This document shows positions 1 to 64,000 of a stretch of 64,000 bases of DNA, in pieces. Numbering within the stretch: the first letter of the stretch is position 1; each line of letters begins with the position of its first letter. Made by a program: the position numbers and the translations under genes. This stretch comes from Tetracentron sinense (taxonomy: Eukaryota; Streptophyta; Magnoliopsida; Trochodendrales; Trochodendraceae). The DNA is taken from positions 22,415,760-22,479,759 of the forward strand of contig CM026557.1 of the NCBI GenBank assembly GCA_015143295.1, written 5' to 3'. The notes beneath the pieces are model-generated. The model saw nothing but the letters and a program-made list of their open reading frames with translations. It did not search any database and was not told the origin of the DNA.

Positions 1-1233
1 AAAAACTCTCATTTGAGATTTCCAATAAGCATAATTACTCTCATCAAACAAGGGAGGACGAGCGATGGAACTACCCTATTTAATTGAAGACATACTTAAG
101 GATATATGAACAAGATCACACTAAAGTAGTTAACTTTATTAGTGAACCCGCTCTGATACCAATTGAAATGACCCCTTTTATGTATCAATAAGACCAAGGG
201 GGGGGGGGGGGGTGAATAGGTTTTCTAAGGCTTGTCTACCAATTTTAATTTTATTAATTAAAGTTATGGAAAAGGTAAACAAAGAATCGTGGCACACAAA
301 CCACAACACCAAGATTTTTACGTGGAAAACCCTCTCAGAAAAAACCACGGGACCTCATCCAGATGAAAGAAATTTAACGAAGAGCAAAAACAAAAGATAC
401 TTACAGACTCGAACTGTACCCAACCAAACTCGACACAACGATCATCGGTAACCTGTCCTCAATGCCTAAATAAGCAATCACGCGCTCGCAAGCCAACATA
501 ATCAACTAGCAACTGATTGTGATTCTCTCAGAACTCCGCAACAACAATCTCTTGATCGATCTCTGCCTAGCCGACTCCAGATTTCTCCGACCACAATAAC
601 CACGATCCGCTACGGGGACCGATCTCCTTATTCGAAGGCTTTGACACGTGCCAACCAAGTTTATACTAACGTAGGAGTTTGAGGGCTTTAATTTAGTTTA
701 AAGAAGGACATAGAGTGATCTCAAGAACAATGAGAATCAAACAACGCAAGTCAAAAGATATTTAAATGGAAACTTGTACTCTAGTCTAGAACATGAGAGA
801 GAGCTCAAAGGGATACATCATCCACAATGTGGAAACCCTAGAATAATTTTAGGAGCTTCTTTTCTCAGTCTCAAAAGCCCTAAATCATAATAGGGGACAA
901 TAATATATAGGCAAACCAAAAAAGGCAAAAGAAAACCCTCTAAAAACTGTTTTCCCACAAGGTGGTTCGAACGCCCAAAGGGGCAGTTTGAACCACCCCA
1001 TAACCCGAGTTACTAGAATTTTTCCCTATACATTTTTGGCTCCGTGGTTCGAACGCCCATACCATGGTTCAAACCACCAGCATGAAATTTGCCCAATAAC
1101 TTATTTTTAACTTCCTTGGTTTGTTTCTAATCACCTAGGGTTCATTGGACATTGTCTAAGTCAATTCCTCTTAGGGTAGATGTCATATAAGTCACTTACC
1201 ACTCCTAGGCACAATTGCGGCACATGAACAACA
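1..1233 (-). mobile_element. Ty1/Copia retrotransposon, 5' end (gag start, PBS, LTR)
   Basis: Fossil Copia element reading leftward off the window edge. Seen: on the minus strand from 93 to 1 a gag start with the Copia N-terminal signature (RPPLFD followed by NYAYWK). Behind it at 150-161 is the complement of a primer-binding site for initiator Met tRNA (TGGTATCAGAGC on the minus strand). The LTR runs about 164-1233 on the plus strand as TG...CA and includes a C-run (minus strand) followed by a conserved-looking LTR end. The LTR end at 1233 was placed from the TG/CA rule only, since the partner LTR is outside the window. The gag start looks broken. Family: Copia, lineage not resolved. A TATA-like stretch (minus strand) lies near 900-909. 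Confidence 0.72.
164..1233 (-). repeat. Copia LTR
   Basis: About 1.07 kb long terminal repeat of the left-edge Copia element. Two hairpin-forming words lie at 961-997 and 1044-1078. Each has a GGTTCGAAC half and a GTTTGAACC or GGTTCAAACC half. They sit 50-180 bp upstream (in LTR orientation) of a TATA-like stretch at 900-909. The outer boundary is inferred, not confirmed by a second copy. Confidence 0.6.
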
Positions 1234-2640
1234 ATTTTTTCTTCGTCAATTTTAGTGCTTAAAGCTTCTTGGACTAAGACACCCTTTAACCATGGTTTTT
1301 CTTACGGAATTAGCCAATCCAAAACTGGACTTTACAAGAAGACTGGATTCCAATCTGAGAAGGAAAACTACCCGATCGACTGGGCACAACCAAGGGAAGA
1401 AACCATCTCTCCATCCTATGACAATGAAAGTAGTAGAATAGGAAGGACTTCAACAACAAGGGAACGAAGAGATGAGTCAAAAGGTTCGAGCACTTAGAAG
1501 AATTTCTGAAGCCCCCTCCTCGCCTTTTGTAGACATTTGAATAGTGGCAATAGACCTAAGGCCTCCTCAATCAAACCATATGTCCCATCTATTGGGGACA
1601 TGATCGTCATATGGCAGGAATTGAAGTGCCAAATCTCGCATTGTTTCCCAGCAATCATGAAGCTTGTGATAGTGCATGGAATACAAAGTCCTATACATAC
1701 GAACGAACGCATTTATTCCTCAAGCGTTGCCAGCTGGAAATCGCATGAGAAATTCTCTAGCTTCTCAGAGCCTCAAGCAAACCTTAGGCCCTGAGAAGAG
1801 GGGCTTTTGTAAGGGGAGAAATCGATAATTATACACAATGATAGCTGGAAGCACCAACAACGCAACAGATCAAGAACACCCCGACCTGATAGTCAAATTT
1901 GGCCTGAATGCCACACGTCCGATCCGAGGTGAAGCTCTGGAGAACTTAGGCAAAATCCTCTTAATCTCCGAGCCACCATGCGAAAGACCCAGTCAAATCG
2001 AATCTCAAAGATCTCGCATAAAATCACGATACTCTCCTGTTGAACAAGGGATTATTTACTCTACAATCTTGACTGTGTAGGCGAACTGGTAAGGTAAGAT
2101 TCTTGTATGATTGGAGGATTCAAATATGAAGATTCCTATTCCCTTGAGGAGTTCAAAAGGAAAGAAAACTAGCTAACCCTAAGGGCCTCACTACAAATAT
2201 AGACGATAAAAACAGAGAAGAGGATCCTTGGTTGATTGATTCTCCCCGAACACAACCCCACTCGGAACCCTAATTCTCTTATGCAATTTTAATCTCATTA
2301 TTCTACTTTCTAACCCCCTTCATCCAAAAACCTAGCACTGACTTAATTTTCAGAGCATCCTTGCAATTCGGAGGACTGTCACACCCCGAAAAGAAACAGT
2401 TGTAGCCAAACAAGAGTAGACCAGTTATCCCAAAGGTATCATATTAGTTTCCCCCACAAATAGAACAAGTAGAATTTTGAGCTCTTCAAAATTCAATTAA
2501 GTGGTTTTCAATTCTATATAATTTAGTTCTTTAATTCAATTCCAATTCCACATATCTAAACGCACTAAATTCTCACTAAAGCTATAACCCTTTAGTAAAC
2601 TGTTTTACTGGTCTTAGCTATGTTTATACGTTGCATAAAG
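1234..2640. other. Unassigned repeat-like sequence, possibly an old Ty3 LTR fragment
   Basis: No gene recognised. Short open frames (for example 1537-1794 and 1838-2080, plus strand) show no family motif. The stretch 2190-2390 has a TATA-like CTACAAATATAG followed by a C-rich leader and a CTGACTTAA word, as seen in R/U5 of some Tat-group LTRs. A plus-strand LTR fragment is therefore possible but unproven. Confidence 0.25.
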
Positions 2641-2689
2641 AAAGGTATTTTAGTCATTTTAAATTATATCTACTAGTTGGCACGTGCAA

Positions 2690-2875
2690 GAAAATAAATC
2701 CCTAAGATTAAAAATTCTTAATCCTAAGGTTAATATTTTTTTTCTTCTATAAAGTAAGGTTAGATTGTTGAATCTTAAGTATTAATGAATCTTCACCACA
2801 TTTAATAGCGGTTAAAAGGGACACATGTTGACCGGCAGGTGTGATTGAATTCTCCCCAAGTTCAATCATGATTAA
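2690..2875. repeat. Member of a dispersed fold-back MITE family
   Basis: Carries the family core also seen at about 7838-7965, 47650-47800, 50125-50235, 54432-54655, 55855-55975 and 60770-60945: TTAACC-type words, then TTAATAG.GGTTAAAAGG, then CACATGTTGACC. The complete copy at 54432-54655 shows that the family is an inverted repeat. Here mainly one arm is recognisable. Confidence 0.45.
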
Positions 2876-2894
2876 GTGTGATCCGATCTCTGTT

Positions 2895-3730
2895 TTAGGT
2901 ATAGAAACTTGAGGGACATGTTGGAAGCAAAAAATGACATATAAGCATTTTGGAAAGTTTAAAATTTTATAGGAACTTGAGGGGTATTTTGGAGATAAAA
3001 AACTTGAGGGGACTCATGGAATAGTATAAAAATTTAAGGGCATTTCGGGTATAATAACTTGAGGAGCATTTTGGGTACACATTTTCCTTAAGTTGAATAA
3101 TAGTATAAAATATTATAGAAATTTGATGGACATTTTGGGGATAAAAAACATGAAGATTTAGATATAAAAAACATTTCATTAGATACCCTTTAGATGAGGA
3201 CATGTAAGGAAATATATTGAGAGACATTTTGGGAACAAAGAAACTTGAGTGGTATTTTAGGGAAAAATTGATGGACATATTAATTAATAGTTTAAAATAT
3301 TATAGAAACTCAAGGGGTCACATAGAAAAATATAGGAACTTGAGGGGCGTTTTAGGTATAGAAACTTGAGGGGAATGTTGGGAACAACAAAAGACATATG
3401 GGTATTTTGAAAAGTATAAATTATTATAGAAACTTGAGTGGCATATTGAGAACAATAAAAAATGGGACATTTTGGGAAGTATAAAAATAACATAAAAAAT
3501 TGAGGGCATTTTAGGAATAAAAAAGAATACAAAAACTTGGAAGGGTCCTATAGAAACTTGCGGAGCATGTTGAGAACAACAAAAGACATGAGCATTTTTA
3601 AGAAGTATAAAATATTATAAAAACTTGAGGGGCATTTTAAGAAAAAAAACTTAATGGGCCCATAGAATAGTATAGAAACTCAAAGACATTTTGGGTATAA
3701 CGAATTGGGGGTTATTTTGAGTACAGATGT
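2895..3730. repeat. Degenerate minisatellite (GAAACTTGAGGGGCATTTTGGG units)
   Basis: About 0.83 kb of degenerate tandem sequence. The core AACTTGAGGGGCATTTTGGG recurs more than ten times (near 2905, 2971, 3057, 3119, 3241, 3331, 3362, 3429, 3555, 3630). The units are separated by short A-rich linkers, several containing AGTATAAAATATTATAG. Spacing is irregular (about 25-75 bp). Open frames on the minus strand here are produced by the repeat and are not genes. Confidence 0.8.
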
Positions 3731-3773
3731 AAATGAAGATATGTACGGAAATATACCAAAGACTGAGAACAAG

Positions 3774-4064
3774 CCTTAGATTCACTCTAGCGAAGCCAGA
3801 AAGATTCATCTCAGGCAACCACAAAATAGTGGTCATGTGGCGGAGAAGTCATCATGATGTCCCCATGATTTTGACTTCTCCACACAGCATGTGACACATG
3901 GTGATAAAGTGTTGAGATAAAAGGGGAGAGACATCAAGCGGGGAGAAGTCAAAATCATGGGGAGAAAATGAAATGACTTCTCCCCTTTTTATCACCACAT
4001 GTCCCCTATTTTATGGTTGCTCGAGACCACCTTTCTGGCTTTGCCAGAGAGAATTCGAGACCTG
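3774..4064. mobile_element. Fold-back (long inverted repeat) element, copy A
   Basis: Near-palindromic element. The left arm contains CGAAGCCAGAAAG, GGCAACCACAAAATAG and GGAGAAGTCA. The right arm contains their complements (TGACTTCTCC, CTATTTTATGGTTGC, CTTTCTGGCTTTGCC). The middle again pairs ATGATTTTGACTTCTCC with GGGGAGAAGTCAAAATCAT. A second copy at 43579-44036 shares the same order of words. No coding capacity, so it is non-autonomous. I could not fix a target-site duplication. Confidence 0.7.
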
Positions 4065-5470
4065 AAGAACATATTTGGTTAGATGGCCCTAGCATATTCT
4101 CAGTAGAAAAAAAAGAACCACACCAGTGGCCTTTTCCAATCCCTACACCTGTAGGGTCATTAACGTTGTGTTTGGATAAATTTCTGGACTGACTTGACTT
4201 TTTTCTTTATGAAATTTAGGAATTGTAAGAAATTTCATTTAGTTTGTTGTTCATTTTTATTTTTTGCAGAAACCAAAAGTGCATAGAAGTCCAAATTTTG
4301 ATTTTTAAGGGAAGTTGACTGGGGTTACTTCCACTGAAAGGGAAAGTTTCAGCTTTTGAGGAAAGTCACCACACTCTCATTGACTCACATTTTGTGAAGA
4401 ATGAAGTTAAAAGGTCACTTTTACGAGAAGTTTAACTAAAGAAGGCCTAAGTATAAAATTGAGAAGTTAGATACTTCCATCTAACCGTATTACCTTGGGT
4501 TCAATCTCGACAGGTTAAGAAAACATTTTTTCATAAGAAGAAGTTATATTTTCAATTGGTTCAACATGTAGCAATCAAAAGTAGAAACATATACTGCTAC
4601 CACAATGAGAGTTTGGAAATTTCCATTTGGGGCTAACATTTCTTTCTAGGAAAACGCTGTTACAAGTTAATATAGCATAGCACGTTAATTAAATGCAATC
4701 ACATGCATCTAGCGGCATACATCCATCCAAGCATGGTTTTTAATTTTGGCAAAATCCTTATTATTTTGGGCTTCACTATTTTAGCCGAAATTTGAGAATT
4801 TTGATTGAAATATTGATGGTTTAGTTTTTAAATTTTATTTAAATAAAAATATTGATATTTACCTAAGTATACCAAATTTTTTGATATATTTGTCGACATG
4901 GCGGTTTCGGTCCCTCCTTCAAAATCGATATCCTTAATATTTCGAGCTGCACAATTTTAGGTAACATCTCAAAATTTTAGATTTTCATGAAAATAATGCG
5001 GGTTTATTTTTTTAATTAGATTTTAATAAAAAATATTTATATTTATCAAAATATATCGAAATCTTTGATATATTTGTCCAAATTTCATAATTTTTTGAAC
5101 ATTTAAGGTTTTTTTAAAAAATATAATAATAATATATTTGTTATTAGATTGTAAATTTAATTAGATATTTATTTATTATTATTATAATATTATGAACTTT
5201 TTTTTGGTACTAGTAACCTATACAAACTAGTAAGCTTAAATATTAAATACTTGATAAGTATTATTATTTAATTTTCTAAAGCAAATCTTTATTTTTTAAT
5301 CTAAAATATTATGTTTATAATACACAAGTTCGGGTTCACGGTTCGCTTGGGGTAGGATGTGGATGTGGTAATTCGTTTCTCAGTTCACTTAAGTTCTTTA
5401 GTTTGGTTTGCTAACTTGGTTCACTTATATATATGTAACCATTTACCGTCATCATATATCTCTCAAGTTT

Positions 5471-5475
<5 letters not shown>
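4065..5475. other. AT-rich intergenic DNA, no gene seen
   Basis: No open frame with recognisable motifs. 4740-5100 contains two related AT-rich stretches (repeated words such as ATTTTAG.CGAAAT and ATATTTGTCGACATGG or ATATTTGTCCAAATTTC), suggesting an old local duplication. Confidence 0.4.

Positions 5476-5527
<52 letters not shown>
5476..5527. repeat. (TA)n microsatellite
   Basis: About 26 TA units without interruption after TTATAA. The open frame across it (5359-5550) is a by-product of the repeat. Confidence 0.95.
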
Positions 5528-5529
<2 letters not shown>

Positions 5530-5710
5530 TTTAAGCATGTAAATAAATAAATTGTAAATACTTATTTTTTTAAGAACATGAAAAATATTTTTCTATAAGC
5601 GGTTGGCGAATCCAAAAGAAAAATTCACTGAACCCGACCTATTTGGTACGATTATGGGGTTTGCTAGTTTCACGAACTATATTGCAAACCAATTCCCGAT
5701 TTGGTATTAC

Positions 5711-6190
5711 TAGGGCTGTAAACGGAGCGGATATTAGTATATACGAATTTGTATCCAATTATATATCCGGATATCTGAATCCGAATAAATATCCGGCGGA
5801 TGGTGAAATATGATATCCGTATCCGACTCCGATTAAAATATCCGGATTTTGATAATATCCGAATTTTCCGATTAATTTTTTTAAAATTTTAAAAATATAA
5901 ATTAATATTTAAAAAATGTAAAAATATATAAATTTTTATTTAAAAAACATATTTTAAATGTTATATTAATTTTATAAATTCAAAATATATTATATATATA
6001 TATATTATATAATCGGACGAATATTTATCGGATCATATATAACAGTATCCGAATTTGTATCCAATTATAGATGGATAGTATTTTACTATCTGAATCCTCT
6101 CTGCCGGATACATATCCGGATAATTATCCGACTAAATGGATTCAGATACAAATCAGATACGGATAATATCCGCATCCGTTTACAGTCTTA
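5711..6190. mobile_element. hAT-type MITE with 8-bp target-site duplication
   Basis: 480-bp AT-rich element with terminal inverted repeats. The left end is TAGGGCTGTAAACGGAGCGG. The right end, read in complement, is TAAGACTGTAAACGGATGCGG. It is flanked by GGTATTAC (5703-5710) and GGTTTTAC (6191-6198), an 8-bp duplication with one mismatch, the length made by hAT transposases. The interior repeats the words ATATCCGGATAT and ATCCG near both ends. No coding capacity. Confidence 0.85.
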
Positions 6191-6198
6191 GGTTTTAC

Positions 6199-7436
6199 TC
6201 AGTGAATCGAGTAACCCTTATTTAAACTAACCTAGCTAATTAATTAATAATTAGATAAGTGACTTGTATTTAATAATTTTATGTAAATATATTAGAATAA
6301 AATATATAATAATAATATTTATTATTATCATAGGTTGATTTATTCTGGAAAAATTCAAAATTTTGATACCCAAAATTCATGAAATTTCAGAATATTTCAA
6401 GAGAATAAAGTATTTAATAAAATTCATAAATATTAGCTTTCTGAGTTGTAACTGAAGGTGTGAAGCCCTTGACGTGTCAATTCAAAGAACACACTTTTCC
6501 TTTGTGAAAAGGGATGGTAATAAGATGGTTCATTCTCTAGCATAATATGCTCACAATATGGCAGGAAGAATCACTTGATTTTATTATGTAACATTTTTCT
6601 ATTTAATGATCTTAAAAGGAATTCACAAATTTGGCCAAAATTTTCAACGTTTTGGTTTCGGTTGGTCTAAACTCTAAATTGGCAAATTTTTAACCATTTC
6701 AAACATTAATTGCATCCAAATCCTACCATGTGTTTTTTTTGGGTCAAGTCCTACCATGTTAACTTTCTACCTAGTCTATCATATCCTTAGACAGACGTAT
6801 CCCAAGTCGGCTCTGAAAAAACAGAACTCAAGCAGCTTGCTCCAACCTGACCAGCGTCGGTGAGGTAAAAGTACAACTACAACTACAACCTCTAGTCGAA
6901 CACCTACGCAGAAAAGCAGGCAGTTCGGTGGGGTCTGTCTGCCTTTATGCTAACACCACTACATGGTGGCATGCCCAATTCTGTCGGTGGCACTGAGAAT
7001 CAGTTTTTCTATTTCTACGGACCACCGGTGCAGGGATAAGATTTCGTCTGGCCGTTGTCATACGAAAACCGTACAATATAATCTTAATATTTAGAAAAAA
7101 ATTAAATAAACTTTAACCAAAAGAGTTAATATTTTTTAACTAGAATTAAAATAACAGTTAAAGGTTCTCAGTGAGTGGGGCCAGACGGTTTTTGTGTGGC
7201 CAGAAATATACCAAATCCGATCCCTCGCGTGCAAGAAGAAAAGATACGGGAAAAAAACGCTTATTTAATTATTCTCCCTCTGTGGCAAGGAATTAATGGA
7301 AGAAGAAGATAAAATATGGATATTTTGTCGGCAAATAGATGTTCGGAAACAACATTGCATTAGTCGAATCTTCTACTTCTCTACATAGGACACCCCGCGT
7401 CTCCTCGTCTATAAATATTAGACTGATTAGCCATTA
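6199..7436. other. Intergenic DNA, no gene seen
   Basis: AT-rich to about 6720. 6730-7080 is of more even composition (GC-richer words such as GGTGGGGTCTGTCTGCC), but I find no coding signature and no repeat partner in the window. Confidence 0.35.
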
Positions 7437-7794
7437 GAGCATTCCTAACAGTTATTTTGGTGAGCCAAAGTATTAAAAAATGCTTTAAAAGGTCTCTACC
7501 AGCTGTTCAAAATAATTATTTTGGCTTGGTGAATGTATAGTACTCATCAAATTTGGTAAGTATTGTACATTCACCAAAGTTAAATATTTCTCTCCCTTCC
7601 TTTATTGTGGTCCCACACAAATAATAAAATAAAGGTTTCTCTTTTCATTCGTACAATTGTGGTCCCACACAAATAATAAAATAATGTGAGTGTTGACTAT
7701 TTTGATGAGGTTGCTGAGACTGTTTTAAAAAAATGAATAGCCAAAATAGGAAAAATGAGTTTTGACTATTTTGGTGAGGCTGGTTGGAATGCTC
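7437..7794. mobile_element. MITE with GAGCATTCC ends
   Basis: 358-bp element. The left end is GAGCATTCCTAACAG..TTTTGGTGAG. The right end in complement is GAGCATTCCAACCAGCCTCA. The interior holds a tandem duplication of TTGTGGTCCCACACAAATAA (near 7606 and 7658). The flanks are AT-rich and no clean target duplication is visible. GAGCATTCC-type ends are common among plant MITEs. Superfamily left open. Confidence 0.65.
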
Positions 7795-8310
7795 ATATAT
7801 AATATATATTTATATATATAATAACTTCTTTGTCATGTGCCCCTTTTAACACCACCTAATGGTGGTTAAGATCACTTGCTTCTCTATGGTTCATCCATCT
7901 AACATTGATTTGATTAAACTTAATTATAGTTAAGAAGGAGAAAAATGACACATGGTGGTGTGTAGAGGCATGTGTGCAAGGAATCACACCCCTTATATAT
8001 ATATAATATTATAAGGTAATAAGATTAAGATATCCTTATATGTAAGAACAGAGCTCTGATTCAAGGCTTAAAATTAGGCGAAACTCCCCTTTTTAATAGG
8101 ACTAACCCATAGTTAACTTCCCAACCACTGATTAACCCCATCCAACCTCTCAGCCTATCCATCTATTAACAAGGCTACAAGAGTACTGCAGACTTCATAA
8201 ACCCTCAAGTCATGCCTTCGAACCTAGAAACTATTAACCACTTGATACCTCCTCAAATAGAGTCCGTTTTGTGTGAGCAACCCTCAACAAGTTAAAGCAC
8301 AAATTATAAG
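7795..8310. other. Short AT-rich repeats, no gene seen
   Basis: 7838-7965 carries words of the dispersed fold-back family (GTGGTTAAGAT..., ACTTAATTATAGTTAAGAAG, ACACATGGTGGTG). The remainder to 8310 has no recognisable feature. Confidence 0.35.
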
Positions 8311-11247
8311 TGTGAGCACGGGATTTCACTCCCTAGGAAAGTCTCACGAGATTGTTTAAGAGTCGCCACTTATTCGTTCAGAAATGATAAGTTTCCGGAA
8401 AAGTTGGATAAAGACTTAGTTTACGATCAAAGATCGAGGTAAGAGGTTTGGTTGAGTTCGGGGAAGGGGTTAGGCACCCCGACACTTCCACACATGGTGA
8501 TTCCCTACTTGCTAGGTTTAAGCCAAAATTAGTCTCAATGTTAATCAAATGCCTAAGTTTTTAAGTTAATATTAACCGGAAAAAAGTAAAAGCTAACTAG
8601 GGTCGAACCCGTGTTGGGTTGCCTACGTACTCACATTGGGTGAGATCAGACCGAGCGTAGTTCTAGTACTTGAGCCCGTGCTAAGGCAATGGGATGTGTG
8701 TGTGTGCACCAAAAGGTAGCAAATAGGCCTAATCCGGTAAATTAGGATTTTGCTTGACCGAGATTGGTAAATGTGCAAAGTGTGGGCCCAGTAGGCCGAG
8801 GGGTAGTCCGGTAGACTAGGGTTAGGCCCGGTAGGCTAAGGATGAAGCCCGGAGGCTGAGGGAGTGTGTTAACTCGGGGTTAGGGTTGCTAACTGGAGTT
8901 TAAAAGTGAGTTAACCATGGTTAAAAAGTCCACGAATGCAAGTTTTTGGTCTTTTATATTTTTCTGAATTTTTAGGGATTTTTTCAAATTTTTATGGGAT
9001 TAAGTGGTACTTAGCCATGGTTAAAAGTTAACTGTATGCCACTTTAACCATGGTTAAGGGTCCTGATAGTCAAAAGTGGGCCCAAAGGGTATGACAGGAC
9101 CTAGAATGGCCTCCTACCAGGTTTGGGCCCTGCACAAAGCTCAAATTCAAAAAATTACAGAATGGAGGTAATCGGATTACCTTAATTTCTGTAAATTTTT
9201 AACCATAGTTTGTGAGGGTTTAACTAGGGTTAGGGATCAACCCTGGAAAAAATAAACATAAGTATAGAAAGCTTGGAGTGCCAAGAGTCCAGTGAGCTTG
9301 GTTTCAGGCCAAGAGGACCTCGAGTGTGTTCCCAAAGTCAGCAAAACTAAGTCTCAGTATTGGCGGTAATCCCATTACCACCAATATGCAAACTTCATTT
9401 TTTTTGATCTGTCGGTAATGAGATTACCGACAACTTGTACAGTGAGTTAACCAAAGATTTGGGGTCTTGCTAACCATGGTTAGGCTTGGCCCCTGAGTCT
9501 GAAACTTTGCAGAGAGGTAGAGGGATGCAAGGGTTCCCATAGGGGCCCAAAGCCACTATTTGAAAATGTCAAGGTGTCGATAATCAGACTGTCGACAGTC
9601 TGATAACCTAGGTTTAAGGCCACGTGAACCATGGTTAATCTCAAGGTCAGGGGCTAAGATTTTACAGGGTGATAGCCAAGGGTCTGAGGTACCTAACTAT
9701 GACCTTGGAACTAACCAGGGCCTGAGTTAACTACAGTTAAACACGAGTTACAGGGTCAGGTCAAAGAATGTCGGTAGTTATATTACCGGCATTAAGGATT
9801 TTGCCCAGAAATTGAAATTTCCCCTACGGGGGTGCATGAAGTCTAGGGGTTCCTTCATTGTAAGAGGGACCCCCAGACCCTACGGGGAATAACCAAGCCA
9901 AGGTGGGTGGACTGAGACCGTATATACGCCTCATGATACCCCCCACACCAATGAGGAAGGTGGGGAAGTCCCTATCCTTGGCTGGTCTGCTACAAGAACA
10001 TTACGAAATGAAGAATGGGACCCCTGGATCAGGACCAGGGGTCCCTTACAATAGCAAAGTAGAGAGAGCTAGGAGAGGAGTGTCTATTACCCTTGATGGA
10101 CTGCTACCGCGACGATGCAGTGGTGGTGGCAGCTAGAGTAGCCTAAGACAGGCCTGGCAAAGACCCTGGAGGCCTAAAGGGACTGCCTAAGGCTGTTGTA
10201 AAGTTCTAAGGTTAGTGAGGCTAGGTTGGCCAAGGGTGGACAACACCATCTTCCGATTTTTTTTTGGAGGGCAATGGTGGTGAAAGGTGGTGGTGCTACA
10301 CGGTGGAGCAAGGGTGAGGCTCAGGGATGACTTAGGAGGCTGGTGAGCTTTTGGTAAAAGTGCAGGGCCTAGGGGAATGAAAGCTTGAGGTTGAGGATGG
10401 GTTAATGGAGCTCGAACAGGGTTTGGACGTGAAGAAAGGGCCTCCTGAACTGTGGAGGGTGGTGGTGGTTTTATAGAGGAGAAGGGGAGAGGCCAGGGGA
10501 TATTTCAGGCATTCAGAGGATCGAATGGGACCAATAGGGGAGGACCCAAGGTGCCTAGGTGGCTGCAGGTGGAGCCTGATACGCGATCTCAAAAAATCCA
10601 AGAATGGCGGTAATCGAATTACTGCCACCCAAAACAAAGGCAAAATGGGGGTATTCGATTACCGACACTCTGGGGTTTTTGCTATTACGGGCCAGGCTCT
10701 CGCACACTTGGGCCAAAGGGATAAGAATTGCTACTTTGGGGTGTTTCCAGGCCTATTATTCGAATTGGTGGGTTATGGGCCCCACCCTAGTGGACCCCTA
10801 GGGTTGGTGGGCCCAAGTTGGGGCCCACCAAGGCCTAGGCTAGTGGGTTTTTCAAGTTTTTGGATTGTAAACGAGCTTTGAGCCCGTGAGGGCTTGAACC
10901 TAGGTTTGGCTAGGGTTTAGGCTAGGGCTAGGGCATGTCTAGGGTTAGTCCTAGGGTTTAGCTAGGGCTTACCTAGGGTTTAGAGTAATTCTAAGGGTAA
11001 TGGGCCATGAGCCCAAAGGGTTTGGTTCTAAGGTTTTTGGTGGTTCTAGGGCTTGCCTAAGGATTTTTGGGCTCTCCTAGGGCTAGCTTGGGTTAGTCTA
11101 GGGCTTAGGGTAATGAGCTTTTGAGCTCGGATGATTGTCCTAAGGTTTTTAGGGTTTAGGGCCTAACTAGGGTTTGGCTAGGGTGAGTCCTACGATTTCT
11201 ACTGGGGAGAGTTGAGGTTCACAGGGTGTAAAAATTGGGTACTTACA
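8311..11247 (-). repeat. Tat-group LTR, 2.9 kb
   Basis: TGTGAGCACG...GGGTACTTACA on the plus strand, followed at 11248 by the complement of a polypurine tract, which fixes that boundary. The sequence outside the low end is ATAAG (candidate 5-bp target site; the other side is not in the window). The LTR carries imperfect palindromes built on GGTAATC.GATTACC (near 9164, 9363, 9412, 9768, 10607, 10647) and GTTAACCATGGTTAA (near 8913, 9043, 9470). A TATA-like CTATAAAAC (minus) lies at 10468-10480. The part 10880-11190 is rich in CTAGGGTTTA words. Confidence 0.78.
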
Positions 11248-11559
11248 GCTGCCCCTCTTTGCCGGAGAGTGCCGGAATGGCAATTGAGCGGCAAAGACTA
11301 GAATCATCATATTTTACACCGAGATGGATGAGTTGTATGCATGCTGTGCATATGGTTAGTGCCGTGAAGACTACTGTTAGGGGATAGTGAGTAGCTGGGT
11401 ATGAGAGGTAGATGCAGGGATGGCACGACTTATAGGCGTTGGCTGAAAAGGTGTCGCTCGGAAGTGGCGAGGGGATTTGATCGAAACGGTGTTACCCGGA
11501 GGATATTAACCGAGTCAGTCGGAAAACACACGGGGTTTCAGGAACACACGGGTTATTGA

Positions 11560-11885
11560 GAACACCTGGAGTGTTGGACATGCGAGGTGTCGGCATATTG
11601 ACTCGGCATTAAATGGAGACCTGGGATGTCAATGACATACGAGGTGTCAAAAGAGAGGACATGTAGTGAGTGTCGGCGGGTTGACAAGATGTGTTTTGTC
11701 AAAGGAGACTCGGATGTCGAAATCACACGGGGGTGTCTCTAAGGGTACATGCGGTGAGTGTCGACATGTCGACAAGATGTCTTTTCGTCGATGGAGACTC
11801 AGATGTTGGTGGACATGCAAGGCGTCGGCATATTGACTCGGCATCAATGGAGACCTGGGCTATCAAAGACACATGAGGATGTTGA
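11560..11885. repeat. Tandem array in the Tat 3' untranslated region
   Basis: Repeated blocks of the form GACATGC.AGG.GTC, GGCATATTGACTCGGCAT, ATGGAGAC and GTGAGTGTCG.C..GTTGACAAGATGT. Two related sub-units alternate. The GGCATATTGACTCGGCAT word occurs near 11591 and 11825, so the higher-order period is about 235 bp. Lies between the integrase end and the LTR of the Tat element. Confidence 0.65.
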
Positions 11886-12644
11886 GAGGTGTACACTGTC
11901 AAGGTACAAGATGTTCAAAGTTTTGAGGCAAATGATGCCGAGTTGACTTTGGTATGGCTGAGTGGCTTTGGAGTTTGATCATGTTAGATGATGCTGAATT
12001 GTTGGTCATGCAGGGTATGACATTATGCAAGTGGTATCATGCGAGGGATAAAGGCGAGGATGCCTTCCCATGACTCCGCTGATTGCCGCTTGCTAGGGAG
12101 GCGCGGAAGCTGCTTCTTCTGCTTGTCTTGCCGGGATTGCTTGGTCCAAGTTGGTTCAAACAGATTTTGAAACTGAAAGTTTGTTTTTGAAAACCTTTTT
12201 CAGAAAAAGTGTAGAAGACTTTTGTAAAAGATTTTCGATTTTGACAAAAGTATGCTTTGTTAGATTTCAGATTTACCAGTAAATTGCTTTAGTTCAGGTC
12301 TTTTAAATAGGTTCTAGGTTCCCTTTTACTCTCGGAGAGTAGAGTATGACTCAGAGCAGAATGCTGCTGAGGATAGACGAGTTTGTCTAAATATTGTTGC
12401 AAACTTCTGGACTCTTGCCGGGGAAAATCTTTCTGTCAGGCTTCGGAAGTTGGCTAAACTCTTGCTGAGGTAGAGTAATGTTGAGAGTTATCGGAGGCTT
12501 CTGCTGAGGGATCCGCTGAGGATTGAAGACTGTTATGGCCTATTGTCGGGATCTGCTGGGGAGTAGGTCTCTGTTGTAGACTACTGACTGGGGAACTTGG
12601 GATTTCCAGTATGCTGTGAATTTCCTTATGTTTGCATGTATGCT

Positions 12645-12770
12645 GGAGATATGTCCTGGAGTAACACATCTGATGAGGGTATTTCTTGTTGGAATCTCTG
12701 CTGGGGATATGTCCTGGAGTAACACATCCGTTGGGCATATTCCCTGTAGGAATCTCTGCTGAGGATGTTG
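12645..12770. repeat. 60-bp tandem duplication in the Tat 3' region
   Basis: GATATGTCCTGGAGTAACAC and TTGGAATCTCTGCTG(G/A)GG-type words occur twice in a row (from about 12646 and about 12706). A second pair of units with ATAATTTTTG.ACGATGA..CC..TGCTGGTTTTC lies at 12908-13055. Both belong to the same 3' untranslated region. Confidence 0.7.
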
Positions 12771-14408
12771 ACCTATCGAGAGATGCTGACTGTTGAGGGT
12801 GACTGAGGAGTCCGATGAGCCTGATTGCTGCCAGATTGTGTTGCCAAATGGGTTTTTCAGCTTTTTCTCCATTTTTTATCCTTGGAATGGCCAAGTTATG
12901 GGGTTCGCATAATTTTTGCACGATGAAGCCATTGCTGGTTTTCCTCATCCCTAGGAAGTTGATTGATTTTTATCCCTTTTTTGCCCCTAGTCGTAAGACT
13001 AGGTTTGGATGTTGCGTAATTTTTGTGCAATGAGACCGTTGCTGGTTTTCACTCATGCCCGCGACTTGTTGGGGAAATAAGTATGCTCCCTTAATTGCCT
13101 TAGACTGTGTTCTTGTGGGTATTGTACTCCGCTGAGGATGTAGATATGATATTGTGCTTGCACTCGCAGTTTCTAGGGGATCTAGGAGGACTTAGAGTGG
13201 GATGAAATGTAAGCTGGGGGACCGAAGTTTGGGATACCCTGGAATTGTTTTCTTTGCTGCAATTGACTTGCATGAGATGTTATGCTGGAGATTTGTGCCT
13301 TTGGTGCTACCAGTGGAGAGATTTTTTTTTTGCTCCACTAATCGTCTTCTCTGGTAGAGGTTGACTTTCTGGGGATTTTTTTTTCACACGGGGAGAGTTT
13401 GCATTTGTTTCCCCTGGGAAGAGATATTTTGGGAGAAGTTGATTCTGTTAGGGATAAAGCTCGGAGAGATTGTTTCTACTCGAGGAGTCTCTGACTTGGA
13501 GAATTTTTCGACTTCTATTTTGGGTTTTCCTTTAATGGAATATTTTGTAAACTTAGCGTTGAATCCACCGAGGAAGTTATGAGAGTTTGTCTCTGCTTGG
13601 GGAGTGACTCTGTGGGGGAGAGTTGATGACTCATTTTGGGGAAAGAATGACTCTTCTTGGGGAGAGTTGGGGGATAATTACCCATTTTGATGACCGCACC
13701 CGATTTGTCAGGTTGCCTACGTACCCTTTGTAGGATCAGGTAATGATGTAGTTCAGGCAAATGCCACGGATGGCGAGGGAGGGGGTCCTTGAAAAGTTTG
13801 TTTGAAAGAAAGGCTGTTAGGTTCAAAGCGGCTAAGTAGCAGTTTTCATTGATTGTAAACGGGTTACACTGAAAAGGGATAAAGAGTGTGTCAAAGATGA
13901 CCTCCTGTCATTTCCCGGAGATTCTACGAGTGCAAAGCGCCTATCAGATCTAGACCCTAAGCGTATTATCATTTTACTTTGTCTATGTTGATGGGCTCGG
14001 GGAGGTCTTCGTCATCCATATGTCCGAGCCGAAGGGCGCCGCTTGAGAATTTGTCTCGGACGATGTATGGGCCTTCATAGTTGGGAGTGAACTTGCCTTT
14101 AGAATCAGGGCGGTTTGGCAACACTTTCCGGAGAACCAGGTCACCGACTTCGATGCTGCGAGGCTTGACTGTTTTGTTGAATGCCCTATCCATACGCCTC
14201 TGATAGGCCTGTGAATGATTGATGGTTTTCAGTCGCCGCTCTTCAATCAGATTTGGCTGCTCGAACCGGGTCTGTACCCATTCCACTTCTGAGACTTCCG
14301 CTTCCATTAACACCCAAAGTGATGGACTCTCTACTTCGATGGGGAGGACTGCTTCCATACCATAGGCTAGAAAGAAAGGTGTTGCCACTGTTGAGGTTCT
14401 GATAAACT

Positions 14409-15876
14409 TGTCTTGTTCTTGGTTTATCTTCGTATACTTATACTTAGAAAGCTCGGTTCATGCATACATGCTTATGCATAGTGATTTGTGAACATCATCA
14501 TGTCATGGTGATACTTAAAGAGATAACATGCGGCATTTGAATATTATCATAGGCATGGGAGAACTTGGAGGAACATACATAAGTGTTCTAATAATTGGAC
14601 ACTCAAGAGAGAACCTTAAAAGCGTCTTAGTATTCATGGAAAACTTGAAATATAGGGATCATGACAATTAGGCATCGTACAATTTACATACATTGCATAG
14701 ATCATGGTTACTTAGCCTATTACATTCATATCACACTTCATAGTTCATAAAATTTAGGAAAATCATGGTAAATTCACGAATTGGAAACACATGGAAGCAA
14801 TCTCAATATTTCAAACTTGAAAACCTAAGTCTGGGATCTAAGTTATCACTAAGTTAACTAGAAGGGTTTACTCACAATTTTCATTTACTATCATACTTAA
14901 ATCCTCATTTCAACATTTGTATCAACCAAGCTAGGTAGTGGAAGGTACTTACAATTTCTATTCAAATCATACATCCAATCCTCCTTTAAATCTTTGTATC
15001 ATAGCAAAGCTAGATAGTAGTACTTACCTTAAAAATTGAATCATCGAGACTTTGTGCGTGAAGAACGACTTGGATTGCAAGATCCTTTGCTCCTCCTTTG
15101 ATCTTGAGAAGCCATGGGGATGTGATTTGGGGTTTCACTCTTGATCTTGAGAACACCTCTCAAAAACCTTAACTCTATCTCCCTTTTCTCCCAAAATCTC
15201 ACTTAGGGTCTGTGTTAGTCTAAAACCCCTGAAAATCCCCTCTATTTATAGCCCAAGGGAATAAAACCCTAAAAATCTCGCATTTAGGGTTGATTCGCAA
15301 CTTTACTGTGCATGACCATTTGAACGGTCTCTTTATCATTCGAAGAGTCTTTTGATCATTCAAACGATTATGCCTACTGTTTTTGGTTTCTGAAATTATA
15401 ATTCAATATTTATTAGGATTGTTCGAACCGTTCGAACAGTCTTTTAATCGTTCGAACTGTTATGCCTACTGTTTTTGATTTCCGAAATTCTAATTCAATA
15501 TTTATTGGGATCGTTCGAACGGTCATGAACCGTTCGAACGGTTGAGGCTACTGACTTAGATTATTTGGTTTTCATTCATGATTCACTGGCATCGTTCGAA
15601 CGGTAAGGGAAACCGTTCGAACGGTCACCTTTGTTTTCTTCTAATTTTCTAATTTTCTTTCTCATTGGCATAGGTCTTTTCTTTCTTTAAACCTTTCAAG
15701 AGTCCTTAGGACCATAGAACACACACCATACACATTTACACAATTGAAGCTTCAACCCTCCTTCTCATTAACCAAAGTAATGACAATACACAAGACTTCA
15801 AGCCTTAGAACACTATTCACTGATACTATTCACAGCACTATTCACAGGCTATGAACCAAAGTTTCGGGGTTCTACA
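14409..15876 (-). repeat. Tekay-like Ty3 LTR
   Basis: About 1.47 kb, TGTCTTGTTC...CGGGGTTCTACA on the plus strand. The GGTTCTACA end and the run of CACTATTCAC words before it match the LTR at 50277-52837, which is tied to a Tekay-type integrase. A TATA box reads GGGCTATAAATAGAGG on the minus strand (15239-15253). Upstream of it (15320-15630) are repeated palindromes of the form CCGTTCGAACGG and a 92-bp tandem duplication (TGCCTACTG words at 15371 and 15463). No matching target-site duplication is visible, and it abuts the Tat fragment. Solo LTR or partial element. Confidence 0.65.
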
Positions 15877-16921
15877 ATATTATTCTCAGACTAGAATAGA
15901 AACTCAACAATTAGAATGCAAACTCAACAATTAACAATATCGGCACCAATCGTTTGAGAGTGAGAGAGGAAGAGACTGGAGACTGAAGAGGCAAAGACGA
16001 GAGAGCAGAGCACTCTGATAGTTTTCAATTTTTTGAAAGTGAATAGTGTTAGGGTTAAGTTATAGATGTATTTATAATGCTCTTAGTTATAAAATTACAA
16101 AATTAACCCTACTTTCATAACGTTAATGAAACATTAAATGGGGGCATATTAGTAAAGTTCTTAAAAATATTAACCATCTTAATAGAGTAGGGTCGTGCTG
16201 AGCAAGAGGTAGCCCTAGCCCGGTCCTACAGAGGAAGGGCTGCTTGGAATTGGGCCCTGCCAAGCCCTAGGACTGGAAGAGGGCCGGACTTTGGTGAGTT
16301 TGGATGGGCCGAGTCGGGCTGAGTACCCTTCGACACGGGCCTTTTTGACAGGCCTATCTAAAAGGCCTCTGCAAACACCAATAAGTCTTCCGAATCAATT
16401 TATTTTTTATTATTGGCATACTATCTGCATACAAATTATTTTGCTAAATTTTATATAATTGATTAGGAGGTCTGTAAATTTACCAACTCTGTTTTACTGA
16501 GTTTTGATTCATAGTTCTGAAATGTTACGAAATGATTACATTAATTTTCTTAACAATAACCACCATTTTTAGTCATGGCTTTTTATGAATCAATGAGAAC
16601 AAAGAAAGGCAAAGAAAAACATTCCTTCCCTCATGCTGCCACCGAACAGCATCTGTTTTATATTTCGTGATTTGTTGACATGGTCACATAGCCGCTTGAA
16701 AAGGTTCCCTAGCTATAGATCTCAACCATTTTTTTCTAAGGTATTTTTATTTCTCATTTATGGTACGGATTACCCAAAGCAATCTGCCTGACTCTTTTTC
16801 GCGTGTGCCGACCAAAGCCGGTTCATTGGTGTTGAACTTAGCCTGAGAAGGAGAAACCCTTATAAATTAAATAGACTCTTAGACCTCTAACCAAACCCAT
16901 CTGGATTCAGCCATCCTAGAC
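15877..16921. other. Intergenic DNA upstream of the phytocyanin pseudogene
   Basis: 15877-16190 is AT-rich with no feature I can name. 16190-16385 is a GC-rich block (GGCCGAGTCGGGCTGAG, GGGCCTTTTTGACAGGCC) of the kind seen in degenerate hAT MITEs, without definable ends. A TATA-like CTTATAAATTA at 16859-16869 lies about 60 bp before the ATG of the pseudogene and is a plausible former promoter. Confidence 0.4.
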
Positions 16922-17668
16922 ATGGCTTCTAAGCACTTGTTTATATATAGTCATCCTGGCCACTGCTATGGTCGTCTTTCCTGCAGTTGCTATGGCGACG
17001 GAGTAGGTGGTTGGACCATCAAATTCGATTATCAAGCTTGGACGACAACAATTCCTCGTCGGTGATAAACTTGGTAAACTTGTTTATACTTTTTTGCATC
17101 TGATTTTTGATTTGAGTTATAAATATATATATCAATTTAAATAACAATATATATGTGCGTGTTACGAAGTTTGTCTGTCTCATGAGAGGGTTAGTGGGTG
17201 TGTGGCCTTGTGCCTTGGGCATGTGTGTGTGTGTTTGTGATGTATAGTGTTTGAGTTTTTGTGTTATCAAAAATAAAAGTTCTTCTGTTTTGGGTTGAGG
17301 AGATACCGACCCAAACCCATTGCCAGTTTGCCACCCGACCCTAATGGTATTGAGTTTATTTTGACAATGCAGTATTCAAATACCCCATTGGGGTTCACAA
17401 TGTTTTCAGAGTGAATGGGACTGGCTTCAAGGAATGCAGTGTACCACCAGCAAACGAGGCTCCAAGTACAGGAAATGATGAGATAACACTTGCTACCCCT
17501 GGCAATAAATGGTTCATCTGTGGTGTCGCGAAGCACTGTGCCAATGGAGGCCAGAAGCTCTCCATCACCGTGTCACCGGTCAGCCCCTCCTCACCATCAA
17601 CCAATGCGGCTAATGGGATCTTTATATCCGGATTTCGTGTGCTAGCTCTACCCACGGACAGATACTAA
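16922..17668 (+). pseudogene. Phytocyanin (uclacyanin-like blue copper protein), decayed exon 1
   Basis: Phytocyanins are small extracellular copper proteins of plant cell walls and membranes, thought to act in redox or signalling. Exon 2 (17373-17668) is fully open: FKYPIGVHNVFRVNGTGFKEC, shown in parts as VFKYP, GVHNV, GTGFKECSVPP, GNDEITLATPG and WFICGVAKHC..GGQKL. It has the copper-site His (GVHNV), Cys and His (CGVAKHC) and a Gln where Met or Gln is usual, then a Ser/Pro linker. Exon 1 (16922-17073) still shows a signal-peptide start (MASKHLF), AMVVFPAVAMATE, GWTIKFDYQAW and QFLVGDKL, but these lie in different frames, a TAG sits at 17004-17006, and a few residues before GWTI are missing. 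Intron 17074-17372 has GT..AG ends and splits the codon at DKL-V, where phytocyanin genes usually have their only intron. Likely a recent pseudogene of a host gene. Confidence 0.85.
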
Positions 17669-18019
17669 CCTAGATTGAGTATTGAGTCCTAACAGTATTT
17701 CCAATTTAAAAATAAAAATAAAAACTTTCTCAAGTGAAGACAATGGCACTTGTGTTTCAATTGGAAAACAAATTACCTGCCCCCAGGCCATTTAGTAGCA
17801 GCAGCTCACCCATCATGGTAGGAAAAACAATATAAATATTTACTTTAGGACCGTTTGGTCAAGATTATTTTGGGAATAATCAATTACAAGATAATTAGTG
17901 AAAATATAATCACTAAAAAAACTGGACAAAATATACATGTTTGTCAACTTGCCATTATTTAAGTAGGCCACATGTGCAACCAGACAGCAAAGAAAAATGA
18001 AAAGGAAATATATTTTTTT

Positions 18020-18759
18020 GGGCCCCATTTAGTTGCACTTCCATTTTCTATTTTTAAAAACAAAAATTTGGAAATTTTCACACAACATATTTTGGTAAAC
18101 ATATTTCTGTTTTTGGTTTCTAAAAATTGGTAGAAAAAATTTTGAAAATCAAGATATCAGAAAATTCCATTACCTCAATTTTTGGAAACAAAAAAACAAA
18201 AACAGAACCACTATTCACCATCACTCTAACACCATCACCACTCCACCACCACCACTCACCACCCATCACCACCACCACAACCACTCCACCACCAACACCA
18301 CTCATCTACCACCAACATCACCACCACCGCCACCACAATCACCACCACCACCCATTACCACCACTCTACCACCCACCACCACCCCACCATCACTCACCAC
18401 CCATCACCCATCACCACCACTCCACCACCCACCACCCACCACCACTCCACCACCCACCACCCACCACCACTCATTACCACTCACCACCACCACAACCACT
18501 CCACCACCAACACCACTCCAATATCATCACCATCACCACCACAATCACCACCACCACCACTATGGATTGAAATTGCTTGTTATTATATTCATCATATTTC
18601 CCAAATGCTTTTTTTTGTTTTTTATTTTTTAAAACAAGTAACAGTTAGTAATGCCAAACATATTTTCTACTTAAAAAATTTGAAAACAGAAACTTATTTT
18701 CAGTTTTAAAAAACAGAAAACAAAAACAGAAAAACGGAAGTGTATCCAAACGACCCCTT
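18020..18759. mobile_element. MITE containing a CAC microsatellite
   Basis: The left end is GGGCCCCATTTAGTTGCACTTCC. In words: GGGCCCC, then TTGCACTTCC. The right end in complement is AAGGGGTCGTTTGGATACACTTCC. In words: GGGGTCGTTTGG, then ACACTTCC. Sub-terminal stretches on both sides are rich in AAACAGAAA and its complement TTTCTGTTTTT. Poly-T occurs on both flanks, so a target duplication cannot be told apart from local sequence. The centre is the CAC repeat at 18235-18565. Confidence 0.55.
18235..18565. repeat. (CAC)n-type minisatellite
   Basis: About 330 bp made almost only of CAC, CCA, ACT and ATC triplets, with imperfect higher-order units (CACTCCACCACCCACCACC). The open frame across it (18127-18570) reads as His/Thr/Pro and is a product of the repeat. 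Confidence 0.92.
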
Positions 18760-18842
18760 AACTTTTTTTTTTATCAATTATAATCAGTAAAATCGATTAT
18801 TGATTGTATAATGGGTTATAATCTGGCCGGTACCCAAACACT

Positions 18843-20018
18843 ACTACTATTTACGACATAATCAAATAACGATTTCAATTGGTAAAAAAATCTAAGCAGT
18901 AGTGGATATAAATAATATAAGAGCAATTCAACTATTTCAGAAATACACATTGAACAGGCAGGGTTCAGCGTTTTCCTATATGAACTATTACCCATATAGA
19001 AGTTGATGTCAGAAAAATAGAACTGTTTGCTTATGGAGCTGAAGTTAATCTGCAGTTGAGGAACACCTGCTCTCCATAATATATTTGTCCAATATCTCGA
19101 GTTAATTAAAGTGCAATCCTCTTCCCATTGTGGTCTTGTACCCTCAAGTCAAAAACCTACTAAAGGAGTAATCTTCACTGTAATCTCAAAGATCTCCATT
19201 GGCGAATTCAAAACCAGAAGCTGAGCAGCAAACATAGAGAAACGAAACTGCATTTGAAGACCCTCACAGAGCCAGTCCTGCCATAATGAACATAACCAAA
19301 ATGGGTTTCTGATCAAGAATGCCATAACCAAAATGGGTGTCTGATCAAGAATGCATTTAGCTCTAGAATATGAGGTGGGGCTAAATGAGTGGCATATCAG
19401 TAATTGGAACCTATTTATAATAAGGACACATATCATGGTTGAATACATAAATAGTTTCCTGCTGAGTAAATGATACTTTCTTCTTCAGTGCAACTAATTT
19501 GCTAAATGAAAATTATAAAATTCCTCAGCAACTTTATAAATCATGGGGAAATATTATACACAACTTTATATTGTCAGAGGGGGGGGCTCTTTATGGAAGG
19601 AATTCACCATTGAAGTTATGGGAGTAGGCGAAGTGCCTTACTCGAGTTTAATCAACAACCTAGATGAGCAGCCTAATGGTAAGTGAAGCAACACATTTGT
19701 CAGTGATGTGAATACCAGTTCTGTTAATTGGCAAACACAGTGAGAGAAGATAAAGCCCAAGGTACAAAGCTTCAGCAACTAAATCAAGCAAGAATATATC
19801 TTAAATACTTATGCTGAGTTCCAAGCTATAATAATATTCCTTCCATGTGGATGAGTATTCACTTGTAAAGTTTACCAGAGTGATCAAGGTAACCACTTCA
19901 TTGTCATCAAAGTACATCTAAATCTTTTAGATCATATATATAGTCTTTAAGACAGAATCCACTCCAAATAGTCAACTTTGTTGATAGTAATCGTATTACA
20001 ATCAGATACTAAGCAGTG
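18843..20018. other. Single-copy-looking DNA, possible old coding remnant
   Basis: No family recognised. On the minus strand 19330-19149 stays open (LWQDWLCEGLQMQFRF, FAAQLLVLNSPMEIFE) but matches nothing I can name. A 32-bp tandem duplication (CATAACCAAAATGGGT units) lies at 19291-19354. Confidence 0.3.
19291..19354. repeat. 32-bp direct tandem duplication
   Basis: CATAACCAAAATGGGT, T or G, CTGATCAAGAATGC occurs twice back to back with a single mismatch. Probably a recent slippage or repair duplication. Confidence 0.9.
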
Positions 20019-20209
20019 ATACGATCATGAAGCCAGCACCCTCATGGAAAGATGTGGCTAAGTGGGGTAGGTCTAGGGTTCAAATCCCCTCTTGGTAACA
20101 CTTGGAATTATATCAGTACAAAAATCAGTGTTTAAAAGGCATGTGAGACTTACACCTTAGGGCGAGGCTTAAGGAAAACGCCTCAAGACTCAACCTTGAG
20201 GCTTAAATC

Positions 20210-20530
20210 CAATGATTAAAAATACGGATTCAGGAGATATATCGATCCCAACCAAAACTTATCCGTATCGGTTTCGGACGATACATATAAAAAATTTATA
20301 AAAAAAATAAATGAGTTATAGGAACCAAATTTACCAAATATTCAGTCATGAGAAGCGACTCAAGGATAAAGTAACAAACACAATAACAATTCTACAATGA
20401 ATTAAAACATGCATCCCTAATAAACGATTTGCATCGCCCGTTTCATATCGGTATAAATATCGTACAGGGGGCTACCAATACCTATACGTATCGCCCGTTT
20501 TGTATCGGTTTCGGCAATTTTTATTTCCAT
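20210..20530. mobile_element. MULE-like MITE with 9-bp target-site duplication
   Basis: 321 bp flanked by a perfect 9-bp repeat, GCTTAAATC (20201-20209 and 20531-20539), the length typical of Mutator-like elements. The ends are CAATGATTAAAAATACGG and, in complement, ATGGAAATAAAAATTGCCG. The interior is rich in CCGTATCGG-type words. Confidence 0.72.
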
Positions 20531-20842
20531 GCTTAAATCTCGTGAGGCTTATGCCTCAAAGTGTAAGATTCAAATGAGGCGAATGCCCAATGCCTTGTGG
20601 ATCACTTTATGGCTGAGGCATATGCCTCACGCATTAACCTATCATTGGGTCTAGTTATATGACTCAATTCCTTAGAATTTTTTTTCCTTTTTTCTTCAAA
20701 ACTTCTTTGCAGCTTTGTTTCTTGGAATCCAAAATCCAATACAATGACTGAACATCATCTATTTTTCAGTAAGTAAATAACAAGAATGTAAATTTAGATT
20801 GCAACTTTTGCTTTTTTTTCTTAGACTTTCTTTTGTTTTTAT

Positions 20843-21862
20843 CACGATTTAAAATATCGATACGTATCGACTGATACGGGCCGATACGTATCCTATTTGG
20901 AGCTACCCGATACACTGGTACCCTGGAAAAAAAAAAACTTCACTGTATCGGGCCTGTATCGGCCCGATACCTCGATACGAGAATTTTTCAGTTGGTTTTT
21001 TTTCTCCTTCCATTTACACTACAATCCACAATACAGACCTGATACACACAACTAATTTACATAATATATTATTTAAGTAAATGATTTTAACTTGATTTTA
21101 CTTTCATTTACTTTAGATATTAATATGTAAATAAGGTTTATCCCCCTAATTATGATGCCCCAACCCAACCCTACTTATCAGGAGTCACTGGTTATGATGC
21201 CCCAACCCAACCCTACTTATCAGGAGCCACTGGTTATGATGCTCAGTCCCAGTGTTCGACTAATAGTTATGGAAAGATCACGACTCAGTAGCAAGCATAT
21301 GTACAAATGTTACTTGGACATGTACCGCATGATGATGACTTGGACACAGTGGTGTCATCATATCTGGACCACTTATAATATATCACTCTACTTAATTCCT
21401 GATCCCACAATGATAGAGTATGAGCCGACACGAAGCTTATGTGGTATTGAACTTCTGTCATGTATGTAATTTGATTTGTGAATACAAGGGTCTATGTATT
21501 TTCATATTTTTGATTAATGAATGCAAGTAAGCTTCTATCACTTGGTTAAGTAACTATGGTTTGTATTTTCATACATATTTATCAACGTGCACACCTTTTT
21601 TAACTTATAAAAATTAACTTATAACTTTGTTAATTCTCATATGTATGAATATAAATATAGTTGGAGGCCTTCATTTAGTTTGTTTTTAACTTATATTTAC
21701 ATTAAAAGAGGTTTTATGCAAGGTATCTAAGTTTTTCCTTGCGTATCCAAGCTTTTTTTAGCATATCCTGAATTTTTCCGCCGTATCCAACCGATACGAT
21801 ACTGATACGTATCCTATTTTAGACTTACCGATACGGCTACCGATACCGATATTTTGAACCAT
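20843..21862. mobile_element. MULE-like element with CGATACG repeats
   Basis: 1020 bp. The left end is CACGATTTAAAATATCGATA. The right end in complement is ATGGTTCAAAATATCGGTAT. Flanks are TGTTTTTAT (20834-20842) and GGTTTTTAT (21863-21871), a 9-bp duplication with one mismatch. Sub-terminal arrays of CGATACGTATC and GGTATCGG occur on both sides. The middle keeps a coding-like remnant (reading GYDAPTQPYLSGATGYDA on the plus strand) with a 42-bp tandem duplication. Confidence 0.68.
21149..21240. repeat. 42-bp tandem duplication
   Basis: TTATGATGCCCCAACCCAAC with CCTACTTATCAGGAG.CACTGG is present twice in tandem, and a third partial unit begins with TTATGATGC. It lies inside the MULE-like element, and in one frame encodes a repeated YDAPTQPYLSG peptide. 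Confidence 0.9.
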
Positions 21863-22139
21863 GGTTTTTATATGAAATTTATTTAGTATGTACATATATA
21901 TATATATATATATATATCATTTTTTTATCTTTTTGTAATTTTCTAAATTTTCATGATTTTTATTAACAAAACGAGGGAGCATGAGGCATAAGTGAGGCTT
22001 ACTCACGCCTCTGGAGGTCCAAAAGCCTCTCCTCACGCCTTGGTGTTTTAAAACACTGACCAAAACAAAACAACAACAAAAAGAATTTATACGATCATGA
22101 AGCCAAAATTTACAAGGAAATTGAATTTCTAAAAGAAAG

Positions 22140-22380
22140 CTGGAGAGTTCCGAAGGGGGTCGAGAACAAATTCTAAGCGAGAATCTACTTTTGATTAATG
22201 TGTTCTCTACATTCACTGCAAGAGAGATGTATGCTTCCCATAGATGGGTGGCAAAGGTTTCCTGCATCAATGTCATGGAGGAAAATCTGTAGGTTTCACC
22301 TTCTAAGCAAACTGATAGGTATGAGCAAACCTTTTCTAAAACTGCAAAGGTAAAGGCACGCACTAATTGCCATACAGTCC
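22140..22380 (-). other. Possible host coding exon remnant (unidentified)
   Basis: The minus strand stays open over about 75 codons with a natural-looking composition: AFTFAVLEKVCSYLSV, LEGETYRFSSMTLMQET, HLWEAYISLAVNVEN. The SINE nest ends just below it. I do not recognise the family. It could be an exon of a large helical-repeat protein or an old pseudogene. Splice sites cannot be fixed. Confidence 0.25.
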
Positions 22381-23155
22381 GTATCAGAACATATTAAAGC
22401 TCTTTTACTCCCTCAGTTCCTCTAGCACATCTTTATGACCTTTAGGTATTCCTAAGTTGCGAATAGAAACAAACAAATGAAAAGGCCAAGGACGCTAATA
22501 GTGAAATCAAACAAACAAGATTAAAGATGGGGAGAGTGGTGGGGGATAAGCACTTCACAATTTCTTCACTCAGAAATCACAACTTCACAATAGAGTTCCA
22601 TAACTCGAACAAAAGAATCTAGTCCTATCCTATCAATGGTGAGACTGCATAAGCATGACAGTGCAAGACTGTAAGGAGCTAAAATGATCGGCACTTCACG
22701 CTCTCTTATAATTGAAGTGACAAAAAAATCTTGGGGAATGTATTCCAAATTCTAATAAGACTATAAAGAAGCTTTAATTAGTAAGGGTTTGAATTAAAGA
22801 AAAAGTTAACACAACTATATGAGCTTCCGCTAAAGAGAAAGGAACAAGGAGAGCCGTATATGGTGACAGTTGGCCTATACTACGAATATCTCCATCTCCC
22901 CAACATGAAATCATCTAATGACAAGGCTAATTTGCTTCACATAGGAGGTATCTCAAGATCGTTATTACTTCGGCAACGTAACCTCGACAGAAGGCTTTGT
23001 TGGTTGTTTTATTCTATCTTCTTTCATTAAAAAGTTTTCCGGCTTCAATCAATAAAATGAAAAATCCACAAAATAAACTCTTCCACTCCATTGTAAGCTA
23101 ACCATGCTAAGATGAGAAAATCAACTCGAAAATATCCAAGAATTGACAAGCATGA
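22381..23155. other. Intergenic DNA, no gene seen
   Basis: No repeat partner in the window and no open frame with a recognisable motif. Confidence 0.35.
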
Positions 23156-24326
23156 TGTCACGGTCAACTTTTTGATTTTGCGGAACCGTGCAGCACCTCG
23201 ATCATCCCATGATCTCGGCCAGCCTTACACCATTACACCATCTGTCCATTGAACCGACCCAACGTCTCCTGCTACAATGCTATGGCAAGGTACGACCCAC
23301 TACTGAGTCCCATCTGCCAAGCTATACTCAACTGGCTTGCACATTACTTCATCGTGTCGCACCCGACACTCGTCCAACACATAAGGTTCCTCTGTCACCA
23401 AGGTTCCGTCTCACGCATCTCTCATGATGCTAAGGTTTCCCGATCAAGCCGAACATCCAGCACGGCCCAATACTCTCAAACATGACTATCGGTCATCCCC
23501 ACGCATCACGAATAGCTTAGGAGCATCACTGCCCTGTTTACCGAGCAATGAGGGCATAACGCCCACAACGCGATCCTCAATCCTTTGACCGAGTAGCCCA
23601 ACCATACCTCGCATCACTCCTAGACGACCATGATGCATACCACACGCTTAAAAGCTGAACTAGGGTGAAAACTCTTGCCCGAAGGCTCCGCGCAGTGCTA
23701 GGATATTCGTCTCCTTTGCACCGTTCTTGGATGCTCCAACAACCATCCAAGGAGACTTCAAGATCCCCTTTAGGATCCTAGAGCACGCCCCCAACTCCTT
23801 TAGGGTTGCTCATTAGGTGGCCCCAGATGTGCCACAAGGGAAGGTAAAGCTACGCCCTTCTCCTCAAGGTGGATGCTAAATCTTTCACCCTTCACCAGAA
23901 GGAAACATAACCATTGCTAGTGGAGTCCTACTAGTCTTTTACAGAACAATACATTGAATCTCCACAAACCGTCTTTACCATTGAACTCATATCGACTTCC
24001 TCTTCGAATGAAGGTACTATCGTCCCTACTTCCAATATACTATGTGGGCCCCACAACACTCACCCACATGTGTCCGACCAAGCACCAAACTCAAGCTTCA
24101 CCCCAAAACTCTTCACATGCACTTCACCCAAACCACAGTATCTCATACACGACATCAAGACACTTCATCACGTTGCGCTATTACTTGCATAATGCCTCAC
24201 CTATCTCTTAGGCATGGCATTGGCATAGCTTGCCCATGCTCAGGCCATCCCGGCCCATTATCACGATCATGGCACTACTTAACAACTTTGACCATGACAA
24301 TGAGCCACTGAGGTGACTAGGAGACA
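23156..24326. repeat. Candidate solo LTR
   Basis: 1171 bp that is clearly richer in C than its surroundings. It begins TGTCACGGTC and ends AGGAGACA (TG...CA), and is flanked on both sides by ATGA (23152-23155 and 24327-24330). TGTCACGG starts are common among plant Ty3 LTRs. No internal element region follows on either side, which fits a solo LTR left by recombination. The 4-bp flank is short, so this is not secure. Confidence 0.45.
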
Positions 24327-24330
24327 ATGA

Positions 24331-25583
24331 TGAGTGATAAGACCCAACAGACCAGATTTAGAGACTCCCTATTGGTCCATAATAGAGGACCATTGTACAT
24401 CTAAAAATTATCATCCAAAACATACCGCAGGGCTTAAGATTACCTGCAATTATTCATCACTCATATAAAGATTTTACATGCTGAAGGCAACTCTTTTGAC
24501 ACTGCAGATGATCAGACCAAGTCCTAGGGATCAGCAAAATTACAAGCTTCTGCTGAATAGAGACCAAAAGGGCTTAATGCAAGAATGTTATACTTTAGGT
24601 GCAGTTCCAGCTTGTAAAATCTCTTGCACTCCAGTTAGCAGTTCTAACCTTCCCTTGCTCTCATATCCAACCAGCCCTAGAATTGCATCAAGGACTCCTT
24701 TTCTACAATTATTCTATACAAGTTGTAGCTCACTATTTCCAAATCTGGATATGATATTTCTCAGTTATCTCTAGCGTAGTGTATCTCTACATATTTCTAT
24801 CTATGAATATACATTTTACAGATTTTTGAATTATTATATGTGGTTGTTAGGAAACCCTGCTTTCTATGTCTTTTAAGAACAATGGGTTGTGAAGCTTGAT
24901 ACTATGTTCTTAATGAAGAGACTCGTCAAACTACGAAAAGAGTTGCAAAGTTCAACCAGCTTAGTCCCAAATATGGTTGCAAAAGCATGATTTTTATAGT
25001 GACAGAACTAATACAAGAAGAAAAATTTATGATTGGTGCCTTTTATTTAACCACCAAAACATATTAGTAGACTGTTACTCGTGTATGACAAAGAAGATTG
25101 CGTAATTTAGCCAGCTCAAAACAGCTGTCGAAAACTATATTTAAGCAGCTCTTAATATCCACAGGATATACTTCTAGCTTGCTTCCCTCAAGCAGAAGAA
25201 ACTACATTGTGCCTCTTTCTTGAATTTTGGTAGTGTAAATTGGAGCAAGTCCTGGGTGATGACTAATGTCCCACCTTTTCAAAAAAAAATTTATCAGTAA
25301 TGTTCCACCTTTTCAAATTAATGTCCTTTTGCATCAAACTTGTGAAAATGAAGGTGAGAATCCAGAAAAGATTGATGAGGACTCTCAAAGAAGCACCAGA
25401 ATGGACACCCTAGTAGAAGAAGCAATAAAGACAAGGACATGAAGAAAGCTTAATGGTTCTTCGTGTACTCATTTCCTATGGCTTATATATATTGTGTATT
25501 TAGCCATAAAACAGCACTAACCCCAATGAACTTATAGTTTATAGATATGTGCACAATATGCAACATTTTTGTTTTTAAGTTAA
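24331..25583. other. Intergenic DNA, no gene seen
   Basis: AT-rich to even composition. The open frame at 24478-24774 has no motif I recognise. A short near-duplicate (ATGTCCCACCTTTTCAAA and AATGTTCCACCTTTTCAAA) lies at 25266-25320. Confidence 0.3.
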
Positions 25584-26694
25584 TGTTGATGATACCAATT
25601 TAATGGCCTATGTAGCGCATGACATGAACAAAACTGAGACACCACGTGACACTGCATGCCACATCCTTTACACATGGCAAATGCCTTATCTCCAAGGCCC
25701 TCCAGGCATTATCTCAAAGTCTCCAAGCATGTAGTGTTCGCCCTATCTCTAGGCCTCCGGGAGCATGGCAAATGCCTTATCTCCAAGGGACTTTGGGCAC
25801 TGTGAATTCGCTTTATCTCCAAGTCTCCAAGCGTGTGGCATTTTCCCTATCTCAAAGCCTTAAGGCACATGGCTAACGCCTTATCTCCAAGTCTCGGAGG
25901 GCATATCGAACATCTTATTCCAAGTCTCCAAGCATTTGGAGCAGACCGCCTCTGGTTACTTCTACTAAGTCTAAGATATTTCTTTGAGTAATCTAGGATG
26001 GCGCATTGCCTACACTGTTAGACTCTTGAGACAAGGACGGGGAAATAATAGGGTTTGACGGTTTGGGGAGAAATGCTAGTTCTAGCACAGTCATATCTTC
26101 CCACAAGGCGTCTTGTGGTACGTTTCTAAGGACACCAAAAGCAAGTACTCGAGTGATAGTGACATAGTGTAGTACCTCACACTGTAGGACCTTGACTTGG
26201 AAATGAAATCACCAGTATCAGGTGCATTAAATGAAATCATGACCTCAAGTGGACGAGGCAGGGGTTGTTAGGTGTCAGAGGGGTTTGTTGCCCACCTACC
26301 CTACTGATTGTGTACTTCATATCAAGGCAGTTGATAGCCATTGAAGGAAGTTGATAATACATGGGTTGGCAACAAGCCCCCATGATTTCGCCTTTTGGTT
26401 CCATAAATAGAGGATCTCCCCTCTTTAATGAAGCAAAACTTTCCCCAAAAAAGACCCCGTCACTCTGTCGGATTAACTGCTTGCCTATCTCCTTTAAGGA
26501 TTCATGTGGTTCGCTCTTCTTTCCCTTCCTAACCAGCCTTTATTATCAGTTTCATACGGCCAGGACATCTAGTTTAGACTGCTATGAGATTGGATCACCC
26601 ATTGCTCTCATTTACTCAGCTCTATTGGACGGATTTCTCAGAGGGATCCTTATTGGCACCCCACATCAGCTTCTCCACCTTTGGCCCCCTAACA
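25584..26694 (+). repeat. 5' LTR of the 25.6-32.0 kb Ty3 element
   Basis: 1111 bp. It contains a minisatellite at 25660-25950 (units TATCTCCAAG(T/G)C(T/C)CC.AGC), a TATA-like CATAAATAGAGG near 26401, and the shared 3' portion CGGATTAACTGC...CTAACA. The partner is 29494-30712 plus 31785-32042. Confidence 0.75.
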
Positions 26695-27423
26695 TTTTGG
26701 CTACTACGCCGGGGATCCAGTCATCTTCTACTAAAAAATGGGGTGCCTCCTCACACCAGCCCTTGATACCAACAAGCCTTGGGCAAGGCATAATGATGTC
26801 GAGGTTTCTCGGAACTCTGGAGGGGTTCCAGACTCTGGCTCCAACCTCTCTCCGGTCCTCCTTTTGCTTCTCTTCAGGCATCTCGGCTACAAATGCAGAC
26901 CCAACCTCAAGTGCAACTACAGTCTCAAATTCAAGATTCCCAAAGCCCAGATGATGGCTCAATTCCATGCTAACCAGCAACAAATGATGGAAATGGTCCA
27001 GAATCTCTGATATGACAACCCGCCTTCACCACCAACCTGTTCTCCCAACCCAGATGTTGCCCAAGGCGCACAAGTGCCTCCAGAACCTCAGTTGAGCATT
27101 CTAAACCCCACACCAAACACATAGAGCTTAGGTTCCAATCCAAGCAATTTCCTCATGGCATAAAATTCTACCACCTTGTTCAAACGCAAGCACACCAAGG
27201 GTGCCAAACAGACTACGCGCTTTGAGCTCAAACCGCCCTACTCCAACGAGATCGCTCGCATGGCATTCCCAGCTGGCTATGCCAGCCCAAACTTCTTACT
27301 GTACAATGGACGCTCTGGCTCGGCGATGCATAAGTTCACGCCTAATTGAGAGTGACCCTTTATTGTTCGACAAAGTTTTGATAGTGAGTATGCCTTATTG
27401 TCAACTCCAGGTGGGGAGATCCT

Positions 27424-28400
27424 TTTTTTATCGGTAATCAAGCATGATATATAAAATAAAAGATGTTACATCTCCCGTTAAAATGATAAAGATCTATGGA
27501 CAGAGTTTACAAGGAAGTAAACTCAAGGGTACTATAATTGCTACACATGTAAGAGCTATGGATAAAGAAAACCCCTAAATGGACTCCAAGCAAGAAGCTT
27601 CACGAATCCTCAAATACACTTTTGTTTCTTTCCTTCCAAATTTGACCACAAGATGACCCCAGGCCCCCAAGTAGAACGACCCACATAGCCCCCTAAGCAT
27701 TGTCAGGACATGCCAGAAGCCAACAAGATTTTTTTTTTTTTTTTTAAAAAGATCTGAAAGGAGGAGAGGAAAACTAAGTCAACTCCTAGACAAGAGAGGA
27801 AATGACCCCAAATTTCAAACACAACACGACAATGCGGTAGCAAATGATCCATCAACTCTCCCACCCAAAGGCACAAGAAGCAATAATTAGCCATCCTCCA
27901 CCCTCTAAATTTAAATGATCGCAAGTAAGAATCTTATATAAAACCGCAACCCATAGAAAGGAAGTTACCTTCGACGGAATTGGTATATTCCACACAGACT
28001 TTAAGGGAAGGGGGACGCGAGAGAAGAGTCGAATGGATGTAATAATGGTATCACTGAAAATCAAACGTTGTTGCCTTTAGACCAAATCCTACTATCCCTG
28101 AGACCCTGACTATGGGACAAGAGGAACATGTAGTGAGTTACTGCATAAGATGAAGAAAATTGGCCACTTCCCAGTCATTAAGGTCTTATCTCTGCCTAGG
28201 GCACCAAACCACCCCCACCCTCACTGACCTCAAAACAATCCGCAACTAAAGCCTATCCCTCATCTTTCAATTTTGTCAACCTGCTCCACACATCCTTCCA
28301 TAAGTTAACCTCAGACCCGTTGCCTATCTTAAACCTAATGTGAGGGGTCAACAAGCTAGCCACAGTAGTGATCCCTTTCCATAGCCCCACCCCATGAGGG
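27424..28400 (-). mobile_element. L1-type LINE, 3' end fragment
   Basis: On the minus strand the downstream part of a plant LINE ORF2 is readable. The pieces are FKIGNGSEVNLWKDVW (near 28330-28275), then a zf-RVT-like stretch (IPSKVTSFLWVAVLYKILT, ELMDHLLPHC, about 28000-27800), then WKERNKSVFED. A T-run on the plus strand at 27421-27427 may be the poly-A tail, giving a 3'-anchored, 5'-truncated insertion inside the Ty3 element. Frames are disrupted several times. Non-functional. Confidence 0.65.
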
Positions 28401-29493
28401 CATCCTTAACAACCCTATCAATGTAAAATGGCTAAAAAAAAAATACTACGCCTAGCAGAAAATGAAGTTCAGTTTTGGAATTCACATTTTATCAAAATCA
28501 CAAGTGATACATTGAGGTCTTTAAGGTCTCCTGTTTGGTCTCTAATTACTCAAATGCTACCATCGTCAAGGGTGCCAAACTCTGAAGTTCACCTTCGCCT
28601 CATTTCCTCCATTATCATGAAACTTCTCGGTCACCACCAATCTTCCACCTCTCCTTCAGCCGATCAATTTCGAGGTCGTTAAGAGCATTCCATGCTCTAA
28701 TGAAGTCTGATTCATGACCATGGAATCCTCTCGGCCATACCCTTGGCGTTCGGAGGTTATGGTCCTTAAATACGGTTCCTGTGGAAAGAATAATTGATGA
28801 GATATCTGCCTTGACATTAGGATTTGATGAGAAAAATCCAGCAGCCCATGCAGATGGCTTCCCTCCATTCCTCATCAAAAGGTATTTTAAATCCCATGCA
28901 GTCTGACAATCATCCTCTTCATTAATTTCTTGGTGAACTTCAGCTGATTCAGCGTATGAACGCACCGGCTGGTCCACAATGAGACTTGAAGGTCAGCTTT
29001 GTCCTGAATCTTGGGGTCTCCCTCGGTGAAGGATAAGCCCACGCACCATCTTTTTTATCTCCAGATTAGACTTAGTAGAAAAGGAAGGAGAGCACTAAAG
29101 AGGAAGACCAGAGGCCATTCTGGGAGCATGAACAGTCATTGAAAATCGCCTATTCACTGAGAACACTGCTCGAAGGTTTGCCAACAATGAGATAGAGGTA
29201 TATATATGCCGTAGGCCCACTCTAAGGCACCATAATTGAATTTGTGTCTTCCAAAACGTCACATATAACGAGGCATTCCTCACCCTGATCAAAGGAGAAG
29301 ATTCAACTTCAAGGAATCACATCGTTAAGTCCACTTTCAACACGTCTACACTTTAAATGGACGAAGTGATCGTCACATAAAAGGCAGCTGGATAACATCG
29401 ATACGCATCCAAGATCAACCTCGGTCGTCCAGCCAAGAATGATTGCCAGAATGCTACACTGCACTCTAAGCACCCTAGTATTCAAGGGGCTAA
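28401..29493. other. Rest of the Ty3 internal region, unidentified
   Basis: The longest open stretch is on the minus strand (28977-28615: SAWAAGFFSSNPNVKADIS, RVWPRGFHGHESDF). It is compositionally plausible as protein but unknown to me. It could be captured host sequence or a remnant of another element. The 3' LTR begins at 29494. Confidence 0.3.
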
Positions 29494-30712
29494 TGTTGAT
29501 GGCGCAAATTCAATGGTCCACGTAGCTCATGATGTGGACAGAACTAAGACGATACATGGCATTGTATATTTGTATGTCATGACCTGCACACATGGTGCAT
29601 GCCTCATCTCCAAAGGCCTCCGAGAACAATGCATTTGCTTTATCTCCAAGTCTCTGAGAGTGCAGCATTCACCCTATCTCCAAGCCACCAGGCACATGGC
29701 GAATGCCTTGTCTCCAAGTCCTCGAAGCACATAGTGAATGCTAATCTCCAGGCACGGTGCATTCACATCTTTTTACCAAGTCTTTGAGCATACGGCGTTC
29801 GCCTATCTCCAAGCCTCTAGACGCATAGTGAACACCTTATCTCCAAGTCTCGGAGCATAAAACTATGCCTTATTTCCAAAGGTGCCTCCGGCACAGTGCA
29901 TTTATCTCCAAGTCTCCAAGCATGCAGCGTTCACGCTATCTCCAAGCATCTGGGAACATAGCGAACGCCTTATCCAAGTTTCGGAGCACATAGAAATTGC
30001 CAAATCTGCAAAAGCATCTGGACATGACAAACACCTTATCTCCAAGTCTTGAAGCACGCAGCAAATGCCTTATTTCCAAGGGCCACCGGGCACAATGCAT
30101 TCTCCTTATCTCCAAGTCTCGGAGCGCATAGCGAATGCCTTATTTCTAAGCCTCTGAGGACCTTAGCACAGACCGCCTTATCTCCATTGTCCTTCGAGCT
30201 CCGATTACTTCTGCTAAGTCTATGACACTTCTTTGAGTAGTCTAGGAGGGAGGGCGCATGGCCCACCCTGTTAGACTCTTGAGAGGAGAAGGGGGAAATA
30301 ATATGGGTCTCTAGTTCAGCAATTTGGGAAGAAATGTTAGCTTTAGAACAGCCATATCTTCCCTCGAGGCATCTTGTGGTACGTTTCTAAGGACACCAAA
30401 AGCAAGTACTTGAGTGGTAGTGTAGTAGCTAACCCATTATAGGTCAATGATTCAGAGATAAGATTACCAGTATCATGTGCATTTAATGAAAGAATGACCA
30501 CGGTAGATGGGACAAGGGTTCTTAGGTGTCAGAGGGGTTTGTTTCTCACCTACCCTGCTGATTGTGTACTTCACATCAGGGCTATTGATAGCAGTTAAAG
30601 GAAGTTGATAGTAATGGGCTGGCAACAAGCTCCTTTGACCTCCCCTTTTGGTTCCATAAATAAAGGATCTTCCCTCTTTAAGGAGATGAATAATTTTTAG
30701 CAAAAAAGACCT
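29494..30712 (+). repeat. 3' LTR of the Ty3 element, first part
   Basis: Starts TGTTGATGGCGC and aligns with the 5' LTR from its first base. Its internal minisatellite (29590-30190) is about twice as long as the one in the 5' LTR. Continues at 31785-32042 beyond an inserted element. Confidence 0.75.
29590..30190. repeat. LTR minisatellite, expanded copy
   Basis: Roughly 60-bp composite units with alternating words: GCCTTATCTCCAAG, TCTC.GAGC, CATAGCGAA(T/C)GCC, GGCACA.TGCATTC. About ten units, against about five in the 5' LTR at 25660-25950. Confidence 0.8.
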
Positions 30713-31784
30713 CGTTATCAAGGATTTAAATAAAGGTTTTGGCTTGTGTAATGGGCCTGACCGAACCTTTATGTAATGACGTAACGTAACGTAACGGTTT
30801 CGACCATTATAGCTAAAACCCATTTCCCCCCACCATTTTGTAGATACAAAAAATTAAAAAAAATATATAATTGCATGGTCATTCTTTCAAGAAAAAAGCA
30901 TGCTTGCAAACAAAAAGGGGAGGGAGTGAGGGACTTCTTTTGACCTTTGTCGGCTGGCTTGCTTGACCGAGTTAAGGTCAAGCAATTGAAGACCGTTATG
31001 GGATATAAGCAATAAGCAGTTGCTTTCGGTTCGTTTTGAGTTGAGTTCCTTTCTACAAGGACACCCACGCAGCAAGTATGGGAGTACCTTCTATTTGATC
31101 GATTAGGAACCCAAATAAAGGGCCTTTAGGCACTCGACTGCCGCAGTTATACAATACTTGCTGCTACTAAGCCAAGGAGAGGGTTTTAATAAAGAAATGC
31201 ATATTATGCATGCAAATGCTAACGTATCATAATTAACACATAATGAGATAAAAATGCAAATGCATAACCAAAATTATCATAGATTTATTGATTTCATTTA
31301 AAATCCAGGCATCTATATTCTAAACTTGTCAATATGCATTTTGTTCTTCTCGCGCCCTTTCCCCTTGAATGCTTTTGTTTGAGCTACTGATACTGGAACC
31401 GGTCTCTCTCTGGATCTGAATCAATTGCCTTAGGTAGGAGATGCAGGACCTGTCTTAACCGCAAGTGCATTCGTTATTCGATTCCACCCTCACACTATAT
31501 TCTTTCCAAAAGTGAGTTGTGAAGATTCAAAACGTAAATCTTATTTATGATCTAAAAAAATAAGACAAGGGTGATTATATTTGGCTTGAGAGGGAGAAGG
31601 TGAATTTTAAAAGAAGTGAGATAGAATGAGTTTCTAAAACTCGTGGTAAGTAATATAGCGTCAACTGTTTTGTAATGATCATTAAGTAACGTAACATAGG
31701 TCATATCAGTTCGAGTAATACCAAAACCTTTACTTAACGGTCGTTTCATAATGGTTTTGACGAGAGTTACTACCATGCCCATTA
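30713..31784. mobile_element. Insertion (probable DNA element) in the 3' LTR
   Basis: About 1.07 kb absent from the 5' LTR at the corresponding place. TAAAGGTTTTGG near the left end (30732-30744) and CCAAAACCTTTACT near the right end (31720-31735) are in inverted orientation. GTAACGTAACGTAACGG (30779-30796) and its diverged counterpart AAGTAACGTAACAT (31684-31697) add a second inverted pair. There is no coding capacity that I recognise and the exact ends and target site are unclear. Confidence 0.5.
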
Positions 31785-32042
31785 ATTTGTCGGATTAACT
31801 CCTCGCATATCCACTTCAAGGATTCCTATAGTGCGCTTCTCTTTCCCTTCCTAACCAACCTTTATTATCCCCTTCCTCTAATACACAATTTATTCAGTTC
31901 AATACGGCCAAGACATCTGGTTTAGGATAAATTGAGATTGGATTGGCCATTACTCTCATTTACTCAGCTCTGTTGGCCGGATTTCTCAGAGGGATCCCTA
32001 TTGGTACTCCACGTCAGCTTCTCCACCTTCAGCCCCCCAACA
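31785..32042 (+). repeat. 3' LTR of the Ty3 element, last part
   Basis: Aligns with 26460-26694 of the 5' LTR (CGGATTAACT..., ACGGCCA.GACATCT, TTTCTCAGAGGGATCC, CACGTCAGCTTCTCCACC) and ends AACA. It has an extra short segment (CCTCTAATACACAATTTATT) relative to the 5' copy. Confidence 0.78.
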
Positions 32043-32234
32043 GCTATCCATACCAAATGTGATCCTTCTACAATAAGAATTAATTTGTTCACAATATTAA
32101 AAAGAAAAAAAAAAGTGAGTACATAATACATACAAAGAACATGAACCAACATTTTGACCAGAAAAAAAGTCACAAACTCTATGCATCCTTTTCACCTCTC
32201 TTCCTTCATCAATATCCTACTCGCTCTCTCCTTT

Positions 32235-33870
32235 TTTCTCTTTTCTTTTTTTGATTCAAAGAGCAAAGAGGGGATACAGATCAAAAGTGAGCAAATATCA
32301 TGAAAAAGAAAATAAGAAACAAGCACGACCCTCCCGGGATCAAGGCGCTACTGGGAGGGAAAAACGTGCAAACCACAAAGACAAATAAAAGGACAAAGAA
32401 TCACATAAAAGGGCATCCCTCTCAATACATTCCTTGGCCAAGGAGTTGGCCATCACATTCAGCGATATAGCAACCTAGGAGAACGAGATATCCCTCCAAT
32501 CCTCAACGAACCTAGGTTTCCAAGAGAGCTTCCATCAAAATCAAAATTGACGGAGCCTACAAAAGGGGGACTCCAAGATACCATCTCAAGACAAAGAAGG
32601 CTGCAGATGAGGCGACCGCCAGCCAATCACATGAAATATCTTTGGTTTTAACCCCTTGGAAGAAGGGAAAAACAAAAACCCGAGAAGCCACTGAAGATTA
32701 AATCTTACCTAGGGAACATTTTAGTATTTCTTTCTTTCTAGATGGACCAAAGGATAGCATGAAGAGCACTATAAAACACGATCCACACCCTTAAAGTAAA
32801 ATGACCAGATTTCCACTACATCAAGAGATTTGTGATATCAGAGGGGAAGACCCAAACCAAATCTGCTAAGGCAAGAAAAAGGAGCCAAATCTCTCTAGCA
32901 TAGCTGTAGTGGACAAGAAACTGGCTGGACGACTCTCCACTCTACATGCACATCATACAAATATTGAGCCAGAGGTAGGTATTCTTCCTCCTCTAAGACA
33001 AATCACAAGTAGTTGCTGTTCCTCTTCGGGAGCAAATCAAAAGTATTAATACTATTGATGACTATAGTCAAAACATACATTGTTACCTATTGGGGAGCAC
33101 ACGACTTCCAAACTTATGACAAAAGGAAAATGGCTCCTCACGATTCGCAATAAGCACAACAAATTCTAAAGTCTGAAATGGATTGGGAGATGTAGACTTC
33201 TTTTAATGACTCCAAGAAAACCCAATGTTCCTCTATCTCAAGGCTCCCAACCCTCTACAAAAAATAAAAATTCCAATTAAAACAATTGAGTGGCCAAGCA
33301 ATTTTGAAGATGACAAGATGATATGAAGGCAAGGGTAAGAGTCTTTAAGGATTGAGTCCCCTAACCAAAGGTCATCCCAGAAATTAATGAGGTTTCTCAT
33401 GCCTACATCCAAGCGAATCAATGGAAGGAAAGAAGGTAGAATTTTGCAAATTGCTTTTCATGGGCAACGAAGATTGACCCGAGACACTGGTTTAGTGTCC
33501 CGTCCATTTCAGCATTTCTACCTAACCCGTATTTGCTTTGAATTATATAGAACCAAACGCTATTTGGTTCTAGGGGAAACCTCCACACCCATTTCCCCAA
33601 AAGGGCCAAATTCTTCACCTTAAGCCTCAATCCCTCTTCTTCCTTAGATTTCGAGACCAGCTCCCAATTCAGTTAACCAAATGATCCTTCTTCATGTTGT
33701 GATTGTCCCCCAAGAAATTCTCTAAATCTGCTCTAACATCTTAACGACTTTCTCCACCGCCTTAAACAAGGACATATAGTAAACCGGCAATTTCCTCCCA
33801 AACTTCTCAACAATTGGATCTAAAAATTCTATTGACTTGGGATTTGAGCCCAGGGAAGACCTAGTTATTT
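32235..33870 (-). mobile_element. L1-type LINE, C-terminal ORF2 remnant
   Basis: Minus-strand reading gives the C-terminal part of plant LINE reverse transcriptase proteins: KNLALLGKWVWRFPLEPNS and WFYIIQSKYG (33600-33500), then GMRNLINFWDDLWLGDS (33400-33340), then traces of the zinc-binding region (near 32960-32870). A T-rich stretch at 32232-32250 (CCTTTTTTCTCTTTTCTTTTTT) may mark the 3' end. Frames are broken repeatedly. Non-functional and 5'-truncated. Confidence 0.68.
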
Positions 33871-34226
33871 TATAAGCCACTTACCAACACGACAACCCAT
33901 TCAGTTAGCAAAATCCAATAAGAAAATCACATTTAACCCAATGTATCCTTGTACTTGCTCTCCTGCTAAAAAATAACAATAATCATGCCTAGGTTCTTTA
34001 GCAATAGCCCCTGACAGCTAACCCACTATTTCCAACCCTTCTTGTTGACTCATTTCCATTCCATGGATCATTTTAGCAATAGCCCCCGACAGCAATGCTG
34101 CTGCCTTGGTCCTTACTACTTCGCGCATAAATCACTAGCGTCACATGCCATTCCATGCTCCCACTATATCAACTTCTTGCGTAGTTGTTGTCATCACCTG
34201 CACCACCATTATATGGTAATCACTGC
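33871..34226. other. Spacer before the hAT element
   Basis: No gene. The repeated phrase TTTAGCAATAGCCCC(T/C)GACAGC occurs at 33998-34018 and 34071-34092, a small local duplication. Confidence 0.4.
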
Positions 34227-35223
34227 CATTGCAACAAAAAACGTAGTTTTTTTGAAAAATTTGGGTTTTATTCGTGAATTTTGGAGTTGTCGAATGATTC
34301 TTCGTTAAATCGCGACTTTAAAAAAAAAAACGACGTTTTTTCATAATTATTCACGTTTTTTAGCGTTCAATCGGTAAAAACGCGTTTTTAGCATTTAGTT
34401 CGCATTTGGTTCGTTTGTCAATGGTTTTTTTTTCTTATACCTATAAAAGCTGAAAGAAAGAGGTTCGGGCACGAAACCCACACCCCCCTCTCTCGTCTCG
34501 GCTCCCCTCAGTGGCGAAACCCCAAGTCTGGCCTCACCGACATTCGTCTGGCCTCACCGGCGGCGACATCTCCTTCTCCGGTAAGTATCTCTCTCTCTCT
34601 CTCTCTCTCTCCGTCGTATCTTTGAATTTCAGAGAGAAATCTCTCTTTCTCTCCCTCTCTCCATATCTCTGAAATTTCAGAGAAATCTCTCTCCGTATCT
34701 CTTTGAAATTTCTCTCTCTGTCTCTCTCTCTACATATTCCTCTTCCATCTCCCTCTCTTCCATTTCTCTCTTCGTACCTCTCTTCCATTTCTCTTTGCAA
34801 TTTCGATTTAATCCCCCTTTTTAAACCCCTAACCCTCACACTTGTTCATTTTTTTTCTTGCAAACTACAGAACTGGTTGTTTCGAGTTCTCGGAAATCTA
34901 CACCTATTGGGAAATCTACACCTGTTCGGATATCTACACCAGGTCAGTTTTTTGGAATTTTTTTTTAATTGGGTTCTATTTAGATTTTATTTTTAGCATT
35001 ATCTTTGTCTGGTTCATTTGCTTAGTTAATGCTTTAAAGAATTGCTTTGAGATCCTCTGTGAATCTGAAATAAATTGTCTATGCAATCAGCAATACTGCA
35101 TGAATTTTGTTTATTATATATTTATTGATATACATTTATAAATTATACTGATGTTCTGAATTTTATTTTTTTTTAATTTCTTTAGGACCAGTACAGTTTT
35201 AGTATTTGATCAAAGTTAAAAAA

Positions 35224-37333
35224 ATGCCAAGAGCTAGGGATCCATTTTGGGAACATGTGACTGATGAAGGGGGGGCAAAGATGAGATGTAATTTTTGTCA
35301 TAAAGTATTTGTTGGTACTATTACTCAAATGAAAAACCATTTTGCAAAAATACCACAAAGAGATGTACAGCCTTGCACTATAGTGCCTGATTTAGTTTAT
35401 GAAATGGCATTAGACGCTATACAATAGTTGGAATCGCGTAAAAGGGCAAAGACAGATTTTCCATGACCATCTCAGTCTGGTAATGTTGGTGCAAGTGGAA
35501 GTTCTATGGGTTCTGTCACTAACACAGCTTGTGGTAGTTTAGGAGGAGAGGTATTTCCATGTCTAGACAACCAAAAATTGAGCAACTAATGAAAAAGAAA
35601 GAGAAAGAGCTTGCAGAACTTTTCTTAGTGAAAGCCTTAGTTGCAAATAACCTCCCATTTCACTTGTTGAGGTCCCAACAATTTAAGGATGCCATTGTAG
35701 TGAATTCAAATCATGGCCTAGGTTATATTCCCCCAAGAAATGAAATGGCTAGGATGAAGGTATTAGCAAGTTTAAAGGACGAAGCAGATGAATATGTTAA
35801 AAAAATCAAACAATCATGGGCTAGTTCAGGGTGCACAATCATGTCTAATTCATGGATTAATGCAAAGAAGCAGCCACACGTGAATTTGTTAGTGGCTTGT
35901 CCGAATGGCACAATCTTTTTGAAAAGTGAATACACAGTGGGGAAGAAGAATGATGCAACATTTCAGTGGGGAAGAAGAAGGATGCAACATTTCTTGCAAA
36001 CTTCATTGCTTCTGGGATTGAAGAAATTGAACCAGCAAATGTTGTCCAGTTTATTTCAGACAATGCTTCAAATTATAGTGCAACAGGGATTATTATTGAA
36101 GATAGATATCCAAATATTATCAAGACGTCTTGTGCAATACATTGTTTGGATTTGATTTTCGAGGAAATTGATGAGCTTCCTCAAGTGAAGCCAACAAACA
36201 CGAAATCTGATAAAGTTTTTCTACAAATTCCAACATGAGTTGGATTTAATGAGATTACACACGAAGAAAAGAGAATTAAAAAGGCCGGGTGCATCAAGAT
36301 TTGCAACACAATTTCTATGTTTGCAGTCTATTCCCAGAGAAAACAAGCTTTGAGATTTATGATTGCTTCAACTGAATGGAGAGTTCTCCACAGTGGAAAA
36401 CAAATTTCATACAGGGGAATATGTTTTGGGAGAATGGCAAAGTAATAATTCATACAGTTGAGCCTCTAGTTAGAGTTTTAAGAATGGTAGATGGTGATGG
36501 GTCTACTATGGAATATATATATGAAGGAATGGATAGAGCAAAAGAAGCAATTAAAAGACTGTATGAAGACAATGCTGAGAAATATATGCCTTTTTGGAAA
36601 ATCATAGATGAAAGATGGAACAAAACATTGCATAGTCCCCTGCATGCAATTGCTGCCTATCTTAATCCCTAGTTGTTTTATAATAAATTGGTGAAGATGG
36701 ATAGGGAAGTAAAGATGGGTGTAGAGAAGGTGATTGCGAAAATGATTGGTTTGGAAGAAGGGAAAAGGTTTGACAGGGAGCTGAGACTTTACCACCAACG
36801 AGATGATTCCATCTTTGACAAATGGCCAATTGATTCCCTTTAGGATGAAACATCCAAGTAAGTTTATTATATTTATTTACTTTTTTAACTTTGATTATAT
36901 TTTAAAATTTATAGTCAATAATTTTTAATTGTGAATTTGTAAATTGTAATTAGAAATTTGGTGGGATGTATGGAAGCGATGTTCCAATCCTTCCAAAGGT
37001 GGCAATCAAATTGCATAGCCAACCTTGTAGTGCCTCAGCTAGTGAGCGAAACTGGAGTGCTTTTGAGGCTGCACACGTGAAGAAGAGGAACATATTAGAG
37101 CCAAAAAATTACATGATTTGGTATATGTTCGTGTGAATTTGCATTTGATGAATACAAGTGCAATGAAAGAAAAGAACGATTCGGAACCAATTAATATAGA
37201 GAACATTTTGGCATTCCCAGATATACCTAAAGGTGAAGAAAATCATGACCCCCGAAGATGATGCTACCTCTTCAAGTGAACCTTCAGAAAATGCGGAGGA
37301 TGAGCTAGATGATGAGCTTCTTTTGGATGAATA
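35224..37333 (+). pseudogene. hAT transposase (BED finger, DUF659, C-terminal dimerisation)
   Basis: Seen in order: BED-type zinc finger (MPRARDPFWEHV, then CNFC, then QMKNHF and a Cys at RDVQPC; 35224-35400). DUF659 follows (YIPPRNEMARMKVL, SWINAKKQPHVNLLV; 35559-35960). Next is the RNase-H-like core with ISDNASNY (Asp at 36059) and the hAT motif CAIHCLDL (near 36130). Then EKYMPFWKIIDERWNK (36580-36630), and the C-terminal dimerisation patch SERNWSAFE (37041-37065) ending in an acidic tail. An intron with GTAAGT..TTAG ends fits 36858-36953. Breaks: in-frame TAG at 35425 and TGA at 35464, frame change before DUF659, a 29-bp tandem duplication at 35935-35992 that shifts the frame, and a TAG after AAYLNP near 36670. 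These proteins cut and paste their own element in the nucleus. This copy cannot make one. Confidence 0.88.
35935..35992. repeat. 29-bp tandem duplication inside the hAT gene
   Basis: CAGTGGGGAAGAAGAA.GATG and CAACATTT are repeated back to back with a single difference. Since 29 is not a multiple of three, it moves the reading frame between DUF659 and the RNase-H-like core. Confidence 0.92.
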
Positions 37334-37645
37334 AATAAATCCTCATGGGTGATGAGTGATTTTGTTATTGTAATATGTACATCGTAATACTTTTGTTAGT
37401 GACTTTGGTGAACATTTTTGGTGATATTTTGATGAAATGTTGATGCTTTGATGGAATCATGGAATTTTTTGGATATTAAATTGATGGTATGACTTATTAT
37501 TGCTTAATGTCATGTTTCTAATGTAATATATAATTTTAAATTTTATTTATTTTTCTGACTTTTTCCCGAAGTTTTCCCGACTTACCGAATTTTTCTGAAC
37601 TTGACCCCCGCCGAATTATTCCCGAACCCCGACTTTGTCACTATG

Positions 37646-38639
37646 ATCACAGCTACTGCACTGTCATTGCCAGCACCAAACTATAATTTCTAGTGTTGCT
37701 GCCACCAACATAACCACCACTACTTCCACCTAGGCCATAGGTATCACCATTGTAAGTTGTAACCACCACCATACTACCCCTACAACTTCCATAACTATCA
37801 GCACCACCAATCACCATCACAACGACAATAGTTATCACTATGCCCAGAATCCACCACCTCCATAGCCATGCTGCAGCCTTCCAAAAGCCGCCATTACAAT
37901 GGAATCGTCATGCTTTATTATTTAAACAGGTTAGGCAGGTAGGTTAAGGCTGAGTAGTTCCTTCTTGGCTTGGTTTAAGTTTGTCTTTCTCGACTTGTTT
38001 ATAATGGGGCTGGGTTTCTTTTTGAGGGTAGCATATGCTCACTGCATCAGTGCTAACCCAGCCCAACGACGACCCACCACAACAGTTACTCGATTGTGGC
38101 AGACGGTCTTGCTTTTTCTTCCAATAATCAGATTGCCCATATTTTTTATGTCAAGGATTGTTAGAAAACCTCATGATTGTTAGAATAACATGAGAAACTT
38201 TTGCAGCAACCAAATAACAAAAATATAACTTCTCCATGATTTCTTTTGTCAATAAAATAACATTGAGAAAATTGTTTCTTTTCTATTAACTACTTGTTTA
38301 ATTTACTCAGTAACCAAACACAACATAAGTGTTGTATGGAACACAATTAAGGGTGAAGCAATTGTATCGTAGCTAGTGAATTTGGCATAGGCGACATGAG
38401 TGCGTGGGGGTTTGGTAGAATTGGTGAGGACAGAAAATTTAGACCAGTGTGAACATTGCGCAATTGGGAAGCAATATAAGGTGAGGTTATGTACAACTAT
38501 TCAGTTCATGAAGGGTACGCTTGACAACTTGCATTCAGACCTTTGAGGTCCCACAAAAGTTGTTTGAAGGGAGTCTTAGCACCTTGTGCCTTTCACACAC
38601 GAAAACCAGAACTATCATTTTTCCCATCAGAATGTATTG
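37646..38639. other. Intergenic DNA, no gene seen
   Basis: 37655-37870 is rich in ACCACCA and CATCAC words, continuing the sequence left of the hAT element. No coding signature from 37900 to 38640. Confidence 0.4.
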
Positions 38640-38960
38640 AATTCAGCGGTTCCTTCAAAAACCTATTTCTTTCTTTGGTCGTTTGCTTGGGATAAGATCC
38701 TCACAATTGACCACTTGAAAACTAGATGATAGAGGATGCCCAACAAGTGCTACATGTGCTTTTTAGAGGAAAATAAGGTTGATCACCTCCTCCTCTATTG
38801 TCCTTTTGTGAGTTGAATATGGAGCTAGTCCTAGACTATTTCAGTGGTCACTGGGTTTTCCCTTTGCATTTCTTCAATGCTCTGGATAGCTAGAGGGTGG
38901 GCCATCTTAATGATTACTTGCTCATGTAATGAATCAATGCAGAACGAAAAAAATATGGTT
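38640..38960 (+). mobile_element. LINE fragment with zf-RVT zinc-binding motif
   Basis: Plus-strand reading gives WDKILTIDHLKTR (38689-38727) and CYMCFLEENKVDHLLLYCPF (38750-38809), the C-x2-C...H-x4-C finger found after the reverse transcriptase of plant L1-type LINEs. Two or three stops interrupt the stretch. Orientation is opposite to the LINE remnants on either side. Confidence 0.7.
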
Positions 38961-39279
38961 AAATTATATGAACAAACTTCTCTTTGGTAGGGGTGTTTTT
39001 GGGTCTGCATCAGTACCAAACCCACCAATATGGTAGGGGTATTTTTGAGCATTTTCCATCTTTTGAAACTGCATATCATGTTGTTGCCTATACGCCCGCC
39101 TAAGTTTCCTTCTTAATAACCTTCTAGAAATATGGTTTATAGTACCAGCTATGAAAGTACCTTCGGCAACCTGATCTTGATCCACTCCTTTCCCAATTAC
39201 CACCGGAAGAGGCCTTAAAAGTTTGCCTATGTTAGTGTCTCCCCATTGTGATTGTACCCCTTCCTCCTCCATCTGTTTT

Positions 39280-40730
39280 GGCTAGAGACCCGATACAGCT
39301 GGTACCAACATCTGTCCTTGTACCCTTTCCTCCATTGGCTTGAACACAAGTGGGAAAGATTCAAACTTGGGATTGTCTGATGGAGAAGCCATTTTCTCTA
39401 GCCAAATGGATGTGAATAATTATAGAGAACATTGATTCCATATCAAGGACCAAAATCACTTGAGGAATTGCTACGAGGCTCATCTCTTTTACTCAAACCC
39501 GAGCTTGGAGGTCCGCCCATGCAATTGTGCAATAGTCAACTTCTAATAAACCCCCGCACATTTCCCCAATCCTTGAAAAAGTTTCAAAGTTCAACAGATG
39601 AAATGGAAACCCTTGAATCCCCAACCAGTAGTGTGCTCGTAGTCGTAGGTTACCAAAAAGAAGCCCATTAACCTCTAGCCACCATCAATTTATCAGCAAA
39701 AACCCACCAATTGGTAGAGGCTTGGGTTTACGAGGAGTCGAGGAGCATAAAATCTTTTGAATAGATAAACATTGAACTAGTGTAACCCTGTGTTTTCTTC
39801 AAAAGGGATAAGATTTGTCCTTTCGTCCTCTAGTAACATACTGTTCACAGCTTCCTCTCATTCACTCCAACTACCCAATGCATTCAAGAAAACATAGATC
39901 AAACCCATTGCCTATCTATCCTCCTCGGATGTTGGTGACCCCTTAGATAAGCGACGTTACCTAGATGTAGAAGGGCCAATGTGCCACAGTTTATCATCCT
40001 CTTTGTTAATCGTCTGATTGTCACCATGGAACAAAGCATGTTGTGAGGCTGTGATGGTAGTAAGGGTGTCAACAGGCCAAATTTAGGCCCAAAAAAATCT
40101 ATTAAAAATGGATCGGGCCTATTAATAAATACCAAAATCCAATCCCAAGCCTGGCCCATTGGCACCCCTAGATGGTACAGATTTGTGGGGTATGAACATT
40201 TCCTCTATTAACAGCCCTATAAGAATATTATCCAACGTCTTATACCTCCGAAAGGTGGAATCATCGATAGGGTGATGAACAACCCATTTCTATTACCGAA
40301 TCTCTCAACATCAATGCACTAGTGTTACCGCACAATATTGACATTTTATACTTATCAAGTTGGTCATTAACGCAATCAACAACGAACTTAAGCATTCACC
40401 ATAACCCCATTTACCTTTGATCTTAGTTCCATTGACATGCCCCTTCCTCGTTCATCAAATTTGAATGTCATTCCCTTAACCTCAACGAATTCAAAGGTAT
40501 TTTATTCCACACACACACAAAAAAAAATCGACCATGTGGCAGATAAAAGAAACAAGAAAAACATTGAAGGTGAGAATAGAGAATAGCATAGAGCAAAAAA
40601 GATGAAGGAAGAGAAGTCACCCTTTCGGGAAAGAGTTGAAGTTAAGAATAGAGAATAGCAGATATCGAAGAAGAAGAAGAAGAGAAGAGATGAGTCCTCG
40701 GGTGAGTAACCCTACCAGGGAAGAGGTCGG
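39280..40730 (-). mobile_element. LINE ORF1-like (DUF4283) remnant
   Basis: The minus strand reads, from high to low coordinates, EVKGMTFKFDERGRGMSMEL (40500-40430), later GFPFHLLNFETFSRIGEMCG and GLLEVDYCTIAWADLQARV (39630-39500), then a basic and Gln-rich tail. The PFHL....F..IG..CGG pattern is that of DUF4283, the nucleic-acid-binding part of plant LINE ORF1 proteins. The copy is interrupted by stops and by a 110-bp hAT MITE at 40061-40170. A purine-rich stretch (AGAAGAAGAAGAAG in sense, 40660-40690) lies at its 5' end. Confidence 0.62.
40061..40170. mobile_element. Very short hAT MITE (110 bp)
   Basis: TAAGGGTGTCAACAGGCC at the left and, in complement, TAGGGGTGCCAATGGGCC at the right. 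Flanks are GATGGTAG (40053-40060) and GATGGTAC (40171-40178), an 8-bp duplication with one mismatch. It belongs to the same TAGGGGTGTCAATGGGCC family as the fragments at 49036 and 49822. Inserted in the LINE ORF1 remnant. Confidence 0.88.
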
Positions 40731-40756
40731 AAACCGTTGTGAACCCAACTAACAAC

Positions 40757-41098
40757 CATAGTAACAAAGTTCTACGATTTTTCCAAAATGTCACATATAA
40801 TTTGCAAGTTTTTTGTCGAACGATTAAATAATGAAGTATTCACAACTTCATAAATAAAGCGCAACTTTTTTTAAAATGTCACAAATTTCGCAAATTATTC
40901 ACAAAATTAAAAAAGATCTAAACAAATTTATATTAATAGATTAAAAAAATTCTTTTATAAATTTTCATAATTAGTAATCTTATTTATTATTATTTTCATT
41001 CTTGCCCAACATTTTTCTAATTTTTTTGAATTTTACCAAAAAAAAATTTTGACTTTCCCGTAGCCGAATAATTGCCGAACTCCAACTTTGTGACTATG
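40757..41098. mobile_element. Non-autonomous relative of the hAT element
   Basis: 342 bp. The left terminus is CATAGTAACAAAGTTCTACG and the right terminus in complement is CATAGTCACAAAGTTGGAG, close to the ends of the 3.4 kb hAT element at 34227-37645. Both also share TTGTCGAA.GATT inside the left end and a CCGAATAATT..CCGAAC word inside the right end. Flanks CTAACAAC and CCTACAAG agree at 5 of 8 positions. Probably an internally deleted family member. Confidence 0.7.
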
Positions 41099-42261
41099 CC
41101 TACAAGGGGATAGGGTATGGGGTCCAACGCACCTCAAGGAAGTAACCTTTTCTCCCTCGACCAAAATGTGGGAAATGCACGCAGTTTCCCGTTTTCAAAC
41201 CACCTCAAGGAAGTAACCTTTTCTCCCTCGACCAAAATGTGGGAAAGGCACACAGTTTTCCTTTTTCTTTAGACACGCATGAGAAGAGGGACACACCAGG
41301 AATGCAGCATTAAGGTGTAGGTGCTAGAGAGGACTCACGCCAAAGGAGAAACAGTTTGTATGACAATTATTGTTGTGTAAAACCAAGGAAACAATGTTTT
41401 AAGCTCTTGATGGAAGTCATTTGGGTTCATGATTTTCTTTGATAGTGTTACCTAGTTGCATTACTTTATTAATACAAGCTATATAAGACATTAACATCTA
41501 ACATAGGTTTCATATCAAATACATAGCAGGGGATCCCATCAAATGTAGCAATATCAGTTACTATTAACAGCAAACCTAAGTGTATTGCTTTGTCAAACGT
41601 TCATATCCTTTTACACACTTGGGGAATTCTAACAGTACGATTTCATAAGGAACCGATAATGATCAATTGAAATAGTGACCCAAGCACCATTTAGGCACAG
41701 ATTAAAATAGGAGCTAAACTGACAGTTTATTATATGAGGTTCTGTCTGGTAATGATCAATTAAAACAGTGATTCAAGCACCATTTAGGCACAGATATTAA
41801 ATAGGATCTGAACTGATAGTTTAATATCTGACATTGTGCATATGCACTCCTGATTAAACATTGAGGTAACTCAAAGTGAAAGGGCCAAACACTAAACCAC
41901 TGGAACTTGTTATTTCTCATAAACAGCTAAAATCTGGAGGACAAACAAGGTAAAGGGTAAAAAAAATAATAATGAAAACAAAAGAAGACAAGTATCCAAA
42001 ATTACCACAACAACAACTCACAGGCAAAACAATGAAGTTAAAAATAATTTGCTCAAGATGCAATTTAACAGGTACCAAAAATAGCTATCTCTAATCCATT
42101 GAACGAAACCTTATGGAAAAAACAACTCAGTTGTTTGAAGAATTTACGAAAAAAAAGAAAGAGAAAGAATTGACAGATGTCTATCTACAAATTGGATATA
42201 CAGGAAATTCATTTTGGACAAACAATAATTTAATTTTCGAGTTGGGGAAACTCATACCAAA
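41099..42261. other. Region downstream of SmB, two tandem duplications
   Basis: 41131-41272 holds two 71-bp units (ACCTCAAGGAAGTAACC and ACCAAAATGTGGGAAA words). 41657-41845 holds two units of about 95 bp (TAATGATCAATTGAAA, AAGCACCATTTAGGCACAGA). The last few hundred bases before 42262 are the likely 3' untranslated region of SmB. Confidence 0.55.
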
Positions 42262-43098
42262 CTATTGCTGCTGCTGATTCTGCTGCTGTTGCTGAGGGTT
42301 TGGTGGTGGAGGCATACCCGGACGAGGTGGACCAAAAACTGGAATGCCACCACCAGGTGGAGGCGGCATCCCAGGTCGGGGAGGCGGTGGACCTCCCATG
42401 CCCGGTCGGGGAGGAGGTGGTGGTCCTCTCATCATCTGTGGCGGCGGTCCCATGGGCCTCTGCCCAAACTGAGGGAATTGTCCAGGTGGTGCCCCACCTG
42501 GACGTGCACCATACTGACCCGGCACAGGCGGCATTTGTCCCCGCGACATTGGCGGTGGGAGCTGCCCAGGAAACCCAGGTAATTGCCCAGGTGGGCGAAT
42601 CATCGGAGCAGGCGGGTAATTCATTGGTGGTGCAGAAAGCTGTGGTACCGGCGGGCGAGATATCTGGGGCTGCATCATTCCAGGGGCAGGTCCACCGACG
42701 CCGCGAACCGGTCCAGAAAGACCAGGTTGGGCTTGAACAAGCGGAGCAGTGGGGATTCCACGGCCGGCAGAACGGCCAATGCCGGGACCGGCCATTGCAG
42801 CAGCACCAACAGCTTTGGCCCGGGATTCCTCGGGAGGAGGAGGGCCTTCGACGGTCATTGAGACGACCTCTTCGCCACGGAGGAGAACGAGACCTAGGGT
42901 TCTTCGTTCTTCGCGTTCTTCGTTCTTCTTGCCTTTGGCGGGTGGGAGCTTGCGAAACTCCTCGCAGTCGCCGAGAACAAGATTCATGTGTCGATCGAAG
43001 GCCATGAATTTTCCAATGAGCTGCCGACCGTCCTGGATGGTGACGCGCATCCTGTAGTTGATGTACTGAAGCATCTTTGAACTCTTCGACATCGACAT
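42262..43098 (-). CDS. SmB: Small nuclear ribonucleoprotein-associated protein B (SmB/B')
   Basis: SmB is one of seven Sm proteins forming the ring on U1, U2, U4 and U5 snRNAs in the nuclear spliceosome. The 278-residue product is complete. The Sm fold covers about residues 5-86. Sm1 is in [20 protein letters not shown] and [17 protein letters not shown]. Sm2 is in [17 protein letters not shown]. After PPPPEE comes a long Pro/Gly/Met-rich tail with repeated PPPPRPGM and GPP blocks, the type bound by GYF and WW proteins, ending in poly-Gln. Length fits plant SmB proteins. The coding part has no intron. The ATG at 43098 gives [10 protein letters not shown]; the Met two codons on is an alternative. 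The 5' leader contains GAAGAAG repeats, and three AAACCCTA telo boxes lie further upstream, as in many plant housekeeping genes. No sign of decay. Confidence 0.95.
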
Positions 43099-43149
43099 TT
43101 TCGCTGGATTTTGTTGATCTGCTCCTTCTTCTTCTTCTTCTTCTCTTTC

Positions 43150-43270
43150 GGGAAAACTAGGGTTTCTGTACTACGAACGAAGGTGCTTCCGGAGGAGGAG
43201 AGAATCTAGGGTTTTTGAGATGAACGTTTCAGTAATTTTCCATTTTCAGGGTTTTTAGGGTTTTGGGAGA
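43150..43270 (-). promoter_or_regulatory. Telo-box cluster upstream of SmB
   Basis: Three exact AAACCCTA words (minus strand) at 43158-43165, 43207-43214 and 43256-43263, spaced 49 bp. Telo boxes are common near the start of plant genes for ribosome and RNP components and support growth-linked expression. They could lie in the promoter or 5' leader, since the transcription start is not known. Confidence 0.65.
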
Positions 43271-43578
43271 GAGAGAGAGGAGAGGGAAAAAGACGGCTTG
43301 AGCTAGGAAGCGAAAGTTTTCACTTTTCAGTCGAAAGGGTTTCTAAGGGAACCTAACCAACGAGACCCGGACGGGCCCGGTTTCAGCCTGTTCATAAGGC
43401 CTATAGGGCTAGGGTCCGACTCAAAAATAGAGGACATATTTATTTGGCCGGACTAAGGCTTGGCTGCTTGAAGCTCAGGCTGGGCCAACCTGAAGCTATA
43501 ATCTATCTATCTAATACTACTACTATAAAACAGAGTTTTTGTGTTTCTAAGGATGCCACATAGGTGTTTCTTTTGTGG

Positions 43579-44036
43579 CTTCAGATTCTCTCTGGCAAAG
43601 CCAAAAAGGCTCCTCTCGGGCAACCACAAAATAGGGGAAGGGGCTCTGGTCGCTTAAGCAAGTGGTCTCAGGTTCGAGCCCTTGTGGATGCAGAAAACTT
43701 TCTTGGGAGAGGTCCCCGCTTCGGCGCCCGATCGTACCTCGGAGGATTAGTCCTGGTTTAAGCCTGAGGATACCTTGGGAGACCAAAAAAAAAAAATAGG
43801 GGTCATGTGACTGGAGAAGTCATTTCATGGGCCCCATGATTTTGACTTCTCCACACATTATTTGACACATGGCAATAAAGTGGTGAAATAAAGGGGGAGA
43901 GATATCAAATGGGGAGAAGTCAAAATCGTGGGGAGAAAATGGAATGACTTCTCCCCTTTTTATCGCCACATGTCCCCTATTTTGTGGTTGCCCGAGACCA
44001 CTTTTCTGGCTTCGCCATAGACAATCTGAGGCCTTC
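43579..44036. mobile_element. Fold-back element, copy B, with a SINE inside
   Basis: Same family and word order as 3774-4064. The left arm TTCAGATTCTCTCTGGCAAAG...GGGCAACCACAAAATAGGGG matches the complement of the right arm (CCCCTATTTTGTGGTTGCCC...CTTCGCCATAGACAATCTGAG). The arms thus pair over about 60 bp and the centre pairs further. It lies about 480 bp upstream of SmB. A SINE at 43638-43792 splits the left arm. Confidence 0.75.
43628..43802 (+). mobile_element. SINE with 10-bp target-site duplication
   Basis: AAAATAGGGG at 43628-43637 and again at 43793-43802. Between them are about 155 bp with a Pol III B box GGTTCGAGCCC (43671-43681), an A-box-like TGGTCGCTTAAGC upstream, and a terminal A-run. 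Copy A of the fold-back element lacks this segment, which shows that it is an insertion. The 5' end of the body cannot be fixed to the base because AAGGGG repeats there. Confidence 0.85.
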
Positions 44037-45029
44037 TTTTACTGCCACATAAGACTATTCTTCACCAGTGAAGCCACGTCAACGAACAAAAATCAACAAG
44101 TGGGACCTACCTCTCTAATCTCTCCTCTCTCACAAATGAAACCATCACTCAGTAGTATTATTTTCTTGTAGAATCAATTAAATAAGTTCTCTTTTCTTCT
44201 TCATCTCCAATCTTAAGGTCATAAAATAAGGTCACACATGCTTTCCATCTCTTGGGTTGCAATTCGCTTTAGACTTTGAAATGAAGTAAAATGAATGATT
44301 TCAATCTCATAAGAAACTATAACACTTGAAATCTCATGATGGTGACAATTAATTTGCTAAAATCTTAACAAAGTGACTCTAATTTCCTAATAACTACCAT
44401 GACAAAGTACAAAGTGTCAAGTTTTACAAGTCTAGGCAAAAGAACGGACCCTAAAGCAACTAATAATACTTAGAAATTTAGGTCTTAAAACCCATTATAG
44501 TAACCTATAGCCAATCAAGTTCTTATAAAAAAAAGCTCTTAAAAATCCAAAACACATGAGAAATACACATATCCATTCACCCACATAAATCAACTGACTA
44601 TAACCACCCAAAATCCACATTGAATGCCATTCCATCCACCAACATAGTTCCACATGGGTATAACCACTCAAAATCCACATTGAATATCATCCCTAAAAAT
44701 GGGGAATCCTTATGAAATTAACCATATTTTTTTGTCTAAGTAACACCATCATCCTATCTTTTCTACACAATTGGGATGTAGAATAGTTTTAAAGGGCCTT
44801 TGCCTTCAGAAATCATCAAACTGGAAGGACTTGATCAATTGTACGGGTGTTTGTTAACAATGACGAGAACCCAAACCAAGTTTAAGTAGAGTACAAGATA
44901 ACTCAATATTAGAAAGTGAATCAACTAGGTTTCTGGAATAAATCTAATGTAATTTTGATAGATATATATTATATAATAGCTAAAGCAAAGTATTACTAAA
45001 CATCTGTATCCTAAATACCATGTATCTAA
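44037..45029. other. AT-rich intergenic DNA
   Basis: No gene. A 56-bp-period duplication (TATAACCAC.CAAAATCCAC, ATTGAAT) lies at 44599-44690. Confidence 0.4.
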
Positions 45030-45162
45030 CCTCAAGATAGAAACCTATTCTAATCAAATCCTTAATTAATGCTAATTCAATATTATCTATGAGATCTTGT
45101 GTATCACATAGATATTACATCTTTATTTCCCTAACATAATATTTCCCTAATAGTATCTCCAC
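45030..45162 (-). repeat. Diverged LTR fragment of the TRIM family
   Basis: Aligns with the LTRs of the TRIM at 61610-62473 over ACCTCAAGATAGAAA, GATGCTAATTCAATATTATC or GCTAATTCAATATTATCTAT, GAGATCTTGTGTATC and CCTAACATAATATTTCCCTA. The other part of the LTR is not recognisable here. A partial or solo LTR. Confidence 0.75.
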
Positions 45163-45800
45163 AATGGGCTTTTCTATTTGTCGTGTGTTTGCTTGGAAGG
45201 TCTTGGTTGGGTGCTGCTCATGTCAGTCACTAATTCTTTCATGAAAGTGAGTGAAATTTGAGAATTGATTATGAGTTGTATCAAGAATCACAAAAACTAC
45301 AATGTACTTGTAAATAGTATGTATTTATTTCAAGTTAGAGTTTTCTTCAACTCCTATTGGTTAATAATGTGTACTTTGAGATTGAATTCTTCAAATTCCA
45401 TAAATTAGTAATATGATGTTCTTCATTTTCTATTGATCAGTAATTATCTTTAGATGGTACTTGTATCTCTAATCCAATTGTACAAGTACAAATTTAGGTA
45501 CACTAGCCACACCTAATGAACAAACAACTTTCGAAAAACTAACTTACGCCGGAGCCTATCAACACGGAAAAACTGTGGTGCACATTGTACAAGATCATGG
45601 AGAATACCCAACCATTGAAAAGGAAATTATGGAGCACGGTTATAGCGGACGGAGTTTGGTAAAGAAATTCAATTTGTACTCTAAATAACACCACCAATCA
45701 ATTATTTTCCAACAAATCACAGTAAATATAACAAATTTTGAAACACAAAACAAATTACACACATTTTTAGTTAAAAATTAAATGCAAATAATTTTTTAAA
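45163..45800. other. AT-rich intergenic DNA, no gene seen
   Basis: No recognisable gene or repeat partner in the window. Confidence 0.35.
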
Positions 45801-45809
45801 AAATTACCT

Positions 45810-46559
45810 CAAATCAGGCAGAGAGAGAGGAGACCTGTTGGAGGGAAACCTCAACAGAGAGAAAGAGATTTAAAGAGCATAGAAAGGGAAGGAGAGACAG
45901 GGCGGAGAGAGTAGATCGAGAGAGAGAGAGAACCAGGGAGAGACAGAGAGAGCAGGCAGAGAGGGGAGTGGCCGAAGAACGAGTTGGAGGTGACTGGTAA
46001 AGACGACGGGAGAGAGCAGGCAGAGAGGGGAGAGAGAAACGGTAGTAGAGAGGGAGAGAGAGAGAGATGACAGACTGAGAGAGCTCGAGAGAGAGAGAGT
46101 TACTGGAGAGAGAGATGTCGGCGATGGAGAGGGGATGGCGACGGCAACGGCGATGGAGATGCGACGACCATGGAGAGGCGATCGCCAGCCAGAGGGAAAA
46201 AGGGGCGGGATGAAATGATGGCGAAGAGGCTCGGAGTACTATTCATTAAACAAATTTTTAGCCACAGTATTCTTTCCGTGGGTAATAAATTTTGTAGATA
46301 TTAGCCACGATAATAATACCGTGGCTAATAAAATAAACATTAGTAAGTTTTCCATCGATACCTATTAAAATTATTAGGGACGGTAAATAAACCATGGCTA
46401 TGTATTAGTAAAATAATTTTTTATGGATACGGTACAATAATTATTAAAAACAACTGATATATAGCAACGGAACAAAAACCATGGGAAAAGGTCATTTTAT
46501 TGACAAAATCTATTACAGTGGCTATTTTTCCGTGGGTAATATCTTGATTTCTTGTAGTG
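45810..46559. mobile_element. CACTA-type DNA element, one end
   Basis: The right boundary in complement reads CACTACAAGAAATCAAGATA, the classic CACTA terminus. It is preceded by sub-terminal repeats of the form CCGTGG(G/C)TAAT.., GCCACGG and ATTAGCCAC (46250-46550). The AG-rich block 45810-46150 (long GAGAGA stretches) is probably internal or flanking. I could not find the matching left terminus, so the element is partial or its end has diverged. Confidence 0.6.
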
Positions 46560-46839
46560 CTAATTTCTAATGTGGCATACTGAACGTGCTTCTACAACTA
46601 CTATGCTGCAAAGATTAATTTAATGGATGCTAATTTACTCCTTAATCTACAACATAGATTAATTTAACCTAACTTGAAATAGTTAAACAAAACCTAAGTT
46701 GATTTAATGGATGCTAACATTATCCAATAGATCTTGAGAAAAAGAAAACTAAGCCTGCTACTTGCTCGAAAGTGGCAGAGGCAATCGCCGTGGTCGTGGC
46801 TGTGACTGAAGCTCCGTTGGTGGCGACAGAGCAAAGGGT

Positions 46840-47455
46840 GAAGAGAACTTGGAGAGAGAGAGAGAGATAAGCGAGAGCTTGAGAGAGGGGGCATTCTCCT
46901 ATTGCCGCAAACCCCAAAAGAAGAATGGAGAGAGAGATTGCATAGAGAGAGAGACTGCGAGAGAGAGGTGGTTACTGGAGCAGTACAGGAAGCGGCCGGA
47001 ACAGGAGCAAGAACTTATCAGAGTGGGTGGCCAGAGAAGGACGTCGGAACAAAAGGCCGGAGAAGGAGAGCAACAGGAGAGGAAGAGAGGAAAACTGGAG
47101 GGAAAGAAGAAAAGAAGAGGAAAAGATCGGGGCCCTAAATCCCCAAATATAGGACCTTTAGTGGTGGTTTTAAAAAACCACCGCTAAAGACCCTTAAAAA
47201 CAGCCATAATTGGCTTGGCATGAATTGGTTTCCATGGCAGTTTACAATAACCCGCCTTTGATACTCGTTTCCCACCATGGAATTAGTGGCGGTTTTTTAA
47301 AAATCGCCGTTCAAACATTTCAAATAGAGGTGGTTTTATAAAGCACTGCCTCTGTAAATGGTTCCCGCCAGGTTGTTTGTGGCGCTTTATAAAAATCATC
47401 GCAATATACAGGATTCAGAGGCGGTTTCCTTGAACTGTCGCTAAAAGTCCTAATT
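46840..47455. mobile_element. Probable second CACTA-like sub-terminal array
   Basis: 47155-47450 contains repeated GGTGGTTTTAAAAAACCACC, GGCGGTTTTTTAAAAATCGCC (two words GGCGGTTTTTT and AAAAATCGCC) and GAGGCGGTTTCC...GTCGCTAAAAG, a pattern of short inverted GGCGGTTT words seen in CACTA sub-termini. 46840-47120 is AG-rich, as in the neighbouring element. No clean terminus. Confidence 0.45.
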
Positions 47456-47649
47456 TATGTACTAAACACTTCGAGCTGCTCCACTTACAGATCTCTTAGA
47501 GAAGGACCAAGCATGGGTTTGACATTTTTTTTGTCTTTCTTTGAACCCTCCACTTCCTCACCCGTCTATTTGTGGTTAGTAAGGTGGAGTGGAAATCCTC
47601 AAAACATCAATGGGGATTGAGTAGTAATTAGCGGATCACGTGTGCAATC

Positions 47650-47800
47650 TAGTGGACCACCGTGTCCACGTGTCCCTTTTAACTCTTTTTAATTATTTTT
47701 GAACTTAATTAAATTAAGATTAAGATTTATTCATATTTTTTAAAAATCAAGGTTGGATAGATGAATATCAGGGTTGAGTAAATCTTAACCACAATACGTG
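47650..47800. repeat. Member of the dispersed fold-back MITE family
   Basis: Shares CACGTGTCCCTTTTAACTC, TTAAATTAAGATTAAGATTT and GGGTTGAGTAAATCTTAACCAC words with 54432-54655. Confidence 0.4.
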
Positions 47801-47819
47801 AATGTTAAAAAAGAGGCAT

Positions 47820-47995
47820 GGAACAATGAGGACCGACAAAATGCATGGTCCCGAACGAATGAGGACCGACAAAATGCGTGGTCCCGTAAAAAAGTTTCCA
47901 TGGACTTGGAATCCTCTACGATTGGAGTCTGTGGTCCTGTAAAACAGTTTCCATGGACTTGGAATCCTCTACGATTGGAGTCTGGTTACAACACA
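47820..47995. repeat. Two adjacent tandem duplications
   Basis: GAGGACCGACAAAATGC.TGG is repeated with a 33-bp period (47828, 47861). GTTTCCATGGACTTGGAATC with CTCTACGATTGGAGTCTG is repeated with a 53-bp period (47894, 47947). The open frame over them (47798-48055) shows no protein family. Confidence 0.85.
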
Positions 47996-48798
47996 AAAGC
48001 CTTTTTAAGTGCTCTTTCAAAAGTATGTTCCCTGAACTTAGTTAAGGGAACATGAGTTTTGAGAAAAACAAACAAGAGCATCCGAATCCTGTATCAAATA
48101 GGAAATAATTAAAAAAAATGTGGAAGACAACCTCTAGTAGTAGAATTTCTAAGAAGCCTAATGTAGTTGAAAAAAAATAAGGAAAATAAGTGACCATAAT
48201 TCTTTGTAACCGAAATGTGAATTTGCTCCATAAGAAACCAACATTTTTATCTTCATTAATATTGAGTTATAATTGTTTGCCATCCTATTTAGAGAAGAAG
48301 GGGTTAAGGCTTGGGTGCACTTTGAAAAAAGAACTCTCAAGATAAAACAAATGTTTATTTTTATTTTTGGTGCATAGGAAGAAAATTAAGGTGTTTTATC
48401 ACCCAATTGTTTGTAATGAAAATACCTGATCATCTCTAGTAGGCACCAAAGAGAACATCTTTGGCATTGTTGCACAACTCAAATGTCTCTTTTTAATTAT
48501 AGTTAAGAAACTTTAACTCGTACGATTATACTTCTAATCTTATTATTTTCCATAAAAAAATCAAAAAATAATAAGTAAAAGCTAGTATCACTCTAATGAA
48601 AAATTATATGTATACTTTGTAGTGTATAAAAGGTAGCACCAATTGCATCAGCCATTAATCACATGTTAAAGGATTTTGCATTAGACTATTCGACTTGTTT
48701 ATATATACAAAGAATAAATCAAACTACAAATCTTCTTCTTATTTTAAGTGCCTCGTCTCAACAACAAGAATCTCATTCCACCATTATAGTCTAGTGAA
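47996..48798. other. AT-rich intergenic DNA, no gene seen
   Basis: No coding motif and no repeat partner found. Confidence 0.35.
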
Positions 48799-48974
48799 CC
48801 TATGTATACTAACTCCCCGCACACCTCTTGCGCCAGTGGTGGTGGGGTGTGGCCTCTCTATTGAGGAAGATAGGGGATCTAATCCCCAGGTATGAGTTGC
48901 AAGAGCTCCAATTCCCAAGCTAACTACTAATGTAGATAAATGATATCCACAACAAAAAAACCTATGAATACTAA
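48799..48974 (+). mobile_element. SINE with 14-bp target-site duplication
   Basis: CCTATGTATACTAA (48799-48812) and CCTATGAATACTAA (48961-48974) differ at one position. The 148-bp body (48813-48960) has a B-box-like GGATCTAATCC (48875-48885), an A-box-like TGGCCTCTCTATTG about 25 bp upstream, and an A-rich tail ACAACAAAAAAA directly before the second repeat. Different from the SINEs at 20019 and 43628. Confidence 0.82.
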
Positions 48975-49035
48975 TGTAAACTCGAAATAATAAATTATGG
49001 ATAGATCATATGATTTTTTTTTTGTTGATAATGAG

Positions 49036-49075
49036 AATAGTAAGGGGTGTCAATGGGCCAGACTGGCCTGGTGCA
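49036..49075. repeat. Fragment of a TAGGGGTGTCAATGGGCC hAT MITE
   Basis: The first 40 bases or so (AAGGGGTGTCAATGGGCCAG, ACTGGCCTGGTG) match 49822 onward exactly and then stop. Either a truncated copy or a partial duplication within 800 bp. Confidence 0.6.
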
Positions 49076-49256
49076 CCATTATCGGCACTTTGTAAGTTTT
49101 GTCAATGGAATGCATTTTCTTTTCAGAATGAAATGTATCAATGCTTTTCATCTATTGGGTTGTAACTCCCATAAGACCTTAAATGAAACAAAATGAATTA
49201 TTTTGGAAACTTATAAAAATAGTAAGACTTGAAATCTCATGATTGTAATAATTAAT

Positions 49257-49410
49257 AGAGGCGTGCTAGCCCTACTCTCAGTCAAACTCTACTCTCAGCC
49301 TTCACCACCTACCTGTCCATTATCAAATCAGTTATGGTGGTTAAAGCACTGTCTCTCATAAGAATGGACAAGTAGTTGGTGGAGGCTGAGAGTAGGGCTA
49401 GCATTCCTCT
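49257..49410. mobile_element. Short fold-back MITE with target-site duplication
   Basis: 154 bp. The left end is AGAGGCGTGCTAGCCCTACT and the right end in complement is AGAGGAATGCTAGCCCTACT. Pairing continues (CTCTCAGCC.CCACC, ACTTGTCCATT). Flanked by a perfect AATTAAT (49250-49256 and 49411-49417; an eighth base also agrees if the end is shifted by one). Confidence 0.85.
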
Positions 49411-49417
49411 AATTAAT

Positions 49418-50276
49418 ATTGTTAAAACCCTTGTGAAAGTAACTCAATTTTCCTATCAACTACAATGACAAAGTTTAACCTGTCAAACTTTATAAGCCTT
49501 AGCAACAAAAAAAAAATGGACCTTATAGAAATTGCCAAGCAAATACAAGAGAGTCGCGGGGTGGTCCAATTAGTTGGGCCACCATGACTGAAAATTGCAG
49601 TTCCAAAAGGTGAACTAAAAATTCTCGTTACCCTTGGTGCCATATGCGACCCACTATATTCCCAGTCCATCCCCAAAACATGCACTTGCTTGGTTTATAG
49701 ACTATAGTTTGGGGGTGCAAATAGACTGGGCTTATGCTTGCATGTTGTGATTTTTTAATAAGCCCAACCTAAGTTCAGGTTGTTTACTAGAGATTTTTGT
49801 GGCCTAAATTTGACTCTCTAATTATAATTAGGGGTGTCAATGGGCCAGACTGGCCTGGTGGCCCAATCCGATCGAGATCTAGCCCAAATTAAGCTCTATC
49901 GTTAAGCCCATGAGACTATGACCTAACTTTCAATTATGAGCCCATATTTTTTGGGCCGGATAGGGCTTCTGGGCTTAGTATATTATAGAAGCCCGCCCAG
50001 ATCGAAGTACTATGTAATATAGTATATTATATAATAATATATAGTTATTATTTAATTGACTATGTTGACTTACTTAAATACCCCTTCAATCCAAACGTTC
50101 AATAGTTTGATTGGAGGGCATTTAAATAAAGAGTTGAGATCATATGATTGAACTCGGCCAACAAGTCAACATGTGTCCCTTTGATCCCTATTAATTGTGG
50201 TTAAGATTTACTAATTTTACTGGAAGATATCATTTACCTAACTTAGTATAGTACATGATTAGTGGTTAATATTAGG
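49418..50276. other. Repeat-bearing spacer
   Basis: 49540-49690 (GTCGCGGGGTGGTCC, GGGCCACCATGACTG) is GC-richer and SINE-like in composition, but has no clear B box. 49822-49990 is a TAGGGGTGTCAATGGGCC hAT MITE whose right end I cannot find. 50125-50235 shares words with the dispersed fold-back family. Confidence 0.4.
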
Positions 50277-52837
50277 TGTCGCGACCCAAAATACCCCATA
50301 GAAGATAGGAGACCGTTTGACACGTGACCGAAATCATATCATACCATCCTGTGCAATACACAAGACATACAAATGACGGAAGCATAAAATTTCTAAAACA
50401 TAACCTGAATATACTCCAAGTATGAACCAACAGAGTTTTACAAAAACATACTAAATGTAAAGTGGACATTCCCCACTTCAAAATACATAAATCACTCCCT
50501 CACACGCTCACCAGCAATCCAAATAGGGCCACCTATCTAATGCTCTATCCTCGAGCGGGTGATCCATGATAGGCTTCGGCTCGTAGGACTCCTCCTCGAC
50601 CCAAGGCTCAGGAGCATGCACCTCATCGAGACTCGCCAATGATAACAAATTGGCTAAGTTTGGAATACTCAGCGTATACAAATCACTAGATCATATGTCA
50701 TAATTTCACATGCTTCACATAGCCAATTCATAGAATACACAATGGTGTAAACGAGCCGAGCTGGGCACTGCTCGGGCTCGGCTCGATAATTTTTTCTTAA
50801 AAATTATATTGATAAGCACTAAATTCAAAAAAAAAAAATTCAGGGCTTTTTTTTTTGGGGATGTCATGTTACTCACGTGAAAGTTTGAGTGAAAACTTAA
50901 AAGGAAATAATATGTTAATGTATACTAAATATATTTTACCCAAAAAAAGGTATACTAAATATATAATATAAATTTAACTTTTAAATGGTATTATTATAAA
51001 ATTAATCGAGTCGAGCCGAGCTAAGCCACCTATTGTTCAGGCTCGACTCGTTTATTTTTCGAGCTCACTTTTAAGGCTTGGCTCAGCTTGGCTCAACGAG
51101 CCCAAAGTAAAAGCTCAAGCTCGGTTTATTTTGAGTCGAGCCGAGCTGGCTTGGCTCATTGACACCACTGATACACATGCACTAAAACACATAAGGAAAC
51201 CTCTTTGCATATACACATGTGCAATACTGTAGAACACATACACTTATCTTTCAAAATCATATTCTTCTTTTATTTTCTTTTATCTCTTTTACTTTGCACA
51301 TGGAACATTTACTTGCTTTACACATGACTTTTATGGGAGAGTACACATGACTTGACTAAAGCTCTACCTAGAGTGGTAGAAGTCCATTAACATTCACATA
51401 CACATAGAGCATGCCTAATGCTCTACCTAGAGTGATAGAAGTCCATTAGCATCTTCATCCACCTCCCCGTGGATATATTTGCAAATATTTTACCCGGAAC
51501 AAATGTCAAATGTTCTAACTAGAGTGGTAGAAGTTCATTTGCACCCTTCTAACACACATAGCTTCATTTGGGACCAGATGACTAATGCTCTACGTAGGTT
51601 GGTAGAAGTCCACTAGCATCCTCCCGATATATCTTACTTTGTTCATCATCTTTTACCTTACTTATCCGATACACACATACACATAAAAACCCGATCATGC
51701 ACTACAAGTGTCATATACAATTGTGAGTGAATAAGGTAAACACACAACATATGGCATATGCTCTTCAATTTCATTCAAACCTATCACATGACATATACAT
51801 AAACTAATACTCATGGTTTCATCAAAAACACTCTTTCATCATTTGTTTTAAACATAACATCAATATAAGGAAGACTAAGAGGATTTCCTACTTTCTTTTC
51901 ATTTCAAAGCATATGGTTCGTCATAGTTTTTCAATAGAAAATATAACGAATCACATAGTAAAGTGTATCTACAATTTTTCATCACAGCACATGATTTTCA
52001 TCTTCAATTTCATCCATAACATGTTTTTCATCTCTAGGTTTAAGAATAGGATCATGAAAAGAGTATATAGTAGAGAGTATCTACCTTTGAAGGATAGTTT
52101 CTCTACGATCGAGCGCTTTAGAAAACACTGAAGTAGCAAGAAGGACTCCTTGATCCAAAACACCAACTCAAGAACAACTCACAAAAACCCTCTCTTTTCT
52201 CTCTCTCTTTCTTTCTTCATTTTCTCTTAAAATTTTACTAAGAGCTTGTGTGAAGCTCACACCCCACGAAATTGGGTTTATATAGCCCCTTTGGGGTTTG
52301 GTGAAACACCCAAAAGACCCCCAAAATATCCTATAAAACAATAGTAGGTCGGCCAGACAAAATGACTTGAAAAACCCACAGTCAGTCGACCAGCTAGGAG
52401 GGGCGGTCAACCGGCCATGTGTAAACCCCCTAAAATCCCCTTTTTGGAGACAATCGGTCAACTGGCTATGAGGGATGGTCGACCGACCTTCTCAAAAACC
52501 CTATTGTAGCCCTGTTTTTTGGCCTTTATCATACAGGCGGTCGACCGGCTGGCTAGGAGGCGGTCGACCGGTCTCTGTGTATTTTGCCAGTTTCTCCCGT
52601 TTTTCCCATTTTTTTCGGTTTTCACTCTTGTTCCTTCAAGCTTAGAGTGATTTTACTCTTTTACCCTGACTTTTAGCACACACATAATACGCACACCAAA
52701 TATAGAACCTTCCCATATCATTTAACCATGCCAATCACATTCAAGGCATTTAGGCCTTTAAAACACTATTTACAGACACTATTCACACACTATTCGTAGT
52801 ACTATCCGGCTATGAAAATGAGACTCGGGGTTCTACA
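50277..52837 (-). repeat. Tekay-group LTR, 2.56 kb
   Basis: TGTCGCGACCCAAAATACCC...CGGGGTTCTACA on the plus strand, bounded at 52838 by the complement of the purine tract. A TATA box reads CTATATAAACCC on the minus strand (52278-52285). Upstream of it lie repeated GGTCGACCGG palindromes (52385-52570). A tandem series of AGAGTGGTAGAAGTCCATTAGCA-like units (GCTCTACCTAGAGTG, GTAGAAGTCCA) occupies 51355-51620. Interrupted by a hAT MITE at 50742-51169. Confidence 0.8.
50742..51169. mobile_element. hAT-type MITE inside the Tekay LTR
   Basis: 428 bp. The left end is ATGGTGTAAACGAGCCGAGC and the right end in complement is AGTGGTGTCAATGAGCCAAG. Flanks AATACACA (50734-50741) and GATACACA (51170-51177) form an 8-bp duplication with one mismatch. 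The sub-termini repeat GGCTCGGCTCG and GAGCCGAGC. Confidence 0.87.
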
Positions 52838-53755
52838 TCATTCCCCTCTTATAAGAATTTCATCCCCGAAATTAGAATAATACAAGAGGGTACAAAAAAA
52901 CAAAAATACATTAAAACCAAAAAGGAAAACTATACAAACAATTAAGGTTACTTTTCCCTCACTTCAGCTTCACGCTCCATGTAGTCTCTTCTACTGAATG
53001 GTGCTGCCATCTCAAGAGGACTAAAGGAATCGTCTTGCTACGCAAGACTTGATCTCTACGATCCAAGATTTGTGCCGGTTGCTCCACTAGAGTGAGATCC
53101 TCTCGAATCTCCACAGGATCCAAATCAATGACATGTGAGGGGTCCGGTACATATTTCCCGAGCATAGAAATATGGAAGACATTGTGGACCGCCACCATAT
53201 ATGTGAGGAGGTAAGGCCACTCTGTATGCGACCTCTCTAACCCGAGTAATAATCTCGAAAGGTCTCACGTACCTTGGGCTAAGCTTTCCTCTCTTACTAA
53301 ATCTCATGATTCCCCAGCTCGGAGAAATCTTCACAAAGACCCGATCCCCAACCTGAAATTCTAAGTCTCTGTGACGAGTGTCTGCATAACACTTCTGTTT
53401 GTCCTGGGCAGTCTTCACATTTTCTAGATGATCTTAACCCTATCAGTGGTCTACTCGATCAACTCAGGACCCAATACTTTCCGCTCACCAACTTCGTCCC
53501 ATTACAGAGGAGCTTGACAACTTCTCCCATACAAGACCTCGAAAGATCCCATATCATTTAACTGTGCCAAATCACATTTAAGGTATTTAGGCCTTTAAAA
53601 CACTATTCACAACACTATTCACCGGCTATGAAAATAAGATCCGGGGTTCTATTGAGAGAAGCGACACCTACCATTGGCAAAAGAGGTGGGGGTGTAAGAT
53701 TCACTAACACTGGTTCAACAATCTTGTAACTAAGAAAAAAAATATTAAAAATTTA

Positions 53756-54810
53756 GGGTGGTGTTAGGTGCACCCCACTTTTATATGACTACACCCCATT
53801 ATTATTATTTTTTTTCTCACATTCAGTTTCCCTACAATTAATAACCGCACCCCACTTTTTTTGGGCGTCGTTTTCTTCTTCCCCTTTCCAGACATCGTTT
53901 ACTTCTTTCTCTATGCCTGTGTTCTTCCACTACCGGATACAGCAGGTACAATTGTAGGATTCAAGTGATGTTCTTTGAAGAGAACCCAAAATCTCTAATA
54001 TTCTTCAATTCTGTGGTTTTGGTTGTGGGTGTACAATAGCAATCAAGATCTGAAATTCTGGTTGTGGGCTTTTGATTAGATTATCTGTGAGACCTAAACA
54101 TGAATCGTAGAAGAGACCATTATCATTGTCTCTCTCATTCAAGCATACAGTCTATTCCTTTGGAAGCATATACAGAATTCTCCTATAGAGGTTTCTTTTG
54201 AGAGTTATTGAGTGCTTATGTAAGCTCAATTTGTTTGATTCTTAAGGAAGGTAAACATACACACCCCACTCGGTACACCTTGGATTGCTTGAATTTTTTT
54301 GGTTAGTCACAAATAACACAAGCACACACATGCCAAAGGCCTCACACATCCACACCCACCCCACCCCATCACGAGATCAAATCACAACCAATTGTGATTG
54401 AACTCAAGTAGTGTTCAATTGCACCCATAGGCCAACACGTGTTCTTTTTAACTCCTATTAATTATGGTTAAAATTTATTAACCCTTGAGTTCAATAATAT
54501 AACCTTGGTTTTTAAAAAAATATTATAACTCTAGTTTAAAAAAATTAACTCTTAAGGTTAATATTTCTTTTTAATAATTAAAGTTGTATTATTGAACCTA
54601 AAGGTTAATGAATCTTAACCACAGTTAATAGGGGTTAAAAGGGCTACGTGTTAGCTTGTGAGTTTGGTTGGGGGTGTAGTCATAAATTTTATAGTTATTT
54701 TTAAAAATTTTTGGGGTGTGCAAGTAATTTTGTGATTTTAATGGTGTGTAACAAGTAATTTTTACTAAGGGGTGCATTCATAAAAAAGTAGGGTGCGTCT
54801 ATCAGCACCC
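53756..54810. mobile_element. DNA element with perfect 8-bp target-site duplication
   Basis: 1055 bp flanked on both sides by AAAATTTA (53748-53755, 54811-54818). The ends are GGGTGGTGTTAGGTGCACCC and, in complement, GGGTGCTGATAGACGCACCC. Both are followed by ACTTTT.TATGA.T.CACCCC. Coding capacity not seen. The 8-bp duplication suggests hAT, but the GGGTG ends are unusual for that superfamily. Contains the fold-back at 54432-54655. Confidence 0.78.
54432..54655. repeat. Long inverted repeat, complete copy of the dispersed fold-back family
   Basis: The left arm (54432-54520: CCAACACGTG, TTTTTAACTCCTATTAATTA, GGTTAAAATTTATTAACC, GAGTTCAATAATATAACC) pairs with the right arm (54570-54655: the complement of CTAACACGT, TTTTAACCCCTATTAACTG, GGTTAAGATTCATTAACC, AGGTTCAATAATACAAC). 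The hairpin arms are about 86 bp. Related sequences occur at 2690-2875, 47650-47800, 50125-50235, 55855-55975 and 60770-60945. Confidence 0.8.
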
Positions 54811-54909
54811 AAAATTTAACCATGAAGTTAAAATTTCTTAACCAAGGTTAAAAGGGCTGTGTGGGTAGCAATTGGACTGGATCAGGAGACAAGATTCTTT
54901 AAGTAAATT

Positions 54910-55373
54910 GGTACTACTACCTTTTTTTTTGGTAAACTCAATCATACCACAAGGCAATGACTGAAGGCAAATATAAGGAAATACTCACACCACTCATGCG
55001 AACACACAAACACACACACACATCACATGCAAACTCACACACACAGACACACCACACACATGCAGCCCATGTAAGCTTCACCCTAGAGCTCCTCAAAACG
55101 GGTACCAACCGTTTGAGGCGCCAAGGAACTTATATGGGACAACATGCTCAGGTAACTGATGTGGGACTTAACACTCACCCTAAAAGCTTCTGGTTTTTTT
55201 TGGTACTCAATCATACCACAAGGCAATGACTGAAGGCAAATACAAGGAAATACTCACACCACCCATGCAAACACACACACACACCACATGCAAACTCACA
55301 CACACATACACACCACACACATGCAGCCCATGTAAGCTTCACCCTAGAGCTCCTCAAAACGGTACTACTACCT
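54910..55373 (-). mobile_element. Dimeric SINE-like retroposon with snRNA-type promoter
   Basis: A perfect 13-bp repeat GGTACTACTACCT lies at 54910-54922 and 55361-55373. Between them are two tandem units (period 269 bp) reading leftward: GTTTTGAGGAGCTC...TGGGCTGCATG, a (GT)n stretch, GGTATGATTGAGT, then an A-run. The final A-run (plus-strand T-run from 54922) directly adjoins the target duplication. The region between the units (55099-55186) carries, on the minus strand, AGTCCCACATCA (55169-55158), close to the plant snRNA USE consensus RTCCCACATCG, and ATATAAG (55135-55129), separated by 22 bases. No tRNA-type A/B boxes seen. Confidence 0.7.
55129..55169 (-). promoter_or_regulatory. USE plus TATA, Pol III snRNA-like spacing
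   Basis: Minus strand: AGTCCCACATCA, 22 bases, ATATAAG. In plants the USE-to-TATA distance is about 23-26 bp in Pol III snRNA genes such as U6 and about ten more in Pol II snRNA genes. The expected start, some 25-30 bases on, falls at about 55100, where the GTTTTGAGGAGC unit begins. Activity is inferred only. Confidence 0.5.
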
Positions 55374-56059
55374 ATTAAACCCATGAAAAACCTTAACAAT
55401 GAAGAACCCTCTCTCTTCATCTGTTCTTCTTCTCTGCAACAAATTTTTTTTTTTTTGCTGATATAAACTCGGAAGGAACAGTGATTTGATCTAGTCAGGG
55501 AGTTTAGGACCTTCGTCAACTGCTCTCCACCCGTCGGAAACACAACACAGTGACCGCAAATAACAGCTCCTCGGACGGTCCTTTTTTGGGTATTGCTTGC
55601 TTAATATATATATATTTCTTCATATCATCTTGCTTTAGTTTTGAGTCTTGAAAACCTTGAATCACTACACCAACTGAAACCCCCTTGATTATTTTTTTTT
55701 GGAAGAAACCCTTGATATACTTCAATTACAGGGATTGATATAGAGCCATAAAAGATGGTTTCTACCTATAAGATTTTTATTCTTAGAACCCTCATTTTTC
55801 TCCAGAGTGACCCATTTAATTGGAGTTGGGATCATATTCACTCACAATTTAACTCCCTCCAAGTTCAGTCGCACACATAGGTCAACACGTGACCCTTTTA
55901 ATCATCATTAACTATGGTTAAAATTCACTAATCCTTATGGTTTAACAATTTAACCGTACTTTTAGAAAAAAAATTATTCATGAGCCACCTGAGCTGTTCC
56001 CTCATTTTGTTATCCATGAATAAAAGACTTTATTTTGTTTTCTGTCTTGTACTCCTTTT
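55374..56059. other. AT-rich spacer
   Basis: 55855-55975 is a partial member of the dispersed fold-back family (ACACGTGACCCTTTTAATC, ATTAACTATGGTTAAAATTC). No gene otherwise. Confidence 0.45.
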
Positions 56060-59000
56060 TTTTTTTGGTGATATGGCTCCTTCTTTGTATCTTGAAAAAT
56101 TGGTGTTCTTTAAGAAGAATAGGCTGAACCCACTTCCAAGCTGCTTTTGTACCCACAATAGGATCAAGCCAAATGTAGTTCCAAATAGGGGAGATTTCAA
56201 ACTCGTAATTTATGAGTACATAGTTTCCGTCATATCTAGGAAGGTTTAGACTTGTAATTTGAGAACAAGTAGGTAGTTTCCATTCGTACCTAGGAAGGTT
56301 TAGACTTGTAATTTGAGAATAAGTAGGTAGTTTTCATTCGTACCTAGGAAGGTTTAGACTTGTAATTTAGGGGCAAGTCTTTGAAAAATGACGAATCATT
56401 TTAGCTCGTATTGAGGAGTCTGTCAGATTGCTCTAACTTTTGCCTAAACCAACTCTTGGAGTGTTAGTTTAGCGAGCTTTTGTTGTCCTAATTTTTGCCT
56501 AGACTAACTCTTGGAGTGTTAGTCTAGCGGGCATTTTGTTTTGACTCAATTTTGCCTAAGCCATCATTTCGGATTTTCAACTTAGCGAGCCATGTTACCC
56601 AAACTTTTGCCTAAGTCATCCTTTAAGATTTTTGACTTAGCGGGTATTTTGGTGCCCTAATTTTTGTCTAGACCATCTTTAAAGTTTTGATCTAGCTGGC
56701 TTTCAGAATTTTACATTGGTCGGGGGAGATACTCCGTTGTCCGTCCATTGTAATAAGCAGATATGTTTCTGATGGTAAGAAGTCCTTCCTTGAATTTTGG
56801 TTTCTTCTTGGTACATCAGGTAACAATTTTCTTCGTATTACCCATATGGAATGGCAATAACAATAATTTTGTATCCAAAGGGAATGGTTTTCTTTTAGAA
56901 GAACTGATTGAACCCAAGTTGATTTTCTCAGGCTACCTACGTACCCATGATACGATCAAGCCAAACGTAGTTCAGAAGGGGCCTTTAGATTCATATTTTG
57001 AAAGCGAATAGGTAGTTTCTATTCATAGCTAGGAAGGTTTTGACTTCGGCCTTGTATTTGAGGGGCTTTTGAAGCTTTGATTCACATTTTGATAGCGAAT
57101 AGGTAGTTTCCGTTCATAGCTAGGAGGGTTTGACTTCGGCCTTGTATTCTGGGGGCTTTTGAAGCTTTAATTCGCATTTTTGATAGCGAATAGACAATTT
57201 TCATTCATACCTAGGAGGGTTTTGGACTTCGTTCATGTATTCTGGAGACTTTTGAAGAGCTGTGAACCTTTTTAGCTTGTATTCAGGAGCTTGTCAAATT
57301 GCTCTAATTTTTTCCTAGACTGACTCTTGGAGTGTTAGTCTAGCAAGCTATTTGTTGCCCTAATTTTTGCTTAGACCTTCTTTCTAAGGTTTTGTTCTAG
57401 TGGGCCTTTTATTTTGACTCAATTTTTTTGTCTAAGCCGCCCCTTAGGGTTTTCAACTTAGTGAGTGCTCTAATTTTTGCCTAAGCCACCCCTTAGGGTT
57501 TTCAACTTAGCGAGCATGATTTTGACTCTAATTTTTGCTTAAGCCGCCTCTTGGGGTTTTCAACTTAGTGAGTCTTTTTGTGCTCTAATTTTTGCCTATA
57601 CCATCTTTTAAAGTTTTGATCTAGCAAGTGTTTTGATTCCTAAGAGTAATATCGCTTGAGGAATCTTTCATTGGTTGGAGGGGTAATTCGCTCTCCATCC
57701 ATTGAAGTCAACAGGTACGCTCCGTTGGAATATACCTTCTTGACGACGTAAGGCCCTTCCTACTTTGGTTCGAGCTTCCCCTTAGTTCGTCAGGTGACAA
57801 TGATTGGAGTTCTGACTATTAAGACCAAATCCCCTGTTTTAAAAGACCTCAATCTCACTCTTTTGTTGAAAGCACTAGTTAGCCTTTATTGATACATTTC
57901 TAAACTCTGTTGGGTTTCGAGATGATGTTCATCAAGAGTTTCAAGCTCTGCAAGATGAACTTTAGCCGAGTCTTCTTTTGTGATAGACTGATGAATTGCC
58001 ACCCGTAGGGAGGGAATTTAAATTTCTAGGGGAGAACTACTTCACTGCCGAATATCAGGGAATATGGCGTGGCCTGTGTTGGAGTTCGGTGAGTAGTTCT
58101 ATATGGCCAGAGGGCTTCAGGTAGGTGTTCATGCCAGTCCCGTTTGCTTTTATTCACAACTTTCTTGAGGATTTTGCACAAAGTCTTGTTGATGGCTTCG
58201 ACGGACCATTCACGGCTGCATGATACCGGGTGGAATGGTCCTCTCGTATACCAAATTTGGCATATAACTTGTGTATAGGGGTGCTTTGAAAAAGTTGTCC
58301 ATTATCCATGATAATGCTTTTTAGAATCCCAAACTGATATATGATGTTGGTTCGAATGAAGTCTGCCACTGAGTGGTGTTTGACCTCTTTGAGAGCGACG
58401 ACTTCGACCTATTTTGAGAAGTAGTCTGTCGCAGCTAGGATGTATTGATGCCTAACAGATGATGGTGGAGTAAATGGACCTATGACATCCATTCTCCATG
58501 CCGCGAAAGGCTATGAACATGTTGTCATGTGAAGAGGCTCGGGAGCCCGATGTATGAAATCAGCATGAAGCTGACAAACTTTGCATTTTCTTGCAGTCAG
58601 TGATCATCGTATGCCAGTAGTAGCCTAATCTTTTCAGTTGCATTCGAAGCTTAGGCCCAGCTTGGGGCACCGCAGATCCTGACATGAGTTTCTTCCATGA
58701 CTTGATCTATTTCATTTCCCGAGACACACCTCATTATGATACCATCCAGGGACTGTTTATACAATGTATCTTCCAGCATCACAAATTTTGTAACCTGTCG
58801 ATAGACTTCAGCGCGTTTGACACGGTATCCAGGCAATCGACCATGTTGGAGATAATCAATGAAAGGTTGTCGCCAGTCTTCATCTGTTTCTTTGATTGTC
58901 ACAGGTCAAACTGTTTCTGGGAGATCTATATCTGGAAGGGGTTTAAGAGTTCTTCTTTCCTCCACTGTGATAGTCAGCACCCTATCTGTTGGTAGCATTA

Positions 59001-60130
59001 GAGATGTTGCAAGGCCGGCCAAAGCGTCGACTTGATTGTTAAGTCCTCTACGGATATGGAAGAGGCAGCTTCTTGAATTTGAGCAAGTAGCTGGTCCACT
59101 CTCTTCTGATAGGGAAGGAGGCTGACTCTTCGCATGACATATTCACCTCGAACTTATTTGATGACGAGTTCTGAATCCCCATGGATGGTTAACTCCTCCA
59201 CTGGAATCTTAAGAACCAATTCAAGACCAGTTATCAGGGTTTCATATCCAGCCTCATTGTTTGAACATCCTTCTATTAGTGCGAAGGAATAGGATAGTTT
59301 CGCATTGTCTGGTGTGACAAAAACAATACCAACTCTTGAATTATTCTCCTTTAGGTTGATGTGTTTGATTCCATTAGGGCTTCTTGAAGCTCCATCAAAA
59401 TACATCTTTCAGCCTGATTTAACATGTACCTGCATAACTTCTTCGTCAGGGAGGTCGGTGACCAAAGGCGACTCTGTAAGAACCAAATGTGCTGCAAGGA
59501 AGTCAGCGAGGGCTTGCCCTTTTATCGCCTTTTGGGGCATGAATTCAATTTCGAATTCAGAAAGTACCACCCATTTTGCCTGAGAGAGTGGGGCGGGACA
59601 TTATGTATTTGAAAGGATAGGCTCTGGATATCAGTTTCACCGAATGCTCAAGCATATAATGCCTTAATTTCTTCAAGGCGAATATGAGGGCCAGACAAAT
59701 TTTCTCTATTGGCGTATATCTGTATTCCGCTCCAACCAGAGTCCTGCTCAAATAGTACAGGGCATTTTCGTTTCCTTGGTCGTTATGCTGAGAAAGGAGA
59801 GCTCTAAGAGATCCTTCGAGCGCTACTATATAGAGGATAAGTGACTTTCCTCTGATGAGACCCATGAGGACTGGTGGATTTGTGAGATAAGTCTTGATGC
59901 TGTCAAGAGCATTTTGGCAAGCTTCATCCCATTGAAACGGTATTCCCTTTTCATCGACTGAAAAAACTGTTGGCACTTTCTGGCCAAGTTGGAGATAAAT
60001 CTCCGAATATAAGCAAGTCGACCTTGGAGCCCTTTCAACTTGCGGAGATTTCTTAGAGGGGGCATATCGCGGTTGGCCTTTATCTTTATAGGGTCAATCT
60101 CGATTCCTCTCTGGATAATCGTGCACAAGC
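56060..60130 (-). mobile_element. Ty3 retrotransposon, Tat group, internal and 3' part
   Basis: Fossil reading leftward. In element order: reverse transcriptase end and first RNase H (60128-59557: LRKLKGLQGRLAYIRRFIS, NALYYLSRTLVGAEYRYTP), a second RNase H (59405-59154: YFDGASRSPNG, EGCSNNEAGYETLITGLEL) that marks the Tat group, the integrase zinc and core regions (58902-58651, 58369-58154: ADFIRTNIIYQFGI, IIMDNGQLF), then the C-terminal part (to about 57700) and a repeat-filled 3' region (57660-56060). The group motif CTACGTACCC...GATCAAGCC...GTAGTTC occurs at 56150-56185 and 56933-56975. Several breaks interrupt every domain; not functional. No LTR seen, so it is partial. Confidence 0.82.
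56125..57840. repeat. Tandem-repeat region of the Tat fossil (duplicated block)
   Basis: Two blocks, about 56125-56890 and 56930-57840, repeat the same order. First comes the TACCCA..GATCAAGCCAAA motif, then 58-115 bp units (GTAGGTAGTTTCC.TTC, TAGGAAGGTTT.GACTT), then 50-60 bp units (CTAATTTTTGCCTAGAC, TTAGTCTAGCG.GC or TTTTCAACTTAGCGAG), and finally CATTGGT.GG...TCCATTG. About eleven of the 50-60 bp units are recognisable in all. Confidence 0.78.
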
Positions 60131-61609
60131 TGAAGCAGTGAGCTGGCAGTCAGAGAGGCTCGAGATGGTGAAATTACAGCTTCATAGATTGTGGAGAGAA
60201 AATTCAGAGTTTCGGAGAGTGAATTTAGGGTTTCTGAGGAGTGGTTGAAGGAGAAAGAAGTGGAAGACTTGCTAAGGAGGCGGTGAAGTTTGGAGGAGGA
60301 AAGGAGAGGAGAGAGAGAGGAGAAGAAAAGCTTGAATGCGAAGAGAGAAGAAGAGAGAGATGGGAAGGTGAGGAGAGTTCAAGTTGAAGCGATTATAGAG
60401 GTGATGTAAGAATTCGGGTTTCGCAAGTGGAGGAGTGGATGGAGATCAATGAGGAAGACGATGCATTGAGTCTGTGAGAGATCTAGGGTTTCTGCCATTA
60501 GAGAGAGAGAGAGGGAGAGAAGGAAAGCTTGTTTACAGAGAGGTTTTGCTAATGTGCGTGGGTGGAGGATTGGGGATCACTGGATCAAAGAGGAAATTTG
60601 AAGTTTGAATGGTGTTTGCTGGCAAGAAGGCAGATATGGCGACCAGAAGAGAAGAATCCAAATATTCTATGGTTACTCTTCGTCTGATTGGGTCCGGTTA
60701 TTAAGAAAGTTAAACATGTGTCTTTCTACTCGTCTAATCCAAAAAGATTTTTAGTTTTTCTTTCTAAAAGAAAAAACCTACATTAACTCTGAGGTTAAGA
60801 AATTTTAACCCTATGGTTAAATTTTTTTTAAAATAATTTCTAATACAAAAGTTCGATTATTGAACTCTAAATGTAACCATGATTAATAAGGATTAAAAGA
60901 GATACATGTTGACCTGTGGGTGCAATTGAATTCTCCCCGCATGACTCGTTCTCTATGAATTTATTCATTGATTGGTTTCTAAGGATATGATCCATCCAAT
61001 TCAAGAGCCAATGGTGTCATGAAGCTCAACCTTAGCATGACAGGGGACCCAATTTCCATTCATTTTCCTCAGGTTCCATTGCCAAAAGAATCTAACGCAA
61101 CAATAAGATATGTTAGATTTGGTCAATGGACTTCGCCCAATCCATGTTCTTACCCACACTCAAGATGATCGTGGTTGAGTTGAAGAAAGAGAGGCTATGG
61201 AAGTTGTGGGCGATAGGATTTGTTGGTTTTTGGTGGGCTTAGTAGAGATGGTGGTTTTTATGGTTGATTGTGCCTTATATTTTGGTTAATTTTCATGGTC
61301 AGTGCAACTTCTAGGTTACGTGAATGTCAATTTCATAATTTTATATCATTGTAGAGGGTATATAAATGTGTTTTAGATTATAGATTTTTCATTCGGAAAA
61401 AGAGAGATCATTATAACCCCGTTTTTCACAGGAAATAATGAAGGATGCTTAGGCACATTGTCAAACCACACAAATATGTCTGTTTGTTTTTCTTTACTTC
61501 AGTATTTGTGCTTGTTATTTTATTTTTTTGCAACAAAGATGAAGAAAATTGAAGAAATGATTTTGCTAGCCCTAGTCCAATTCTTCCATAGATGCAACTA
61601 GGTGGCAAC
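60131..61609. other. GA-rich stretch and spacer, no gene seen
   Basis: 60150-60660 is purine-rich (GGAGAGAAAATTCAGAG, GAGAGAGAGAGGGAG) and unlike the retroelement on its left. 60770-60945 is a member of the dispersed fold-back family. Nothing recognised from 60950 to 61609. Confidence 0.4.
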
Positions 61610-61810
61610 TGTAGAAATTCTGATTTATTGAGAATTAATAGATGATTACAATAACCTCTAATAGGGTTTATATAGATATTACATTGACCTCAAGATAGAA
61701 ATTTAATCTAATCAAATCCTTGATTGATGCTAATTCAATATTATCTATGAGATCTTGTGTATCTCATAGATATTACATCATTATTTTCCTAACATAATAT
61801 TTTCCTAATA
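61610..61810 (-). repeat. TRIM LTR (downstream copy)
   Basis: TGTAGAAATTCTG...TTTCCTAATA on the plus strand; 201 bp. In element orientation the LTR begins TATTAGG rather than TGTT. Confidence 0.9.
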
Positions 61811-62272
61811 CTCCTCCTCAAACACATGAGGATCGAGATCTTCATGTGTTTTCCACAAGTTAAGTACTCCTCACCTTTGATCTTTGATAATTTGTTGACG
61901 AATAGTTTTGTGCTTGGTGGTCACTGTTAGTCTATGAAGTCCACCTCTGTCGCATCCTGCTATTCTTGAGTCAGTCGGAGCCGGGGGCCCACTAGTTCCC
62001 AAAGCACATGAAGTATGACCGGCGATTTAAAGAAAAAAATTCTTGTTGGAGAAGTTTTCAATAATTGAAAAGAAAATGAGAGACCGTGAGGCATGAACAT
62101 GATTATGAGAACTGAGGTTATAAAGGTATTGAAGATGATAGTAGACTTTTTATTAAAAATAAAAATAAAAACCCAAAGTTTTCACACCTGGTGGGCGGTG
62201 GCGGCACCACCCGCCGTAAAAGCGGAATTAAAAAAAATCAAAATAGGTGGTGGATTGCCCGCTCTGATACTA

Positions 62273-62473
62273 AGTAGAAATTCTGATTTATTGAGAATTC
62301 TTGGATGATTACAATAACCTCTAATAGGGTTTATGTAGATATTACATTGACCTCAAGATAGAAATCTAATCAAATCAAATCCTTGATTGATGCTAATTCA
62401 ATATTATCTATCAGATCTTGTGTATCTCATAGATATTACATCATTATTCCCCTAACATAATATTTCCCTAATA
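62273..62473 (-). repeat. TRIM LTR (upstream copy)
   Basis: Same length and about 94-95 percent identical by eye to 61610-61810; next to the primer-binding site at 62261-62272. Confidence 0.9.
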
Positions 62474-62529
62474 GCAACAAATGTCAAGCAAACTCTGATT
62501 CATACTTTTTTAAGCTGTTAAAATATAAA

Positions 62530-62612
62530 ATATCTCCACATGTTAGCCCCAATCTTGCATCTGTGGAAAATTTGGAGTAAATGCGATTGGGGCTAGCATT
62601 TCTCTTGAAGAA
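62530..62612. repeat. Small inverted repeat (GCTAGCCCCAATC)
   Basis: GTTAGCCCCAATC (62544-62556) and GATTGGGGCTAGC (62586-62599) form a hairpin. The end word ATTTCTC resembles that of the fold-back MITE at 49257-49410. Confidence 0.5.
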
Positions 62613-62673
62613 ATAGAAAACAAATTGATGTAGGTGTGTGTAGTGTGCCTTTTGAGACAATTTGGATTAGAAC

Positions 62674-64000
62674 TGTTAGGGTTTTTCTTATTAAATAAAA
62701 ATTTAGGTCTAATGGCGCAATCCTTAGGTTTTCAAAACTCGGATTGTATTGCTGTCAATAGAGAATAATAAGGTTAAAGGGTCAGGGTTGGCGACCGTTA
62801 GATCTTTGGTGTGATTCATCTCAACCCTTGGATCTTATGATGAGTAGGGTTCCAAGGGTATATATCAAGAAAGGGGAAGTCCCCCTTTTCTCTTACATCA
62901 TTTAGAAGCCTCATTGAATCAGACCTAAGGAGAAAAGAGAAGATTCCTCTCATCCTCTCAATCGCAGTACGAAAGGCCTAGCTAGCATCATATCGAGAAG
63001 GGAATAAGGATATTCCAGCGAGTTGGTATGTGAATCTTCATCTTTATTTTTTATTATGAATTCTGGAATTTAATTGCATGGTCTAGATCTAGGATTGGAG
63101 TAATATTGTTTAGGTTTAATATGTTATTATTTTTGAATCCCAACAATTGGAATCAGGGCTCTGGCTTGACCTTGTGATTAATCTTTCCTAATAATCAAAT
63201 CTGAGTTGGATTAATTTTTCAGATCTAAATGATCAATTTTATTGATCTAAGTGATTGTTAATTAAAGTAAATCAGATAAACAAGATCTGGATTTGTTTTC
63301 GGATTTTGAATAATCAATTTATATTGATACGAGTGAATAAGATTTAAGGAAATTGAGAAATTATTTTTGGGGGTTTTTTCCGTTTTCAGTTGGACGGCGA
63401 TTCCGCCGCCATCCATCACCGGCTGGGGCTTCCGTCAAGTGGGTTTTGGTCGCTGAATCGTGGCCATCGGTTTGGCACCGACGACAGCTGGAGAGGTGGC
63501 CAAGAGGAACCCCAATGGGAGGAGAACAGGTTGCGGCAATTAGGGTTTTGAAATAAAATAAAATTTTTAAAAAAATTATATCAGTTTTGTGTTAGGAAGA
63601 CGACTCACGAGGGTAAACCCGACCCTCGGATCCGCACCAGATTGGTTTGATAAAACCCGGATCTTCATTAGACCCGAAACTGAACCATCCAGACCGGATC
63701 CAAATGGGTTTTGACCTGACTCGTCCAGAATTTGACCAGACCCGGTCCAACCACTGGACCGGGCCGATGCCTGAACCAGACCGGACCGAGCCAGTGTCCT
63801 GGATCGGATTGCATAAGCTCAAGTTAGGCCGCACGTTCGTGACTTTCAGATTGTGCGTGAAGTAGAGTGCGCGCGCATGAAGCTCAAAATCGATGCGTGT
63901 GGCACTTTCCCTACGCGTGACACTCGCAGGGTGTGTCCTCTGCTCGTGACACATCCCCAGGACACTTCCAGGGAGTGTCCTACCAATCTTGAGTTTTTTT
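62674..64000 (+). mobile_element. Ty1/Copia retrotransposon, 5' end
   Basis: Fossil or possibly young element running off the right edge. LTR 62674-63145 (TGTTAGGG...CCCAACA, 472 bp) with a TATA box (GGTATATATCAAG, near 62859). It is followed at once by ATTGGAATCAGGGC, a diverged form of the Met-tRNA primer site TGGTATCAGAGC. 63146-64000 is leader sequence without a recognised gag; 63600-63850 is GC-rich with GACCCGG words. Because the element is cut by the window, its state cannot be judged. Confidence 0.65.

Follow-up and report, generated by a model that had tools for sequence, protein, structure and literature searches.

Do the LTRs of different retrotransposon families in one plant share a promoter architecture built from repeated palindromes, and what might such an architecture do? 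The question arises from a first-pass annotation of a 64-kb window (the whole stretch of DNA analysed here), in which four unrelated LTR families, here F1 to F4, were said to carry palindromic words just upstream of their TATA boxes. A U3 palindrome array is present in three of the four named LTRs, F1, F3 and F4, with 4, 10 and 6 near-copies, respectively, of a 10-bp palindrome located approximately 60-370 bp upstream of TATA, the annotation having given roughly 50-380 bp. All four LTR bodies start with TG and end with CA on the minus strand and have TATA boxes at the places named. These results describe one copy per family (F1, F3 and F4) within the 64-kb window, with array regions and mismatch limits (2 for F1, 3 for F3 and 2 for F4) chosen by hand.

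Palindrome arrays in three LTRs

The annotation knew of no named element class with such arrays. However, the repeated motif (RM) of Sireviruses is one: in the portions of Bousios et al. (2010; PMC2829016) available to us, to which all our statements on that article refer, it is a palindromic word present in several copies ahead of TATA within the LTR's upper half, with most copies beginning 200-400 bp into the LTR. Twelve different words were found in 13 elements, forming CpG islands, and, when set against classic Ty1/copia elements, the RM was reported to be specific to Sireviruses (PMC2829016). The arrays reported here resemble it in the repeated palindrome, in the U3 location upstream of TATA and in the identity of the F4 word, and differ from it in that F3 and F4 look like Ty3/gypsy rather than Sirevirus LTRs.

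F1 (164..1233, minus strand, TGTTGTTC...TTTCA) is a Ty1/copia LTR with Sirevirus hallmarks, judged by comparison with the available portions of PMC2829016, and belongs to an element that extends past the left window end. Its 5' LTR/PBS junction, CA/ATTGG/TATCAGAGC (150..165, minus strand, reading CAATTGGTATCAGAGC), is the 16-mer published for Sireviruses, while 15 consecutive C of the sense strand (198..212, minus strand), 33 bases from the last LTR base, approximately match the Sirevirus integrase signal, described as about 19 bp long, C-rich at its centre and on average 21 bp from the LTR end (PMC2829016). All four array sites (964..1075, minus strand; starts 964, 985, 1046 and 1066) lie upstream of the TATA box TATATAT (903..909, minus strand); they have at most 2 mismatches to GGTTCGAACC, none being perfect, with centre distances of 20, 61 and 21 bp and the last centre 60 bp from TATA. 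Like an RM, the F1 word is palindromic and recurs in U3 a short way upstream of TATA, with a score reached in 4/300 shuffles and 15/134 control blocks (see below). The first site, at LTR position 159, is slightly early relative to the published 200-400 bp, and the four copies come from one LTR, the published number being at least 8 per element and the linker and second LTR lying beyond the window. The words of F1 and F3 are devoid of the CGG-CCG core, as is the RM of Tnd-1 (PMC2829016).

F4 (50277..52837, minus strand, TGTAGAACCCCG...GTCGCGACA) is the 3' LTR of an apparent Ty3/gypsy element; a polypurine stretch, AAGAGGGGAATGA (52838..52850, minus strand, recognised by eye), adjoins its start and identifies it as a 3' LTR, and a later insertion seemingly lies inside this element. 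The neighbouring C-terminal part of an integrase (53128-53433, minus strand) matches SH3_Tf2-1 in Pfam with an E value of 1.3e-15, a domain that we take to be a mark of Ty3/gypsy elements, and F4 accordingly appears not to be carried by a Sirevirus. By eye, the integrase end resembles a chromodomain, presumably a Tekay trait, although Pfam returned no chromodomain match at 52962-53264 with E values up to 10. The F4 array comprises six sites (52383..52570, minus strand) with at most 2 mismatches to CGGTCGACCG, 2 of them perfect, at centre distances of 23, 62, 21, 51 and 21 bp; the first begins at LTR position 268 and the last centre is 104 bp from the TATA box GGGGCTATATAAACC (52278..52284, minus strand). 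The F4 word has the CGG-CCG core, the 200-400 bp start and the location upstream of TATA that characterize an RM. Six of the seven copies of CGGTCGACCG in the LTR are upstream of TATA, the seventh, with 2 mismatches, lying downstream at 52106.

F3 (14409..15876, minus strand, TGTAGAACCCCG...AAGACA) is related to F4, the two LTRs being alignable over their first 67 bp (76%) and over the 63 bp directly after TATA (70%), which contradicts the proposal of four unrelated families; F3 looks like Ty3/gypsy from this likeness only. None of the 20 ORFs searched in Pfam, out of 88 stop-to-stop frames of at least 85 aa, contained an RT assignable to the F3 or F4 element. The ten array sites of F3 (15317..15623, minus strand) have at most 3 mismatches to CGTTCGAACG (nine have at most 2, and 4 are perfect), and their centres are separated by 21, 62, 19, 63, 20, 9, 63, 20 and 20 bp. 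All ten lie upstream of the TATA box GCTATAAATAGAGG (15244..15250, minus strand), from LTR position 254 to a last centre 72 bp from TATA, as does an additional 3-mismatch site at LTR position 65, which was left out of the array count.

Enrichment was assessed with 300 dinucleotide shuffles per upstream region, counting the best near-palindromic 10-mer and palindromes of at least 8 bp. F3 (15252-15652) and F4 (52290-52690) are well above their shuffles: the best 10-mer of F3 has 8 copies (0/300 shuffles) and there are 7 palindromes versus a mean of 1.45 (0/300), while the corresponding values for F4 are 7 copies (0/300) and 4 versus 1.13 (9/300). The F4 count of 7 includes a degenerate site near 52344, with a slightly different word, which is outside the spacing list and would break its phase. 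F1 (915-1233) exceeds its shuffles modestly, with 4 copies (4/300) and 3 palindromes versus 0.85 (12/300). When the sequence beyond the four LTRs was scored in 134 blocks of 400 bp, 15 reached the 4 copies of F1 and 3 reached at least 6, 1 of these reaching 8; at least 3 palindromes occurred in 12 blocks, at least 4 in 5, and 7 in none. Across 797 windows, each 320 bp long, the top scores were 9 (CTAGGGCTAG, about 10801-11200, in F2) and 8 (CAAACTTTTG, 56401), ahead of F4 with 7 and F3 with 6, and 20 clusters of repeated near-palindromes emerged from an open scan of the window, with F3 as the largest and F1 not among them. We conclude that the arrays exist and are uncommon, F1 being the least clear case, and that repeated palindromes also occur outside LTR promoters.

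LTRs that depart from the pattern

F2 (8311..11247, minus strand, TGTAAGTACCC...CTCACA) retains the label Tat from the annotation; the ORF at 13972-14457 has only a weak SH3_Tf2-1 match in Pfam (E 0.12). The LTR has two TATA candidates, at 10475 and 8958, and a genuine spaced palindrome, GGTAATNNNATTACC (9167..10663), for which 12 sites with at most 2 mismatches occur in the window, 6 of them within F2, including all 3 exact ones. Relative to the TATA at 10475, only the copies at 10609 and 10649 are upstream, whereas those at 9167, 9365, 9414 and 9773 are downstream, and the best upstream word (10480-10880) is not the one annotated but GTGGGCCCAA, with 6 copies (0/300 shuffles; 4 palindromes versus 1.28, 10/300). 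F2 was rejected as a case of the architecture seen in F1, F3 and F4 on account of position and spacing.

A further LTR family, F5, is absent from the annotation and is represented by the 5' LTR (25584..26694, plus strand) and 3' LTR (29494..32042, plus strand, with a further insertion at about 30715-31788) of one old element. Its LTRs contain direct repeats of about 34 bp, and the 5' LTR has a TATA-like box at about 26403. In the 400 bp before the TATA-like box, neither LTR has a palindrome array (1 and 2 palindromes; scores 1 and 2), and F5 was rejected as a further case for that region, although its own repeat array, further upstream, scores 4, 4 and 3. Of the 30 window sites of a guessed word, GGCG(AA/TT)CGCC, 8 fall in this repeat array.

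Shared words, spacing and a possible promoter function

The claim that each family has its own word did not survive the comparison of the arrays: GTTCGAAC has 9 window copies versus 0.47 expected, with 2 in the F1 array, 7 in the F3 array and none elsewhere. The F4 word CGGTCGACCG is identical to the RM of the Vitis Sirevirus, and the arms CGGTC/GACCG are shared by 3 RMs, that of Vitis included, among the 13 published (PMC2829016). Between the related LTRs, CGTTCGAACG of F3 and CGGTCGACCG of F4 differ symmetrically. Of the 22 departures from the array words, 16 are CpG transitions. What remains of the convergence envisaged across four families is a Sirevirus LTR and a pair of related, gypsy-like ones.

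The centre distances in F1, F3 and F4 are near multiples of 10.25-10.5 bp to a degree that none of 5000 random placements equalled. Distances inside one family are not independent, owing to tandem duplication; when each family was reduced to a single doublet value and a single gap value, with the second F4 gap and the 9-bp step of F3 added, 7 of 20000 placements did as well. The outcome depends on the F4 gaps, as averaging them to 56.5 gave 1994/20000, which is not significant, and the value of 62 gave 18/20000. In the available portions of PMC2829016 we noticed no doublet spacing for the RM. The array in gypsy-like LTRs and the common spacing, about 20 bp in doublets and about 62 bp between them, are apparently new: among the literature matches listed, judged by titles and the beginnings of abstracts and with most subscription journals outside the scope, we recognised no description of such arrays in gypsy LTRs. 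The parts consulted of PMC11963269, where matches were confined to the references, and of PMC10794571 held nothing relevant, and PMC6911290, as far as its available text goes, deals with palindromes at insertion targets and not in LTR promoters. Copies from other loci were not found in viral_contigs, where DNA patterns and protein scans, two of each, were run, or in genome_contigs with one pattern, no whole genome being covered.

Shared words and spacing across F1, F3 and F4 favour a promoter array of dyad sites, and we give about an even chance to the reading that these are U3 arrays of the Sirevirus RM type, bound by a dimeric host protein and activating. The dimeric-regulator array of the annotation remains the best reading for these three LTRs; F2 fits it partly, and F5 does not fit within the 400 bp preceding its TATA-like box. 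In this reading, a DNA-binding protein of the host, acting as a dimer, would recognise each palindrome. Doublets about two helical turns apart, recurring about every 82 bp, would place most sites on the same side of the helix, where they could be bound together, and joint binding may then promote transcription from a TATA box 60-104 bp past the last site. The array would grow by duplication of a doublet-bearing unit, words could change between families while their symmetry is kept, as suggested by CGTTCGAACG and CGGTCGACCG, and silenced copies would lose sites through CpG transitions. From the observed sites, with their symmetry, position, shared words, distances and CpG-type decay, we infer protein binding, activation, functional phasing and the same or related factors in two superfamilies. 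More tentatively, and with considerable doubt, Sireviruses and Ty3/gypsy elements of one plant may have a common promoter module, doublets of palindromes centred on TCGA, on a helical lattice (about 20 and 62 bp), recognised by the same dimeric factor family, gained independently or passed across superfamilies.

If gypsy elements also use an RM-type array, down to the same word, the host factor could be sought by comparing words between the superfamilies, and what switches on these very abundant elements becomes a testable question. Factor-binding words in LTRs are also known from ONSEN and other COPIA families, several of which acquired heat-response elements, which arose in ONSEN when a proto-site was duplicated (PMC5059998, available portions); the words of the present arrays are putative binding sites. 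Heat-shock elements themselves are ruled out, as the F1, F3 and F4 arrays contain neither TTCnnGAA nor GAAnnTTC (adjacent nGAAn). Other candidates were dropped for not occurring in all three arrays: what we take to be the CHR consensus, TTYGAA (F1 3, F3 9, F4 0), and the presumed MSA consensus, AACGG/CCGTT (F1 0, F3 8, F4 0). W-box, DRE and AuxRE words, 2 each and in F4 only, were likewise dropped. The word and motif literature gave no usable name for a host factor among the matches listed.

Competing explanations

A neutral origin, in which one palindrome arose per family and its unit was copied by slippage or unequal exchange, leaving number and spacing functionless, is in our view unlikely, even though several observations suit it: F3 contains a 92-bp tandem repeat (15339-15520, 87% matches), the doublets of F1 and units of F4 look duplicated by eye, the repeats of F5 lack a clear palindrome, and repeated-palindrome clusters exist outside LTR promoters. 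It would leave unexplained the octamer common to F1 and F3, the identity of the F4 word with a Sirevirus RM, the symmetric F3/F4 difference and the like distances of about 20 and 62 bp in F1 and F3/F4. We regard it as very unlikely that the TCGA-centred sites function in DNA methylation or for the proteins that read it, so that the array would belong to silencing or chromatin and not to activation. TCGA is found 16 times in 684 bp of arrays (F2 pair included) versus 2.2 per kb outside, and the observed/expected CpG ratio of the arrays (F1 0.84, F2 1.22, F3 1.94, F4 0.80) is above that of the window (0.55) in all four; yet the TCGA enrichment is partly by construction, because the arrays were selected on words holding TCGA, and the predominance of CpG transitions is expected in any silenced element, without any need for 10-bp symmetry, shared words or phasing.

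An RNA role, in which hairpins of folded U3 transcripts would enter small-RNA production and silencing, is also rather unlikely here, although it has been proposed for maize Sireviruses, whose palindrome-rich LTR regions are siRNA hotspots; a 2016 study, as cited in PMC5311732 and PMC10760457, tied such arrays to siRNA. A palindrome-rich cis-region of the LTR is common to that study and ours, the evidence being small-RNA mapping there and mixed predicted folding here. The F1 doublets are inverted repeats with 11-bp arms, and the best 110-nt sense window of F4 has a predicted energy of -40.8 kcal/mol (rank 46/3195), beyond the -40 limit of PMC10760457, F1 being just short of it at -39.5 kcal/mol (rank 60/3195). 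However, the strongest array, that of F3, gets no lower than -31.2 kcal/mol on the sense strand (rank 272/3195), and for this reason the hairpin is not our first choice; moreover, it has no need of helical phasing, and maize Ty3 elements show no obvious peak of such structures in the available text of PMC5311732 and PMC10760457. Helical phasing, if upheld in more copies, would separate the DNA-binding role that we favour from the hairpin and siRNA role stressed in the literature. The F2 fold, at -51.8 kcal/mol (rank 2/3195), is located at 10741, away from the F2 word.

The arrays, their words and the Sirevirus repeated motif

The repeated near-palindromic 10-bp words that lie in U3 upstream of the TATA box in LTRs of this window are a feature of a known kind, which the first-pass annotation saw correctly and over-generalised to four unrelated families. 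That annotation knew of no named element class defined by it; passages of Bousios et al. (2010; PMC2829016) already describe it as the Sirevirus repeated motif (RM), a palindromic motif shared by 13 Sireviruses, with 12 different words among the 13 elements and LTR copies mostly in the upper half, upstream of a conserved TATA box. The same passages term the RM Sirevirus-specific relative to classic Ty1/copia elements. In maize, a 2016 study, as cited in parts of PMC5311732 and PMC10760457, ties such palindromes to small-RNA hotspots, and an extract of the latter reports that structures of this sort form no obvious peak in the Ty3 elements of maize. ONSEN-type heat elements, the well-studied analogue going by excerpts of PMC5059998, are absent from the arrays here.

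The four LTRs concerned start with TG, end with CA and lie on the minus strand: F1 (164–1233, TATA box at 909), F2 (8311–11247, TATA box at 10475 or 8958), F3 (14409–15876, TATA box at 15250) and F4 (50277–52837, TATA box at 52284). Self-matches longer than 80 bp gave no second LTR in the window for any of them. To judge by its content, the window appears to be nuclear DNA of a plant, rich in old transposable elements. F1 fits a Sirevirus, judging by the junction CA/ATTGG/TATCAGAGC directly after its LTR and the C-rich run (15 C) near the LTR end. Ahead of the F4 LTR lie a polypurine stretch and the end of an integrase in which an SH3_Tf2-1 domain was recognised (E 1.3e-15); we take the latter to indicate Ty3/gypsy. 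F3 is tied to F4 solely through LTR similarity (76% over 67 bp at the start and 70% over 63 bp just after TATA); the remaining five LTR pairs among F1–F4 gave no match.

Nor does each family have its own word, as had been proposed: GTTCGAAC occurs nine times in 64 kb, against 0.47 expected, with two copies in F1, seven in F3 and none elsewhere. All three copies of GGTCGACC (0.33 expected) lie in F4. Looser matching makes the words less exclusive, since at two mismatches the F1 word has 28 sites in the window and four in its own LTR, the F3 word 24 and nine, and the F4 word 18 and seven. The F3 word CGTTCGAACG is a single symmetric pair of changes apart from the F4 word CGGTCGACCG, which is exactly identical to the Vitis Sirevirus RM and whose arms recur, with one base between, in the RMs of Osr10 and Osr8 (both likenesses from portions of PMC2829016). 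TCGA forms the centre of the F1, F3 and F4 words and occurs 16 times in 684 bp of arrays (two F2 sites counted) versus 2.2 per kb elsewhere, an excess that arises partly by construction. Departures from the words number 22 over 20 sites, and 16 of the 22 are CpG transitions, a decay that is as expected for methylated, silenced copies. What goes beyond the RM, as far as those portions describe it, is an array with a Sirevirus's own word and similar spacing in LTRs resembling Ty3/gypsy, represented by one copy per family; among the matches listed in open-licence literature we came across no account of RM arrays in LTRs of gypsy elements.

Enrichment against shuffled and real sequence

Within the 319–401 bp upstream of TATA, shuffled 300 times for each LTR, the best near-palindromic 10-mer had eight copies in F3, seven in F4 and six in F2, each matched by 0/300 shuffles, and four in F1, matched by 4/300. 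Palindromes of at least 8 bp numbered seven in F3 (shuffle value 1.45; count attained in 0/300), four in F4 (1.13; 9/300), four in F2 (1.28; 10/300) and three in F1 (0.85; 12/300). The comparison with real sequence is less favourable to the arrays: among 134 blocks, each of 400 bp and none from the F1–F4 LTRs, copy scores of at least 4 occur in 15 and of at least 6 in three, one of which reaches 8, and palindrome counts are at least 3 in 12 blocks, at least 4 in five and 7 in none. Over 797 sliding 320-bp windows the top scores are 9 (CTAGGGCTAG, in F2) and 8 (CAAACTTTTG, at 56401), followed by F4 with 7 and F3 with 6. An open scan of the whole window for repeated near-palindromes returned 61 pairs in 20 clusters, versus 0–6 pairs in 20 simulated sequences that do not preserve tandem repeats; its largest cluster was the F3 array with 17 pairs, two pairs fell in the F4 array, F2 gave two clusters (six and three pairs) downstream of TATA 10475, and the F1 array was missed. 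By these counts F3 and F4 stand out and F1 does so modestly; the best F2 word is a different one from that first proposed. As the high-scoring blocks and clusters elsewhere indicate, LTR promoters are not the only places with repeated palindromes.

Spacing and possible working of the arrays

Measured centre to centre in LTR orientation between sites upstream of TATA, the distances are 20, 61 and 21 bp in F1 (at most two mismatches), 21, 62, 19, 63, 20, 9, 63, 20 and 20 bp in F3 (at most three) and 23, 62, 21, 51 and 21 bp in F4 (at most two); at two mismatches F3 has one site fewer, and its final two 20-bp steps merge into 40. Doublets of about 20 bp with about 62 bp between them thus occur both in a Sirevirus LTR and in two LTRs of a different kind that are related to each other. 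The distances tend to fall near multiples of 10.25–10.5 bp, a fit equalled by 0/5000 random placements if duplicated units count as independent. When each family was reduced to a single doublet and a single gap value, the phase test gave 18/20000 for an F4 gap of 62 and 1994/20000 for the F4 gaps (62, 51) averaged; when the two gaps of F4 and the 9-bp step were retained it gave 7/20000, and by family 341/20000 for F1 alone, 442/20000 for F4 alone and 15/20000 for the two jointly. One further F4 site, degenerate and located near 52344, had been scored under a word that differs slightly; it was omitted from the distances and is out of phase if added. We regard helical phasing of the array sites as suggestive.

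Most likely, the palindromes would serve as sites for dimeric DNA-binding proteins and jointly act as a promoter array, as their dyad symmetry, the word common to superfamilies, the similar place before TATA and the near-helical spacing suggest. A hairpin or siRNA role is possible for the arrays of F1 and F4, whose best predicted 110-nt sense-strand folds reach −39.5 (rank 60/3195) and −40.8 kcal/mol (rank 46), −40 being reached by 56/3195 windows; it fits poorly with the strongest array, that of F3 (−31.2, rank 272), and the predicted RNA folding of the arrays is accordingly mixed.

Scope of the pattern and other features

In F2, GGTAATNNNATTACC is a real word family: at up to two mismatches it has 12 sites in the window, six of them in F2, including 3/3 exact ones. 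Relative to TATA 10475, four of these six copies are on the downstream side; they count as upstream only should the 8958 candidate prove to be the real TATA. All five F2 copies of TTAACCATGGTTAA at up to two mismatches (8911, 9011, 9044, 9470 and 9625) are likewise downstream of 10475. This second F2 palindrome spans 8911–9638, with related words at 54458–55921, 60873 and 1286, and a 22-bp perfect palindrome, ATCAGACTGTCGACAGTCTGAT, occupies 9583–9604 of the same LTR. The start of the F2 LTR holds up to nine CTAGGGCTAG-type words per 320 bp (10801–11200), unrelated to the word first proposed, and one of the window's most stable predicted folds (10741).

A fifth family, F5, absent from the first-pass annotation, is an LTR pair on the plus strand (25584–26694 and 29494–32042) with 72% and 76% identity in its two best pieces and direct repeats of about 34 bp in U3. 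Over the 400 bp that precede its TATA-like box, the two LTRs hold only one and two palindromes and have array scores of 1 and 2, although the repeat array, which lies further upstream, reaches 4, 4 and 3, as high as F1. By the position rule of palindromes just before TATA, three of the five LTR families found in this partial LTR annotation therefore fit, one fits partly and one does not. F5 is an old element; with limits set by hand, its repeat array is some 280 bp long in one of the two LTRs and some 600 bp in its partner, a PPT-like AAGGGGCTAA precedes the second LTR, and that LTR carries a further insertion at about 30715–31788.

Clusters at 5.7–6.1 kb and 20.5–20.9 kb lie in sequence that resembles DNA-transposon ends, with ATATCCGGATAT-type palindromes at 5600–6180 and CGATACGTATCG and GAGGCATATGCCTC words at 20220–20980. 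A frame with a DUF659 domain (35538–36152, plus strand; E 1e-17) resembles part of a hAT-type transposase, and an RNase H fragment of Ty3/gypsy type lies at 59560–60093 on the minus strand (RT_RNaseH_2, E 2.2e-21). An open frame at 42262–43098 on the minus strand, which combines an LSM domain (frame 42265–43170, E 8.4e-18) and a proline-rich tail, resembles a gene for an SmB-type spliceosomal protein.
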